Assembly (NCBI GenBank): GCA_018969225.1
Contig: JAGWYS010000005.1
Span: 1 to 39,946 of the forward strand
Source of the DNA: Gemmatimonadota bacterium
Lineage (GTDB): Bacteria; Gemmatimonadota; Gemmatimonadetes; Gemmatimonadales; Gemmatimonadaceae
Direction of reading: 5' to 3'
DNA length: 39,946 nucleotides
A program made the translations under genes and the position numbers. The notes under the pieces are model-generated. The model did no database searches and was not told the DNA's origin. It saw only the letters and a program-made list of their open reading frames with translations. Positions 1-39,946 of the stretch are shown here, piece after piece (the stretch's first letter is position 1; every line of letters begins with the position of its first letter).

Positions 1-69
1 CCGCTGGTGCTGACCGCTGCGCCCCGGAACCGGTGGGGGAGGGGCTGGTGAGCGCCATCGATCCCACCC
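1..69. repeat. Terminal direct repeat, left copy
   Basis: Bases 1-69 are identical to 39878-39946. The gene ending at 39926-39928 overlaps the next gene's GTG start exactly as it would at 48-50, so the ends join seamlessly. This is most likely assembly overlap of a circular or circularly permuted genome, not a biological short terminal repeat. Confidence 0.95.
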
Positions 70-584
70 TGCGCGCACTGGACGATCTCGCCGAGGCGTA
101 CGACATCCTGAGCGCCGCCCTCGCCCCGGTGATCCCCCCTGGCTACACCGCCCTCACCGATCCCGCGATGGACGATGCCGCCAACGCGGGCGCAGCGCGC
201 ATCATGGACGCCGTGCCGGTTGACCCCGAGGACGGCGCGCCGATCCCGGAGCAGTACCAGCACCGGGGCGCGGTGATCACCTTCCCGTCCGAGGACAACG
301 CCAACGACACGCGGGGCCGGGATCAGGAGGGCTGCATCCTGACGGTGGTGATCCACGGGATGCACCGGAACCACCCAACTGCGCAGATGGATTCAGTCAG
401 ATCCGTATGGGCATGGGAGGCTGCCATGCGCCGCCGGATCTTCGCCGATCCCCTCCTGCGCCGTCTGCGCCCGCGCTACATCGGAACACAGCGCGGGATC
501 GCCCGTGCCGGGGCCGAGTGGCTGACCTTCGCCCTGACCCTCACCCTCTACCTCTATCGACCGGGAGCGACCCACAATGGCTGA
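48..584 (+). CDS. Tail terminator / tail completion protein
   Basis: This 178-residue protein lies between the head-tail adaptor and the tail tube gene, where siphophages encode the lambda gpU-like terminator that caps tail polymerisation. Its body has the mixed alpha/beta look of that family, with a strand-rich end reading LTFALTLTLYLYRPG. I start it at GTG 48, which overlaps the TGA of the preceding gene (seen intact at the right end of the window) and has a purine-rich GGGGGAGGGG ribosome site; an in-frame GTG at 33 lies inside that ribosome site. The function rests on position more than on sequence motifs. A minor neck protein is the alternative. Confidence 0.6.
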   Translation: MSAIDPTLRALDDLAEAYDILSAALAPVIPPGYTALTDPAMDDAANAGAARIMDAVPVDPEDGAPIPEQYQHRGAVITFPSEDNANDTRGRDQEGCILTVVIHGMHRNHPTAQMDSVRSVWAWEAAMRRRIFADPLLRRLRPRYIGTQRGIARAGAEWLTFALTLTLYLYRPGATHNG

Positions 585-1065
585 GTCCAACGCCGTCCGC
601 ACGAAGCGGGATGCGATCATCACCATCACCGACGGCACCACCACCTATACCGTGGCGAAGGAGGCCGGTGACTTCAACTTCACTGTCCCCGACACGAACA
701 CGACCTCTGTCCTCGACCGGGGAGCGTTCGGCGCCGATCCCATCCTCCGCAAGGGCGATGAGCAGCCGGTGACGGGCGGGTTCAGCATCTACCTGCGCGA
801 CCTCCCGAACGCGACCAACCTGACGCTGATCGATCTGTGTATGGATCTCTCCGGCACCGTGGCGGCGGGCATGACCACCACCACCCCCGACAGCGACGTG
901 CGGACGTGGACACTGGCCTACACCGTGGACGGCACCTGGAACGGCGAGGCCGATCAGACGGCCACCTTTGAGCACTGCGTGTTCCGCGCCACCGTCACCG
1001 AGGGCGATCCCTCCTCGGTCGCGGTGACGTTCACTTCCTACCAGCCCCGCCCCACCTTCTCCTGA
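577..1065 (+). CDS. Major tail tube protein
   Basis: This 162-residue protein is rich in Thr, Asp and beta-strand-forming segments, as expected for the siphophage tail tube subunit that polymerises into hexameric rings around the tape measure. It sits in the usual place, after the tail terminator and upstream of the tail chaperones and tape measure. Its ATG overlaps the end of the terminator gene by 8 bases. There is no signal peptide or membrane segment. The assignment combines composition, size and strict gene order. No catalytic motif exists to confirm it. Confidence 0.75.
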   Translation: MAESNAVRTKRDAIITITDGTTTYTVAKEAGDFNFTVPDTNTTSVLDRGAFGADPILRKGDEQPVTGGFSIYLRDLPNATNLTLIDLCMDLSGTVAAGMTTTTPDSDVRTWTLAYTVDGTWNGEADQTATFEHCVFRATVTEGDPSSVAVTFTSYQPRPTFS

Positions 1066-1078
1066 TCCGAGGTAGCCC

Positions 1079-1636
1079 ATGTCCAGCACATTCAACGCCG
1101 CCCTGCACCTCGACCTGATTGCCAATGAACTGTACGTCACTGGCAACAAGCGTGGCCCGATCAGCAGCAAGATCCTGTCAGATGTCCGTATGGCGACCGG
1201 TACCGTAGATGGCGCGATCAACAAGGCGTTCTACAAGCAATACACCGGGATCGGCGCGGGCGTCACCACCTCTATCGATCTGGTCGGGGCGATCACCGAT
1301 GCCAGCGGCGATACGGTCAACTTCGATGAGGTCGTACTGATCTTCATCCGCAACCTGTCCAGCACCGCCGCGAACTACCTGGAGGTCGGGCCGCACGCGA
1401 CCAACGGGTTCGGGGTGCTGGCCGCGAATCGGGGTGTCTGGAAGGACGTCAGCGACCGGTCGATCATCCCCGCCGACAGCACCGCCGCCAGCCTCGGGGG
1501 CGGCGCGTTCTTCCTCTGGTACAACGTCGCGGGCATCCCCGCCGCTGCCAGCTCCACCGACATCCTCGCGATCACCACCGGGGGCAGCGCGTCTGCCGCC
1601 GCCTTCGAGGTGCTGATCCTCGGGCGCGACAACTGA
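1079..1636 (+). CDS. Probable virion structural protein
   Basis: This 185-residue protein is Ala, Ser, Thr and Gly-rich with alternating hydrophobic strands (for example VVLIFIRNLS and AFEVLILGRDN), which suggests a beta-sandwich. It follows the tail tube gene after 13 bases, with a GAGGTAG ribosome site before ATG 1079. A decoration or accessory tail protein would fit the position and composition. I do not recognise a named family. It is clearly coding, with strong codon-position G+C bias and no alternative frame of similar quality. Confidence 0.55.
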   Translation: MSSTFNAALHLDLIANELYVTGNKRGPISSKILSDVRMATGTVDGAINKAFYKQYTGIGAGVTTSIDLVGAITDASGDTVNFDEVVLIFIRNLSSTAANYLEVGPHATNGFGVLAANRGVWKDVSDRSIIPADSTAASLGGGAFFLWYNVAGIPAAASSTDILAITTGGSASAAAFEVLILGRDN

Positions 1637-1665
1637 TACCCTGACCCCAATCCGGAGCGTTCTCT

Positions 1666-2034
1666 ATGCCGACTCCTCCCATCCCCACCCCCGCACAGCA
1701 GCGCGACATTGACGCGGCTGAGGCAACCCTCGACCGGCTCTATCCCGACTGGCGGCAGCCTCCGGAGCAGCGCCGCCGCCGGGGCGGGTTCGCCCACCTG
1801 ACCCCCGATCAGATCGCGCAGGTCAAGCAGGCGCTGAAAATCCGAGATCTCCGCCTACGCGGGCGCGATGAGGGGGTGACGATCACCTGGAGCGCGAAGG
1901 GGCATCCGTTCGCTCATCCCGCCCCGATCAGCGCCCCGACGGTGGATCACTACGCGCTCCGCGAGGCGATGCACGATCCGGAGATCGCCGCCCTGCTCCG
2001 GTCACGCGGGATCGTCCGGGGAGGTGAGCAATGA
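1666..2034 (+). CDS. Tail-module protein of unknown function
   Basis: This 122-residue basic protein starts with a Pro/Thr-rich segment and then has predicted helices (DAAEATLDRLYPDW, PDQIAQVKQALKIRDL). It sits directly before the frameshifted tail chaperone, and its stop overlaps that gene's ATG (ATGA at 2031-2034). This indicates translational coupling and a shared role in tail assembly. It could be a first tail assembly chaperone or a small tail protein. No family is recognised. Confidence 0.45.
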   Translation: MPTPPIPTPAQQRDIDAAEATLDRLYPDWRQPPEQRRRRGGFAHLTPDQIAQVKQALKIRDLRLRGRDEGVTITWSAKGHPFAHPAPISAPTVDHYALREAMHDPEIAALLRSRGIVRGGEQ

Positions 2035-2402
2035 GCGCCCGCGAGTGGACACACGCCGAGGTGCGCTACCGGATGCCCCGCTACGGCGATGCGCTCCGGC
2101 TGGTACAGCGCGCCGCCACCCTGCCGCGTGGTACCGATCTGGCAACGCAGGTCGAGGGGTTGCCGTTCTTCGCCGACCTCATCCGGGCGTGCTGGTGTGT
2201 GGAGCCTGCACCCCCCGGATCTGACCAGATGCCGGACTGTACCGATTGGCTGGCGGATCAGGGGTGGAGTCTCCTCGACATCCTGACCACCGGGACGACC
2301 TGTCTGACCGAGGTGCAGCGCCGCCTGTTCACGGTGACGGACGGGGCGGTGAAGCACCGGGATTTTACGCCGACCCCGGCAACGCCCTCGACAACCTCCT
2401 GA
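2031..2402 (+). CDS. Tail assembly chaperone, short form (gpG-like)
   Basis: This 123-residue protein lies where siphophages carry the lambda G gene: after the tail tube and before the tape measure. Such chaperones bind the tape measure and recruit tube subunits. The start ATG overlaps the previous stop. The frame carries the genome's dispersed 16-bp motif at 2211-2226, read as PPGSD. The last eleven codons after GAT TTT encode a Thr/Pro-rich tail, while the -1 frame stays open to 2596, which suggests two products. The assignment is positional and the protein itself has no diagnostic motif. Confidence 0.6.
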   Translation: MSAREWTHAEVRYRMPRYGDALRLVQRAATLPRGTDLATQVEGLPFFADLIRACWCVEPAPPGSDQMPDCTDWLADQGWSLLDILTTGTTCLTEVQRRLFTVTDGAVKHRDFTPTPATPSTTS

Positions 2403-2596
2403 CCGGGGCAGGACTGGAGTACATGGGCCACCCTGACGCCGCGTATGACCTCGCCCCGGACGCGCAAGCGCGGCTGCTCGGGTGGCTGCTCGCCCGCACC
2501 TCCGGCCGGTCAGATCCGAGGGGCAAGGGCGGGACGGGCCAGAAGGTGCTGGACGGTGAGGATTTATTCAACCCTGCGACCTGGGCGCGGCGCTGA
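2031..2596 (+). CDS. Tail assembly chaperone, -1 frameshift product (gpGT-like)
   Basis: After codon 112 (TTT at 2364-2366), slipping back one base onto the overlapping TTT at 2363-2365 joins the short form to a 76-residue extension. The extension begins YADPGNALDNLL and ends DLFNPATWARR, giving about 188 residues. In the -1 frame the upstream sequence (from 2246) has no ribosome site, and the extension is protein-like (LAPDAQARLLGWLLART). This matches the G/GT arrangement conserved in siphophages. The slippery site is GATTTTA, a single-tRNA slip and not a canonical XXXYYYZ heptamer, so efficiency may be low. A separate gene started internally is the alternative. Confidence 0.55.
2211..2226 (-). 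repeat. Dispersed 16-bp motif, perfect copy
   Basis: In the tail chaperone gene, read as PPGSD between two likely helices. Confidence 0.9.
2361..2367 (+). other. Candidate -1 ribosomal slippage site GATTTTA
   Basis: Zero-frame codons are GAT TTT ACG. tRNA-Phe on TTT can re-pair with the overlapping TTT one base upstream, after which TAC is decoded in the -1 frame. The site lies at the only point where the two chaperone frames can join without losing the likely domain of either. Confidence 0.5.
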
Positions 2597-3048
2597 TGGC
2601 CGGGATCATCTTCCCGATCCGACTCCAGTCCATTGACGCGCTGATCGGGGTGGCGCACGGTCGCCCGCGCAGCCTGACCGCTGCCGAGACAGCCACGCTG
2701 CGGGACTACGTTGACCTCATCATCGAGGACATCCAAGATCGGTGGCCGGTGGATACCGGCACCTCCCGCGACGGGTGGCAGTATGAGCTGTACAACCACC
2801 CGCCGGGGATCGGGTTCGATCTGATCAATGAGGTTGAGTACAGCCCCTATGTCAGCGCCGCCGGGGATCGGGGTCAACCCGCCTATGAGATCCTGATCCC
2901 GTGGGCGGTTGGTCGCCATGCCCCCGCTATGCGTGCCGAACTGATCCGCCAGATCAATGCGGAAGAGCAGCGCCGCCGGGATCGGGAGGCCCGCGCCGTG
3001 CGCCTCCCCCCGCCGCCGGGTACACTAAGGCCGAGGGTGCGGCGATGA
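2596..3048 (+). CDS. HK97 gp10-like neck / tail completion protein
   Basis: This 150-residue protein contains the signature seen in gp10-like neck and tail-completion proteins. A VDTGTSRDGWQYE segment (about residues 52-64) is followed by NEVEYSPYVSAAGD, a variant of the strand-turn 'N...YA..vE.G' found in that family. The C-terminus is a basic helix and a Pro-rich tail. Its ATG overlaps the stop of the chaperone frameshift product (TGATG at 2594-2598). Finding it downstream of the tail chaperone is less usual than upstream, but such shuffles occur. The next gene appears distantly related. Confidence 0.55.
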   Translation: MAGIIFPIRLQSIDALIGVAHGRPRSLTAAETATLRDYVDLIIEDIQDRWPVDTGTSRDGWQYELYNHPPGIGFDLINEVEYSPYVSAAGDRGQPAYEILIPWAVGRHAPAMRAELIRQINAEEQRRRDREARAVRLPPPPGTLRPRVRR

Positions 3049-3530
3049 GTATGGACGTGACCGCGACGACGACGGTAGACTTCTCCGGCGACATCCAGCG
3101 GCGGCTGACTGATGCCGAACGGAAGCCCCTGCGGAAGTTTCAATCCGACGCCCTCGCGTTCATCACCCAACAGTGGCGGGGCTGGAAGTACGTCGGTCGC
3201 CCGCAGGGTGCGCCCCGGAATGTCTCGCTGGCGAAGTGGAAGGGGAAGATCCAGTCTACCGAACCCGGCACCATCGGAATGGAGATCACCAACGCGGCCC
3301 GATCCTGGGATACCGGGGAACCCTATGTAGCCCAGGTGGAGCGCCGCCGGGGAGAGGGGAGCGAGGCGGATCGGCTGATCGGGCTGGTCACCCGCGACCT
3401 GTGGCCGGTGACGGTAGATGCGATGTGGGCGGAGATCGTCAAGGCGCTGAACAAGCCCGCGAAGCCCCAACGCCTGCGCCGCAACACCGGCAGCGCCCCC
3501 ACTGTCACCGCCGCCCCGATCATTCTGTGA
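3045..3530 (+). CDS. Second gp10-like tail/neck protein
   Basis: This 161-residue protein starts at ATG 3045, overlapping the previous stop (ATGA). The central region, KGKIQSTEPGTIGMEITNAA followed by RSWDTGEPYVAQVERRRG, resembles the 'i.N.a..Ya..ve.g' motif of gp10-like proteins and of the gene immediately upstream, so the two may be old paralogues. Position just before the tape measure suggests a tail-completion or tail-tip role. No catalytic residues are expected. The name is a family-level inference. Confidence 0.45.
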   Translation: MSMDVTATTTVDFSGDIQRRLTDAERKPLRKFQSDALAFITQQWRGWKYVGRPQGAPRNVSLAKWKGKIQSTEPGTIGMEITNAARSWDTGEPYVAQVERRRGEGSEADRLIGLVTRDLWPVTVDAMWAEIVKALNKPAKPQRLRRNTGSAPTVTAAPIIL

Positions 3531-3539
3531 GGTTGAGTC

Positions 3540-5393
3540 ATGCCCACCGGATCTGACGTCAGGGTCACCTTCACCGGGGACACCTCACAACTCACCGCCG
3601 CCAGCAAGCAGGCAAGCGCCGCCATCGCCTCGACCGGGGACGCCGCCGACAAGGCGCAGTCGAAGATGGACGCGCTGAACGAGGAAGCGTCCCGGGTCGG
3701 CGACGGGTTCGGCAAGGTGGGCGGGTCGGCATCAAAGGCGGCGGGCGCGGTGGGCATGCTCTCCCCCGCTGCCGGTGATGCTATCGGGAGCCTCGCCGAT
3801 CTGGCCGATGTCGGGGAGATGGCCGCCGAGGCCAGTGCTGCGCTCGGCGTCAGCGCGGCGGCGGTGACGGCAGCCCTCGGAGCGCTGGTGACGGCGGCTG
3901 CGCTGGTTGCCGCCGCGTATGCCGGGTGGAATGAGGAGGCCGCGACGGCCACCCGCCTCACGGAGCAACAGAACGCCCTCACCGCCGCGATGGCCCCGCT
4001 CTATGAGGACACCGAGGCCGCGATCCGGGCGGCGCGGGTCGAGCTCGGGCTGATGACCGAAGCACAGGCCGAGATGATTGATGCTGGACTGGCGGGGCTG
4101 GCGCAGTACCAGGAGGCGACCGAGGCCACCCGGAAGCGGCTGGCGGAACTCCGGGCGTCGCAGGCCAGCATGACCGGGCAGGTTCAGCAGTTCCTCGGGG
4201 ATGTCGGGGAAGCCCTGCCCCTCCAGGAGTACAACGTCCTCGCCCAGGTCATTGACGCCGCCACCACCTCATCCAGCGAGTTCGCCACAGAGGAGGGGCG
4301 ACTCCAAGAGGGGCTGTCCGGGGCCGCTGCCGAACTGAAGCGCAACCGAGAGGCGCACGCGGCGCTGACGGCGGCAAAGAGCAAGGGTAAGGCGGCAACA
4401 GATGGGATGACCGCCGCCGACGAGGCCGCTGAGGCTGCGGCGAAGGCGCGGGAGGCTGCCGAGCGGCGACTGGCGGAGTTCCTGGCCGAACGGGCGAAGG
4501 CTGAGAAGGACTACGCGGACGCGCTGGCATCGATCCGGGCGATGGAGTCGGAAGCCAACGCCGACCGGCTGACCGAGATCGAAGCCCTGACGGCGGCGCG
4601 GGATGAACAGATCGCGACGCTGAACCGCACCCTGACGGAACAACTGGCAGCGACCGAGGGCAACGCGATCCGGCAGGCGGAGATCGAGCAAGCCGGGGCC
4701 GATGCGCGCCTCGCCATCGAACAACGCTACCAGCGGGACAAGGGGGAGATCGTCGCGGAAAGCAACGCCCGGATCGCGGAGGAGAACGCCGCCGCACTGG
4801 CGGATCTGGAGGCACAGAACCGGGCCGCTGCTGAGGCGATCTATCAGGTGAGCGGCGACCTGTTCGGGTCGGTGTCCGATCTGGCGGGATCGCTGATGGA
4901 TGCGGGGCTGGCGAAGTCGAAAGAGGGGCTGCGCGCCCTGTTCGGCGTACAGCAGGCCGCCGCCGTCGCGCAGGCTGCGATCAACACCGCTCTCGCCGTC
5001 AGCAACGCCCTCGCCCTCCCCCTCCCCCCGCCGCTGCCGCAGATCGCCGCCGTCGCCGCAGGGATCGCCGGGGCCGCACAGGTCGCCGCCATCACCAGCA
5101 CCCCGCCCCCCTCTTTCCGGTCGGGCTACATGCCGGATCAGCAACTCGCCTATTTTGAACCGCAGTCCGAGATCGTCGCGCCCGCCTCGGCGGTGCAGGC
5201 GATGGGCGGGAAAGACGCGGCGCGGGAGGTGTTCGCGGGGATGAGCGGGGGCAGTGCGCCGACCGTGACCCGGTTCACGATGGGCCACCGGGAGTTCTCC
5301 GCGCTGGTACAGGGCAGCGCCACCCGGCCCGGTGCGCTGCGGGATCTGACTGTTCGCCCGTCCACGCGTTACGATCCCCACCATCGGAGGTAG
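3540..5393 (+). CDS. Tail tape measure protein
   Basis: This 617-residue protein is the longest Ala-rich helical protein of the tail module. A hydrophobic stretch near residues 98-125 (VSAAAVTAALGALVTAAALV) resembles the membrane-insertion segments of tape measures. Long coiled-coil runs follow (about residues 150-430, many EAA/KAREAAER repeats), then a second hydrophobic block (AAIAGAAQ-type sequence near 490-530). At the usual ~0.15 nm per residue it predicts a tail near 90 nm. It follows the chaperone genes, as in lambda-like phages. Its N-terminus (PTGSDV) contains a short version of the dispersed DNA motif at 3547-3557. Confidence 0.88.
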   Translation: MPTGSDVRVTFTGDTSQLTAASKQASAAIASTGDAADKAQSKMDALNEEASRVGDGFGKVGGSASKAAGAVGMLSPAAGDAIGSLADLADVGEMAAEASAALGVSAAAVTAALGALVTAAALVAAAYAGWNEEAATATRLTEQQNALTAAMAPLYEDTEAAIRAARVELGLMTEAQAEMIDAGLAGLAQYQEATEATRKRLAELRASQASMTGQVQQFLGDVGEALPLQEYNVLAQVIDAATTSSSEFATEEGRLQEGLSGAAAELKRNREAHAALTAAKSKGKAATDGMTAADEAAEAAAKAREAAERRLAEFLAERAKAEKDYADALASIRAMESEANADRLTEIEALTAARDEQIATLNRTLTEQLAATEGNAIRQAEIEQAGADARLAIEQRYQRDKGEIVAESNARIAEENAAALADLEAQNRAAAEAIYQVSGDLFGSVSDLAGSLMDAGLAKSKEGLRALFGVQQAAAVAQAAINTALAVSNALALPLPPPLPQIAAVAAGIAGAAQVAAITSTPPPSFRSGYMPDQQLAYFEPQSEIVAPASAVQAMGGKDAAREVFAGMSGGSAPTVTRFTMGHREFSALVQGSATRPGALRDLTVRPSTRYDPHHRR

Positions 5394-5396
5394 CCC

Positions 5397-8300
5397 ATGC
5401 CCGAAGTCGTCCCCACCCATGCGCTGCGCGGGCTGCTCCTTCATGATGCCCGGTTCTGCGAAGCCAACCGGATCAGCGCGACCTCGCAGGCTGATCCATT
5501 CTACGGCACCCCTGCCCCGCAGGCTGCCGAACTGGCGCGGCTGGAGGCATGGTCGGGCGCGACCGACGCCGCCGGGGGCAGCGCGGGGAGCGGGTACAGT
5601 GAGGTATGGGTGGAAGCGTCGCGAGCAGGGACGGCGCAGCCCGGACAGGGGGCGGGTCAGATCCGATGGTCGCCGGGTGATCCTGCCGCCTCCTCTCAGC
5701 GCGGGTGGATGCCGCCGAGGGTGGCGCAGGACTTCCAGTGGCTGCGGTTTGAGTCGGCCACCCTCACCTATCACCAGCCGCACGCGCTGAGCCTGTCGGA
5801 CGGGTCGCTGTTAGTTGCGTACGTCCGAGAGGTGAGCGGCGCGACAACGACGATCCGGTGTATCCGGGCCGCGCCCGAGTCCACCCCCGGCTCCGAGGTC
5901 GAGATCGCGGCAGATACCTACCTGGAGTATTCCAGCACATTCGACATGGGGCCGCAGTTGGTGGAACTGCCGGACGGGCGGGTGCTGTGCTTCTACCTGT
6001 CCCGCCGGAACTCTATGCTCCGGATGAACGTGGCGATGACCTCTGACCTCGGCACCACATGGACACGGGTGGTCTATGAGGCGGGCGGGATCGCCCTCGC
6101 CGTTGCCGGGTGCGCGGGGCTGCGGGTGGTGTACCACGGGGGTTACCTCACCTGCCTGATCCAGATGGCGGCGAACCAGTGCTACCACTACGTCAGCGCC
6201 GACATGGGCGCGTCATGGTCGCTGATCGCGGGCGACGACCCGGTGAACATGACGGGCGCGTCCCTGCTCTCCCTCCCCGGCGGGGGCTGCGCGGTGATCT
6301 ACGCGCACACCGGCAACACCCACCTGCACTACACGGTGAAGCCGAGTGCGTACAGCGGATTCGACACCGATGGCGCGGTTGTAGTGAACGCGAGTTCTGC
6401 ACAGAATATCGCGGTTGACCTCGATAACAACCGGGCGTACATCGCCGCCTGCATCGATCAGGACGGGTCTATCGTCTGTGCCTACCGCGTGTCGGGCGCG
6501 GCGCCGGGTTGCCGGATGCGGCTGATCCGGTTCCTCCCGACGATCAGCGATTCGGTCACCAGCGGGTTCAGCACTGATCTCCTCTGGACGGACACGGAGA
6601 GCGCGGGCGGCACCTATGACGCCGAGCCGCTGACCTGGAGCGACGATGCCGAACGCATGATCGCCGTCACCCTCGCGCCGCACACCGGGGGGCTGCGGCT
6701 GATCAGCGGGTTCGAGGGGAGCGCCGGGGTCAAAACCGGCAGCCTCGGGATGGTGACGCTCGGGGGCTGGTCTACGGCGTTCGCCTCCCCGGCTACATTC
6801 GGCATGTACAACGACGCGACCCAGTACGGGATCGCGTACGTCCCGTTTATCCTCGCCTCCTCCGTTGCAGGGTGGACGCGGACGGGCGCGTCCGTCTCGA
6901 CCCTGACCTCCTCGGGGATGCAACAGTCGTTCGCGGGCGCAGCGACGGACTACTACAGCGTGACGGGTGGGGCGTCGGGCTACCTGTGGGCGTTGTTCAC
7001 CCACATCCACACCAGCGGCGGGGCGCTCACCGCTGACGACTCGTTCGTGGAGGCGCTGTGTACGGACGGTGCGACCAAAGAGCATTACATAAAGATCAGA
7101 TTCACTGACACCTCCGCCCGGTGCATGGACATGAACAACGCGGGCGCGACGCTCGGAACCAACCTCACCGGCCTCACGGCGGGCGCTCAGTACCAGTGGC
7201 AGATCCACATGAACCTCGACAAGGTTCGCGTCTGGTACAAGCTCCGCACCGCGACCGAGTGGATACTGTGGCAGGAGGTCACGCCGACCTCGGCGACCGT
7301 CGCAGCGGCAGCGGTGTTCCGGTTCGGGACGAACTCGACCAACTCATGTAACGCAACCTGGGCATTCGTCGGGGTGTCGCACTACAACGACCCGACCGCC
7401 ATCGCGCACAGCGTCATTGCCGATGAGTACCTGACCGGGCGCCCCCTCGGGACTCAACCGGTGTACGTCGCAGCGGGCGCGTCGGTGCGGGCGACCCGTG
7501 CGCCGGTCATGGGCGGCGACCTTTGGCAGATCGCCCTGCGCCACGGGTACGGGGCCGATGCCCTCGACCCGGTGATCTCCCCGTCCCCCCGCCGCCCGTG
7601 GCGCAGCACCGCGACGACGGAGCAGAGCATCGTATGGGATCTCGGCGTCACCTCCTCCCTGCTCTCCCCGGCCGTCGGCCTGCACCTCTCCCGCCCGCTC
7701 GCCCGGACGGTGTACCTGGAGGGCAGCGCCGACAACATCACCTATACCACCCTGATCACCCTGGACTGTGCAGGGGCGATGTCCGGGCTGACCTTCTCCC
7801 GGACGGGCGACATACTGACCCGCAACGGCGGCACCACCGGGGCGGATTGGGTGGGGACGGATGAGTTGGTCGGGGGTTACGCGCTCATGTCCAGCGGCGG
7901 CACCGACTACATCCGGGAGATCCTGGGCAACGCGGAGGGCGTGTGGGCGACGCCTGCGAAGAAGATGAAGATCCGGATCGCAGACTCCGGCACCGCGCCC
8001 GCATCGGGGACGCTGGCGATCCTGCGCCCTGCTGTGACCGGGATCGCGTGGGCGGCGACCACCGAGTATCGGTACTGGCGCCTCCGGGTGGCGGCGCAGA
8101 CGATGGACGCGGGCAGCCCCGGCTACCTGTCCATCGGCGCGGCGGTGATCGGGCCGCTGCTGGCGTTCGGGCGGCAGTACAGCCGGGGGCGCACACTGGC
8201 GACCCAGCACGCGCAAGAGATCACCACCCTCCCATCCGGCCATCGGTCAGTGCGGACGCTGGCCCCGCCCCGGCGGGCGGTTGAGTTCGCGTGGGCGGAG

Positions 8301-8630
8301 GGGGTAGACACGACGCAGGCACAGGCCGACATCAGCGCGAGCGGCGCGCCGGACTGGATCGCTGGGGCGGCCTCGGCGGAACCGCTGGCGACCCGGAACG
8401 CTGGCGACGTGATCGAGGGTATGGCGCGGAGGCAAGGTGGGGCCGCGCTGCCGGTGGTGTACCTCCCGGATCTGACCTTCCTCGACGCCGGTACCACGGT
8501 CGGGCGGCGGGATCAGCAGGTGTATGGGCGCATCGTCACCAACACATTCTCCCGCGTCGCGGCGCTCGGCGCGGAGTCGCGGGATGAGGTGCAGACGGTA
8601 GGGACGGTTCGGATAGAAGAGGAGGTCTAA
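5397..8630 (+). CDS. Large tail tip / fibre protein with Asp-box (BNR) repeats
   Basis: This 1077-residue protein lies immediately after the tape measure. Its residues about 130-330 look like a sialidase-type beta-propeller: repeated 'LSDGSLLVAYV' and 'LPDGRVLCFYL' blades and two Asp-box motifs, SDLGTTW (about 216) and SADMGASW (about 267). A middle region around 500-660 (lectin-like jelly-roll composition) and a C-terminal region with strands follow. It probably forms part of the tail tip or side fibres and may bind or cleave host glycans. Catalytic arginines of true sialidases cannot be assigned by eye, so activity is unproven. Confidence 0.65.
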   Translation: MPEVVPTHALRGLLLHDARFCEANRISATSQADPFYGTPAPQAAELARLEAWSGATDAAGGSAGSGYSEVWVEASRAGTAQPGQGAGQIRWSPGDPAASSQRGWMPPRVAQDFQWLRFESATLTYHQPHALSLSDGSLLVAYVREVSGATTTIRCIRAAPESTPGSEVEIAADTYLEYSSTFDMGPQLVELPDGRVLCFYLSRRNSMLRMNVAMTSDLGTTWTRVVYEAGGIALAVAGCAGLRVVYHGGYLTCLIQMAANQCYHYVSADMGASWSLIAGDDPVNMTGASLLSLPGGGCAVIYAHTGNTHLHYTVKPSAYSGFDTDGAVVVNASSAQNIAVDLDNNRAYIAACIDQDGSIVCAYRVSGAAPGCRMRLIRFLPTISDSVTSGFSTDLLWTDTESAGGTYDAEPLTWSDDAERMIAVTLAPHTGGLRLISGFEGSAGVKTGSLGMVTLGGWSTAFASPATFGMYNDATQYGIAYVPFILASSVAGWTRTGASVSTLTSSGMQQSFAGAATDYYSVTGGASGYLWALFTHIHTSGGALTADDSFVEALCTDGATKEHYIKIRFTDTSARCMDMNNAGATLGTNLTGLTAGAQYQWQIHMNLDKVRVWYKLRTATEWILWQEVTPTSATVAAAAVFRFGTNSTNSCNATWAFVGVSHYNDPTAIAHSVIADEYLTGRPLGTQPVYVAAGASVRATRAPVMGGDLWQIALRHGYGADALDPVISPSPRRPWRSTATTEQSIVWDLGVTSSLLSPAVGLHLSRPLARTVYLEGSADNITYTTLITLDCAGAMSGLTFSRTGDILTRNGGTTGADWVGTDELVGGYALMSSGGTDYIREILGNAEGVWATPAKKMKIRIADSGTAPASGTLAILRPAVTGIAWAATTEYRYWRLRVAAQTMDAGSPGYLSIGAAVIGPLLAFGRQYSRGRTLATQHAQEITTLPSGHRSVRTLAPPRRAVEFAWAEGVDTTQAQADISASGAPDWIAGAASAEPLATRNAGDVIEGMARRQGGAALPVVYLPDLTFLDAGTTVGRRDQQVYGRIVTNTFSRVAALGAESRDEVQTVGTVRIEEEV

Positions 8631-8664
8631 CAGGTGCAGGCCGAGGCGTATCCACCCCCGGTCT

Positions 8665-8679
8665 GGTCAGATCCGGGGG
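8665..8679 (+). repeat. Dispersed 16-bp motif, near-perfect copy (intergenic)
   Basis: Fifteen bases of the consensus in the 76-base gap between the Asp-box tail gene and the hub-like gene, where no reading frame constrains it. Confidence 0.85.
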
Positions 8680-8706
8680 AGGGTGCTACGATGGCCATGA
8701 GGAGGA

Positions 8707-10332
8707 GTGGTGCCATACCCCGATGATATGACCCTCGCCGCCGGTCGTCAGCGCACGGTACTGCGGCTGGTCTGTGACGGGGTGGCGCGGAACTACAGCG
8801 ACACTGCGCTGAGCATCGCCAACGCCGCAGGGCTGCCGGTGGACGTATCTCCGGGACTGGCTGAGCCGGACATGGTGGACGCCCTCGGTCAGCCGAATAC
8901 CTCCCTCGCCGTCGAGCTCCTCGCGCCCGCCGACCATGCCGCCATCATCGGCGGGCTGTTCGGGGCATGGGCGGAGGTGTCGCAGATCCTGGAGGGGCAG
9001 GACTGGAGCCTGCGCCGGGTGGTGGTGCGGGGCTACGCCGACGCGCCGATCTACGGGGAGGAGGGTGAGCCGATCCGGTTCGGGCTGGCCTCCGCCCCCT
9101 GGGAGGATCGGGGGCTGATCCCGCTGCCCTCATGGAGTGTCGGCCCGGAGACATGGCCTCGCGCCGGATCTACCCTCGGGCTGCCGGAGGATCGGGCAGG
9201 GCCGCTGTACCCGGTCGTCCTCGGCGACCCCGGCGCCGACGCCGACGCGACGACTGAGGCGGACTGGTACCCGATCCCGGCGCTGATTGTGGAGATCGAT
9301 ACCGCCCTTGACCCGGCTGACAACTCCGCGAACGCCTGCATCCTCCTCCTCGGCGCGGGGCGGTTGGCATGTGTGGGGGGCAACGTCGAGCTGTTCAATG
9401 AGACGACCGGCGCGACCGTCACACTCAGCCCCTTCGCCACCCGCGATGCCATGAACCAGATCGTCACCTGCCTGGAGGTCGCGGTCGGGGATATGCCGGT
9501 CACCAACGGCGACGCGCTCTATTGGCGGCCCGAGGCGGGCGGGAAGGCGGGCATCCCCGGCACCGGCACAGCGGGCGGGGCGATCCGGTGGCTGGCGGGG
9601 TTCTGCTCTGCCGAGGTGGATCAGGAGTCGGTCGCGGCGGCGTCGCCCTTCCTCGACCGGTGGCGGGTGGCGGCGGTCATCAGCGCGGAAGAGCCGGTCA
9701 GCCCGTGGGGGTGGATCGAGGATCACCTGTTGTCAGTGCTGCCAGTGATCGCGGTGGACGGGCCGGGGGGCGTGACGTTGGCGCCGCTGCCGGTCATGCC
9801 CGCCGACGCCGACGGGGCGCGGGTGATCGATGTCGAGGCGGTCGGTGGGGCGCGCTCCGGGCCGGTCGAGGTGTCGTCATGGCGCGACCTGTCCACCGCC
9901 CTCTCCCTGTCCTACGGATCTGACCCCCGGACGGATCAATACCGGCGACGGATCGATCTCGACCCGACCCTGACCACCACCATCGGAAGCCGCCAGCCCA
10001 CCCCCTACGGTGCGGCGGCGTCGGTGCGGTACGGTGGGCTGAGGCTGGAAGAGATCAGCCTTGACGCGGTGTGCGATCACCTGACCGCCTCCGCGCTGGC
10101 GGAGTACCACATGCGGCGCGTGTCGCAGATGGTGGCGGAGGTCGAGGTGGTGCTGCCGCAGTCGTTCCAGTTCCTCCAGTCCGGCGATCTGGTCAGGCTG
10201 ACCCTGCCGCGCATGTACCTCCCGACCGGCGCAGCGTGGACAGAGGTATTGTGCATCGCCCTCTCCGTCCCCCGGATCAGCGGGGCCGGGGTATACCGGT
10301 TCCGCACTGTGCCTGATTGGAGCCGCGCATGA
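8707..10332 (+). CDS. Tail tip / baseplate hub-like protein
   Basis: This 541-residue acidic, beta-rich protein sits between the large tail-tip gene and the fibre gene, the position of hub or tip-attachment proteins in siphophages. The start is uncertain. GTG 8707 or GTG 8710 follow a GGAGGA at 8701-8706 with almost no spacing, while ATG 8728 (MTLAAGRQRT) is in frame but far from a ribosome site. The last residues end KVRFRTVPDWSRA-like and overlap the next ATG. No named family is recognised. A degenerate dispersed motif lies at 9915-9925. Confidence 0.5.
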   Translation: MVPYPDDMTLAAGRQRTVLRLVCDGVARNYSDTALSIANAAGLPVDVSPGLAEPDMVDALGQPNTSLAVELLAPADHAAIIGGLFGAWAEVSQILEGQDWSLRRVVVRGYADAPIYGEEGEPIRFGLASAPWEDRGLIPLPSWSVGPETWPRAGSTLGLPEDRAGPLYPVVLGDPGADADATTEADWYPIPALIVEIDTALDPADNSANACILLLGAGRLACVGGNVELFNETTGATVTLSPFATRDAMNQIVTCLEVAVGDMPVTNGDALYWRPEAGGKAGIPGTGTAGGAIRWLAGFCSAEVDQESVAAASPFLDRWRVAAVISAEEPVSPWGWIEDHLLSVLPVIAVDGPGGVTLAPLPVMPADADGARVIDVEAVGGARSGPVEVSSWRDLSTALSLSYGSDPRTDQYRRRIDLDPTLTTTIGSRQPTPYGAAASVRYGGLRLEEISLDAVCDHLTASALAEYHMRRVSQMVAEVEVVLPQSFQFLQSGDLVRLTLPRMYLPTGAAWTEVLCIALSVPRISGAGVYRFRTVPDWSRA

Positions 10333-11687
10333 GCGACCGCATCAGCCCGATCCTGCTCATCCAGGGCGCGACCCGCGCAACAACACGGGAGCTGACGATC
10401 AGCGGCGCGACCCTGGCCGACGACGGCGGCGGGCGGGCGACCCTCACGATCTCCGGCGGCGGGGGCGGGCTGTGGACTTCCTCGGGCATCACCGGCACCG
10501 CGAACCGGATCGCAGGGTTCAACGGCGGCGGCGGGGCCGCCTACTACCAGATCGGCACCGACGTACAGGCGTACGACGCTGGCCTGACCTCGCTCACCGC
10601 CGCCGATGCCTCGGCAGGGTTGCCCTACGTCACCGGGGCCAACACATGGGCCTCGGCGACCTATTCGGGGATGCTGTCGGTGGTGGCCGGGGCGTGGAAG
10701 GTGGTCGGGTTGCGGGAGTCGGGCGGCACCGACCTGACCATCGGCGCGATCTCCGGAACGAAACTGCTCGGGGTCGCCTCCGGGAGCGTCGGGGGTGTCA
10801 CTGTCGGGACGGGGTTGAGTCTCGCCGCCGGGACACTGGCAGTGGACACCGCCACCATCGCCACACTGGCAGCGGTGGCAGCCGCCTACCAACCCCTCGA
10901 CAGCGACCTGACCGCGATAGCGGGTTTGAGCAGTACCGGGCTGATCGCCCGCACCGGGGCCGGGACGGTGGCTGCGAGGACGATCACCGGGGGAAGTGGA
11001 GTCACCGTCACCAATGGCGGCGGTCAGGGCGGCAACCCGACGATCTCATTCAGCGGCGGCACTGGCCAGGACGACGATCCCACCACCGCTTATACAATCT
11101 CGATCACCCCGAGCGGATCAACGCTGTTCAGCCGCGACTCAGGCATTACTGCGCGCTCCGCCTCCAACGGCGACACATCACAATATCGTGCAACGCTGTT
11201 CACGGGTTCTATCGCTGATTTTTACTCTACGGTCGGTGTCGCACAGACCGGGTGGAACTACACCGGCTACATATCGTTCAAGGTCAAGCTGATCACCGGC
11301 TCAAGCATCGCCGCAACCGCCAGATACAAAATGGGCTGGACAAACGGCGGCTTATCGTCGCTTGACGCCGAGACAGCGGGACGCCCCACCATGATATTCC
11401 GTTATCTAACGGGGCTGGCGCACACAAACTGGATGTGCTACACGCAGAACGCGGCAGGAAGTGAGGAGACAGATTCATTAGTAGCCGTCGCAACAAGCAC
11501 CGTCTACATGCTGGAAGTTCGGCTTACATCTACGTCAATCACCTACCTGATCAACGGCAGCACCGTCGCTACCCACACAACCAGGATTCCTCCAACCACT
11601 GCATCTATGCAGATTCAATGTGGGAACTACGCCACGGGGCGCAGCCTTTACATTATCGGCGCGAGGGTTACGCTACAATGGGCCTGA
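10329..11687 (+). CDS. Tail fibre / receptor-binding protein
   Basis: This 452-residue protein starts at ATG 10329, overlapping the previous stop (ATGA). The N-terminal 260 residues are Gly/Ala/Thr-rich, fibre-like sequence with phrases common in phage fibres (LTALAGLSSTGLIARTGAGT-like at about 195-215). From about residue 255 (base 11090) the composition changes. Bases 11221-11280 are about 53% G+C against about 68% in neighbours, and the C-terminal 200 residues read as a lectin-like beta-sandwich. That pattern suggests a receptor-binding domain acquired separately from the fibre shaft. Confidence 0.65.
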   Translation: MSDRISPILLIQGATRATTRELTISGATLADDGGGRATLTISGGGGGLWTSSGITGTANRIAGFNGGGGAAYYQIGTDVQAYDAGLTSLTAADASAGLPYVTGANTWASATYSGMLSVVAGAWKVVGLRESGGTDLTIGAISGTKLLGVASGSVGGVTVGTGLSLAAGTLAVDTATIATLAAVAAAYQPLDSDLTAIAGLSSTGLIARTGAGTVAARTITGGSGVTVTNGGGQGGNPTISFSGGTGQDDDPTTAYTISITPSGSTLFSRDSGITARSASNGDTSQYRATLFTGSIADFYSTVGVAQTGWNYTGYISFKVKLITGSSIAATARYKMGWTNGGLSSLDAETAGRPTMIFRYLTGLAHTNWMCYTQNAAGSEETDSLVAVATSTVYMLEVRLTSTSITYLINGSTVATHTTRIPPTTASMQIQCGNYATGRSLYIIGARVTLQWA

Positions 11688-11872
11688 CAGACTACATCGG
11701 CGAGCGGTGGACAGACCCGACCGGTCAGGTTCGGGTCATCACGCGCACCTATATGGGGGCGGAGGGTGAGTGCAACGACGACGGCAGCCCGGTTCTATGG
11801 GTGGTGTTTGACAATAGCAACCTTCTAACTTACAACATAATCGAGCTACATGCGCTCGGATGGAACTCATGA
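11678..11872 (+). CDS. Small fibre-associated protein, AT-richer
   Basis: This 64-residue protein overlaps the end of the fibre gene by 10 bases and starts at ATG 11678. It reads as a small beta-rich domain (GERWTDPTGQVRVITRTYMG followed by WVVFDNSNLLTYNIIELHALGW). It shares the lower G+C of the fibre C-terminus, so both probably arrived together. A fibre chaperone or a small receptor-binding accessory would fit. No family is recognised. Confidence 0.5.
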   Translation: MGLTDYIGERWTDPTGQVRVITRTYMGAEGECNDDGSPVLWVVFDNSNLLTYNIIELHALGWNS

Positions 11873-12471
11873 CCACGCCCACCCCCGACCTCCTGATTGG
11901 CCTGCTCCGCGACCGGCTCGGGCGCAGCCCCTTCCCGTACAACCCGAGCAAGGGCGGGATCAACCTGAACCTGATCGGGCTGCGCTCCCTCCCTGGCACC
12001 GTGGATCGGTTCGATGACTGGATCTGCGCGCTGTGGCAGGACGCGACCGGGGCGTGGCAGGTGCTGGCGGTGCGCGGCACCACCGACCCCGGCTTGCACT
12101 GGCTTCGCGCTCCGGGCCGGGCGGCGGGTACGGCAGTGCTGATCCATGACCGGTGGTACCCCTCCATGTGGACGGTCGGGCGGCATAAGGGGCAGTACCC
12201 GGCCCTCGTTCAGAACCCGAACCGCTCCCCCCCGCCTGTGTGGCGCGACGACGACCGGGACGGGGCGGTGCGGTACGGTGGGGAGGAACACCTTGACGCG
12301 GGCGGGATCAACCTCCACCACGCGGGTACGTCATCGACGGTCGTTGACCAGTGGAGCGCAGGGTGTCAGGTGGTGGCGGCGCTGGCAGATTGGGATCGGC
12401 TGTGGAGCCTGATCGAGCGGTCAGCGGCGACGTTCGGTTCCACCTTCTCTTACGCGCTGATCGGAGTCTGA
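11869..12471 (+). CDS. Probable endolysin-like protein (YkuD-like H...SAGC motif)
   Basis: This 200-residue protein starts at ATG 11869, overlapping the previous stop (ATGA). The C-terminal part contains GGINLHHAG (about residues 146-154) followed by VVDQWSAGCQVV (about 159-171). A His before a [S]-x-G-C is the catalytic arrangement of L,D-transpeptidase/YkuD-fold enzymes, and similar 'NLH...WSAGCQV' proteins occur in other phages. It lies between the fibre genes and a membrane protein, as lysis genes do. I infer a role in peptidoglycan processing. It has no signal peptide, so it would need a holin. Family assignment is by motif only. Confidence 0.5.
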   Translation: MTTPTPDLLIGLLRDRLGRSPFPYNPSKGGINLNLIGLRSLPGTVDRFDDWICALWQDATGAWQVLAVRGTTDPGLHWLRAPGRAAGTAVLIHDRWYPSMWTVGRHKGQYPALVQNPNRSPPPVWRDDDRDGAVRYGGEEHLDAGGINLHHAGTSSTVVDQWSAGCQVVAALADWDRLWSLIERSAATFGSTFSYALIGV

Positions 12472-12472
12472 C

Positions 12473-12907
12473 ATGCCCCCCCGCAACGACGGCCCGATCC
12501 TTGCCCTGCTCGGGCGCATTTTGGAGGCGCTGCTGACCCTGATCGCCGCCAATGATGGCCGGTCAGGTCAGATCCGGGGGATGATGGATCGGATGGACAG
12601 GCTGGAACAGGCCATGCGCGAACACCTGGAGGCGGAGAAGGGCCACGGGCAGACCGCCGCCGCGCTGGCGGAGGAGTTGCGGATCAGCCGCACCGCCGAC
12701 GAGGCCGCACTGGCGAAGGCGCGGGCAGAGAAGGAGGTCGGTGGCCTCGCCCTCGCCCGACTCGCCAGCCACCCCGCGACTGTGGCGATCCTTTCTGCCC
12801 TCCTCACTGCCGCTGGGATGTGGTTCGGGGCGCGCCCCACCCCCGCCCCGGTTACGCCGCCCGCACACACCACCCACACCACGCCCGATGCTGAGGAGGC
12901 ACCATGA
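12473..12907 (+). CDS. Membrane protein, holin candidate
   Basis: This 144-residue protein has an amphipathic N-terminus, a charged coiled coil (MDRMDRLEQAMREHLEAEKG, about 38-57, and on to about 90), one clear hydrophobic segment (ATVAILSALLTAAGMWFGA, about 103-121) and a Pro/Thr-rich C-terminal tail. Directly after the endolysin-like gene, a membrane protein of this size is a holin or spanin candidate. A coiled coil plus membrane anchor would also suit an inner-membrane spanin. The dispersed motif at 12566-12580 is read here as GQIRG, between the first helix and the coiled coil. Confidence 0.45.
   Translation: MPPRNDGPILALLGRILEALLTLIAANDGRSGQIRGMMDRMDRLEQAMREHLEAEKGHGQTAAALAEELRISRTADEAALAKARAEKEVGGLALARLASHPATVAILSALLTAAGMWFGARPTPAPVTPPAHTTHTTPDAEEAP
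12566..12580 (+). repeat. Dispersed 16-bp motif, near-perfect copy
   Basis: Fifteen of the 16 consensus bases (the sixth G is replaced by A). It lies inside the holin-candidate gene and is read as GQIRG. Confidence 0.85.
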
Positions 12908-13122
12908 TCCCGCGCCCTGCTGTGGCCTACACACCCCCCGGATCTGACCTGATCGAGCCTCCACCCTGGAGCCTGCGCGGATTCCGGCTGCTCGCTCCGG
13001 CCCTGATCGCTGCCTGCCGGTCGGGTGACGGCGACACCATCACCGACCTCTGCACCGCCCCCGAGCCGCCCCCACTCACCCCACCATCAGCCCCGTCCAG
13101 CCCACCGCGCCGATTCCGCTGA
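12904..13122 (+). CDS. Small protein with possible lipobox
   Basis: This 72-residue reading frame starts with the ATG that overlaps the preceding stop (ATGA at 12904-12907). It contains a positively flanked hydrophobic run, RGFRLLAPALIAACRSG (about 25-41), whose LIAAC resembles a lipoprotein signal. A Pro-rich tail follows. Next to an endolysin-like gene and a membrane coiled-coil protein it could be an outer-membrane spanin, but the run is preceded by 24 unusual residues. It overlaps a - strand gene by 47 bases. It carries a perfect dispersed motif (read PPGSD) at 12934-12949. Confidence 0.35.
   Translation: MIPRPAVAYTPPGSDLIEPPPWSLRGFRLLAPALIAACRSGDGDTITDLCTAPEPPPLTPPSAPSSPPRRFR
12934..12949 (-). 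repeat. Dispersed 16-bp motif, perfect copy
   Basis: Top strand reads CCCCCCGGATCTGACC. It lies in the small lipobox-bearing gene and is read as PPGSD near its N-terminus. Confidence 0.9.
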
Positions 13123-13519
13123 TCCCGGTGAAGATGGCATCGTTGGCGGGCGCGTCCCTGACCAATCGCCTGATCCGCTCCATCTCCCCGGATCTGACCT
13201 TCGCGGCGTCCATCGGCACCGCACGCCGGATCAGGTCATCGCGCCATCGGGCGAGGTCGGCGGGCCACCCCACCACCTGCGAGCGGATCATCACCCGCAG
13301 AGGGCCGGAGATGCCGTAGCAGACGATCAGCGCGGGCTGGTAGCCCCGTGCCTCAGCCTCAGCACACGCCGCGACGGCAGCACAGATCCACCGACCGGCG
13401 GGGGTGTACTGCCCTGGCCAATCCTCCGCGTCGGCGTGTGTCTCCCCGGCGACGCCCGCCCCGGTGTCGCCGAGCTGCGCGGCCCATGCGCGCCCGGAGA
13501 GGTACAGGTGGAGGGTCAC
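13076..13519 (-). CDS. Uncharacterised protein, second gene of a small - strand operon
   Basis: This 147-residue protein is best started at GTG 13519, which overlaps the TGA of the upstream membrane peptide (GTGA). The longer frame from GTG 13564 would run back through that gene. The sequence is mixed alpha/beta, with a central PGQYTPAGRWICAAVAACAE and a strand PALIVCYGISGPLRVMIRSQ. I do not recognise the family. The 'YTPAGR' phrase also occurs in the QueF-like protein at 17.4 kb, but too little surrounds it to claim homology. A degenerate dispersed motif (13186-13199) is read as KVRSGE. Confidence 0.5.
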   Translation of the reverse strand: MTLHLYLSGRAWAAQLGDTGAGVAGETHADAEDWPGQYTPAGRWICAAVAACAEAEARGYQPALIVCYGISGPLRVMIRSQVVGWPADLARWRDDLIRRAVPMDAAKVRSGEMERIRRLVRDAPANDAIFTGISGIGAVGWTGLMVG

Positions 13520-13614
13520 CGGGACACCCGCACGATCCAGAACACCCTGTCCATCACCCACCACCCCATCAGCCCCGCCTCCACGGCTACCAGCACCATC
13601 AGTAGATCGATCAT
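13516..13614 (-). CDS. 32-residue membrane peptide
   Basis: This small gene has an ATG at 13614 preceded by GGAGGTGA. Its promoter -10 (TAGTAT, 13631-13636) lies 17 bases upstream of the ATG. The product is almost entirely hydrophobic, with one membrane segment (LLMVLVAVEAGLMGWWVM) and a short basic C-terminus. It leads the - strand operon, and its stop overlaps the next gene's start. Possible roles include a holin partner, a superinfection factor or a toxin-like peptide. None can be chosen from sequence. Confidence 0.55.
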   Translation of the reverse strand: MIDLLMVLVAVEAGLMGWWVMDRVFWIVRVSR

Positions 13615-13630
13615 GCTCACCTCCACAGCC

Positions 13631-13667
13631 ATACTATACGACGGGCTACCCGCTGTCAACAGGTAGC
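13631..13667 (-). promoter_or_regulatory. - strand promoter with -35-centred dyad GCTACC/GGTAGC
   Basis: On the - strand, -35 TTGACA (13654-13659), a 17-bp spacer and -10 TAGTAT (13631-13636). The perfect inverted repeat GCTACC (13645-13650) and GGTAGC (13662-13667) brackets the -35 box, as an operator would. The promoter at 18.53 kb has the same -10 region TATACGACGG and the same distance to its start codon. Confidence 0.75.
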
Positions 13668-13692
13668 GCGGGGGTATGCGGCGGGATAGGGG
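13662..13692 (+). promoter_or_regulatory. GGTAGC-N17-GATAGG element, copy A
   Basis: GGTAGCG (13662-13668), 11 bases, then GGCGGGATAGGGG (13680-13692). Two other intergenic sites (18.57 and 25.21 kb) have the same two blocks at the same spacing. The geometry GGTAGC-17-GATAGG mimics -35/-10 boxes. This copy ends 6 bases before the methylase ATG, so a transcript from it would be nearly leaderless. Confidence 0.55.
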
Positions 13693-13698
13693 TTGTGC

Positions 13699-14574
13699 AT
13701 GAACCGACCCCGCCTGTTCTGTGAGTTCCCCGCCGGACTCGCCGCCGTCTCCCTCCGGCTCCAGGGCGGCGCGCACTGTCGCCCGCCCATATCAAGGTGC
13801 GGCAATAAGGCCGGTTTCTCACAAACAATCCTCGGTGTTCTCGGGCTGCACAGCGGGCAGGGTGCGGGCGCGTATTGGTGGGCGGAGGCCGATCCCGATG
13901 TGGCGGCGCTGCTCCGGATCTACCCCGACCCGGACGCGCTGCGCGAGGTGGCGCGCATCATCCGGGGGTGGACGGGGGAGGAGCCTCGGGCGCTGTGGGA
14001 ACGGCTGCGGGCAGAGCGGCGGGCGCGGGGGGCTGCGAGGGGGACGGTGGAGAAGGTGGCGGGGTGGATGGTGTCGGCAGACTGGGCGTACCGGCAGGGG
14101 AACCCCGACAGCGGATTCAACCCGTCCACCGCAACCGGGCGTAGTGCTGGCTGCGACACCTTCGCCGACCGCGCCGACCGGCTCGCCAACAGCGCCATCT
14201 CCGCCCCCGTCCGCGTCTCTCCCTGCATCCCCACCGCCGCCGAGGTCGCCGCCACCATCGGGACACCGGGCGACCTGTCCGGGTGCATCATCTACATGGA
14301 CCCGCCCTACGCCGGAACCACCGGCTACACCGCCGACCTGCCCCGCGCCGAGGTGGTCGCGCACGCCCGCGACTTCGCCGACCTCGGCGCGACGGTGGCG
14401 ATCAGTGAAGCGGAGGCGATCCCCGATCTGGTCAGATCCGGGTGGCACAGTGTAGAGATCACCGGGGGCCGGGTCGGTGCCAAGCGTACATTTAGCAAAC
14501 AGCAGCGGGAGATCATCACCATGAACAAACCGCCACAGTACACCGTCCCCACACAATCGAGCCTGTTCCCATGA
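13699..14574 (+). CDS. D12-type adenine-specific DNA methyltransferase
   Basis: This 291-residue enzyme contains the catalytic DPPY motif (IIYMDPPYAGTTGY, about 196-209) of amino-DNA methyltransferases. Its N-terminal segment LFCEFPAGLAAVSLRL followed by ISRCGNKAGFSQTILGVLGL is the AdoMet-binding side and matches a phage-borne class of adenine methylases. It probably modifies A in phage DNA, giving protection from host endonucleases. The site is unknown. I start it at ATG 13699, since the two upstream residues from a GTG add nothing. No strong ribosome site is seen. A short dispersed motif lies at 14430-14442 (LVRSG). Confidence 0.78.
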   Translation: MNRPRLFCEFPAGLAAVSLRLQGGAHCRPPISRCGNKAGFSQTILGVLGLHSGQGAGAYWWAEADPDVAALLRIYPDPDALREVARIIRGWTGEEPRALWERLRAERRARGAARGTVEKVAGWMVSADWAYRQGNPDSGFNPSTATGRSAGCDTFADRADRLANSAISAPVRVSPCIPTAAEVAATIGTPGDLSGCIIYMDPPYAGTTGYTADLPRAEVVAHARDFADLGATVAISEAEAIPDLVRSGWHSVEITGGRVGAKRTFSKQQREIITMNKPPQYTVPTQSSLFP

Positions 14575-14696
14575 GACACCCCCCCGACCCCGCAGCCCGG
14601 AACGCGATCCGGCTGCTCCTCCTCGCGTACCGCCTGCGCCGCTGGCCGGTGCTGCCTGACATCCTCGCCCGCCTCGCCGACTGGATCGATCCATGA
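14571..14696 (+). CDS. 41-residue basic protein
   Basis: This small frame is linked by ATGA overlaps to both neighbours (14571-14574 and 14693-14696), strong evidence that it is translated between the methylase and the nuclease. The product is basic and Leu/Arg-rich (RNAIRLLLLAYRLRRWPVLP) with a short acidic end, perhaps one amphipathic helix. Function unknown. Confidence 0.55.
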   Translation: MRHPPDPAARNAIRLLLLAYRLRRWPVLPDILARLADWIDP

Positions 14697-15166
14697 GCGG
14701 GCGCGGGAAGTCCCTGGAGGCACAGACGGAATCCGCCCTCGCCGCTGTCACCGCCGCATGGTTCAGGAACGAACCGAAGATGCAGGCGGGGCATCGGGTC
14801 GCGGGCGGCACCCCCGACTATACCGCCCTCGTCGGCGGGGTGGCGCACCTGATCGAGTGCAAGAGCGGATCGGGGACATCGCTCCCGCTCGGGCGTCTGG
14901 AGGAGACCGGCGAGAAGCTGCCTGCCGGGATCACCCCGAAGCAAGCGGCGATGCTGGATCGGTGGGAAGCAGAGGGCGGGCGGGGCTGGATCGTCGCGTC
15001 CCTGCCCGGCCCGGTGATCCTCGGCGTTGCGTCCCCGCCCGTCGTCGCGCTGATCCCGTGGCGGGAGTGGCGCGGGTGGCTGGCGGCGGGGCTGCGCTCG
15101 GTGCGCCCCGAGGTGCTGGCGGGGCGCGGGGAGCTGGTGGCGCAGATGCGGGCGGCGTGGGGGTGA
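14693..15166 (+). CDS. Holliday-junction resolvase / VRR-NUC-like nuclease
   Basis: This 157-residue protein has the restriction-endonuclease-like core. TPDYTALVGG (about 41-50, catalytic Asp) is followed by a strand ending in IECKSG (about 54-59, the E-x-K pair). A helix beginning TPKQAAMLDRWEAEGG, then a strand GWIVASL, completes the pattern of phage RecU/penicillin-binding-like resolvases and VRR-NUC nucleases. It would resolve replication or recombination intermediates before packaging. The start overlaps the upstream stop (ATGA). Which subfamily it belongs to is not decidable by eye. Confidence 0.65.
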   Translation: MSGRGKSLEAQTESALAAVTAAWFRNEPKMQAGHRVAGGTPDYTALVGGVAHLIECKSGSGTSLPLGRLEETGEKLPAGITPKQAAMLDRWEAEGGRGWIVASLPGPVILGVASPPVVALIPWREWRGWLAAGLRSVRPEVLAGRGELVAQMRAAWG

Positions 15167-15182
15167 GCCGCCCCATCTTCGA

Positions 15183-15434
15183 CTACATACGCGAGGCGCG
15201 GCGGCCGTCCCGCCGCAGGATCTGAGCCATGTCGTAGGCATCAGCGAGAATCCCGGCGTCGCCCTCCTCTGAAAGGCTGGGGCGGTAGGTGGGGATTCCG
15301 CCCGCGTCGATCACGAGGCTGAGCAGGTCTGGGTAGCGCGTCAGGCGCGCGGCGATGGCGTCGGCGTCGGGGTACGCGAGGAGTGCGGTGGAGACGGCGG
15401 CGTGGTCGGTGGCGGTGGCGGGGGCGTTGATCAT
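15183..15434 (-). CDS. Uncharacterised early protein (83 residues)
   Basis: ATG 15434 follows a strong AGGAGG and lies downstream of the regulated promoter at 15.49 kb. The longer frame to 15584 would cross that promoter. The product is an acidic helical protein (DADAIAARLTRYPDLLSLVID, then a basic C-terminus QILRRDGRRASRM). No family is recognised. As the only gene of its transcript and a member of the shared regulon it is probably early-expressed and accessory. It ends 16 bases from the convergent nuclease gene, with no hairpin between them. Confidence 0.55.
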   Translation of the reverse strand: MINAPATATDHAAVSTALLAYPDADAIAARLTRYPDLLSLVIDAGGIPTYRPSLSEEGDAGILADAYDMAQILRRDGRRASRM

Positions 15435-15487
15435 TGGTACCTCCTGGAGGGCGTCCGGTTGATTCCGTATCTCGCCCTCACACCATC

Positions 15488-15535
15488 TATATACCATACC
15501 CCCCTGATACGCGCAACCGCAATCAGGGGGGTATG
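15488..15535 (-). promoter_or_regulatory. Regulon promoter P1 with 14-bp inverted repeat
   Basis: On the - strand, -35 TTGCGC (15511-15516), 17 bp, -10 TATATA (15488-15493). A perfect 14-bp inverted repeat, CATACCCCCCTGAT (15495-15508) and ATCAGGGGGGTATG (15522-15535), brackets the -35. The same TATCAGGG-GGTA sequence fills the -35/-10 spacer of the + strand promoter at 23.73 kb, so it is probably the operator. Confidence 0.8.
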
Positions 15536-15546
15536 CGAAGATATTT

Positions 15547-15870
15547 TCAGGAAGCCGCCAGAACCTCACCCCTGCGCCCATCATCCCGCACTGTCCAGGT
15601 CAGCCCGACAGTGCGGGCGCGGGCCTCGGCATCGGCGACGGCGGCGAGGAGGGCAGCGGTGGGGGCGGTGTCGGCGGCCTTCCACACCGCCCGCAGGGAG
15701 CGGCGCGCCGCCTCCTGCTCCGGGCTGAGGGGCTTACGCCCCGGCTTGCCCTCGGTGCGGGGGCTGCCATTGGCGCGCAAGCCAGCGGCGAGGGCGCGTT
15801 CGCGGGAGCGGGCTTTGGAGGCGCGGCGTGACTCGGCGACTTCCTCGGGGCTGCGGCGGGGGCGGCTCAT
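15547..15870 (-). CDS. Basic helical protein (107 residues)
   Basis: Third gene of the - strand operon starting at 16341. Its ATG overlaps the stop of the preceding gene (ATGA at 15870-15867). The product has a very basic N-terminal half (SRPRRSPEEVAESRRASKAR and a PGRKPLSPEQEAARR segment), then an Ala-rich helix and a short strand. The composition suggests nucleic-acid binding. No known domain is visible. Confidence 0.5.
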   Translation of the reverse strand: MSRPRRSPEEVAESRRASKARSRERALAAGLRANGSPRTEGKPGRKPLSPEQEAARRSLRAVWKAADTAPTAALLAAVADAEARARTVGLTWTVRDDGRRGEVLAAS

Positions 15871-16061
15871 GCCTCCTCCACGATCATCGGGGGCATGGCC
15901 GAGCCGGACACGAACCGGCCATACAGGGCGGTCGCGTTGACTTCCTCGGCGATGGCACGGTGGGCGGCGGCGTAGGTAGCGGGGCAGGGGTCGGCGGCGT
16001 AGGCCAGCACCGCCCGTTCCATCTCGGCGCGGGCGGCGATCATGGTGTCGTGCAGGGTCAT
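15867..16061 (-). CDS. Small helical protein (64 residues)
   Basis: ATG 16061 is preceded by GGAGACACC, the same ribosome-site sequence as the early gene at 24760. The product is short and Ala-rich (MIAARAEMERAVLAYAADPC, AAAHRAIAEEVNATALYG). It is the second gene of the P2 operon. No family recognised. It resembles the many small accessory early proteins of phages. Confidence 0.5.
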   Translation of the reverse strand: MTLHDTMIAARAEMERAVLAYAADPCPATYAAAHRAIAEEVNATALYGRFVSGSAMPPMIVEEA

Positions 16062-16095
16062 GGTGTCTCCTTGCCGGGTTGCCCCGGCGGGGTGG

Positions 16096-16341
16096 TTACT
16101 TAGTGGTCTTGAACCGGACGAGGGACTTGCTCGCCTGCCCGTGCGCCTCGATGCGGGCGCTCCCCGCGACCATCGGGGCGACCTTGACAGCGTTCCAGAG
16201 GTCGAGGGCGGTCGGGTTCCCGGCGGCGTTCGCCCATGCCTGGAGCTGGTCATGCAGGGCGGCGGGGAACTCGCTCCAGTCGTCGTCACCGCCGAAGGGG
16301 TTGCGAAGCAGAGTCTCAGGCGAGTAGTCAACGGATGGCAT
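16096..16341 (-). CDS. Early protein (81 residues), first gene of the P2 operon
   Basis: ATG 16341 follows GGGAGAGAAG and lies 49 bases after the start of the P2 -10. The leader is nearly identical to that of the + strand gene at 23797. The product has an acidic N-terminal half (PFGGDDDWSEFPAALHDQLQ), an Ala/Asn-rich helix and a basic C-terminus (SKSLVRFKTTK). Function unknown. Membership of the shared-operator set suggests tight control. Confidence 0.55.
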   Translation of the reverse strand: MPSVDYSPETLLRNPFGGDDDWSEFPAALHDQLQAWANAAGNPTALDLWNAVKVAPMVAGSARIEAHGQASKSLVRFKTTK

Positions 16342-16384
16342 CTTCTCTCCCGTGGGGCGCTGTGAACCTCGCCCTCACACCCTC

Positions 16385-16421
16385 TATATACCAGACCGTC
16401 CCGATACGGTCAAGCGGTATC
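16385..16421 (-). promoter_or_regulatory. Regulon promoter P2
   Basis: On the - strand, -35 TTGACC (16408-16413), 17 bp, -10 TATATA (16385-16390). The dyad GATAC (16403-16407)-N9-GTATC (16417-16421) is perfect and is centred on the -35. It drives the 16341-15547 operon. Confidence 0.8.
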
Positions 16422-16481
16422 AGCGGATATTTCTAATGCACGTTCGGGATGGACACTACCCGCTCGCGCCACTGGAGCGCG

Positions 16482-17234
16482 TTAGTGGATGCAGTTCGCG
16501 CAGGAACCCCGGTGCGCGCAGTGTGTGGTCAGCGCCCCTTGCGCCCGCTCCTGACGCGCCCCGAACGACCATGCCAGCGAATCGGCAGAGGCCAGGAGGT
16601 GGGCGGCGCGGCGCAGCCCCTCCAGTTTCAACCCGAACCCGTGAAGCCGGATGCCCCGGTCGTATAAGCTTTCAAAGATCGCCACCGCTTCGCCCGTGTG
16701 CTGGCGGCGGCACACGCTCCCGACGCCGACGATGGGAAGCGATGCCAGATCGATCCCCTCGGCGCGGTACATCGCGACGCAGCGGGCGTAGTCGGTCGGG
16801 TGCCAGCCTTGCACAGCTGGGGACCAGGGGATGTCAGGAGCGATGCGGATCAGGTCGAGGTACGAACGCACTGTGCGGCGCTGATGCTCCTCGACGGTGA
16901 GGCCGGTTTTTTGTGTAATCCACGGCTCACACATCCAGTCCTGTGTCGCTGCCCAGTCAAGCCCGCCGATGGTATCCGCGTACCGGCGCACCTCATCCGC
17001 GTACGCCTGCGGTTCAAGTGTCCATTTTCCAAACATAGACAGTTCGGTGAATCCGCCTGAATCAAGCGACCATCGGCCCCGCGCTCGTGGGTGGGTTTTC
17101 TGTGAAGCAAGACGACGCCGCGAGATAAACAGATGTACGTCCGTTTTCTTCAGAAACGTCAGCACATGCGACCCGAGGTAGAACCGGCACCGGCTGACAT
17201 CCTGTCGGGCGGAAAACAGGCGAAGCTGCATCAT
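16482..17234 (-). CDS. DpdA/TGT-like DNA 7-deazaguanine transglycosylase
   Basis: This 250-residue protein has the queuine/archaeosine tRNA-guanine transglycosylase layout. WSLDSGGFTEL (Asp about 58, nucleobase pocket), ATQDWMCEP (Asp about 99, candidate nucleophile), VGVGSVCRR (about 169-177), HGFGLK (about 198-203) and a Cys/His-rich end, HCAHRGSCANCIH, like a zinc site. Short phage and actinobacterial relatives are the DpdA-like family that swaps guanine in DNA for a 7-deazaguanine. ATG 17234 overlaps the QueF-like gene's stop (ATGA). A tRNA target cannot be excluded. No preQ0 synthesis genes are present, so the precursor would be host-made. Confidence 0.7.
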   Translation of the reverse strand: MMQLRLFSARQDVSRCRFYLGSHVLTFLKKTDVHLFISRRRLASQKTHPRARGRWSLDSGGFTELSMFGKWTLEPQAYADEVRRYADTIGGLDWAATQDWMCEPWITQKTGLTVEEHQRRTVRSYLDLIRIAPDIPWSPAVQGWHPTDYARCVAMYRAEGIDLASLPIVGVGSVCRRQHTGEAVAIFESLYDRGIRLHGFGLKLEGLRRAAHLLASADSLAWSFGARQERAQGALTTHCAHRGSCANCIH

Positions 17235-17588
17235 CCCGCCTCGATCACAAGCCGCTGCGGGCCGGGTCGCACCAACAACACCAGCACCACGCGGACACCG
17301 CACCCGAGGGCGGCGGCGCAGTCGCTGTGCACCCGCGCTGCGATGCCCTCCGCCGATTGTGGCGCGCCCTCGCCAGCTCCCGCGCACCACTGGATGTAGC
17401 CGTGCAGGGACACGACCTCCAGGGCGCGGCCCGCCGGGGTGTACCGGATCTCGATCCACCCCCGGATTGCGGCTGAACGGGCAGGCACCAACCGGGACGG
17501 AAAGGCGATGCCGGATGACGCCTGCCCCCTCGCTCGGCATCGTGTATAAGCCGGTCGAATCCGGGATTGCGCGGTCAGTGATCTTCAC
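17231..17588 (-). pseudogene. QueF-like protein, interrupted by a +1 frameshift
   Basis: GTG 17588 overlaps the stop of the upstream Sak4-like gene. The first 42 codons end VPVGACPFSRNP, resembling the QueF active-site segment (CP-T/S-x-x-P, Cys about 36). The match to the second half is in the +1 frame from a G5 run on the coding strand (17459-17463): GWIEIRYTPAGRALEVVSLH continues like QueF's 'I.Y.P....ES.SLK.Y'. Dropping one G gives a coherent 118-residue T-fold protein ending at 17231. The break may be a homopolymer error, a real mutation or programmed frameshifting. QueF reduces preQ0 and relatives modify it on nucleic acid, which fits the adjacent DpdA-like gene. Confidence 0.6.
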
Positions 17589-18517
17589 GCCATCCCCCGC
17601 AGCGCCGCCACCAACTCCCCCCGGATCTGACCATCCTCCGGCACGGCAACGATCCGGCCCGCCTCGCTGATGTCGCACCCCCACATCGCCATGATGGCGC
17701 GTACCGGCTCGCGGTCGCCCCGGACGCGGGCGGCAGCGGCTGCAGCCTCGCGCACCTCCGCGACGGCGGCGGGGTCGGTGGTCAGCCGCACCGGCGCATC
17801 GAGCGGCGCGACCGGCTCGGCGGGGGTGGTCAGATCCGGGGGGCTGGCGGGCATCTTCGGGAGCAGGGCAGCCGCGAGGGCGGGGCCGGGGCGCCGGATG
17901 TGCTTGCCGGTCAGCTCCGGCACCGGCCTGCACTTCAGCATGGACGCCTCCCCACCGTCCATGCTGATCCAGGTGTCCACCTCGTAGCAGATCGCGGCGT
18001 CCATCGTGACCTCGCCCCCGACCGGACGCCCGCGTACCCGGCCATCCTCGCCCGCCTCGACCGTCCAGGTCGTCGCGGTGCGGGCGGTGACGATGATGTG
18101 GAGCGGCGCGGCGTGGATCGCGTCCATGACCCGCCGGATCGCGGCGTTCAGCTTGCCCCACCCGTCGGCGGCGCGGGAGGCGTTGTCCACCCCGGCGCGC
18201 AGGTGCCGCCACAGGTGGCTGATGCCATCGATCACCAGCACCTCGTAGCCCCCCGCCGCCGCGCCCTCGATCAGCCGGATCAGGTCGCTGGCCTCGGCAT
18301 CGTGCGCCAGCCGCGCCTCATCGTAGTCCAGGGGCCGCGCTGTCTCCATGTCGGGCATCCCGGCGTAGTGGTGCAGGCTGCCCCGCTCAGCGTCAACGGC
18401 GGCGACCCGGCCCGCAGCGCAGGCGAGGCGGAGGGCGGTGAGCGACTTCCCCGATCCGGGCGGGCCGGTGAGCAGGATGCGGGCGGGTGTGGTGCGGGGG
18501 CGGGCGGGGCTGAACAT
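17585..18517 (-). CDS. Sak4-like RecA-fold ATPase (phage recombinase)
   Basis: This 310-residue protein has Walker A GPPGSGKS (about 18-25) and Walker B-like YEVLVIDGISHLW (about 98-110). After that comes a helical region with KLNAAIRRVMDAIHAAPLHIIVTART (sensor-like). This is the phage nucleotide-binding/AAA_24 family that includes Sak4 single-strand annealing recombinases. The C-terminal third is a low-complexity extension holding two perfect dispersed motifs (PPDLT at 17828-17843 and GQIRG at 17617-17632). ATG 18517 follows GGAGGT, 17 bases below the -10. The in-frame TTG 18562 lies in the -35 box. It heads the operon with the QueF-like and DpdA-like genes. Confidence 0.7.
   Translation of the reverse strand: MFSPARPRTTPARILLTGPPGSGKSLTALRLACAAGRVAAVDAERGSLHHYAGMPDMETARPLDYDEARLAHDAEASDLIRLIEGAAAGGYEVLVIDGISHLWRHLRAGVDNASRAADGWGKLNAAIRRVMDAIHAAPLHIIVTARTATTWTVEAGEDGRVRGRPVGGEVTMDAAICYEVDTWISMDGGEASMLKCRPVPELTGKHIRRPGPALAAALLPKMPASPPDLTTPAEPVAPLDAPVRLTTDPAAVAEVREAAAAAARVRGDREPVRAIMAMWGCDISEAGRIVAVPEDGQIRGELVAALRGMA
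17617..17632 (-). repeat. Dispersed 16-bp motif, perfect copy
   Basis: Ten codons from the end of the Sak4-like gene, read there as GQIRG. Confidence 0.9.
17828..17843 (+). repeat. Dispersed 16-bp motif, perfect copy
   Basis: In the Pro/Ala-rich linker of the Sak4-like gene, read as PPDLT. The same gene carries a second perfect copy in another frame. Confidence 0.9.
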
Positions 18518-18533
18518 GATGACCTCCGCTCTG

Positions 18534-18568
18534 TACCTATACGACGGTATACCCCGCGTCAAGGGGTA
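18534..18568 (-). promoter_or_regulatory. - strand promoter of the Sak4/QueF/DpdA operon
   Basis: On the - strand, -35 TTGACG (18557-18562), 17 bp, -10 TAGGTA (18534-18539). An inverted repeat TACCCC (18550-18555) and GGGGTA (18563-18568) brackets the -35, and the palindrome GGTATACC lies at 18546-18553. It matches the 13.6 kb promoter in -10 context (TATACGACGG) and in spacing to the start codon. Confidence 0.75.
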
Positions 18569-18595
18569 GCGTGCGGATAGGCAGCGGGATAGGGG
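18565..18595 (+). promoter_or_regulatory. GGTAGC-N17-GATAGG element, copy B
   Basis: GGTAGCG (18565-18571), 11 bases, AGCGGGATAGGGG (18583-18595), just upstream of the repressor gene's ribosome site. It contains an additional GATAG (18576-18580). It could be the repressor gene's own promoter or an autoregulatory operator. Confidence 0.55.
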
Positions 18596-18613
18596 ATGGG
18601 GTGAGGTGAGAGT

Positions 18614-18952
18614 ATGAATATCGATCGATTGAATCAGGCGATGCGACTCCGGGGCGTCAACGATCCCGCCCTCTGCAACGCCCTCGGCATCCGGCGCTGT
18701 GTAATCGGGGGCTGGCGGCGAACAGGCGCGCCCCGCGTGACGGCGGAGCGGCTGTACCAGTGCGCGGAGGTGCTGCGGGTGCCGCCGGAGTGGCTGGCGG
18801 GGCGGCGGGATCTGTGGGTCGGCCCTGACCTGCTGGCGGGACGGTGGCCCCCGGTCGAGGACATGACCACCGAGGAGCGGCTGGCGGCGGGGTTGCGCTG
18901 CCTGGAAATCATCGATCAGGTCAACGCCGCAGATCCGGTGTCCGTGGCGTAG
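18614..18952 (+). CDS. XRE-family (Cro/CI-like) HTH regulator
   Basis: This 112-residue protein has a typical five-helix HTH at residues about 3-65. NQAMRLRGVNDPALCNALGI, then RRCVIGGWRRTGAPRVTAER (recognition helix region), then LYQCAEVLRVPPEWLAGR. The C-terminal half is short and lacks a peptidase or large oligomerisation domain, so it resembles Cro or a small repressor. GAGGTGAG precedes ATG 18614. It is the best candidate for the protein that binds the -35-centred dyads of the early promoters. It converges on the prim-pol gene with a 32-base overlap. Confidence 0.75.
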   Translation: MNIDRLNQAMRLRGVNDPALCNALGIRRCVIGGWRRTGAPRVTAERLYQCAEVLRVPPEWLAGRRDLWVGPDLLAGRWPPVEDMTTEERLAAGLRCLEIIDQVNAADPVSVA

Positions 18953-19787
18953 TCATCCCGGCGTGCAGGCCGCGCCGCACCAGCCGCCGGGCCTCGCGGG
19001 TGTCCAATCCGGCGGCACACAGCGCCTCGGTCAGCACCGCCTCGGCATGGTCGGCGGGAATCGCGCCGCCCCCGACCAATGCCCCGACCCCGCAGATCGG
19101 GCCGAACGCGCCACGGTGGCGCTCCCCGGCGGGCAGTTCGCGCACCCGCGCCACCACCCGGTCGAGGGCGGCCTGCCCGTACCGGCGCACGCGCTCATCC
19201 TCGCTGAGCGGCGCGGTCGGGAGGGGGGCGACGGCGGCAGGGCGGGGGCGGCACAGGGCGATCAGCGACGCTGGGGCGGGCTGGATACCGCGCCCGACGG
19301 TCAGTCCCCACTGGTCAGATCCGGGGGGCAGCCAGCGATACGCCCTGCCTGTGCCGGGGTGGATCGAGGGGGGCGCGACGACGTAGCCGCCCCTGCACCG
19401 CCAGTCAGCGCCGAGGGTGGCGCCCTCGCAGACGATCCGCGCCCCGATGGTCGGCGACCCCTCGGCGGGAGTGCGGTAGTACAGGTGCAGCCCACCCGAT
19501 CCGGTTTCGGCAGCTGCGGTCGGCGGGAGGTGCGGGCGGAGGATGGCGGCGGCGTCCGGGCCGCAGACGATCCCCGGCTTGTCCAGGTCGAGATCGATCA
19601 CCAAGAGGAGATCGCCGGAGGGCAGGGGCGTACCGGTGCGCACCCCGACGCCCGCCCACCTGCGCCCCCGGATCTGACCCGGATCGGTGGTCGCGTCAAG
19701 AAATCCCCGCTTCGTGGCCGGGGCTTTGCCGATCAGGGGGAACACCGGCAAACCACGGGCGGCGAGGGCGAGGGCGGCGGGGGTCAC
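18921..19787 (-). CDS. AEP-type primase-polymerase (prim-pol)
   Basis: This 288-residue protein matches the bifunctional DNA primase/polymerase N-terminal domain. The opening is ALALAARGLPVFPLIGKAPA, then the catalytic acidic pair in VIDLDLDKPG (Asp about 65 and 67), the sxH motif SGGLHLYY (His about 101), and RGGYVVAPPSIHPGTGRAYRW (about 135-155). The C-terminal helices (ERHRGAFGPICGVGALVGGG) resemble a PriCT domain. It has no helicase part; an SF3 helicase is encoded separately at 25.9 kb. GTG 19787 overlaps the upstream stop. Two dispersed motifs lie inside (read GQIRG and PPGSD). Confidence 0.78.
   Translation of the reverse strand: MTPAALALAARGLPVFPLIGKAPATKRGFLDATTDPGQIRGRRWAGVGVRTGTPLPSGDLLLVIDLDLDKPGIVCGPDAAAILRPHLPPTAAAETGSGGLHLYYRTPAEGSPTIGARIVCEGATLGADWRCRGGYVVAPPSIHPGTGRAYRWLPPGSDQWGLTVGRGIQPAPASLIALCRPRPAAVAPLPTAPLSEDERVRRYGQAALDRVVARVRELPAGERHRGAFGPICGVGALVGGGAIPADHAEAVLTEALCAAGLDTREARRLVRRGLHAGMTTPRTPDLRR
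19313..19328 (+). repeat. Dispersed 16-bp motif, perfect copy
   Basis: Inside the prim-pol gene, read as PPGSD just after the conserved RAYRWL segment. Confidence 0.9.
19665..19679 (-). repeat. Dispersed 16-bp motif, near-perfect copy
   Basis: Fifteen bases (five Cs instead of six) in the prim-pol gene, read as GQIRG in the loop before the first catalytic strand. Confidence 0.85.
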
Positions 19788-20008
19788 TCTCCCCGCTCCG
19801 CCCGATCCTGCACCAGCACACACCGCCTCACGATCTCCTCAGGCGTCAGATCGGGCCGCCGCTTCATGAGGCGGCGCAGTGCGGCCTCGGTCGCGGTGTC
19901 GAGGATCAGGGTCAGCACTGGAGCGCAGCGGGCGCACCGGTCGCCGTGCGTGGCGTGGCTCATGCCGCACTGGCGGCAGGTGATGGGGTGGGGGTGCATA
20001 GGCATCAT
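19784..20008 (-). CDS. Small zinc-finger protein
   Basis: This 74-residue protein begins with a zinc-ribbon-like CRQCG...CARC (about residues 11-29) and continues with a helical segment (ATEAALRRLMKRRPDLTPEEI). The start is ATG 20008 (or the next ATG, 20005). No ribosome site is visible, and the predicted transcription start falls on this ATG, so the message may be leaderless. Its stop overlaps the prim-pol start (GTGA), indicating an operon of regulator plus prim-pol. DNA or RNA binding is likely. The target is unknown. Confidence 0.55.
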   Translation of the reverse strand: MMPMHPHPITCRQCGMSHATHGDRCARCAPVLTLILDTATEAALRRLMKRRPDLTPEEIVRRCVLVQDRAERGE

Positions 20009-20014
20009 GCAGGG

Positions 20015-20054
20015 AGCATAGCAGCTTGCTTGAAATGCTGCAACGTGGTATACA
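20015..20054. promoter_or_regulatory. Overlapping divergent promoters with dyad
   Basis: Forward: TTGCTT (20026-20031), 17 bp, TATACA (20049-20054). Reverse: TTGCAG (20038-20043), 17 bp, TATGCT (20015-20020). The two core promoters interlock. An inverted repeat GCAGC (20021-20025) and GCTGC (20037-20041) sits between the boxes, so one bound regulator could switch both directions. The reverse start point would fall near 20008, the A of the first ATG. Confidence 0.65.
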
Positions 20055-20071
20055 GGGTGTGTGAGGTGAGA

Positions 20072-20275
20072 ATGAGCGAGAGAGTCAAGCCGCCGTCCCT
20101 GACGGTGCCGTGCATCAGACTGTCCCCCGACCTGGATCGCCAGATCCGAGTGCAGCGGCTCGGGGATGAGCGGTACAGTGACACCGTGCGCCGCGTGCTG
20201 CGGCTCGGGCTGCGGGTGGCCACGCCACCGGCGCAGGAGGGCGGCGAGGCCGATAGCGGGACGGGTGCGACATGA
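20072..20275 (+). CDS. Ribbon-helix-helix DNA-binding protein
   Basis: This 67-residue protein starts at ATG 20072 after GAGGTGA. It reads as an RHH repressor: a short strand (TVPCIRLSPDLDRQIRV, about 11-27) then two helices (SDTVRRVLRLGLRV, about 36-49). Such proteins bind as dimers, often to their own promoter, and the dyad in the adjacent divergent promoter region is a plausible target. The TGA overlaps the next ATG. Confidence 0.6.
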   Translation: MSERVKPPSLTVPCIRLSPDLDRQIRVQRLGDERYSDTVRRVLRLGLRVATPPAQEGGEADSGTGAT

Positions 20276-20979
20276 ACGACGGCATCGGTAGCGAGTCCGC
20301 CCGCATCCTCGCGGCGCAGCGCATGGAGGCACAGGCCGTCGCCATCGTCGGCGCGGTCGGACGTACCCCGGCGGCGCGGGCCGATGCGGCGCGGCGGGTG
20401 GCGACGGGCGAGGCGCGGGCGCTGCTTGACGCGGCGCAGGCGATCTATTGGGGGGTGGTCGAGTCACACGACCGTCAGATCCGGGGGGCTGTCAGGGGCA
20501 TGATCGAGCGGTACAGGCTGACCGCCCCCGAGGATGACATCCTCCAGACCGCCCGGATCGGGTGGATGCGCGGGCTGCGCCGCTGGCGGGCCAATGCCGG
20601 GGCCGCCCCGGCGAAAGCGGGCCGATGGGGCGCGCTCGCCGAGGTGCAGCGCGGGCAGGAGAATCAATCGGATCTGACCGTCAAGTGCAAGCGGGGCTGG
20701 GACTGGACGGGGCAGGCGGCGCGGATCGAGCGGGAGGACGGATCGTCGCTCCCGATCCCCACCCTGCCGCCGGACGTTGGCCGCGCCCTCGACCTGGACA
20801 GGATGCGGGCGGTGCTGGCGGGGCTGCCTGAGCGGGATGCTCGGGTGACACTGGCGGCCCATGATGTTGGCGCAGTGGCGGTTGCGGCGCGGGAGGGGGT
20901 CAGCCATCAGCGCATCGGGCAGATCCGGGCGCAGACCGAGGCGCGGCTGCGGGCGGCGATGGGGGTGAACCGTGAGTGA
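20272..20979 (+). CDS. Sigma-70-like / ECF-like transcription factor
   Basis: This 235-residue protein has two parts recalling sigma factors. Residues about 55-110 include IRGAVRGMIERYRLTAPEDD and ILQTARIGWMRGLRRWRANA, like region 2 ('DLlQEg.iGL.rA..rfdp'). Residues about 180-228 (LPERDARVTLAAHDVGAVAV, EGVSHQRIGQIRAQTEARLR) are like region 4 with its HTH. If active it could redirect host RNA polymerase to phage promoters. Alternatively it is a sigma-fold small terminase or regulator. A near-perfect dispersed motif lies between the helices (20474-20488, QIRG). The ATG overlaps the upstream stop. Confidence 0.55.
   Translation: MNDGIGSESARILAAQRMEAQAVAIVGAVGRTPAARADAARRVATGEARALLDAAQAIYWGVVESHDRQIRGAVRGMIERYRLTAPEDDILQTARIGWMRGLRRWRANAGAAPAKAGRWGALAEVQRGQENQSDLTVKCKRGWDWTGQAARIEREDGSSLPIPTLPPDVGRALDLDRMRAVLAGLPERDARVTLAAHDVGAVAVAAREGVSHQRIGQIRAQTEARLRAAMGVNRE
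20474..20488 (+). repeat. Dispersed 16-bp motif, near-perfect copy
   Basis: Fifteen matching bases (first G absent) in the sigma-like gene, read as QIRG within the region-2-like part. Confidence 0.85.
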
Positions 20980-21067
20980 CTTAGCCTACTGCGCCCGCGT
21001 CGTCGGCTCGGCGGCGCTGGTTTGGGGGGTGCTGGCGTGGATCGAACAGATGGGGGTGCTGAAATGA
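20972..21067 (+). CDS. 31-residue membrane peptide
   Basis: A small frame from GTG 20972 is joined by overlaps to both neighbours (GTGAGTGA upstream and ATGA downstream). The product has one hydrophobic segment (VVGSAALVWGVLAWI) with short polar ends. Tight coupling on both sides supports translation. Function unknown. Confidence 0.45.
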   Translation: MSDLAYCARVVGSAALVWGVLAWIEQMGVLK

Positions 21068-21318
21068 GGTGGCTGGATGAGGACGGGCAGAGCGTGGCAG
21101 AGGTGCCAGTCGGCTACCACCGGATGCGCCTGGAGGTGATGCAGCGGTGGCTCAGCGAGGAATGGGCGGTGTCGGTGCTACTGATCGGGGGCCGCCGGGA
21201 GATGGTGACGCTGCGGACAGAGCGGGCGGCGGATCGGGAGGCGGGCAAGGCGGCTGCGCTGGCGATGGCGCGGGCGTGGGTGGGGGAGGCGGTTCAGGGG
21301 TTGGGAGGTGTGGATTGA
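21064..21318 (+). CDS. Uncharacterised protein (84 residues)
   Basis: ATG 21064 overlaps the upstream stop. The product is alpha/beta: strands around EVPVGYHRMRLEVMQRW and VSVLLIGGRREMVTLRT, then an Ala-rich helix (AGKAAALAMARAWVGEAVQG). It belongs to a run of tightly coupled small genes between the sigma-like and helicase genes. No family recognised. Confidence 0.5.
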   Translation: MRWLDEDGQSVAEVPVGYHRMRLEVMQRWLSEEWAVSVLLIGGRREMVTLRTERAADREAGKAAALAMARAWVGEAVQGLGGVD

Positions 21319-21641
21319 AGCGCCGCGCTGCATCCCCGCCCTCAAAGATCTCCGCCGCCGAGATCGCCGATCAGCGGCTGATCCACCTCGATTTTGCGTT
21401 CGGCGGGCTATCCCAGGTCGCCGATCACCATGTCGGCGAGGCCATCTACGGCGTCCTCGCGTCCGGGCGCCCCGATCTGCCCCCGGCCTCCCGCGTCATC
21501 CAGGCGGCGGCGCGGGCGCTGGCGCGGCACTGGGAGGATGTACCCGGCTACGCCGACCCCGCTGAGATCGCCGCCCGTATCCAGGCCGGGTACGACATGG
21601 AGCACCGGCTCCGCCACCCCGATCCGGAGGATGTCCCATGA
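21315..21641 (+). CDS. Uncharacterised protein (108 residues), TTG start
   Basis: TTG 21315 overlaps the previous TGA (TTGA) and follows GGGAGGTG, a strong ribosome site. No better start lies nearby in frame. The product is mostly helical with a basic N-terminus (KRRAASPPSKISAAEIADQR) and an acidic C-terminus. Several conserved-looking helices (ADHHVGEAIYGVLASG, IQAAARALARHWEDV) do not match a family I know. Confidence 0.5.
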   Translation: MKRRAASPPSKISAAEIADQRLIHLDFAFGGLSQVADHHVGEAIYGVLASGRPDLPPASRVIQAAARALARHWEDVPGYADPAEIAARIQAGYDMEHRLRHPDPEDVP

Positions 21642-21898
21642 AAAAGCGGTACGTCCCTGATCGGGCGCTCACCAACTGCCGCCGACCGCCGAGGCGCGGG
21701 TACACCGGTCACGGTGAGTGGTGGTCTGAGGAGATGATGGACGATTTGTTATCCCTGCACAGCCAGGGGTACGGGTATAAAACGCTGGCACAGTATTTTG
21801 ACCGCACACGGGATGCCGTTCGGTCGAAACTGCGGGAACTCAATGGAAACGGTCGAGAGACGCGGGCGCGCTCACAAAAGGAGGATGCAGATGGATGA
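21638..21898 (+). CDS. HTH (Myb/GcrA-like) DNA-binding protein
   Basis: This 86-residue basic protein has a three-helix segment from about residue 28: WWSEEMMDDLLSLHSQG, YGYKTLAQYFDRTRDAVRSK and LREL. This spacing ('W...... L..l...G.s...iA..l..t..aV..kl..l') is that of Myb-like/GcrA-like HTH proteins. It probably binds phage or host promoters. Codons here are less G+C-rich than in adjacent genes (for example 21721-21860), a hint of recent transfer. Confidence 0.55.
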   Translation: MKKRYVPDRALTNCRRPPRRGYTGHGEWWSEEMMDDLLSLHSQGYGYKTLAQYFDRTRDAVRSKLRELNGNGRETRARSQKEDADG

Positions 21899-22208
21899 GA
21901 TGATCGAGGCATACGACGATCTGATCCGGGCGGCGGGGTTACCGGCGGACATCGAGCATGACGACGCGGTGGCGGAGATCGCGGCCCTGCGCGCCATCAT
22001 CGCGGCGCAGGGTGCGGAGCTGGCGGCGATTGACCGGAGGCTGCACCTCGACCGCCCCGGCCTGACGCGCTCGGCGGGGGATCGGGTGGCGGAGATCAAC
22101 CGCCGCCTCGACGCCGCCGATGAGGAGATCCGCATCCTGTGGGCGCGGCTGCGCCCCGCGCCAGTGCAGCGCCGCCGCCCGTCGTTCGGGCCGGGGGGTG
22201 CGCTGTGA
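21891..22208 (+). CDS. Coiled-coil protein (105 residues)
   Basis: ATG 21891 is preceded by AAAGGAGGA, an excellent ribosome site, which decides against the longer upstream frame. The product is a long acidic helix with heptad-like repeats (AVAEIAALRAIIAAQGAELA, VAEINRRLDAADEEIRILWA) and a basic end. It sits directly before the helicase gene, overlapping its GTG start, and may be an accessory or oligomerisation partner. No family recognised. Confidence 0.5.
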   Translation: MDEMIEAYDDLIRAAGLPADIEHDDAVAEIAALRAIIAAQGAELAAIDRRLHLDRPGLTRSAGDRVAEINRRLDAADEEIRILWARLRPAPVQRRRPSFGPGGAL

Positions 22209-23704
22209 GCGGGGGAGGGTCAGATCCGGGGGGCATGTGGACGCTGCGCCGCTGGCAGGCCGAGGCGTTGCCGGTGGTGATCGGGGCGCTGCGGGCGCGT
22301 CGCCGTCCGGTGGTGTCGGCGTTCATGGGCAGCGGGAAAAGCGTGTTCCTCGCCGAACTCTGCGCGAATGCCCGGATCGATCCGGGGAAGGGGATCATCG
22401 TCGCCGCCCCCCGTGCGGGGCTGGTCGAGCAGCTTGCCGCCACCCTCGGGCGCAGGATGCCGGGGCGGGTGGGGCGCTGGTATGAGGCGGCAAAGGAGGG
22501 CGGCGCGCCGGTCGTCGTCACCACCTATCAGAGCCTCCCGACGCTGACCGAGGCGTGGCGGGGGGCCGGTCGCGCTCCCTGTCTCGCGGTCTGCGACGAG
22601 GTACACGGGACAGAGGCGGACACGGTGCGGGCGTCGGTGGCCGCCCTCGACGCCCTCGCCGGTCGCCCGGTGGCGCGGGTGGGGCTGACCGCTACTCCGT
22701 TCCGGTCGCGGTCGCGGGAGTCGCTGAGCCTGTGGGATGAGGCGGTCTACCGCTACGGGTGGCGCGACGGGATCGCCGACGGGGTGATCGTCCCCTGGCG
22801 CGTGGTTCGGTGGGGCGGGGAGGGGGAGGCCGCCGAGGTGGATCGGATCTGTGTCGAGATGTTGAAGCGGGAGGGGGTGTTCCCGACGCTGGCCAGTGCG
22901 CGCACGATCCGGGATGCGGAGGCGTTCGCGGCCCTGCTCTCCGGATCTGACCTGCCCGCGATGGCGGTTCACTCGGAGCTGTCGGCGCGGGAGGTGGCGG
23001 GGCGGATCGAGGCGCTGCGGGACGGGCGGCTGCGGGTGCTGGTGCATGTCGCCATGCTGGCGGAGGGGGCGGATTTCCCCTGGTTGCGCGGGCTGATGCT
23101 CCGGCGGCGGGTCGGGGCGCGGGTGCGGTTCGTCCAGGAGGTCGGGCGGGTGCTGCGGGCGCATCCCGGGAAGGGGGAGGGGGTGGTGTTCGACCCGTTC
23201 GATCTGATGGGCGAACTCGGCCTGACGCACGATGAGGCCATCGGGGAGGCGATGGAGGCGGAGGAGGGGACAGGGACGGGCGGGGGCGGCGGGGAGGGTA
23301 GGCAGCCGGAGGCGGTGGCGGTGCTGTCGCTCTCTGATTGGCTCGCCGAGGTCGGGGCGGCGCTGTCGCGGCATGGCCTGGAGGTCGGGAGGCCGGGGCG
23401 GTGGCGGAGGGAAGCAGCAACACCGGGTCAGATCCGGGCGGCACAGGGGATGGTGTGGGCCTTGTCGTGGTGGCGCGGCCCGAAGGGGGAGGCGGTGCGG
23501 AAGCGGTTGCGGGAGTGGATTCGGGCGGGGCGGGTGCGGACGAAGGGGGATGCCTCGGATCTCATCGCCCTGCTGCGGTGGCTGGCGGATCGGTCGGCGG
23601 GGGCGCGGGAGCTGCGGAAGGGCGGGGCGTTCATTGAGGCCCAGGTGTCGTACCGGTGGCCGGTGGTGACGCTGCCGGAGGAGGTACCGACACTGGAGGA
23701 CTAA
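22205..23704 (+). CDS. SF2 DEAD/DEAH-type helicase
   Basis: This 499-residue helicase has Walker A FMGSGKS (about 40-46), motif II DEVH (about 131-134), motif III-like TATPF (about 167-171), and motif V/VI segments (VHVAMLAEGADFPWLRG, FVQEVGRVLRA, about 290-320). The order is that of phage SF2 helicases used in replication or recombination. GTG 22205 overlaps the upstream stop. ATG 22235 is an alternative start that would exclude the perfect dispersed motif (22218-22233, read SDPGG). The C-terminal 150 residues are Gly/Arg-rich and carry two shorter motif copies. Confidence 0.8.
   Translation: MSGGGSDPGGMWTLRRWQAEALPVVIGALRARRRPVVSAFMGSGKSVFLAELCANARIDPGKGIIVAAPRAGLVEQLAATLGRRMPGRVGRWYEAAKEGGAPVVVTTYQSLPTLTEAWRGAGRAPCLAVCDEVHGTEADTVRASVAALDALAGRPVARVGLTATPFRSRSRESLSLWDEAVYRYGWRDGIADGVIVPWRVVRWGGEGEAAEVDRICVEMLKREGVFPTLASARTIRDAEAFAALLSGSDLPAMAVHSELSAREVAGRIEALRDGRLRVLVHVAMLAEGADFPWLRGLMLRRRVGARVRFVQEVGRVLRAHPGKGEGVVFDPFDLMGELGLTHDEAIGEAMEAEEGTGTGGGGGEGRQPEAVAVLSLSDWLAEVGAALSRHGLEVGRPGRWRREAATPGQIRAAQGMVWALSWWRGPKGEAVRKRLREWIRAGRVRTKGDASDLIALLRWLADRSAGARELRKGGAFIEAQVSYRWPVVTLPEEVPTLED
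22218..22233 (+). repeat. Dispersed 16-bp motif, perfect copy
   Basis: Lies between the GTG start of the helicase gene and the conserved helicase core, read as SDPGG. If translation begins at ATG 22235 this copy is non-coding. Confidence 0.9.
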
Positions 23705-23715
23705 AGAATCTTCAC

Positions 23716-23752
23716 GATACGCCTTGACGCTATCAGGGCGGTACGCTATATA
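23716..23752 (+). promoter_or_regulatory. Regulon promoter P3
   Basis: -35 TTGACG (23724-23729), 17 bp, -10 TATATA (23747-23752). Half-sites GATAC (23716-23720) and CTATC (23730-23734), 9 bases apart, flank the -35. The leader to ATG 23797 is nearly identical to that of P2, which fixes the start codon. Confidence 0.85.
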
Positions 23753-23796
23753 GATGGTGTGAGGGCGAGATGAACCAAGCGCCCCGAGGAGAGAAG

Positions 23797-24051
23797 ATGA
23801 ACACCGACACCCTGACCGCCGAGATCTTCAACGCCTGCGCCGACCTGCCCGAGACCGTCGGCTGCCGCGTCCTGTGCATCTGGGAGATCCTGGTCGGGAT
23901 GGCCGATCAGCCGAACGTAATCCAGCCCTCGGGCCGGACTACCCGCGAGGTCATGGCGGCCATCGCTACCCAGATGACGGGCCGCCTCCCCGACGCGCTC
24001 GCCTCCGATGTCCGCGCCTGGATCGGGGTGCCGCCCGCCCCGATGTACTGA
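23797..24051 (+). CDS. Early protein (84 residues)
   Basis: I use ATG 23797, after GAGGAGAGAAG. Alignment with the P2 leader, which has the same GTGTGAGGGCGAG and GAGAGAAG-ATG blocks, shows that the upstream ATG 23770 falls in untranslated leader. The product is helical (TAEIFNACADLPETVGCRVL, REVMAAIATQMTGRLPDALA). No family recognised. It is the first gene of a short early operon. Confidence 0.55.
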   Translation: MNTDTLTAEIFNACADLPETVGCRVLCIWEILVGMADQPNVIQPSGRTTREVMAAIATQMTGRLPDALASDVRAWIGVPPAPMY

Positions 24052-24161
24052 CGGCGAGGGCAACGGGGCGGCCCGCAACGCCCCGGCACCGCGTCATCCG
24101 GCGCGGCGTGGCCCCTGCAAGGATGGGGCATCCGGCACGGCAACCGGAACAGGAGGAACCC

Positions 24162-24308
24162 ATGAAGCGCCCGATCCCGAACAAGCTCCGCACCGGCTAC
24201 ATCTGCCCCGATTGCCGGTGGGCGTGGCACCTGTGCGACTGCGCTGAGAAGTGCAGCGCCCCCGGCGCGAAGGTGGCCCCGCTGGTGTCGCGGCGGGGTG
24301 CGCGATGA
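24162..24308 (+). CDS. Small zinc-binding protein (48 residues)
   Basis: ATG 24162 follows AGGAGG. The product is basic with a dense Cys cluster, CPDCRWAWHLCDCAEKC (about 15-31), suggesting one zinc site. It is separated from the gene upstream by 110 bases that hold no other clear gene. The next ATG overlaps its stop. A small nucleic-acid- or protein-binding role is likely. Confidence 0.5.
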   Translation: MKRPIPNKLRTGYICPDCRWAWHLCDCAEKCSAPGAKVAPLVSRRGAR

Positions 24309-24679
24309 TCGTGGACGCGTGGCGGGTTCCTGAGATCGAGCTTCACCGTCGGGCGCTGGCGGGCCGGGCTGACCCGCTCGCCGCCTTGACCGGGTGGGAG
24401 GCGTTCGACAATGCCGAGATGGAGAGGATCGCGGCGGAGCGGGGGCGCCTCATGGCGGAGGTCAAGGCTACCGCCGAGGTCGTCGGTGAACACCGGCAGA
24501 CGATCCGGCTGTTCCCGGCGCAGGCAAAGGCGCTGAACAAGGAGATCGCCGCCATCTACGAGCGGCACGACGAGGCGCTACGGCAGATCGTGAATCTGAA
24601 CTCCACCGAGGAAGCCGTTCAGGGGCGGCTGGCGATCTGGGTGGCGCTGCGGGCGGAGATCGAGGCGGAGCCGGTCTGA
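24305..24679 (+). CDS. Coiled-coil early protein (124 residues)
   Basis: ATG 24305 overlaps the previous stop (ATGA). The product is mostly alpha-helical and charged, with a long amphipathic segment from about 35 to 115 (RIAAERGRLMAEVKATAEVV, FPAQAKALNKEIAAIYERHD). The composition resembles phage structural-maintenance or Gam-like coiled coils, but no signature is present. It ends 20 bases before promoter P4. Confidence 0.5.
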   Translation: MIVDAWRVPEIELHRRALAGRADPLAALTGWEAFDNAEMERIAAERGRLMAEVKATAEVVGEHRQTIRLFPAQAKALNKEIAAIYERHDEALRQIVNLNSTEEAVQGRLAIWVALRAEIEAEPV

Positions 24680-24700
24680 TCAATCTTCGCGTATCTGCAC

Positions 24701-24737
24701 GATAGACCTTGACGCTATCACGGCGGTACGCTATATA
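24701..24737 (+). promoter_or_regulatory. Regulon promoter P4
   Basis: -35 TTGACG (24709-24714), 17 bp, -10 TATATA (24732-24737). The perfect dyad GATAG (24701-24705)-N9-CTATC (24715-24719) surrounds the -35. An extra half-site GTATC lies at 24691-24695, five bases upstream of the dyad, as in P5. Confidence 0.85.
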
Positions 24738-24759
24738 GATGGTGTCGAAAGGAGACACC

Positions 24760-25209
24760 ATGAGCGCCGCCAAGAAGAACCTCACCATCACCGAGTCCAT
24801 CGTTCCCTTCATCTTCCACGGCTACACCAACTCTGTCACCACCTGCGACTGCTGCGGGCGCGACGGCCTGAAGGTGACGGTCGCGCTGTGGGATGCGGTC
24901 GAGGCGCAGGAGGTGTACTTCGGGACTACCTGCGCGGCCCGCGCCATGAGCATCGGCGTCAAGGAGGTCAAGCACCGCGCCGACGCCGCCGAGCTGGCGC
25001 GCATCGAGGAGCAGATGGCGGCGTTCAAAGCGAAGTCAGAAGCCGAGGGCCGGGCGTTTCGGGAGTGGATGATCAGCCGGTTCACCCCGGTGTACTACAT
25101 GAATGAGAAGGAACTGAAGAACCTGGAGATCATCACCACCTGTCGGCGGGCGGGGCTGACGATTGGGCAGGTGAGGCAGATGTATAAGGATGAGACGGGC
25201 GCGGTGTAA
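24760..25209 (+). CDS. Zn-binding early protein (149 residues)
   Basis: ATG 24760 follows GGAGACACC. The in-frame ATG 24739 abuts the -10 box and precedes the transcription start. The N-terminal half has CDCCGRDGLKVTVAL (about 28-42) and YFGTTCAAR (about 52-60), a Cys pattern seen in a common phage early-protein family of unknown function. A long basic helix and a C-terminal HTH-like segment (RRAGLTIGQVRQMYKDE) follow. It is transcribed from P4 and terminated by a hairpin immediately after its stop. Confidence 0.6.
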   Translation: MSAAKKNLTITESIVPFIFHGYTNSVTTCDCCGRDGLKVTVALWDAVEAQEVYFGTTCAARAMSIGVKEVKHRADAAELARIEEQMAAFKAKSEAEGRAFREWMISRFTPVYYMNEKELKNLEIITTCRRAGLTIGQVRQMYKDETGAV

Positions 25210-25227
25210 CCGGGGTAGCGCCCCGGT
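25209..25227 (+). terminator. GC-rich hairpin after the P4 gene
   Basis: ACCGGGG (25209-25215), loop TAGCG, CCCCGGT (25221-25227): a perfect 7-bp stem at the stop codon, without a T-run. Its loop and 3' arm overlap the conserved GGTAGC element, so regulation by structure is possible. Confidence 0.45.
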
Positions 25228-25244
25228 GGGCGGCGGGATAGGGG
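25214..25244 (+). promoter_or_regulatory. GGTAGC-N17-GATAGG element, copy C
   Basis: GGTAGCG (25214-25220), 11 bases, GGCGGGATAGGGG (25232-25244). Same blocks and spacing as at 13.66 and 18.57 kb. It is followed by ATGs at 25245 and 25249 that open only short frames (48 and 39 codons) without ribosome sites; the first convincing gene downstream starts at 25372. Confidence 0.5.
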
Positions 25245-25279
25245 ATGGATGCCGTTGCTTGGCGGTGTGTCTCGGTGGC

Positions 25280-25308
25280 GGGGGATGGGAGTCGCGATCC
25301 CATCCCCC
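25280..25308 (+). terminator. Strong hairpin in the 25.2-25.4 kb gap
   Basis: GGGGGATGGGA (25280-25290), loop GTCGCGA, TCCCATCCCCC (25298-25308): a perfect 11-bp stem. There is no T-run, so it may terminate weakly or shape the leader of the gene at 25372. Apart from this hairpin and copy C, I see nothing in the 162-base gap. Confidence 0.5.
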
Positions 25309-25371
25309 GTTGCCCTACAAGGGATACGCTGGCAGGCAGGCACAGACATACACTCCAAGCAAGGGTGAAAG

Positions 25372-25680
25372 ATGACGAACAAGGAGACTAAGGCGGTCTT
25401 TGACCGTCTGGCGCGGCGCCACCTCCAAGAGATGATCGGAGCTGAACGTCCCGCCGGATTGAACGAGATCGATGCCGCGACGCTGGTGTGGCGCATCTGC
25501 TACGACCCGGGGCGGAAGGCACAGAAGGTGCGCATGATCTGGCGGATCGCCTTTCAGAGCGCCGAACAGGCACTCGCTGATTCGGGGCTTCCGAGGCGCA
25601 ACTGCTGGTATGTTCTGCCCCCGCTGGCGGCCACTGTGGCGGAGGGTCAAGATCCGGGCCGCGCCATGTTGACAGCGTAA
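25372..25680 (+). CDS. Uncharacterised protein (102 residues)
   Basis: ATG 25372 follows AGGGTGA. The product is basic and helical (AVFDRLARRHLQEMIGAERP, KVRMIWRIAFQSAEQALADS). The G+C content is lower than in neighbouring genes, suggesting acquisition. It is the first gene after the long structured gap and may lead the transcript of the RHH and helicase genes. No family recognised. Confidence 0.5.
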   Translation: MTNKETKAVFDRLARRHLQEMIGAERPAGLNEIDAATLVWRICYDPGRKAQKVRMIWRIAFQSAEQALADSGLPRRNCWYVLPPLAATVAEGQDPGRAMLTA

Positions 25681-25696
25681 ACAGCGCGGGATACTT
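25669..25696 (+). promoter_or_regulatory. Possible promoter of the RHH-helicase pair
   Basis: TTGACA (25669-25674), 16 bp, ATACTT (25691-25696), ending 18 bases before ATG 25715 and its AGGAGG. The -10 is weak, so this is tentative. Confidence 0.35.
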
Positions 25697-25714
25697 GCCA
25701 GTCAGGAGGTGAAC

Positions 25715-25894
25715 ATGAACGGCAAGATTCAGCGCATCCCCGCCGGGATGTACGCAGAGGCGGAGCAGATCGCGCAGGAGATGAAGCGCGATCCGGTCTA
25801 TGGCCCGATGGTGCGCGGGCCGATGGATGTGATCCGGGTCGCGCTCCGGCGCGGGCTGGACGCGATGAAGGCTGAGCGGGGAGGTGCGGCATGA
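25715..25894 (+). CDS. Small ribbon-helix-helix-like protein
   Basis: ATG 25715 has AGGAGG five bases upstream. GTG 25709 is too close to that site. The 59-residue product has a short basic strand (KIQRIPAGMYAEAEQIAQEM) and a second helix (MDVIRVALRRGLDAMKAE), the RHH layout. It overlaps the SF3 helicase start (ATGA), so it may be a replication regulator or the iteron-binding protein. Neither is shown. Confidence 0.5.
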   Translation: MNGKIQRIPAGMYAEAEQIAQEMKRDPVYGPMVRGPMDVIRVALRRGLDAMKAERGGAA

Positions 25895-27294
25895 GCGACG
25901 ATCTCGACTTCACCGAGGACGTGGACAGCGCCCCCGCTGGCGCGCCCACACTGACCGACAAGGGCAACGCGGAGGTGTTCGCCGCGCAGAACGCGGGCGC
26001 GGCCTGCTGGTGCGCCTCGATGCCGGGTGACGGGTGGATGACCTGGGATGCGTACCGGTGGCGGCCTGACATGAACCGCCGCACGGTGCAGGCGGCGATG
26101 CAGATCGGGGAGTGGTGGCGCAAGCAGGCACCGCCCGCCGTACCGGATGGGAGCAGCGATCCCCGCGACGAAGAACAGGCGGCGCGGCGCAAGGCGATCC
26201 TCAGCCACGCAATGCGCTCGGAGTCGGCGCGGGCCGTGCGCGGGATGCTCGATCTGGCGCAGCCCCTGATGGCTGTTGAGGCGGGGCGGTTCGACGCGGG
26301 CGACATGCTGCTCTGCACCCCGGCGCGGACGTATGACCTCGCCACCTGGAAGCACCGCGCCCCCGCGCCCGGTGACTATGTGACGCGGGCGACCTCGGTC
26401 AACGTCGGGGGGGACTGCCCCACCTGGATCGCATTCCTGGATCGGATCATGGGCGGGGACGCTGAGATGGTCGCGTACCTTCAGCGGGTGGTCGGCTACT
26501 GCCTGACCGGCTCGACGGCGGAACAGTGCATCTTCATCGCGCACGGGTCGGGGGCGAATGGGAAAAGCACCTTCATGGAGGCCATCGCCTACGTCATGGG
26601 GGACTACGCGACGACGACGAGCGTTGACACGTTCACGGCGCGGCGGCAGGGGGCGATCCCGAACGACCTCGCAGCCCTCGCCGGGGCGCGGCTGGTGTCG
26701 TGTTCGGAGACGGCGGAGGGGGGCGGGCTGGATGAGGGGCTGGTGAAGCAGATCAGCGGCGGGGAGCAGGTCAGCGCCCGGTTCCTGCAACGCGAGTTCT
26801 TCACATTCACCCCCAAGTTCAAGCTCTGGATGCTCACCAACCACAAGCCGATCATCAAAGGGACGGATAACGGAATCTGGCGGCGCATCCGGCTCATCCC
26901 GTTCGATGTCACGATCCCGCCCGAGGAGCGGGACAAGGATCTCCCCGCGAAGCTGCGCGCCGAGGCGGGCGGGATCTTGAAGTGGGCGCTGACCGGCCTG
27001 CGCCAGTGGCGGGAGGGGGGGCTGAAAGACCCGGAGAAGGTCAAGGCGGCGACGGACAGCTACCGGGGGGAGATGGACATCCTCGGCGACTTCCTCAACG
27101 AGATGTGCTTGGTCGGGGCGGGACACAAGATCACCAACGGCCTGCTGTACTCGACGTACAGCCAGTGGGCGAAGGACAACGGGCTTCAGCCGAAGTCACA
27201 CAAGTGGCTGACCCGCGCCCTGCTCGACAAGGGGATTCAGCAGTCGTCGTGCCGGTCGGATGGCCGGATGTGGATCGGGGTCACGCTGCGCTGA
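25891..27294 (+). CDS. SF3 (D5/P4-type) replicative helicase
   Basis: This 467-residue protein is the helicase part of phage/plasmid P4-family primases. It has a D5_N-like domain (about 90-205), Walker A HGSGANGKSTF (about 218-228), a Walker B/B' region ending LVSCSET (about 270-276), and motif C FKLWMLTNHKPIIKGTDNGI (Asn about 317). A winged-helix-like end follows (SHKWLTRALLDKGIQQSSCR). It lacks the N-terminal primase, which is supplied by the prim-pol at 18.9-19.8 kb. It should unwind the candidate origin that begins 60 bases downstream. Confidence 0.88.
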   Translation: MSDDLDFTEDVDSAPAGAPTLTDKGNAEVFAAQNAGAACWCASMPGDGWMTWDAYRWRPDMNRRTVQAAMQIGEWWRKQAPPAVPDGSSDPRDEEQAARRKAILSHAMRSESARAVRGMLDLAQPLMAVEAGRFDAGDMLLCTPARTYDLATWKHRAPAPGDYVTRATSVNVGGDCPTWIAFLDRIMGGDAEMVAYLQRVVGYCLTGSTAEQCIFIAHGSGANGKSTFMEAIAYVMGDYATTTSVDTFTARRQGAIPNDLAALAGARLVSCSETAEGGGLDEGLVKQISGGEQVSARFLQREFFTFTPKFKLWMLTNHKPIIKGTDNGIWRRIRLIPFDVTIPPEERDKDLPAKLRAEAGGILKWALTGLRQWREGGLKDPEKVKAATDSYRGEMDILGDFLNEMCLVGAGHKITNGLLYSTYSQWAKDNGLQPKSHKWLTRALLDKGIQQSSCRSDGRMWIGVTLR

Positions 27295-27316
27295 CAGGAT
27301 CGGGGATGGCATGAAC

Positions 27317-27349
27317 GAGGGGGCGGGCCGGGAACGGTGCCGCCCCCTC
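27317..27349 (+). terminator. Terminator-like hairpin after the SF3 helicase
   Basis: GAGGGGGCGG (27317-27326), 13-base loop, CCGCCCCCTC (27340-27349): a perfect 10-bp stem 22 bases after the stop, followed by a short TTT. It would separate helicase transcription from the origin region. Confidence 0.6.
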
Positions 27350-27356
27350 CGCGTTT

Positions 27357-27644
27357 AGGACACATCCGGCCCGGATAGGACACATTAGGACAGATCGAAA
27401 AACGGATGTGTCCTGATATTTTGAAGGTTAGATGTGCATTGTTTCGATGGTAGGACACATAGGACACGTTTTTGATGGGTGTCGTTCCTATATAGAGATG
27501 ATTCAGAAAGTGCTGTGCGTAACCCCTTCAGAATGTGTCCTATGTGTCCTTGATTGCAGAATGGTAGATAGACACTCATCTATTCCGGGACACTTCCGTT
27601 TTTGAAGTGTCCTACAAGTGTCCTCTTTTGCCCGGATGTGTCCT
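27357..27644. other. Candidate replication origin with AGGACACAT iterons
   Basis: Eight exact or one-mismatch copies of AGGACACAT, and three looser ones, occur in 288 non-coding bases. Direct: 27357, 27377, 27387 (AGGACAGAT), 27452, 27461 (AGGACACGT) and 27587 (GGGACACTT). Inverted (ATGTGTCCT or AAGTGTCCT): 27406, 27533, 27542, 27605, 27616 and 27636. Tandem pairs at 27452-27469 and 27533-27550 face each other across an AT-rich core. Segments 27421-27480 and 27541-27600 are about 42-43% G+C against about 68% elsewhere. The array begins just after the SF3 helicase gene. Iterons plus an AT-rich zone beside a replicative helicase is the standard form of a phage or plasmid origin. Confidence 0.75.
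27489..27494 (+). promoter_or_regulatory. Isolated TATATA box inside the origin
   Basis: CCTATATAGAGATG resembles the -10 and start region of the regulon promoters, but no -35 lies 17 bases upstream. It could be a degenerate promoter, an origin-firing transcript or simply part of the AT-rich unwinding zone. Confidence 0.3.
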
Positions 27645-27649
27645 CCCTG

Positions 27650-27665
27650 CCCCCCGGATCTGACC
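27650..27665 (-). repeat. Dispersed 16-bp motif, perfect copy (intergenic)
   Basis: Six bases after the last iteron. It forms an inverted pair with the copy at 27704, one of the few places where the motif is outside genes. Confidence 0.9.
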
Positions 27666-27703
27666 CTCCCTCCCCTCCCGACGCGCTCATCCTGTCCGCA
27701 CCT

Positions 27704-27718
27704 GTCAGATCCGGGGGG
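27704..27718 (+). repeat. Dispersed 16-bp motif, near-perfect copy (intergenic)
   Basis: Fifteen matching bases (first G replaced by T), two bases upstream of the -35 box at 27721. It faces the copy at 27650 across 38 bases. Confidence 0.85.
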
Positions 27719-27720
27719 CG

Positions 27721-27749
27721 TTGACCGGGGGCGTATACTATAGTATACG
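27721..27749 (+). promoter_or_regulatory. Promoter overlapped by an 18-bp perfect palindrome
   Basis: -35 TTGACC (27721-27726), 17 bp, -10 TATACG (27744-27749). The palindrome CGTATACTATAGTATACG (27732-27749) covers the spacer and the whole -10, so a bound dimer would block transcription of the Lar-ThyX-methylase genes. Confidence 0.75.
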
Positions 27750-27765
27750 GTGTGAGAGGTGACTG

Positions 27766-28239
27766 ATGGATGAACTGCTCCCCTGCCCGTTCTGTGGAGG
27801 CGATGCCGTCGAGCGCCCATTCTTCAGAGGGATGTCGATCATCCGGTGTCGCAAGTGCAGGGCTGATGGGAAGGCGGGCAACACGCTCGATGAAGCGGTC
27901 GCCGCGTGGAACCGGCGCACCTCTCCTCCCTGCCCCCCGGATCTGACCACCCAAGCCGACGCCGAGATCGCCATCCTCCGCAGCGACCTGCGCGCCGCCC
28001 GTGCCGAGCGTGACGCGCTCCGCGATGAGGTCGCCGCCCTGCGCGCTGCACAGGCAGCCACGGTGGTACAGATCCCCGACCCGTGCCGCCCGGTGCTGAC
28101 GATGACCCCCGCGCCGAGGTGGGTACAGGGTGGCGGGCGGGTGCCTGCCCTCGTCATCGGGGCCGGGGCCGGGTATGTCCTCGTCGTCACCGATGGCGAT
28201 CCCACCGTCAAGGCCGTCCCCGCCTCGGAGGTCAAGTGA
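27766..28239 (+). CDS. Lar-like restriction-alleviation protein with coiled coil
   Basis: Residues about 1-51 match the Lar family: LLPCPFCGGDAV (Cys 7 and 10), IIRCRKCRADGK (Cys 28 and 31) and LDEAVAAWNRR. Lar proteins relieve type I restriction, apparently by affecting the host enzyme. After a perfect dispersed motif (27933-27948, read PPDLT) comes a coiled coil (AILRSDLRAARAERDALRDE) and a small beta domain (about 105-157), making this longer than Lar alone. ATG 27766 follows GAGAGGTGA. The motif lies exactly at the domain boundary. Confidence 0.7.
   Translation: MDELLPCPFCGGDAVERPFFRGMSIIRCRKCRADGKAGNTLDEAVAAWNRRTSPPCPPDLTTQADAEIAILRSDLRAARAERDALRDEVAALRAAQAATVVQIPDPCRPVLTMTPAPRWVQGGGRVPALVIGAGAGYVLVVTDGDPTVKAVPASEVK
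27933..27948 (-). repeat. Dispersed 16-bp motif, perfect copy
   Basis: Sits at the junction between the Lar-like zinc domain and the coiled coil, read as PPDLT. Confidence 0.9.
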
Positions 28240-28391
28240 ACTGCCACCACCCCGAGGCCATTGAGCGCCGACGGGTGGGCGCGGGTCGCCGCACCGGGTT
28301 CAGGCTGGAGGGGGAGCAGCGCGGGAGATGGAGTAGATTTCGGACGTACCTCTACAGTGCGGCATGGAACGCCGCGAAGGATGGACTGTGA
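28236..28391 (+). CDS. Small basic protein (51 residues)
   Basis: GTG 28236 overlaps the preceding stop, and its own TGA overlaps the next GTG. Overlaps at both ends support translation. The product is strongly basic (IERRRVGAGRRTGFRLEGEQ, then RGRWSRFRTYLYSAAWNAA), suggesting nucleic-acid binding. No family recognised. Confidence 0.45.
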   Translation: MNCHHPEAIERRRVGAGRRTGFRLEGEQRGRWSRFRTYLYSAAWNAAKDGL

Positions 28392-28786
28392 ACCCCCTCG
28401 ACCCCCAGCCCCCGCCCACCCCCGCCGCCGGGGACGTATGGGCCGACCTGATCCCCAACCTGCCCGACATCCTCCGGCCCTACGCCACCGAGCGCCGGGC
28501 GCAGGGCATTGAGCGGTATGGCACGCCCCTCCAGGCCGACAACGGGCGCGACGCCCTCGCCGATGCGTTCCAGGAGGAGCTTGACCGGATCGCATACCTC
28601 CGGCAGTACAACCTCCGGATGCAGGCCAACCTTGACGCTGCCATCGCCAGCACCGGCAAGCGCAGCGCGGCGGCCCGCTGGCACGCTGATCGGGTGTGGT
28701 GGTCAGCGGCACAAATCGGCCGAGCGATCAGCGATGCAACCCGTACGGCCCTGGAGATCGAGGTGGTCAAGGCGGGTGCGCCATGA
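28388..28786 (+). CDS. Conserved phage protein, MazG-like helical fold possible
   Basis: GTG 28388 overlaps the previous stop. The 132-residue product is helical. Its core IERYGTPLQADNGRDALADA followed by FQEELDRIAYLRQYNLRM (about 41-80) is a pattern I associate with a widespread phage family near nucleotide-metabolism genes. The acidic E..D helix arrangement recalls MazG-like pyrophosphohydrolases. It directly precedes thyX with an ATGA overlap, so a role in nucleotide pools is plausible. Enzyme activity is inferred, not seen. Confidence 0.5.
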   Translation: MNPLDPQPPPTPAAGDVWADLIPNLPDILRPYATERRAQGIERYGTPLQADNGRDALADAFQEELDRIAYLRQYNLRMQANLDAAIASTGKRSAAARWHADRVWWSAAQIGRAISDATRTALEIEVVKAGAP

Positions 28787-29661
28787 CCCCTACCCTGGGC
28801 GGCGCGGGCTTCGTGCGCCTCCTCGATCACATGGGCAGCGACGCCGGGATCTGCGATGTGGCGCGGGTCAGCTTCCGCTCCGGTCATGCCTCCGGATCTG
28901 ACCTCCCCCGATCCCCCGCCCGCGACCGTGACCTGATCCGCTACCTGATGCGCCACCGGCACAGCGGCCCCTTTGAGTTCGCCACCGTCCACATCCATGT
29001 CCGGCTCCCGATCTACGTCGCCCGCCAGTGGATGCGGCACCGCACCATGACGTTCAACGAGATCAGCGGGCGCTACCGGGAGTTGGGCGATGATGTCTAC
29101 CTGCCCGACACCCTCCACACCGCGCCTCCCGACGCGAAGCAGGGCCGGGGTGGGGAACATCCCCTCTCCCGCCGCCTCCTTGCCCCCCTGCGCGGCGCGG
29201 TCTCCGCCGCCGTCCGGGTGTACCGCGAGACCGTCGCGGCGGGTGTGGCGAAGGAACAGGCCCGCGCCGTCCTCCCCCTCGGCACGATGACCGAGTTCGT
29301 CATGCGCGCCGACCTCCACAACCTGCTCCACTTCCTGTCCCTGCGCCTCGACCCGCACGCACAGGCAGAGATGCGCGAGTACGCCGCCGCCGTCCTCGCC
29401 CTGATCGAGCCGCTATACCCGTTCACCGTCGAGGCGTGGCGGGACTACCGGCAGGGCGCGCCCGCCCTCTCCCGCGCACAGTGGGCCGCGATCCGCGCCG
29501 CCCTCCCCGCCGCGCCCCCGGTGCCAGGGCAGAGCGCGGGCGAGGATCGGGAGTGGGCCGCCCTCTGGGTTGCCGCCCCGGCTACACCGGTATACAATCC
29601 TGATGCGGGTGCCGCCCCTTCCTCCGGCGGCGCCCTGCCTCCCCCCTCGGAGCGCCGATGA
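28783..29661 (+). CDS. thyX: Flavin-dependent thymidylate synthase ThyX
   Basis: ThyX makes dTMP from dUMP using FAD, NADPH and methylene-THF. The family signature RHRxxSxNExSxR is present as RHRTMTFNEISGRY (about 85-98), with Thr in place of the first Ser. RHRHSGPFEFATV (about 57-69) and the C-terminal region ending VEAWRDY are also typical. ATG 28783 overlaps the upstream stop. The protein is 292 residues, longer than most. Residues about 33-48 (RSGHASGSDLPRSPA) replace a short variable loop and contain a short dispersed motif (28892-28903). The last 70 residues are a Pro/Ala-rich tail. Confidence 0.92.
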   Translation: MTPTLGGAGFVRLLDHMGSDAGICDVARVSFRSGHASGSDLPRSPARDRDLIRYLMRHRHSGPFEFATVHIHVRLPIYVARQWMRHRTMTFNEISGRYRELGDDVYLPDTLHTAPPDAKQGRGGEHPLSRRLLAPLRGAVSAAVRVYRETVAAGVAKEQARAVLPLGTMTEFVMRADLHNLLHFLSLRLDPHAQAEMREYAAAVLALIEPLYPFTVEAWRDYRQGAPALSRAQWAAIRAALPAAPPVPGQSAGEDREWAALWVAAPATPVYNPDAGAAPSSGGALPPPSERR

Positions 29662-29894
29662 ACCCCGACCGCGCACAGATCGCCGCCCTCGGCGCTGACC
29701 CCCCGCCCCGCGACCGAATCCCGGTGCAGATCCCATGCCAGTTCATCCGGGCCATGCTCGGGGCGACGGAGGGGCAGGAGCGGGAGGTGCTGAACGCGAG
29801 GCTCGATCAGATCCGGCGGGCGCAGGGGTTCCGCACCAACGCCGAGGCGCTGGTGTGGGCGCTGAAGGAGGCATACGATGTCCCCCGCTACTGA
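29658..29894 (+). CDS. Small helical protein (78 residues)
   Basis: ATG 29658 overlaps the thyX stop (ATGA). The product has a short strand (DRIPVQIPCQFIRAML) and helices ending AEALVWALKEAYDVPRY, compatible with an RHH-type or accessory DNA-binding protein. It overlaps the ParB-domain gene by 17 bases. TCAGATCCGG at 29807-29816 is a short fragment of the dispersed motif. Confidence 0.45.
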   Translation: MNPDRAQIAALGADPPPRDRIPVQIPCQFIRAMLGATEGQEREVLNARLDQIRRAQGFRTNAEALVWALKEAYDVPRY

Positions 29895-30456
29895 GAAAAC
29901 CTCAACAGCGGCGGGCTGGTACACCATCGGACAGATGCGCGCCTGGGAGAAGAACCCGAAGAAGCACCCGGACTCCAACGTCGCCGACATCGCCCGCAGC
30001 GTGAGGCGGTTCGGCTTCGTCGCACCCGTCGTCGTGTGGGGCAGCCGGGGTCAGATCGTAGCCGGACACGGGCGCTACCTCGCCGCGCAGATGATCCTCC
30101 GGGCCGACCCCGGCGCGTACCTCGCCACCGACGCCCCCGGCCCCGCCCTGATCCCGGTGCGGGTGGTGGAGTTCGCCAGCGACGCCGAGGCCAGCGCCTA
30201 TGCACTGGCGGACAACCGCCTGACCGAGGCGAACCCGATGGAGCCGCTGGACGTAGCCGCGATCCTGAAGGAGATCCAGGACGCGGGCGGGGATGTGGAG
30301 GTGCCGGGCTGGACGGAGGCGGAGATCGCGGCGATGATCAGCCCTGCCGATCCCGCCGATGTCGCGTGGAAGGAGTTCGACGAGCGGATCGGCGACGACG
30401 CCCCGAAGGGCAAGCAGATGAAGTGTCCCCACTGTGGGGAGGTCTTCAACGCATGA
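29878..30456 (+). CDS. ParB-domain protein associated with DNA methylase
   Basis: This 192-residue protein carries the ParB/sulfiredoxin fold. RAWEKNPKKHPDSNVADIAR, FGFVAPVVVWGSRGQIVAGH and GRYLAAQMI give the conserved 'G..i..GH.R..A' motif (about 57-68). The helical C-part includes ALADNRLTEANP. It ends with a zinc-knuckle-like MKCPHCGEVF (about 180-189). Phage proteins of this type usually accompany a DNA methylase, as here (ATGA overlap with the cytosine methylase), and are thought to guide or regulate modification. No ParA partner exists, so plasmid partitioning is unlikely. Confidence 0.75.
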   Translation: MSPATEKTSTAAGWYTIGQMRAWEKNPKKHPDSNVADIARSVRRFGFVAPVVVWGSRGQIVAGHGRYLAAQMILRADPGAYLATDAPGPALIPVRVVEFASDAEASAYALADNRLTEANPMEPLDVAAILKEIQDAGGDVEVPGWTEAEIAAMISPADPADVAWKEFDERIGDDAPKGKQMKCPHCGEVFNA

Positions 30457-31397
30457 AGGTCATCAGCACGTTCAGCGGGTGTGGCGGCTCCTCGACCGGG
30501 TACAAGGCGGCGGGCTGCGAGGTCGTCGCCTGTGTGGAGTGGGAAGCGCATGCAGTGGAGTGCTACCGTGCCAACCACCCGACGACGCAGGTTTTCCACG
30601 GCGACATCCACAAAGTCACCGGGGAGATGCTGCTGAACGCAACCGGGCTTGACCGGGGCGACCTCGACATCCTCGACGGCTCGCCGCCCTGCCAGGGATT
30701 CAGCACGGCAGGGCGGCGCATCCTCGACGACCCCAGGAACAGCCTGTTCAAGCAGCAACTCCGACTGATCGATGAACTGCACCCGAAGCACGTTGTGATC
30801 GAGAACGTCGCAGGCATGATCAAGGGGCAGATGAAGGTGGTTGCGGCGGAGATCATCACCAGCCTGAAAGAGCGCGGCTACCGGGTCGCAGCGGGGGTGA
30901 TGGAGGCGCAATACTTCGGCGTCGGGCAGTACCGGCCCCGGTGCTTCTTCATCGGCTCACGCATCGGTCAGCCCTCCCTCCCTCGGGCAACCACCGGCCC
31001 GACGACGGCGGGCGCGGCGCTGAGGGATGTCGAACCGGACGAGATCATCCTACCGCAGAACGCCGGGGCGCGGCTGATGGCGACGCACCTTCAGCCGGGG
31101 GAGAACGGGGTGGATGTCATGCGGCGACTCGGGCGCAAGGATGGGTGGTTCAACTGCGCCATGCTCGACCCCGCCGCCCCGTCGCCCACCATCACAAAGT
31201 CTCTCACCGGATACGGATCACTCTACCACTGGACGCGCCGACACCTCTCCATCCGCGAAGCGCAGGTGTTGACCGGCTTCCCCATCGGCTACAACCTCCC
31301 CGGCAAGTTCAGCGATCGATGGGCGCGGATCGGAAACAGCGTCGCGCCGCCCATGACCCGCGAGATCGTCCGGCAAGTCCTCGGGAGGCTCGATTGA
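30453..31397 (+). CDS. C5-cytosine DNA methyltransferase
   Basis: This 314-residue enzyme has the ordered motifs of cytosine-C5 methylases. Motif I is FSGCGGSSTG (7-16), motif IV is DGSPPCQGFS with catalytic Cys about 80, motif VI is VIENV (about 115-119), motif VIII is GVGQYRPR (about 156-163) and motif X is IGNSVAPPMTREI (about 298-310). A short target-recognition domain lies between VIII and IX. It transfers a methyl group to cytosine at an unknown site, probably to evade restriction. The ATG overlaps the ParB-domain gene's stop, and promoter P5 follows its own stop. Confidence 0.92.
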   Translation: MKVISTFSGCGGSSTGYKAAGCEVVACVEWEAHAVECYRANHPTTQVFHGDIHKVTGEMLLNATGLDRGDLDILDGSPPCQGFSTAGRRILDDPRNSLFKQQLRLIDELHPKHVVIENVAGMIKGQMKVVAAEIITSLKERGYRVAAGVMEAQYFGVGQYRPRCFFIGSRIGQPSLPRATTGPTTAGAALRDVEPDEIILPQNAGARLMATHLQPGENGVDVMRRLGRKDGWFNCAMLDPAAPSPTITKSLTGYGSLYHWTRRHLSIREAQVLTGFPIGYNLPGKFSDRWARIGNSVAPPMTREIVRQVLGRLD

Positions 31398-31407
31398 CTA
31401 TCTACAC

Positions 31408-31444
31408 GATAGACCTTGCGCCTATCAGAGAGGTATGGTATATA
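31408..31444 (+). promoter_or_regulatory. Regulon promoter P5, upstream of the packaging genes
   Basis: -35 TTGCGC (31416-31421), 17 bp, -10 TATATA (31439-31444). The dyad GATAG (31408-31412)-N9-CTATC (31422-31426) is perfect. An extra CTATC at 31398-31402 lies five bases upstream of the dyad, as in P4. It reads toward the terminase genes. Confidence 0.85.
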
Positions 31445-31485
31445 GAGGGTGTGGCGGACGAACCAACCGCCCAACTGGAGGCAAG

Positions 31486-31716
31486 ATGACCCGCAACCTC
31501 ACCAAGACCTGCACCGCGACCGGCCTGATCCTGGGCTACGCGATCCAGAGCGTCACGCAGGGGCAGGAGGCCGGGATCGTCGCCCTCCAGAACGCCCACC
31601 GGGCCGCCCGCGATGCCGCCATCGCCGCCGCGCACCTGCCCTCGGGACGCGCCCTGTGGGAGCGCGTCCTTGCCGCCGAGTTCCTGATGGATGTGCGGGG
31701 GATCGCCTATGCCTAA
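31486..31716 (+). CDS. Small early/packaging-region protein (76 residues)
   Basis: ATG 31486 follows GGAGG and is the first start after P5. The helical product (ATGLILGYAIQSVTQGQEAG, NAHRAARDAAIAAAHLP) resembles no family I know. It overlaps the small-terminase gene and may be a regulator or inhibitor co-produced with it. Confidence 0.5.
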   Translation: MTRNLTKTCTATGLILGYAIQSVTQGQEAGIVALQNAHRAARDAAIAAAHLPSGRALWERVLAAEFLMDVRGIAYA

Positions 31717-32266
31717 GCCCACCCCCGCCCCGGCCCCCGACGCCGAGGTGCTGATCTCGATGCTGCGGGCGTACCAAGTCCCGATCTACATGGTCGTCAC
31801 CGTCGAGCAGATGGAGGCGATCTGCAAGGAGATCGGCAGCGGCCTGCTCACCGCGTCGGGCGCGATCAAGCGGCACCTCGGCGTCACCCGCAAGACGATG
31901 CACCGCGCCATCCGGGCCGGGGAAGCAGCGGCGGACAAGGCGGCACGGGGGGAGCGTCTGGACAAGCGGGAGGAGCGGGCGCTGTGGTTCGTGTCCTGCC
32001 TCACCCGCGCCGGGGCGCAGCGGGAGATGTCGCTGACCTCCCGCGCCCTCGGCATCGGGCCGAAGGGCGGGGACAAGCGCGAGTCCAACGGGGCGCTACA
32101 GATCCTCCGGCTGACCTGCGATGCCTACCGTCCTGACCCCCCGGATCTGACTGATCCCGAGGACGCGCCCCCCACCGACCCCACCCCCGCGCAGGCTGAG
32201 GCATGGATACGCCGTGAGGCTGACCGGCTCGGGTTCACGCTGACGCCGAAGCCCGCCGAGGAGTAG
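31709..32266 (+). CDS. Terminase small subunit (TerS)
   Basis: This 185-residue protein precedes the large terminase. ATG 31709 overlaps the previous stop. An N-terminal HTH (SGLLTASGAIKRHLGVTRKT then MHRAIRAGEAAADKAAR, about 42-80) and a long charged helix are typical of small terminases that recognise packaging sites. A C-terminal low-complexity tail holds a near-perfect dispersed motif (32137-32152, PPDLT). The assignment is from position plus HTH. Confidence 0.65.
   Translation: MPKPTPAPAPDAEVLISMLRAYQVPIYMVVTVEQMEAICKEIGSGLLTASGAIKRHLGVTRKTMHRAIRAGEAAADKAARGERLDKREERALWFVSCLTRAGAQREMSLTSRALGIGPKGGDKRESNGALQILRLTCDAYRPDPPDLTDPEDAPPTDPTPAQAEAWIRREADRLGFTLTPKPAEE
32137..32152 (-). repeat. 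Dispersed 16-bp motif, near-perfect copy
   Basis: Fifteen of 16 bases (last C replaced by T), in the C-terminal tail of the small terminase, read as PPDLT. Confidence 0.85.
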
Positions 32267-32302
32267 TCCCTGACCGCAACCCGCCCATCCCCTGCCGCCA
32301 CA

Positions 32303-33673
32303 ATGTCGCCGCTCGACATCTACGAGTGGTGCAGCCCGCGTACAGGGGGGATGACGCCGGGACAGCGCCGCTTCCATGCTGACCCCGCCCGCTACCGGCG
32401 GCTACAGGCGGGGAATCAGGTTGGCAAGTCCTACGCGGGCGCGGCGGAGGCGTGGTGGTGGATGCTCGGTCGCCACCCCCACCGCATCACCCCCTCTGCC
32501 CCGACCGAGGGGTGGATTGTCCTGCCCGATCTCCAGGGGGACTGGCCGAAGATCAGCGCAAAGCTGCGCGCCCTCCAGCCGCCGGACATCCTCGCGGACG
32601 GATGCCGCTATGACCGGATGCGCGGCTACATCGCCAGTGGGGCGCGGGGGATCGCGCTGCGCAACGGAAGCACCGTCACCCCGAAGTCCGGCACCCAAGA
32701 CCCCCTCGCCGTCGAGGGCGGCACGATTGACTGGATCTGGGTGGATGAGCCGCCGAAGGTCACCCACTGGCAGAGCCTCCCGCAGCGCGTGGCCGTCCGG
32801 GGCGGATCGATCTGGCTGACGTTCACGCCCGTTGGCCGCCCCCTCGGGTGGTTGAGGGAGTATTTCGAGGGCAACCCGGAGTCCAACCCGCCGACCCCGC
32901 CCGCGCCGGGATGGAGTGAGATCCGCGTCCGGCTCACCCCCGAGAACTGCCCGCACCGGTCGGCGGAGTCCATCGCCGATCAGGTCGCGGCGATGTCACC
33001 CTGGCAGGTGCGGCAGCGGCGGGACGGGGACTGGGAGGGGCTGACCGAGGCGCGGCGGTTCGTCGCGTTCGGCGAGGGCAGCATCGCCCCCGACGCGCTG
33101 ATCGAGTCCATGACCGCCTCCCATGTCCGGCTGTCCTGGGATCACGGCGAGGGGACGAACAATCAGGTGTGCTATCTGATCCTCGGCGACGGGCGGCGCT
33201 GGATCGTCGCTGACGAGACAGTCAGTGAGAAGGGAAGCACCCCGGCGATGGACGCCCGCCGCGCCCTCGACATGCTGACCCGGTGGGGGCTGACGGTGGA
33301 TCATGTCACCGCCGCGTTCGGGGACGTGAACAGCGCGGGCAAAGCGGGGGCGGGTGCCAGCGTGAACGCCCTCCTTGAAGCCGCGTTCGCTGACCTCACC
33401 CGCCGGAGCGCGCCGCCCTTTGAGATCCGCCGACCAAACAAGCGCGGCGGGTCGGTCGAGGCCGGGGAGAAGGCGATGAACAGCCTCATCCGGGAGGGGC
33501 GGTTGTTCACGACGGCCCGCACCGCCAGTCTCAACACCTCGCTCCAACACTACACCGGCAGCGAGAAAGACCTGAAACACCCCATTGACGCGGTGCGCTA
33601 CGGACTGTCCGATGTGCTGCTCACACCCCCCGGATCTGACCCTCGGGGCGCGTCGCGCCTGATCGTGGTATAG
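32303..33673 (+). CDS. Terminase large subunit (TerL)
   Basis: This 456-residue packaging motor has Walker A AGNQVGKSYAG (about 36-46), Walker B IDWIWVDEPP (Asp about 148, Glu about 149) and a coupling motif WLTFTPVGR. The RNase H-like nuclease half includes LSWDHGEGTNN (metal Asp), FGDVNSAG and a late acidic patch. It cuts and translocates DNA at the portal. ATG 32303 has no clear ribosome site. The C-terminal 15 residues contain a perfect dispersed motif (33626-33641, read PPGSD), beyond the conserved domain. Confidence 0.9.
   Translation: MSPLDIYEWCSPRTGGMTPGQRRFHADPARYRRLQAGNQVGKSYAGAAEAWWWMLGRHPHRITPSAPTEGWIVLPDLQGDWPKISAKLRALQPPDILADGCRYDRMRGYIASGARGIALRNGSTVTPKSGTQDPLAVEGGTIDWIWVDEPPKVTHWQSLPQRVAVRGGSIWLTFTPVGRPLGWLREYFEGNPESNPPTPPAPGWSEIRVRLTPENCPHRSAESIADQVAAMSPWQVRQRRDGDWEGLTEARRFVAFGEGSIAPDALIESMTASHVRLSWDHGEGTNNQVCYLILGDGRRWIVADETVSEKGSTPAMDARRALDMLTRWGLTVDHVTAAFGDVNSAGKAGAGASVNALLEAAFADLTRRSAPPFEIRRPNKRGGSVEAGEKAMNSLIREGRLFTTARTASLNTSLQHYTGSEKDLKHPIDAVRYGLSDVLLTPPGSDPRGASRLIVV
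33626..33641 (-). repeat. Dispersed 16-bp motif, perfect copy
   Basis: Ten codons before the large terminase stop, read as PPGSD. Confidence 0.9.
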
Positions 33674-33682
33674 GAGAACCGC

Positions 33683-35383
33683 ATGACCCCCTACGCCCCC
33701 ACCATGCCGCACCACACCGACGCTGACCGCGCCATCCGTGAGGCCGCCGCCCTGCGCCGGAGGTTGGTGGAGGGCGCGTGGCGGGATGATGCTGCGCGGC
33801 GACAGGCGGATTTCTTCGCCGAGGAAGTGCGCGAGATGTTGCCCGCCCCGGTGCTGAGCCGGAACGCGGCGCTTCAGGTGTGGGGGCAGATCGCGACCCT
33901 GTACGACGACACGCCCACTGTCGAGATCGCCGGGATGGACGCGACCCCGCTCACACCCGCCGACCTGTGGCCGATGCGGCAACAGTCGCACCTCCTCCAA
34001 GTGGCCGCCAACGAATGCCTGATGCGGGTGGACTACGACGGAACCGACCTGTCGTATCGGGTGGTGCCAGTGGATACGGTCGTGATGCGCGCCGTCACCC
34101 GCGCCCCGGAAGGTGCCGCCCCCTTCAACCCGATCCGGGGTCAGCCCGTCCGGGTCGAGGAGTGCCGCACCCGCCTGCACCCTGCCGGGGATGGCGAAGT
34201 CTGGACATGGGAGGTTTGGGATGTGTCAGATCCGGCGGCACCGCTGTTTCAGATCTGGGTTCAGGGCAAGGGCACGGACGGGAAGGACGCATGGATGGAC
34301 TACACCGCCCACTATGCCGGGGCGGAGGGGTGGCCGGAGCAGTACCGGGATGCGGCGGGGCGGGCTGTGCTGCCCTACACCCTGCATCACCGCCGCGTCG
34401 GCGATCACCTCCGCGAGCCGCTGGCGGGTCAGGAGGTCGTGTCCGGCACCCTCGACGCCTCGGCGCTCTGGACGATGTGGCTCAGCGCCGTCCGCGATGG
34501 GGCGCACCCGCAGCGGTACCTGATCGATGGGCAGGTGCCGACCGGAGTCACCAACGGCGCCGGGACGCGGGGGGTGATGGAGGCGCAGGTGGTGAGGATG
34601 AACCCGCAGACGGTCATCCAGATCCACGGCATCCGGCGCGGGGAGGAGTACACCAACCCCTCCGCCGGACAGTGGCAGCCCGCCGCCGACCCCGCCTCCC
34701 TCGGGACGGCGATCGAGTCGTATGAGGCGGGGCTGGCGGTGTCCGCGGGCCTCTCCCCCGCCGACGTCAGCCGGGGGAGCAACGGCATGTCCGGCTACAG
34801 CATCGTCGTCAGCCGGAAGGGTCAGCGGGACGCACAGAAGAAGTTGATCCCGCCCTCGCGAATGGGCGATCAGATCATGCTGGCGAAAGCTGCCGCCCTG
34901 CTCGGGTGGGCCGAACCGTTGACCCGCCCCGGCGCGATCAACATCACCTATGCGACGATGGGTGTCAGCCCGGAAGAGGCGAAGGCAGAGCAGGAGGTGA
35001 TCAAGGGCGATCTTGACCTCGGGCTGACCTCCCGCCGCGCCGCCATGCGCCGCCGCAACCCCGGCCTGACCAATGCGCAGATTGACGCGCTGATCGCGGA
35101 GATCGAGGCGGAGAAGGAAGGGCCGGAGGCAGAGGTGCCGGAGGAGATGGACACCGAGGAGGCCACTGATGAGGATGCCGTCCTGCGCGACACGCTGACC
35201 GAGGCTGACGACGCGTTGAACAGCGGGGACTTCCGTACCGCCGCCCGCGCCATCTCCCGCGCTATCGGGATGCTGGAGGCCGACACCGCCGAGGACGCAG
35301 CAGAGGAGATGGACGCAGAGGACATGGACGCAGAGGACATGCCCCCCGGATCTGACCAGACTGAGGCGGGCGATGCCAGTTGA
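33683..35383 (+). CDS. Portal protein
   Basis: This 566-residue protein follows the large terminase, as portals do. Its central region (YNAVRD-type helices; SGYSIVVSRKGQRDAQKKLI, about 370-390) and the acidic, helical C-terminus (many EEMD/AED repeats, about 480-566) resemble SPP1/P22-sized portals. Twelve copies would form the DNA channel. The acidic end contains a perfect dispersed motif (35342-35357, PPGSD). ATG 33683 follows AGGAGAACC. The stop overlaps the next gene by 11 bases. Confidence 0.85.
   Translation: MTPYAPTMPHHTDADRAIREAAALRRRLVEGAWRDDAARRQADFFAEEVREMLPAPVLSRNAALQVWGQIATLYDDTPTVEIAGMDATPLTPADLWPMRQQSHLLQVAANECLMRVDYDGTDLSYRVVPVDTVVMRAVTRAPEGAAPFNPIRGQPVRVEECRTRLHPAGDGEVWTWEVWDVSDPAAPLFQIWVQGKGTDGKDAWMDYTAHYAGAEGWPEQYRDAAGRAVLPYTLHHRRVGDHLREPLAGQEVVSGTLDASALWTMWLSAVRDGAHPQRYLIDGQVPTGVTNGAGTRGVMEAQVVRMNPQTVIQIHGIRRGEEYTNPSAGQWQPAADPASLGTAIESYEAGLAVSAGLSPADVSRGSNGMSGYSIVVSRKGQRDAQKKLIPPSRMGDQIMLAKAAALLGWAEPLTRPGAINITYATMGVSPEEAKAEQEVIKGDLDLGLTSRRAAMRRRNPGLTNAQIDALIAEIEAEKEGPEAEVPEEMDTEEATDEDAVLRDTLTEADDALNSGDFRTAARAISRAIGMLEADTAEDAAEEMDAEDMDAEDMPPGSDQTEAGDAS
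35342..35357 (-). repeat. Dispersed 16-bp motif, perfect copy
   Basis: In the final 15 codons of the portal gene, read as PPGSD. Confidence 0.9.
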
Positions 35384-35846
35384 GCGCGTCACCGTCGGAG
35401 GCCGCCCCGGCTACCGGTGGGGCAAGTCGGGCAAGGTGTACCTCTACACCACCGGCTCCGCCACCAGCCGCGCCCGCGCCTACGCCCTCGCCACCCGGCA
35501 GGGGCAGGCCGCCCGTGCCGCCGGGTACGTCGAGCCGACGCACACCCCGCCTGCCGCCGTCGCTGATGCCGCCCGCCGCGCCCTCGACCTGCGCGCCTCC
35601 CTCCCCCCATCCCGCCGGGGCATGACCGCTACCGGCATCGCCCGCGCCCGCGACCTCGCCAACCGCCGCCCACTGAGCCTCGACACGATCCGCCGCATGT
35701 CCAGTTACTTCGCCCGTCACGCCGTTGATAAGGACGGCGAGGGGTGGGGCGTGGACAGCAAGGGGTATCAGGCGTGGCTCGGGTGGGGCGGTGATCCGGG
35801 TCGCGCCTGGGCCGACCGCATCCTTTCCTCCAACGTTCAACCCTGA
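35373..35846 (+). CDS. Head-module protein with 'SYF.RH..DK' domain
   Basis: This 157-residue basic protein ends with a pattern I recognise from many phage head proteins: ARARDLANRRPLSLDTIRRM, then SSYFARHAVDK, then GYQAWLGWGGDPGRAWA. It is often fused to or next to portal and protease genes. The N-terminal part (YRWGKSGKVYLYTTGS) may be a short strand region. The molecular role is unknown. Position between portal and scaffold suggests head assembly. Confidence 0.6.
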   Translation: MPVERVTVGGRPGYRWGKSGKVYLYTTGSATSRARAYALATRQGQAARAAGYVEPTHTPPAAVADAARRALDLRASLPPSRRGMTATGIARARDLANRRPLSLDTIRRMSSYFARHAVDKDGEGWGVDSKGYQAWLGWGGDPGRAWADRILSSNVQP

Positions 35847-35859
35847 TCGGAGTCCTCAC

Positions 35860-36570
35860 ATGCCTACCGACGCAACGCCCCCCGCCACCCCGCCCGCGCC
35901 CCCGCCGACCGTCACCACCCCTGACGGGCGCACCCTCCGCCTCGGGGAGTTCGATCCCGATGTGGGCGCGCACGTCTACACCGACGACAGCGGCAAGCCC
36001 TGGATCCCCTACTCCCGGTTCAAGGAGTCGCGGGAGGAGGTCAAGGCGCTGAAGGGCAAGGCCAGCGACCCCGAGGCTGCAAAGGCGATCCGCGATCAGA
36101 TCCGGGGGGAGCTGGCGCAGGAGTACGAACAGCGCGTGGTGGAGGCGCAGTTGGAGGGCGCCCTGTACCGCCACGGGTTCGATGACGATGAGGAGACGAG
36201 GGGCGAGGTGCTGAACCGGTACGCGCAGGCCAAGCCCGACGCGGAGGGCAAGCGCCCCACCCTCGCCGCGTGGCTGAAGGCGCAGCGTGAGGCCAACGAC
36301 GGAGCCGGGGCGCGGTGGCTGCGCTCCTACCTGCGCGCCGACACCTCCGCCGCGAAGCCCGCCGCGCCCGCGACCGTCGAGGCGCCCGCCCCCGCCCCGA
36401 AGCCGAGGCCCGCCAGCGACCCGAACGGCGGGGTAACGGGGAAGGGCGCCCCGCCCCGGTCGAGCTTCACCAATGAGGAGATCGCGTCTATGTCATTCCA
36501 TGACGCGGTGCGGAACCTCGCGACCCTGCGGCAGCAGGAGGGCTTGCCTGTGAAGCCCGGTAAGGCTTGA
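35860..36570 (+). CDS. Capsid scaffolding protein
   Basis: This 236-residue protein starts at ATG 35860 after GGAG. It has a Pro-rich N-terminus, an acidic strand (GEFDPDVGAHVYTDDSG), then a long charged helix (RFKESREEVKALKGKASDPE to YEQRVVEAQLEGALY) and a disordered Ala/Pro linker. The C-terminal helical tail (EEIASMSFHDAVRNLATLRQ) would bind the capsid protein. It lies just before the major capsid gene, where scaffolds are encoded. A near-match of the dispersed motif (36096-36109) is read as DQIRG. Confidence 0.7.
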   Translation: MPTDATPPATPPAPPPTVTTPDGRTLRLGEFDPDVGAHVYTDDSGKPWIPYSRFKESREEVKALKGKASDPEAAKAIRDQIRGELAQEYEQRVVEAQLEGALYRHGFDDDEETRGEVLNRYAQAKPDAEGKRPTLAAWLKAQREANDGAGARWLRSYLRADTSAAKPAAPATVEAPAPAPKPRPASDPNGGVTGKGAPPRSSFTNEEIASMSFHDAVRNLATLRQQEGLPVKPGKA

Positions 36571-36626
36571 CAGATCGAGCCGGATCGGTAACGCTGTAAG
36601 TATCGCCACCGGGCGCCCGCCGATAC

Positions 36627-36659
36627 AGGGTGTAGGCAAACAGGTTCTTCCTACACCCT
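36627..36659 (+). promoter_or_regulatory. Hairpin in the major capsid leader
   Basis: AGGGTGTAGG (36627-36636), 13-base loop, CCTACACCCT (36650-36659): a perfect 10-bp stem ending just before the capsid ribosome site (GGAG at 36664). It is preceded by GTATCG (36600-36605) and CGATAC (36621-36626). There is no T-run, so it may stabilise or insulate the capsid message, or be a weak terminator. TTGACA at 36567-36572 could be a -35 box. Confidence 0.5.
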
Positions 36660-36675
36660 CACCGGAGATCCCCCG

Positions 36676-37611
36676 ATGGCTGATGAAGTCACCCTTTCTA
36701 CGCTGACCTCCAACGGCGGGCGCATCGCCAAGATCCTGGCCGCGCAGCTGCATATCAACCTGTTCGACTCGCAGCAGGGTCTGCGCGGGCTGATGGAGTT
36801 CCGCCCCCTGATGGGACCGAGCGGCACGCTGAACGTCGCGAAGGCGTCGATGGCCTACACCGCCGCCGCCGCCTCCTCGGAGACCTCCGGCGGGTTCAGC
36901 AACACCGCGTTCTCGACTGGCAACTTCGACCTGACCCCGGCGCGGTATGGCCTCCAGTTCCAGCCGAGCGACCTGTTCGCGATGACGGCGGGCGGCGGCG
37001 CCCCGGTGACGGTGGACACCCTGACCTCGGCGCTGCTGATGGCCTTCGATCAGACCCTCGCCCACCTGCTGACCGGCCTGTTCTCCGGCGTGTCCGGCAA
37101 CGTCGGCACCTCCGGCGCCGACCTGACCGCTGACAACTTCTTCGACGCCATCTATACCCTGAACCTCGCCAACAACCCCCGCGCCCTCGCGGCGGTGTTG
37201 CATAACGTCCAGGTCAACGATCTGGTCGAGTCCATGCGCGGGGAGACGGGCGCGATCCAGTACCGGTCGGACATCCAGGGGATGCTCGGCAACCCCGGCG
37301 CTGCCTACCGTGCGACGATCCTCGGCGTGGATGTGTACCAGTCGGACAAGGTGCGGACGGCCAACGCGAACGCCGACCGGCAGGGCTGCATGTTCAGCAA
37401 CGGCGCGTTCGCCTACACCCTGGGCGATGTGGCCGAGATCATCCGGCAGCAGATGATCGCCCCCGCTGATATCGTCGTGCAGAACCCCGAGATGTTCATC
37501 GAGCGCATCCGCGACGGCGCCAACGGCCTGACCTCGCTCCTGCTGAACATGTACCCCGGCGTTGCCGAGGCCGAGGACGCCCGCGCCGTCAAGATCACCA
37601 CCGACGCCTGA
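36676..37611 (+). CDS. Major capsid protein
   Basis: This 311-residue protein sits directly after the scaffold with its own leader and hairpin. It has the HK97-fold pattern: an N-terminal helix region, an extended Thr/Ala-rich segment, a long helix (LTSALLMAFDQTLAHLLTGL, about 115-134), a P-domain-like strand (AAYRATILGVDVYQSDKV) and a C-terminal strand pair (YTLGDVAEIIRQQMIAPADI). The size is normal for unfused capsid subunits. No protease domain is seen nearby, so maturation may not involve cleavage. Confidence 0.85.
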   Translation: MADEVTLSTLTSNGGRIAKILAAQLHINLFDSQQGLRGLMEFRPLMGPSGTLNVAKASMAYTAAAASSETSGGFSNTAFSTGNFDLTPARYGLQFQPSDLFAMTAGGGAPVTVDTLTSALLMAFDQTLAHLLTGLFSGVSGNVGTSGADLTADNFFDAIYTLNLANNPRALAAVLHNVQVNDLVESMRGETGAIQYRSDIQGMLGNPGAAYRATILGVDVYQSDKVRTANANADRQGCMFSNGAFAYTLGDVAEIIRQQMIAPADIVVQNPEMFIERIRDGANGLTSLLLNMYPGVAEAEDARAVKITTDA

Positions 37612-37642
37612 TCCACGCTAACCCGACTGATACGGAGTTCCA

Positions 37643-38368
37643 ATGCCGCCTACCGTCATCACGGTCACCACCCCCAAGCCGCCCACCCCGTCCGCCGTCG
37701 AGGAGGGGCTGCTCCCCGCCAGCGAGGCGCGGGGCAAGTGGTTCTATACCCACATGCCCCGCGACTATGAGTTCGTGGATGAGAAGTGGGGCTTCCTCCC
37801 CAACCTCTGCGAGCAGTACGCCATCGCCGGAGTCAACGGCGTCCGCGAGGTCATGGGGCCGAACGGCAAGGTGATCGGGGTGGACGATGCCGGGTTACGC
37901 GCCGGGCTGCTCCGCAAGGGCGCCACGATCCTCGACCCGATGGATCCGAGCCTCGGCCCCTGGCACAAGTACGTTCGCGCTTACAACTGCGTCGGCGGCG
38001 GCAAAGCGTATGTGTTCAGTGTGGACAAGGGGGGCGTGACCTACTCCCTGTTCCCCGGCGGGATGGCCGTCGCCCATGAGGCGTCCGATCTCCTCCGCGA
38101 GTTCCGGGCGTGGCTGGTCGAGAACGGCAAGATCCCCCCCATGCCGAAGCCGGTCTATGACTTCCTGATGGAAATGGAAAACGTGGCCCTCCAGCGGCAG
38201 ATCAAGGCCGCCAGCACCAACCCCCACCTCGGGAAGCGCGTCGAGGAGCGGCAGGCCCGGATCGCCACCATGCGCGCAGCATGGGACTGGATGCACACCA
38301 CCCCCGCCGCCCCGGCCCCCGAGCGCACCGCCGCTCCGGTGCGCCTGTCCGCCCCGGTGGCCGCATGA
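37643..38368 (+). CDS. Head-associated protein of unknown function
   Basis: This 241-residue protein starts at ATG 37643 after GGAG. It has a Thr/Pro-rich N-terminus, a globular centre (YEFVDEKWGFLPNLCEQYAI, KAYVFSVDKGGVTYSLFPGG) and a helical C-part with a Pro/Ala tail. Similar-sized proteins after capsid genes are virion components. No known domain is visible. The next gene overlaps it (ATGA). Confidence 0.5.
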   Translation: MPPTVITVTTPKPPTPSAVEEGLLPASEARGKWFYTHMPRDYEFVDEKWGFLPNLCEQYAIAGVNGVREVMGPNGKVIGVDDAGLRAGLLRKGATILDPMDPSLGPWHKYVRAYNCVGGGKAYVFSVDKGGVTYSLFPGGMAVAHEASDLLREFRAWLVENGKIPPMPKPVYDFLMEMENVALQRQIKAASTNPHLGKRVEERQARIATMRAAWDWMHTTPAAPAPERTAAPVRLSAPVAA

Positions 38369-38502
38369 GCGGCGAACACCCCAACGGGCGGAAGGCGATG
38401 GATGACCTCACCCGCCGTCTCGTTGAAAGCGGCGTCAAGCCCTCGGCGGCAGAGCAGAAGGCGCGGGAAGCCGCCCGCCGCGTGGATCGTCAGCAGAAGT
38501 AA
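38365..38502 (+). CDS. Small charged helical protein (45 residues)
   Basis: ATG 38365 overlaps the upstream stop. The product is almost entirely a charged helix (RKAMDDLTRRLVESGVKPSA, AEQKAREAARRVDRQQK). Small proteins of this kind often lie between capsid and neck genes. Function unknown. Confidence 0.5.
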   Translation: MSGEHPNGRKAMDDLTRRLVESGVKPSAAEQKAREAARRVDRQQK

Positions 38503-38546
38503 CCAACCGCCCGGAGTGGGCGACAGCCCTGGGAGATGCCCCCGAC

Positions 38547-39179
38547 ATGTCAACAGCCCCCGACATCAGCCAAGCCACGCCCCGCAACCGCAGGGCGCAG
38601 ACCTTCGCTACCATCGCCATCGCCAAGAACGGCGACACCACCGACATCGCCAGCGTGATCCCGGTCACGGCGGGCAGCGGCGCCCCGAATCACAACGCGC
38701 ATGTCGCCGGAGAGATCTACATCCGCACTGACGGCACCGCCGCCGCCGGGACGGCCCTGTACATCGCCACCAACACCTCCGGCACCTGGGCGCCCCTGGT
38801 CAACCTCGGAGCGTTCGCCCCGACCGCGATCAGCCTCACCGACAACACCGCCGCCGCCCTGGACATCTCCGAGGCCGCCAACGTCTATCTGCGGTTCGTC
38901 ACCACCAACGGTAGCGAGTCGGTGACCATCGGCAAGCCCGTCCTGTTCGGTGGCGGCCTCGCCCCCGGCTCCATCTTCAAATCCACCGAGCAGACCGGCA
39001 CCGGCTCGGCGCAGAACATCGCCCACGGCCTCGGCACCACCCCCTCGCTGGTGTGGGTGACCGTGACGGAGGATCCGGGTGGGACGGGCTTCGATGTGAC
39101 TGAGGGCAGCCACGGCAGCACGAACTGTGTGGTGACTGTGACCACCGGCGTCAAGTATAAGGTTCTCGCGTTCAAGTGA
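38547..39179 (+). CDS. Virion structural (decoration or spike-like) protein
   Basis: This 210-residue protein is Thr/Ala/Gly-rich with many predicted strands. Its N-terminal part (NHNAHVAGEIYIRTDGTAAA, GTALYIATNTSGTWAPLVNL) resembles the small beta domains of phage decoration and fibre proteins. The C-terminal part (QTGTGSAQNIAHGLGTTPSL, then a VTVTTGVKYKVLAFK end) is of the type seen in tail and head accessory proteins. It precedes the head-tail adaptor gene and overlaps its GTG. Confidence 0.55.
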   Translation: MSTAPDISQATPRNRRAQTFATIAIAKNGDTTDIASVIPVTAGSGAPNHNAHVAGEIYIRTDGTAAAGTALYIATNTSGTWAPLVNLGAFAPTAISLTDNTAAALDISEAANVYLRFVTTNGSESVTIGKPVLFGGGLAPGSIFKSTEQTGTGSAQNIAHGLGTTPSLVWVTVTEDPGGTGFDVTEGSHGSTNCVVTVTTGVKYKVLAFK

Positions 39180-39928
39180 GCCTCGCCGCCGCCATCACCC
39201 GTCCCCGGAGCGTCGAGCGCGGCGTGAGTACCACGCTCACGCTCACGATCACCGACACCCTCACCGGCACAGTGCAGACCCCCTCTGCGGCGACGGTGCA
39301 GATCCTCGATGGGGCGACGGAGATCCTGGCGGCGACGGCGGCGACCACGCTCGGGGCGGGTGGTTATTCCTGCACCTATGCCCTGAGCGCGGCGACGATC
39401 CCGGACTCGATCCGGCTGACCGATCAGTGGCTGGAGATCTGGACACTGACCATCGGCGGGGTCGCCTACACCTTCCGAGTGACGGGCTACCTCTGCCGCC
39501 ACGCCTACCACCCCACCCTCACCGACAGCGACCTGACCACGCTGCACCCGGATCTGACCAGTCAGCGCCCCCCCGGCCTGACGACCTACGGCGGGTTCAT
39601 CGATGAAGCGCAGGGCTGGCTTGAACGGAAGCTGCTACAGAAGGGCCGCCGTCCCGAGCTGATCTTTGACGCATGGGCGCTCCGGGACGCACACCTGTAC
39701 TACACCCTGAACCTCATCTTCCGGGCGTTCGCGTCGTCGCTCGGAAAGGGCCGGTACGCCGAGGAGGCGACCCGGTATGAGACGATGGCCCACGATGAAC
39801 TCCGGGCCGTGAAGTTCCGGTACGACACCGCGCAGACCGGCACGGTGGACAGCCCCGCGCAGGAGGCACAGTCCGGGCCGCTGGTGCTGACCGCTGCGCC
39901 CCGGAACCGGTGGGGGAGGGGCTGGTGA
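39176..39928 (+). CDS. Head-tail adaptor with N-terminal Ig-like domain
   Basis: GTG 39176 overlaps the previous stop. Residues about 1-105 read as an Ig-like or carbohydrate-binding beta-sandwich (VSTTLTLTITDTLTGTVQTP, WLEIWTLTIGGVAYTFRVTG). Residues about 135-250 form a helical adaptor-like domain (DEAQGWLERKLLQKGRRPEL, ALRDAHLYYTLNLIFRAFAS, then YETMAHDELRAVKFRYD). The two halves are joined by a linker holding a short dispersed motif (39547-39559, HPDLT). The stop overlaps the GTG of the tail terminator across the circular joint. Confidence 0.6.
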   Translation: MSLAAAITRPRSVERGVSTTLTLTITDTLTGTVQTPSAATVQILDGATEILAATAATTLGAGGYSCTYALSAATIPDSIRLTDQWLEIWTLTIGGVAYTFRVTGYLCRHAYHPTLTDSDLTTLHPDLTSQRPPGLTTYGGFIDEAQGWLERKLLQKGRRPELIFDAWALRDAHLYYTLNLIFRAFASSLGKGRYAEEATRYETMAHDELRAVKFRYDTAQTGTVDSPAQEAQSGPLVLTAAPRNRWGRGW

Positions 39929-39946
39929 GCGCCATCGATCCCACCC
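39878..39946. repeat. Terminal direct repeat, right copy
   Basis: Identical to bases 1-69. Together they show that the sequence closes into a circle of about 39,877 bp. Confidence 0.95.

Follow-up and report, generated by a model that had tools for sequence, protein, structure and literature searches.

A dispersed motif with even per-strand spacing in a phage group and its possible role in replication initiation

The window (the whole stretch of 39,946 nucleotides that was analysed) is probably a complete phage genome, as judged from a 69-bp overlap of its ends, and this genome of about 40 kb, from an uncultured bacterial virus and called W here, carries about 34 sites of one short motif, 15 on the plus and 19 on the minus strand, which are nearly evenly spaced along each strand and include an inverted pair beside iterons. 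Comparison with relatives (G001, G002, L140 and others; G002 is an incomplete 33-kb fragment, and G307 and L140 are also fragments) indicates that the motif is a property of the phage group of W. Our best explanation, which we hold at somewhat under even chances, is that the motif would be a signal for strand-specific initiation (priming or primosome loading) by the phage's own replisome, its likeliest reader being a Prim-Pol, possibly together with a small protein encoded upstream.

The ten perfect 16-mers named in a preliminary description of this DNA were all recovered at their positions, and its six copies with one change were correct to within 1 bp; the one-change total is really 12, as six copies given there as shorter versions (2508, 8462, 13184, 14430, 23426 and 36094) are one-change 16-mers, and the site at 29805-29820 and two bare cores (5342 and 15218) had been overlooked. 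Copies with 0, 1, 2 and 3 mismatches number 10, 12, 5 and 5. With 10 exact copies and 22 bearing one to three changes against about 2 expected (mean 2.05, maximum 5, for all mismatch classes together in 100 dinucleotide shuffles), the motif is real and not a product of chance. Its invariant core is TCAGATCC(G), present in 34 copies as the 8-mer and 32 as the 9-mer, for which 0.23 are expected from base composition. The core is preceded by GG and followed by a G-rich tail, and no other flanking position stands out. The motif sites in W are as follows.

395..410, plus strand, core TCAGATCCG
2211..2226, minus strand, exact 16-mer
2508..2523, plus strand, 1 mismatch, intergenic
3543..3558, minus strand, 2 mismatches
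5336..5351, minus strand, bare core TCAGATCC; also a site at this position in G001, G002 and L140
5655..5670, plus strand, 3 mismatches; common to G001
8462..8477, minus strand, 1 mismatch
8665..8680, plus strand, 1 mismatch, intergenic
9910..9925, minus strand, 3 mismatches
12566..12581, plus strand, 1 mismatch
12934..12949, minus strand, exact, intergenic
13184..13199, minus strand, 1 mismatch
14430..14445, plus strand, 1 mismatch
15212..15227, minus strand, bare core TCAGATCC
17617..17632, minus strand, exact
17828..17843, plus strand, exact
19313..19328, plus strand, exact, within Prim-Pol gene; common to G001
19664..19679, minus strand, 1 mismatch, within Prim-Pol gene; common to G001
20473..20488, plus strand, 1 mismatch
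20664..20679, minus strand, core TCAGATCCG
22218..22233, plus strand, exact, right ahead of ATG at 22235 (taken as gene start); common to G001
22937..22952, minus strand, 2 mismatches; common to G001
23426..23441, plus strand, 1 mismatch
27650..27665, minus strand, exact, left site of inverted pair, beside iterons
27703..27718, plus strand, 1 mismatch, right site of inverted pair; cores 49 bp apart
27933..27948, minus strand, exact
28888..28903, minus strand, 2 mismatches, in ThyX
29805..29820, plus strand, 2 mismatches, intergenic
32137..32152, minus strand, 1 mismatch
33626..33641, minus strand, exact, final TerL codons; in 9 of 10 relatives aligned there (not G011)
34224..34239, plus strand, 3 mismatches; common to G002, G003 and G004
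35342..35357, minus strand, exact, portal gene end; common to G001, G002 and L140
36094..36109, plus strand, 1 mismatch; common to G001 and close kin, and L140
39544..39559, minus strand, 2 mismatches

Same-strand gaps between copies of TCAGATCC gave CVs, strand by strand, of 0.42/0.55 in W, 0.60/0.42 in G001 and 0.41/0.27 in G002, against 0.87-0.93 for random placement. The joint mean gap CV of the three phages (0.45 versus 0.92 at random) was lower than in all 20,000 random placements, of which the lowest reached 0.64, and lower than in all 20,000 strand shuffles. Among equally abundant 8-mers (42, 27 and 30 tested) the lowest CVs belonged to the motif and words overlapping it, and the even spacing persisted after removal of gaps whose both ends are common to genomes. 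The mean same-strand interval is about 1.9-2.9 kb, and the strand alternates at 27 of 31 steps, largely as a consequence of the even per-strand spacing. Regularity varies with the definition of a site: for TCAGATCCG alone it was not significant in G001 and G002, for a stricter tailed pattern the alternation was not significant in W, G001 and G002, and the fragments G307 and L140 taken singly displayed no significant regularity. The pattern was absent from two controls, one set each of stoperators (D29) and nick sites (tf). Per-strand evenness separates the W motif from both controls and, even if the reader of this motif acts otherwise, gives a testable criterion by which dispersed motifs of phages can be sorted.

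By our own gene calls (coding fraction 0.90), 27 of the 34 cores lie inside genes, 12 on the same strand as the gene and 15 on the opposite one, and 7 are intergenic, in keeping with the earlier remark that sites fall mostly in genes. None of the 15 opposite-strand cores uses the frame that would give TGA, as had been noted, which is what an open gene demands in any case. The SDP residues at 34226 are encoded by TCAGATCCG in W, G002, G003 and G004 and by other codons in G001, G005, G006, G007, G008, G011 and G012, and PPGSD at the TerL end is missing in G011, which speaks against a constraint on protein and supports the proposed constraint on DNA.

The same description had suggested a miniature mobile repeat. 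However, a motif-less relative could be aligned at 20 sites, and for 14 of these the alignment to at least one such relative is gap-free. Alignment of homologous genes with and without the motif thus gave no support for clean insertion; codon alignments display substitution instead, by which sites are gained and lost. In the near relative G011 the motif is absent at all 7 comparable places. The suggestion of a signal shared with the host fared no better: GTCAGATCCGG occurs 25 times on the W contig and not once in the remaining 3.8-Mb bin, taken as a possible though unproven host. Of the 34 copies of TCAGATCCG in that bin 32 are on the W contig and 2 elsewhere, which does not amount to Chi- or KOPS-like host enrichment if the bin is the host. 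Among 395 phylum genomes only the bin itself has more than 12 copies of the 11-mer. From the earlier interpretation the DNA constraint was thus retained and the mobile repeat, the host-shared signal and the stoperator comparison (below) were not upheld; binding sites of a phage DNA-binding protein, or recombination sites, are possible roles. Even per-strand spacing, strand alternation and the inverted pair at iterons did not figure in that description, nor did a replication role.

In each of W, G001 and G002 the two sites nearest to one another are inverted, at distances of 49, 51 and 50 bp, and this pair is preceded in all three by a helicase-type gene and then an iteron/AT-rich block that contains the maximum of the cumulative GC skew. 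Two features adjoin the pair in W.

25891..27294, plus strand, D5-type (SF3) helicase gene (PF08706, PF03288), beside the putative origin
27357..27644, no strand assigned, iteron cluster of ATGTGTCCT repeats, lowest-GC region, cumulative GC-skew peak at 27571; putative replication origin

The order is conserved among the three genomes while the parts differ: the genes ahead of the pair encode D5, DUF927 and an ATPase-looking protein without Pfam match, and the iterons and the spacers of the pair also differ. In G007 a tandem array has widened the pair to 157 bp. From this arrangement we infer that the iteron block is a replication origin. An inverted pair beside iterons, a hallmark of ssi-type initiation sites, is present in W at a putative origin; no conserved hairpin, the other hallmark sought, was found beside the sites. 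The inverted pair of W could fold into a 15-bp stem, and beside the sites the complement strand folded less strongly than expected at random in W (z 3.6) and G002 (2.1) but not in G001 (-0.9). GC skew shifts only weakly at the sites (z about -2.9 in two of three window sizes).

Two adjoining genes encode the candidate readers.

18921..19823, minus strand, Prim-Pol (archaeo-eukaryotic primase), AEP core and C-terminal four-helix bundle; candidate reader
19784..20005, minus strand, small possible ribbon-helix-helix (RHH) protein, overlapping the Prim-Pol gene start, with kin in G001 and G002; second candidate reader

A PF09250 Prim-Pol is present in W and G001. Its structural model has the AEP core and C-terminal helix bundle expected of a PF09250 reader, with a modest fold match; the best solved match was pRN1 (3m1m, E 5.3e-5, TM 0.41), and NrS-1 matched less strongly. 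Work on this family reports that it is the helix bundle that binds the recognition site of the primase, and the sites known for Prim-Pols span 3-8 nt (GTG, TTTGGTTA), versus 9-16 here (PMC8718748). A PDB sequence search with the Prim-Pol yielded nothing but matches of 29 residues to 'Cake' proteins, taken as chance. In the incomplete 33-kb G002 no Prim-Pol was found, the RHH-like gene there being followed by a sigma-like gene, and this slightly lowers the odds of our best explanation. A search with the Prim-Pol as query led to eight loci, of which seven lacked a motif of like strength, the eighth being G001. In five further phages with a Prim-Pol, some represented only in part (G010, ctLpZ231, 16-3, vir555 and X2_25), none of the five words listed per phage was an equally strong motif. 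Assignment of the small protein to the RHH class stems from a weak Pfam match of its G002 relative; its model in W is of low confidence (pLDDT 77, pTM 0.47), with two helices and no clear N-terminal strand pairing. Among candidates for a cognate immunity repressor, as stoperators would require, the ORF at 18614 resembles an HTH protein by eye but has neither a Pfam match nor kin in G001 or G002. TerS was considered unlikely as reader, since G004 retains the sites of W though its TerS is only 39% identical.

Under the initiation reading, the inverted pair at the iterons, whose sites are 49-51 bp apart, would start synthesis at the origin, and the roughly 30 further copies would restart or prime synthesis on either strand as it is exposed as ssDNA during genome copying; the Prim-Pol would most likely read the sites, perhaps together with the small protein whose gene directly precedes its own. 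The evenness on each strand, the conserved setting of the pair with its skew maximum, the indifference of the sites to gene direction and the Prim-Pol with its helix bundle speak for this reading. Against it stand the weak skew shift, the missing conserved hairpin, the dependence of regularity on how a site is defined, the shorter sites known for Prim-Pols and the lack of equally strong motifs in the other Prim-Pol phages examined. Under bidirectional theta replication, moreover, each arm would require priming on a single strand, yet both orientations are present on either side of the putative origin; the model depends on strand displacement, re-priming or forks driven by recombination. Restart points on a displaced or lagging strand are usually loosely specified. 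More tentatively, and as something we would doubt sooner than expect, a dsDNA phage may tile both strands with a 9-16-bp initiation signal at near-regular intervals averaging 1.9-2.9 kb, which would give each strand, once exposed, starting points fixed in advance, a genome-wide 'Okazaki ruler' read by a Prim-Pol and anchored by the inverted pair at the origin, with selection on spacing and not on position. If the sites are initiation points, selection would fix them evenly per strand even inside the terminase and portal genes, and the replisome's spacing requirement would be readable from the DNA.

Nothing comparable appeared among the literature matches listed, which sample the literature, for the motif letters, scattered overrepresented motifs, dispersed primase sites or phage ssi sites. 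The RSF1010 (IncQ) oriV has a layout that includes iterons. As we propose for W, it is described with strand-specific initiation sites (ssiA and ssiB) on opposite strands at an iteron origin and with a separate helicase and AEP-fold primase, RepB' (PMC4434180, PMC4234260), which recognises one ssi site per strand (PMC4434180). RSF1010 differs in having one 40-nt hairpin ssi per strand, compared with 15-19 short sites per strand without conserved hairpin in W, and RepB' was absent among the best 50 fold matches of the Prim-Pol model. The orf56 product of the pRN1 replicon is said to be an RHH/CopG protein. This transcriptional repressor gene lies in the operon of the Prim-Pol (ORF904), which has a helix bundle and is the best fold match of the W protein; its putative origin is a large stem-loop (PMC4234260), to which the 15-bp stem that the pair of W could form may be compared. 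Unlike in W, the excerpts of the source describe this one stem-loop without dispersed sites, and a GTG that can be mutated without loss. The Prim-Pol of the deep-sea phage NrS-1 starts synthesis at defined template sequences, as proposed for W, but these are 3-8 nt long, and genome-wide even spacing is not described in the excerpted text (PMC8718748).

That the asymmetric motif is bound by a phage repressor which stops transcription on either strand, with the pair as operator of the early rightward promoter, is an unlikely account but a serious one. The 34 asymmetric cores across the genome resemble the Cluster A stoperators in copy number (up to about 30), length (13 bp) and genome-wide spread (PMC6550527), and in asymmetry (PMC9283540). 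Downstream of the pair is the gene at 27766, a TTGACC-N17-TATACG is seen by eye after the right site of the pair, and the small possible RHH protein is retained in W, G001 and G002; no sigma-70-like promoter adjoining the pair passes the scan, however, and a Pfam scan of 30 window proteins yielded no integrase. Stoperators, moreover, are reported mostly to hold one orientation relative to transcription (PMC6550527), and in the D29 control (at most 1 mismatch) 5 sites on one strand of the left arm, 19 on the other strand of the right arm and one at 190 are clustered (CV 2.49 on the main strand), with a fixed relation for 24 of 25. The W motif ignores genes (12 same, 15 opposite) and is evenly spaced, and the likeness to L5-type stoperators proposed earlier fails on both counts.

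Both orientations and even per-strand spacing are predicted if the sites are Chi-like and polar, halting or redirecting a phage helicase-nuclease on linear DNA, as circularly permuted ends would need a correctly oriented site nearby everywhere. The phage encodes an AAA_24 ATPase, which we take to be Sak4-like, and a ResIII helicase, both with relatives in G001. This account is nevertheless improbable: it leaves the inverted pair at the iterons unexplained, no RecBCD/AddAB-like nuclease was recognised among the 30 proteins scanned, and, provided that the bin represents the host, the motif is not a Chi of that host, being near absent from the bin and not enriched in the 395 phylum genomes. Recognition sites of a phage nickase, giving localized single-strand breaks in virion DNA, are very doubtful. 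The interruption motifs of tf and Rembedalsseter are likewise reported as short, asymmetric, dispersed, mostly in genes and conserved in a phage group, but are on one strand and fewer (PMC3517423, PMC11780129); in the tf control 14 of 14 sites were on one strand and unevenly spaced (CV 0.83), and nicks at the 15 plus and 19 minus sites of W would cut both strands. We give just as little credence to binding sites of a nucleoid, partition or packaging protein organising the genome (for example small RHH-like or ParB-like). The spread of sites over the whole genome and the encoded ParB_N (weak, below cutoff) and possible RHH proteins would suit such a role, which predicts no even spacing per strand; the ParB-like gene, moreover, is present in G003 but was not detected in its kin G002, which is incomplete.

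L140 was the one clear member gained from two additional scans for the motif, which also turned up a few loci with 3-4 cores, for example L212; 72 stretches with one exact copy each in a scan of genome contigs were taken as chance matches. A scan for the inverted pair returned 12 stretches, namely the known members G001, G002 and G003, the new motif-bearing fragment G307, in which no iterons were seen near the pair, and eight others with 2-4 copies of GTCAGATCC per whole record and no match to W-group phage proteins. G009 carries a different dispersed motif, GGCAGYGGC, without even spacing.

The 16-mer GGTCAGATCCGGGGGG is present in the window in ten exact copies, the number given in the preliminary description, together with 12 copies carrying one change, five carrying two and five carrying three; zero to three changes together gave a mean of 2.05 in 100 shuffled sequences. 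Its core 8-mer TCAGATCC occurs 34 times (15 plus, 19 minus) and the 9-mer TCAGATCCG 32 times, and the flanks of the core display GG in front and a tail rich in G, with nothing else prominent. The ends of the window share an overlap of 69 bp; the genome, ~39.9 kb long, is thus probably complete and closes into a circle. Terminase, D5 helicase, a PF09250 Prim-Pol, an AAA_24 ATPase, ResIII helicase, ThyX, DpdA, a C5 methylase and a Lar-like protein were identified by Pfam scan, and no integrase was found among the 30 proteins scanned.

Within the 3.8-Mb metagenomic bin containing the contig, 32 of the 34 copies of TCAGATCCG and all 25 copies of GTCAGATCCGG lie on this contig, and among 395 genomes of the phylum only the bin holds more than 12 copies of an 11-mer of the motif. 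The proposed signal shared with the host was therefore not borne out, and these counts also speak against Chi sites of the host, taking the bin as the putative host. Of 288 genomes of the order, one, the bin itself, held a TerL relative (E up to 1e-20). Motif-bearing relatives in IMG/VR comprise G001 (41 kb, end overlap of 127 bp, TerL 72% identical), G002 (33 kb, incomplete, TerL 75%), G003, G004, L140, the fragments G005-G008, G012 and G013, and the more distant G307.

In the sequences compared, presence of the motif is tied neither to the structural genes nor to the helicase. G011 (capsid 84% and TerL 77% identical) contains a single bare TCAGATCC and no GTCAGATCC across 12 kb, and the motif is absent from G014, a 4.6-kb fragment (capsid 57%). 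The D5 helicase of G009 is 56% identical to that of the window, yet G009 carries one GTCAGATCC in its 43.8 kb; G307 carries the motif even though it has structural genes in common with G009, and it shares with G001 a few genes for lysis and tail. G011 (L101), an almost motif-free near structural relative, is a fragment without replication genes. Another dispersed motif, GGCAGYGGC, occurs at 37 places in G009 (L122-L124), with GCCGCTGCC at 26 copies versus 1.6 expected, and is not evenly spaced there.

Counting sites within aligned codons, those of the window are at the same place in G001 for 9/22, in G002 for 4/17, in L140 for 4/10 and in G011 for 0/7. Of 20 sites with an aligned motif-less relative, 14 matched at least one such relative without a gap. 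Comparison of homologous genes with and without the motif thus revealed no pattern of clean insertion, contrary to the suggestion of a miniature mobile repeat, and the partial sharing and gapless alignments argue that sites arise and vanish by substitution, with density roughly maintained.

The coefficient of variation (CV) of gaps between 8-mer cores on each strand was 0.42/0.55 in the window, 0.60/0.42 in G001 and 0.41/0.27 in G002, versus 0.87-0.93 for random placement. The joint CV of 0.45 was lower than in any of 20,000 random placements or 20,000 strand shuffles, and the even spacing persisted after dropping gaps with both ends common between genomes. The fragments G307 and L140 were non-significant when tested individually. 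How sites are defined matters: significance was lost in G001 and G002 when only TCAGATCCG was counted, as expected if other ninth bases also make sites. Neighbouring sites alternate between strands at 27 of 31 steps in the window (9-mer), a pattern seen post hoc and tested afterwards in G001 (29/37, 8-mer) and G002 (21/28, 8-mer); under a stricter pattern including part of the G-rich tail it was non-significant in the window, G001 and G002 (22, 16 and 17 sites). When one strand's sites were rotated against the other's, p values for the 8-mer were 0.37 (G002), 0.20 (G001) and 0.09 (window), so that alternation follows mostly from even spacing within each strand; the 9-mer in the window gave p 0.006, and there may therefore be some direct coupling between the strands' sites.

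A putative origin, an intergenic iteron block, was located as follows:

Window, 27357-27644: iteron block, repeats of ATGTGTCCT
L111 (stretch of G002), 2037-2480: iteron block, repeats of AGACCCCACC
L108 (stretch of G001), about 13480-13780: iteron block, CTGCTACA-like repeats (read off the sequence)

The lowest-GC windows of the studied genome and G002 fall within the block; of the six lowest in G001, two do so and four are in a gene near 9.8 kb. In all three, cumulative GC skew peaks inside the block (27571, G001 13758, G002 2277). The preceding gene encodes a D5_N helicase in the window, DUF927 in G001 and an ATPase-like protein without a Pfam match in G002; the position of the putative origin is common to the three while the iterons and adjoining helicase-type genes differ. 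Two sites in inverted orientation follow the block directly; their cores are 49 (window), 51 (G001), 50 (G002) and 51 bp (G003) apart, and they form the closest pair in each sequence (next closest 195, 152, 100 and 296). In G007 a tandem array lies between the two sites, and the distance is 157 bp. It is as if the origin module had been swapped while the flanking pair stayed. The first gene past the putative origin in the window (27766-28239) matches the restriction alleviation protein Lar (PF14354).

Even spacing per strand points to a process acting on single strands or moving with polarity, which would demand a site every few kb on each strand, and through the inverted pair the motif is linked to initiation. 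Transcription roadblocks, Chi-like sites, nick sites and nucleoid sites were considered as rivals. Stoperators, to which the motif had been likened, are in D29 unevenly spaced (CV 2.49, main strand) and 24 of 25 stand in fixed relation to transcription, an orientation from which the motif differs; tf nick sites occupy one strand only (CV 0.83), and the two-strand distribution of the cores speaks against a nick motif. The RSF1010 ssi sites are closest in manner of working; they have a conserved hairpin, whereas folding revealed none beside the motif sites, whose priming is putative.

The spacing, the inverted pair, the Prim-Pol and a small possible RHH protein lead us to favour, tentatively, a role as strand-specific initiation sites that the phage replisome reads. 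That such sites tile both strands genome-wide at near-regular intervals, Prim-Pol-read and origin-anchored, is more doubtful. The Prim-Pol model (pLDDT 88.2, pTM 0.63) displays an AEP core joined by a linker to a four-helix bundle and matches the pRN1 enzyme best and NrS-1 next, with modest TM-scores. The possible RHH gene, its fold unsettled in the model, overlaps the Prim-Pol gene start in the window and G001; in G002 it adjoins a sigma-like gene in place of Prim-Pol, an order that slightly lowers the odds of both readings. Against initiation sites count the lack of a recognised Prim-Pol in the incomplete G002 and of a comparable motif among the words listed for five other Prim-Pol phages or phage parts, the occurrence of both orientations on either side of the putative origin, and a length exceeding known Prim-Pol signals. 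The motif appears to be a new form of dispersed phage sites, whose function we infer.

Zn-finger-like proteins with 3-4 repeats (by eye, Pfam-negative) are encoded on the minus strand of G001 (L108 11035-11736) and G002 (L112 8020-9192), with no window counterpart by pattern search. A DpdA-family gene on the minus strand of the window (16482-17210; PF23859, E 6.6e-76) suggests 7-deazaguanine DNA modification in this phage. GATC occurs 472 times in the window versus ~115 from base composition alone.
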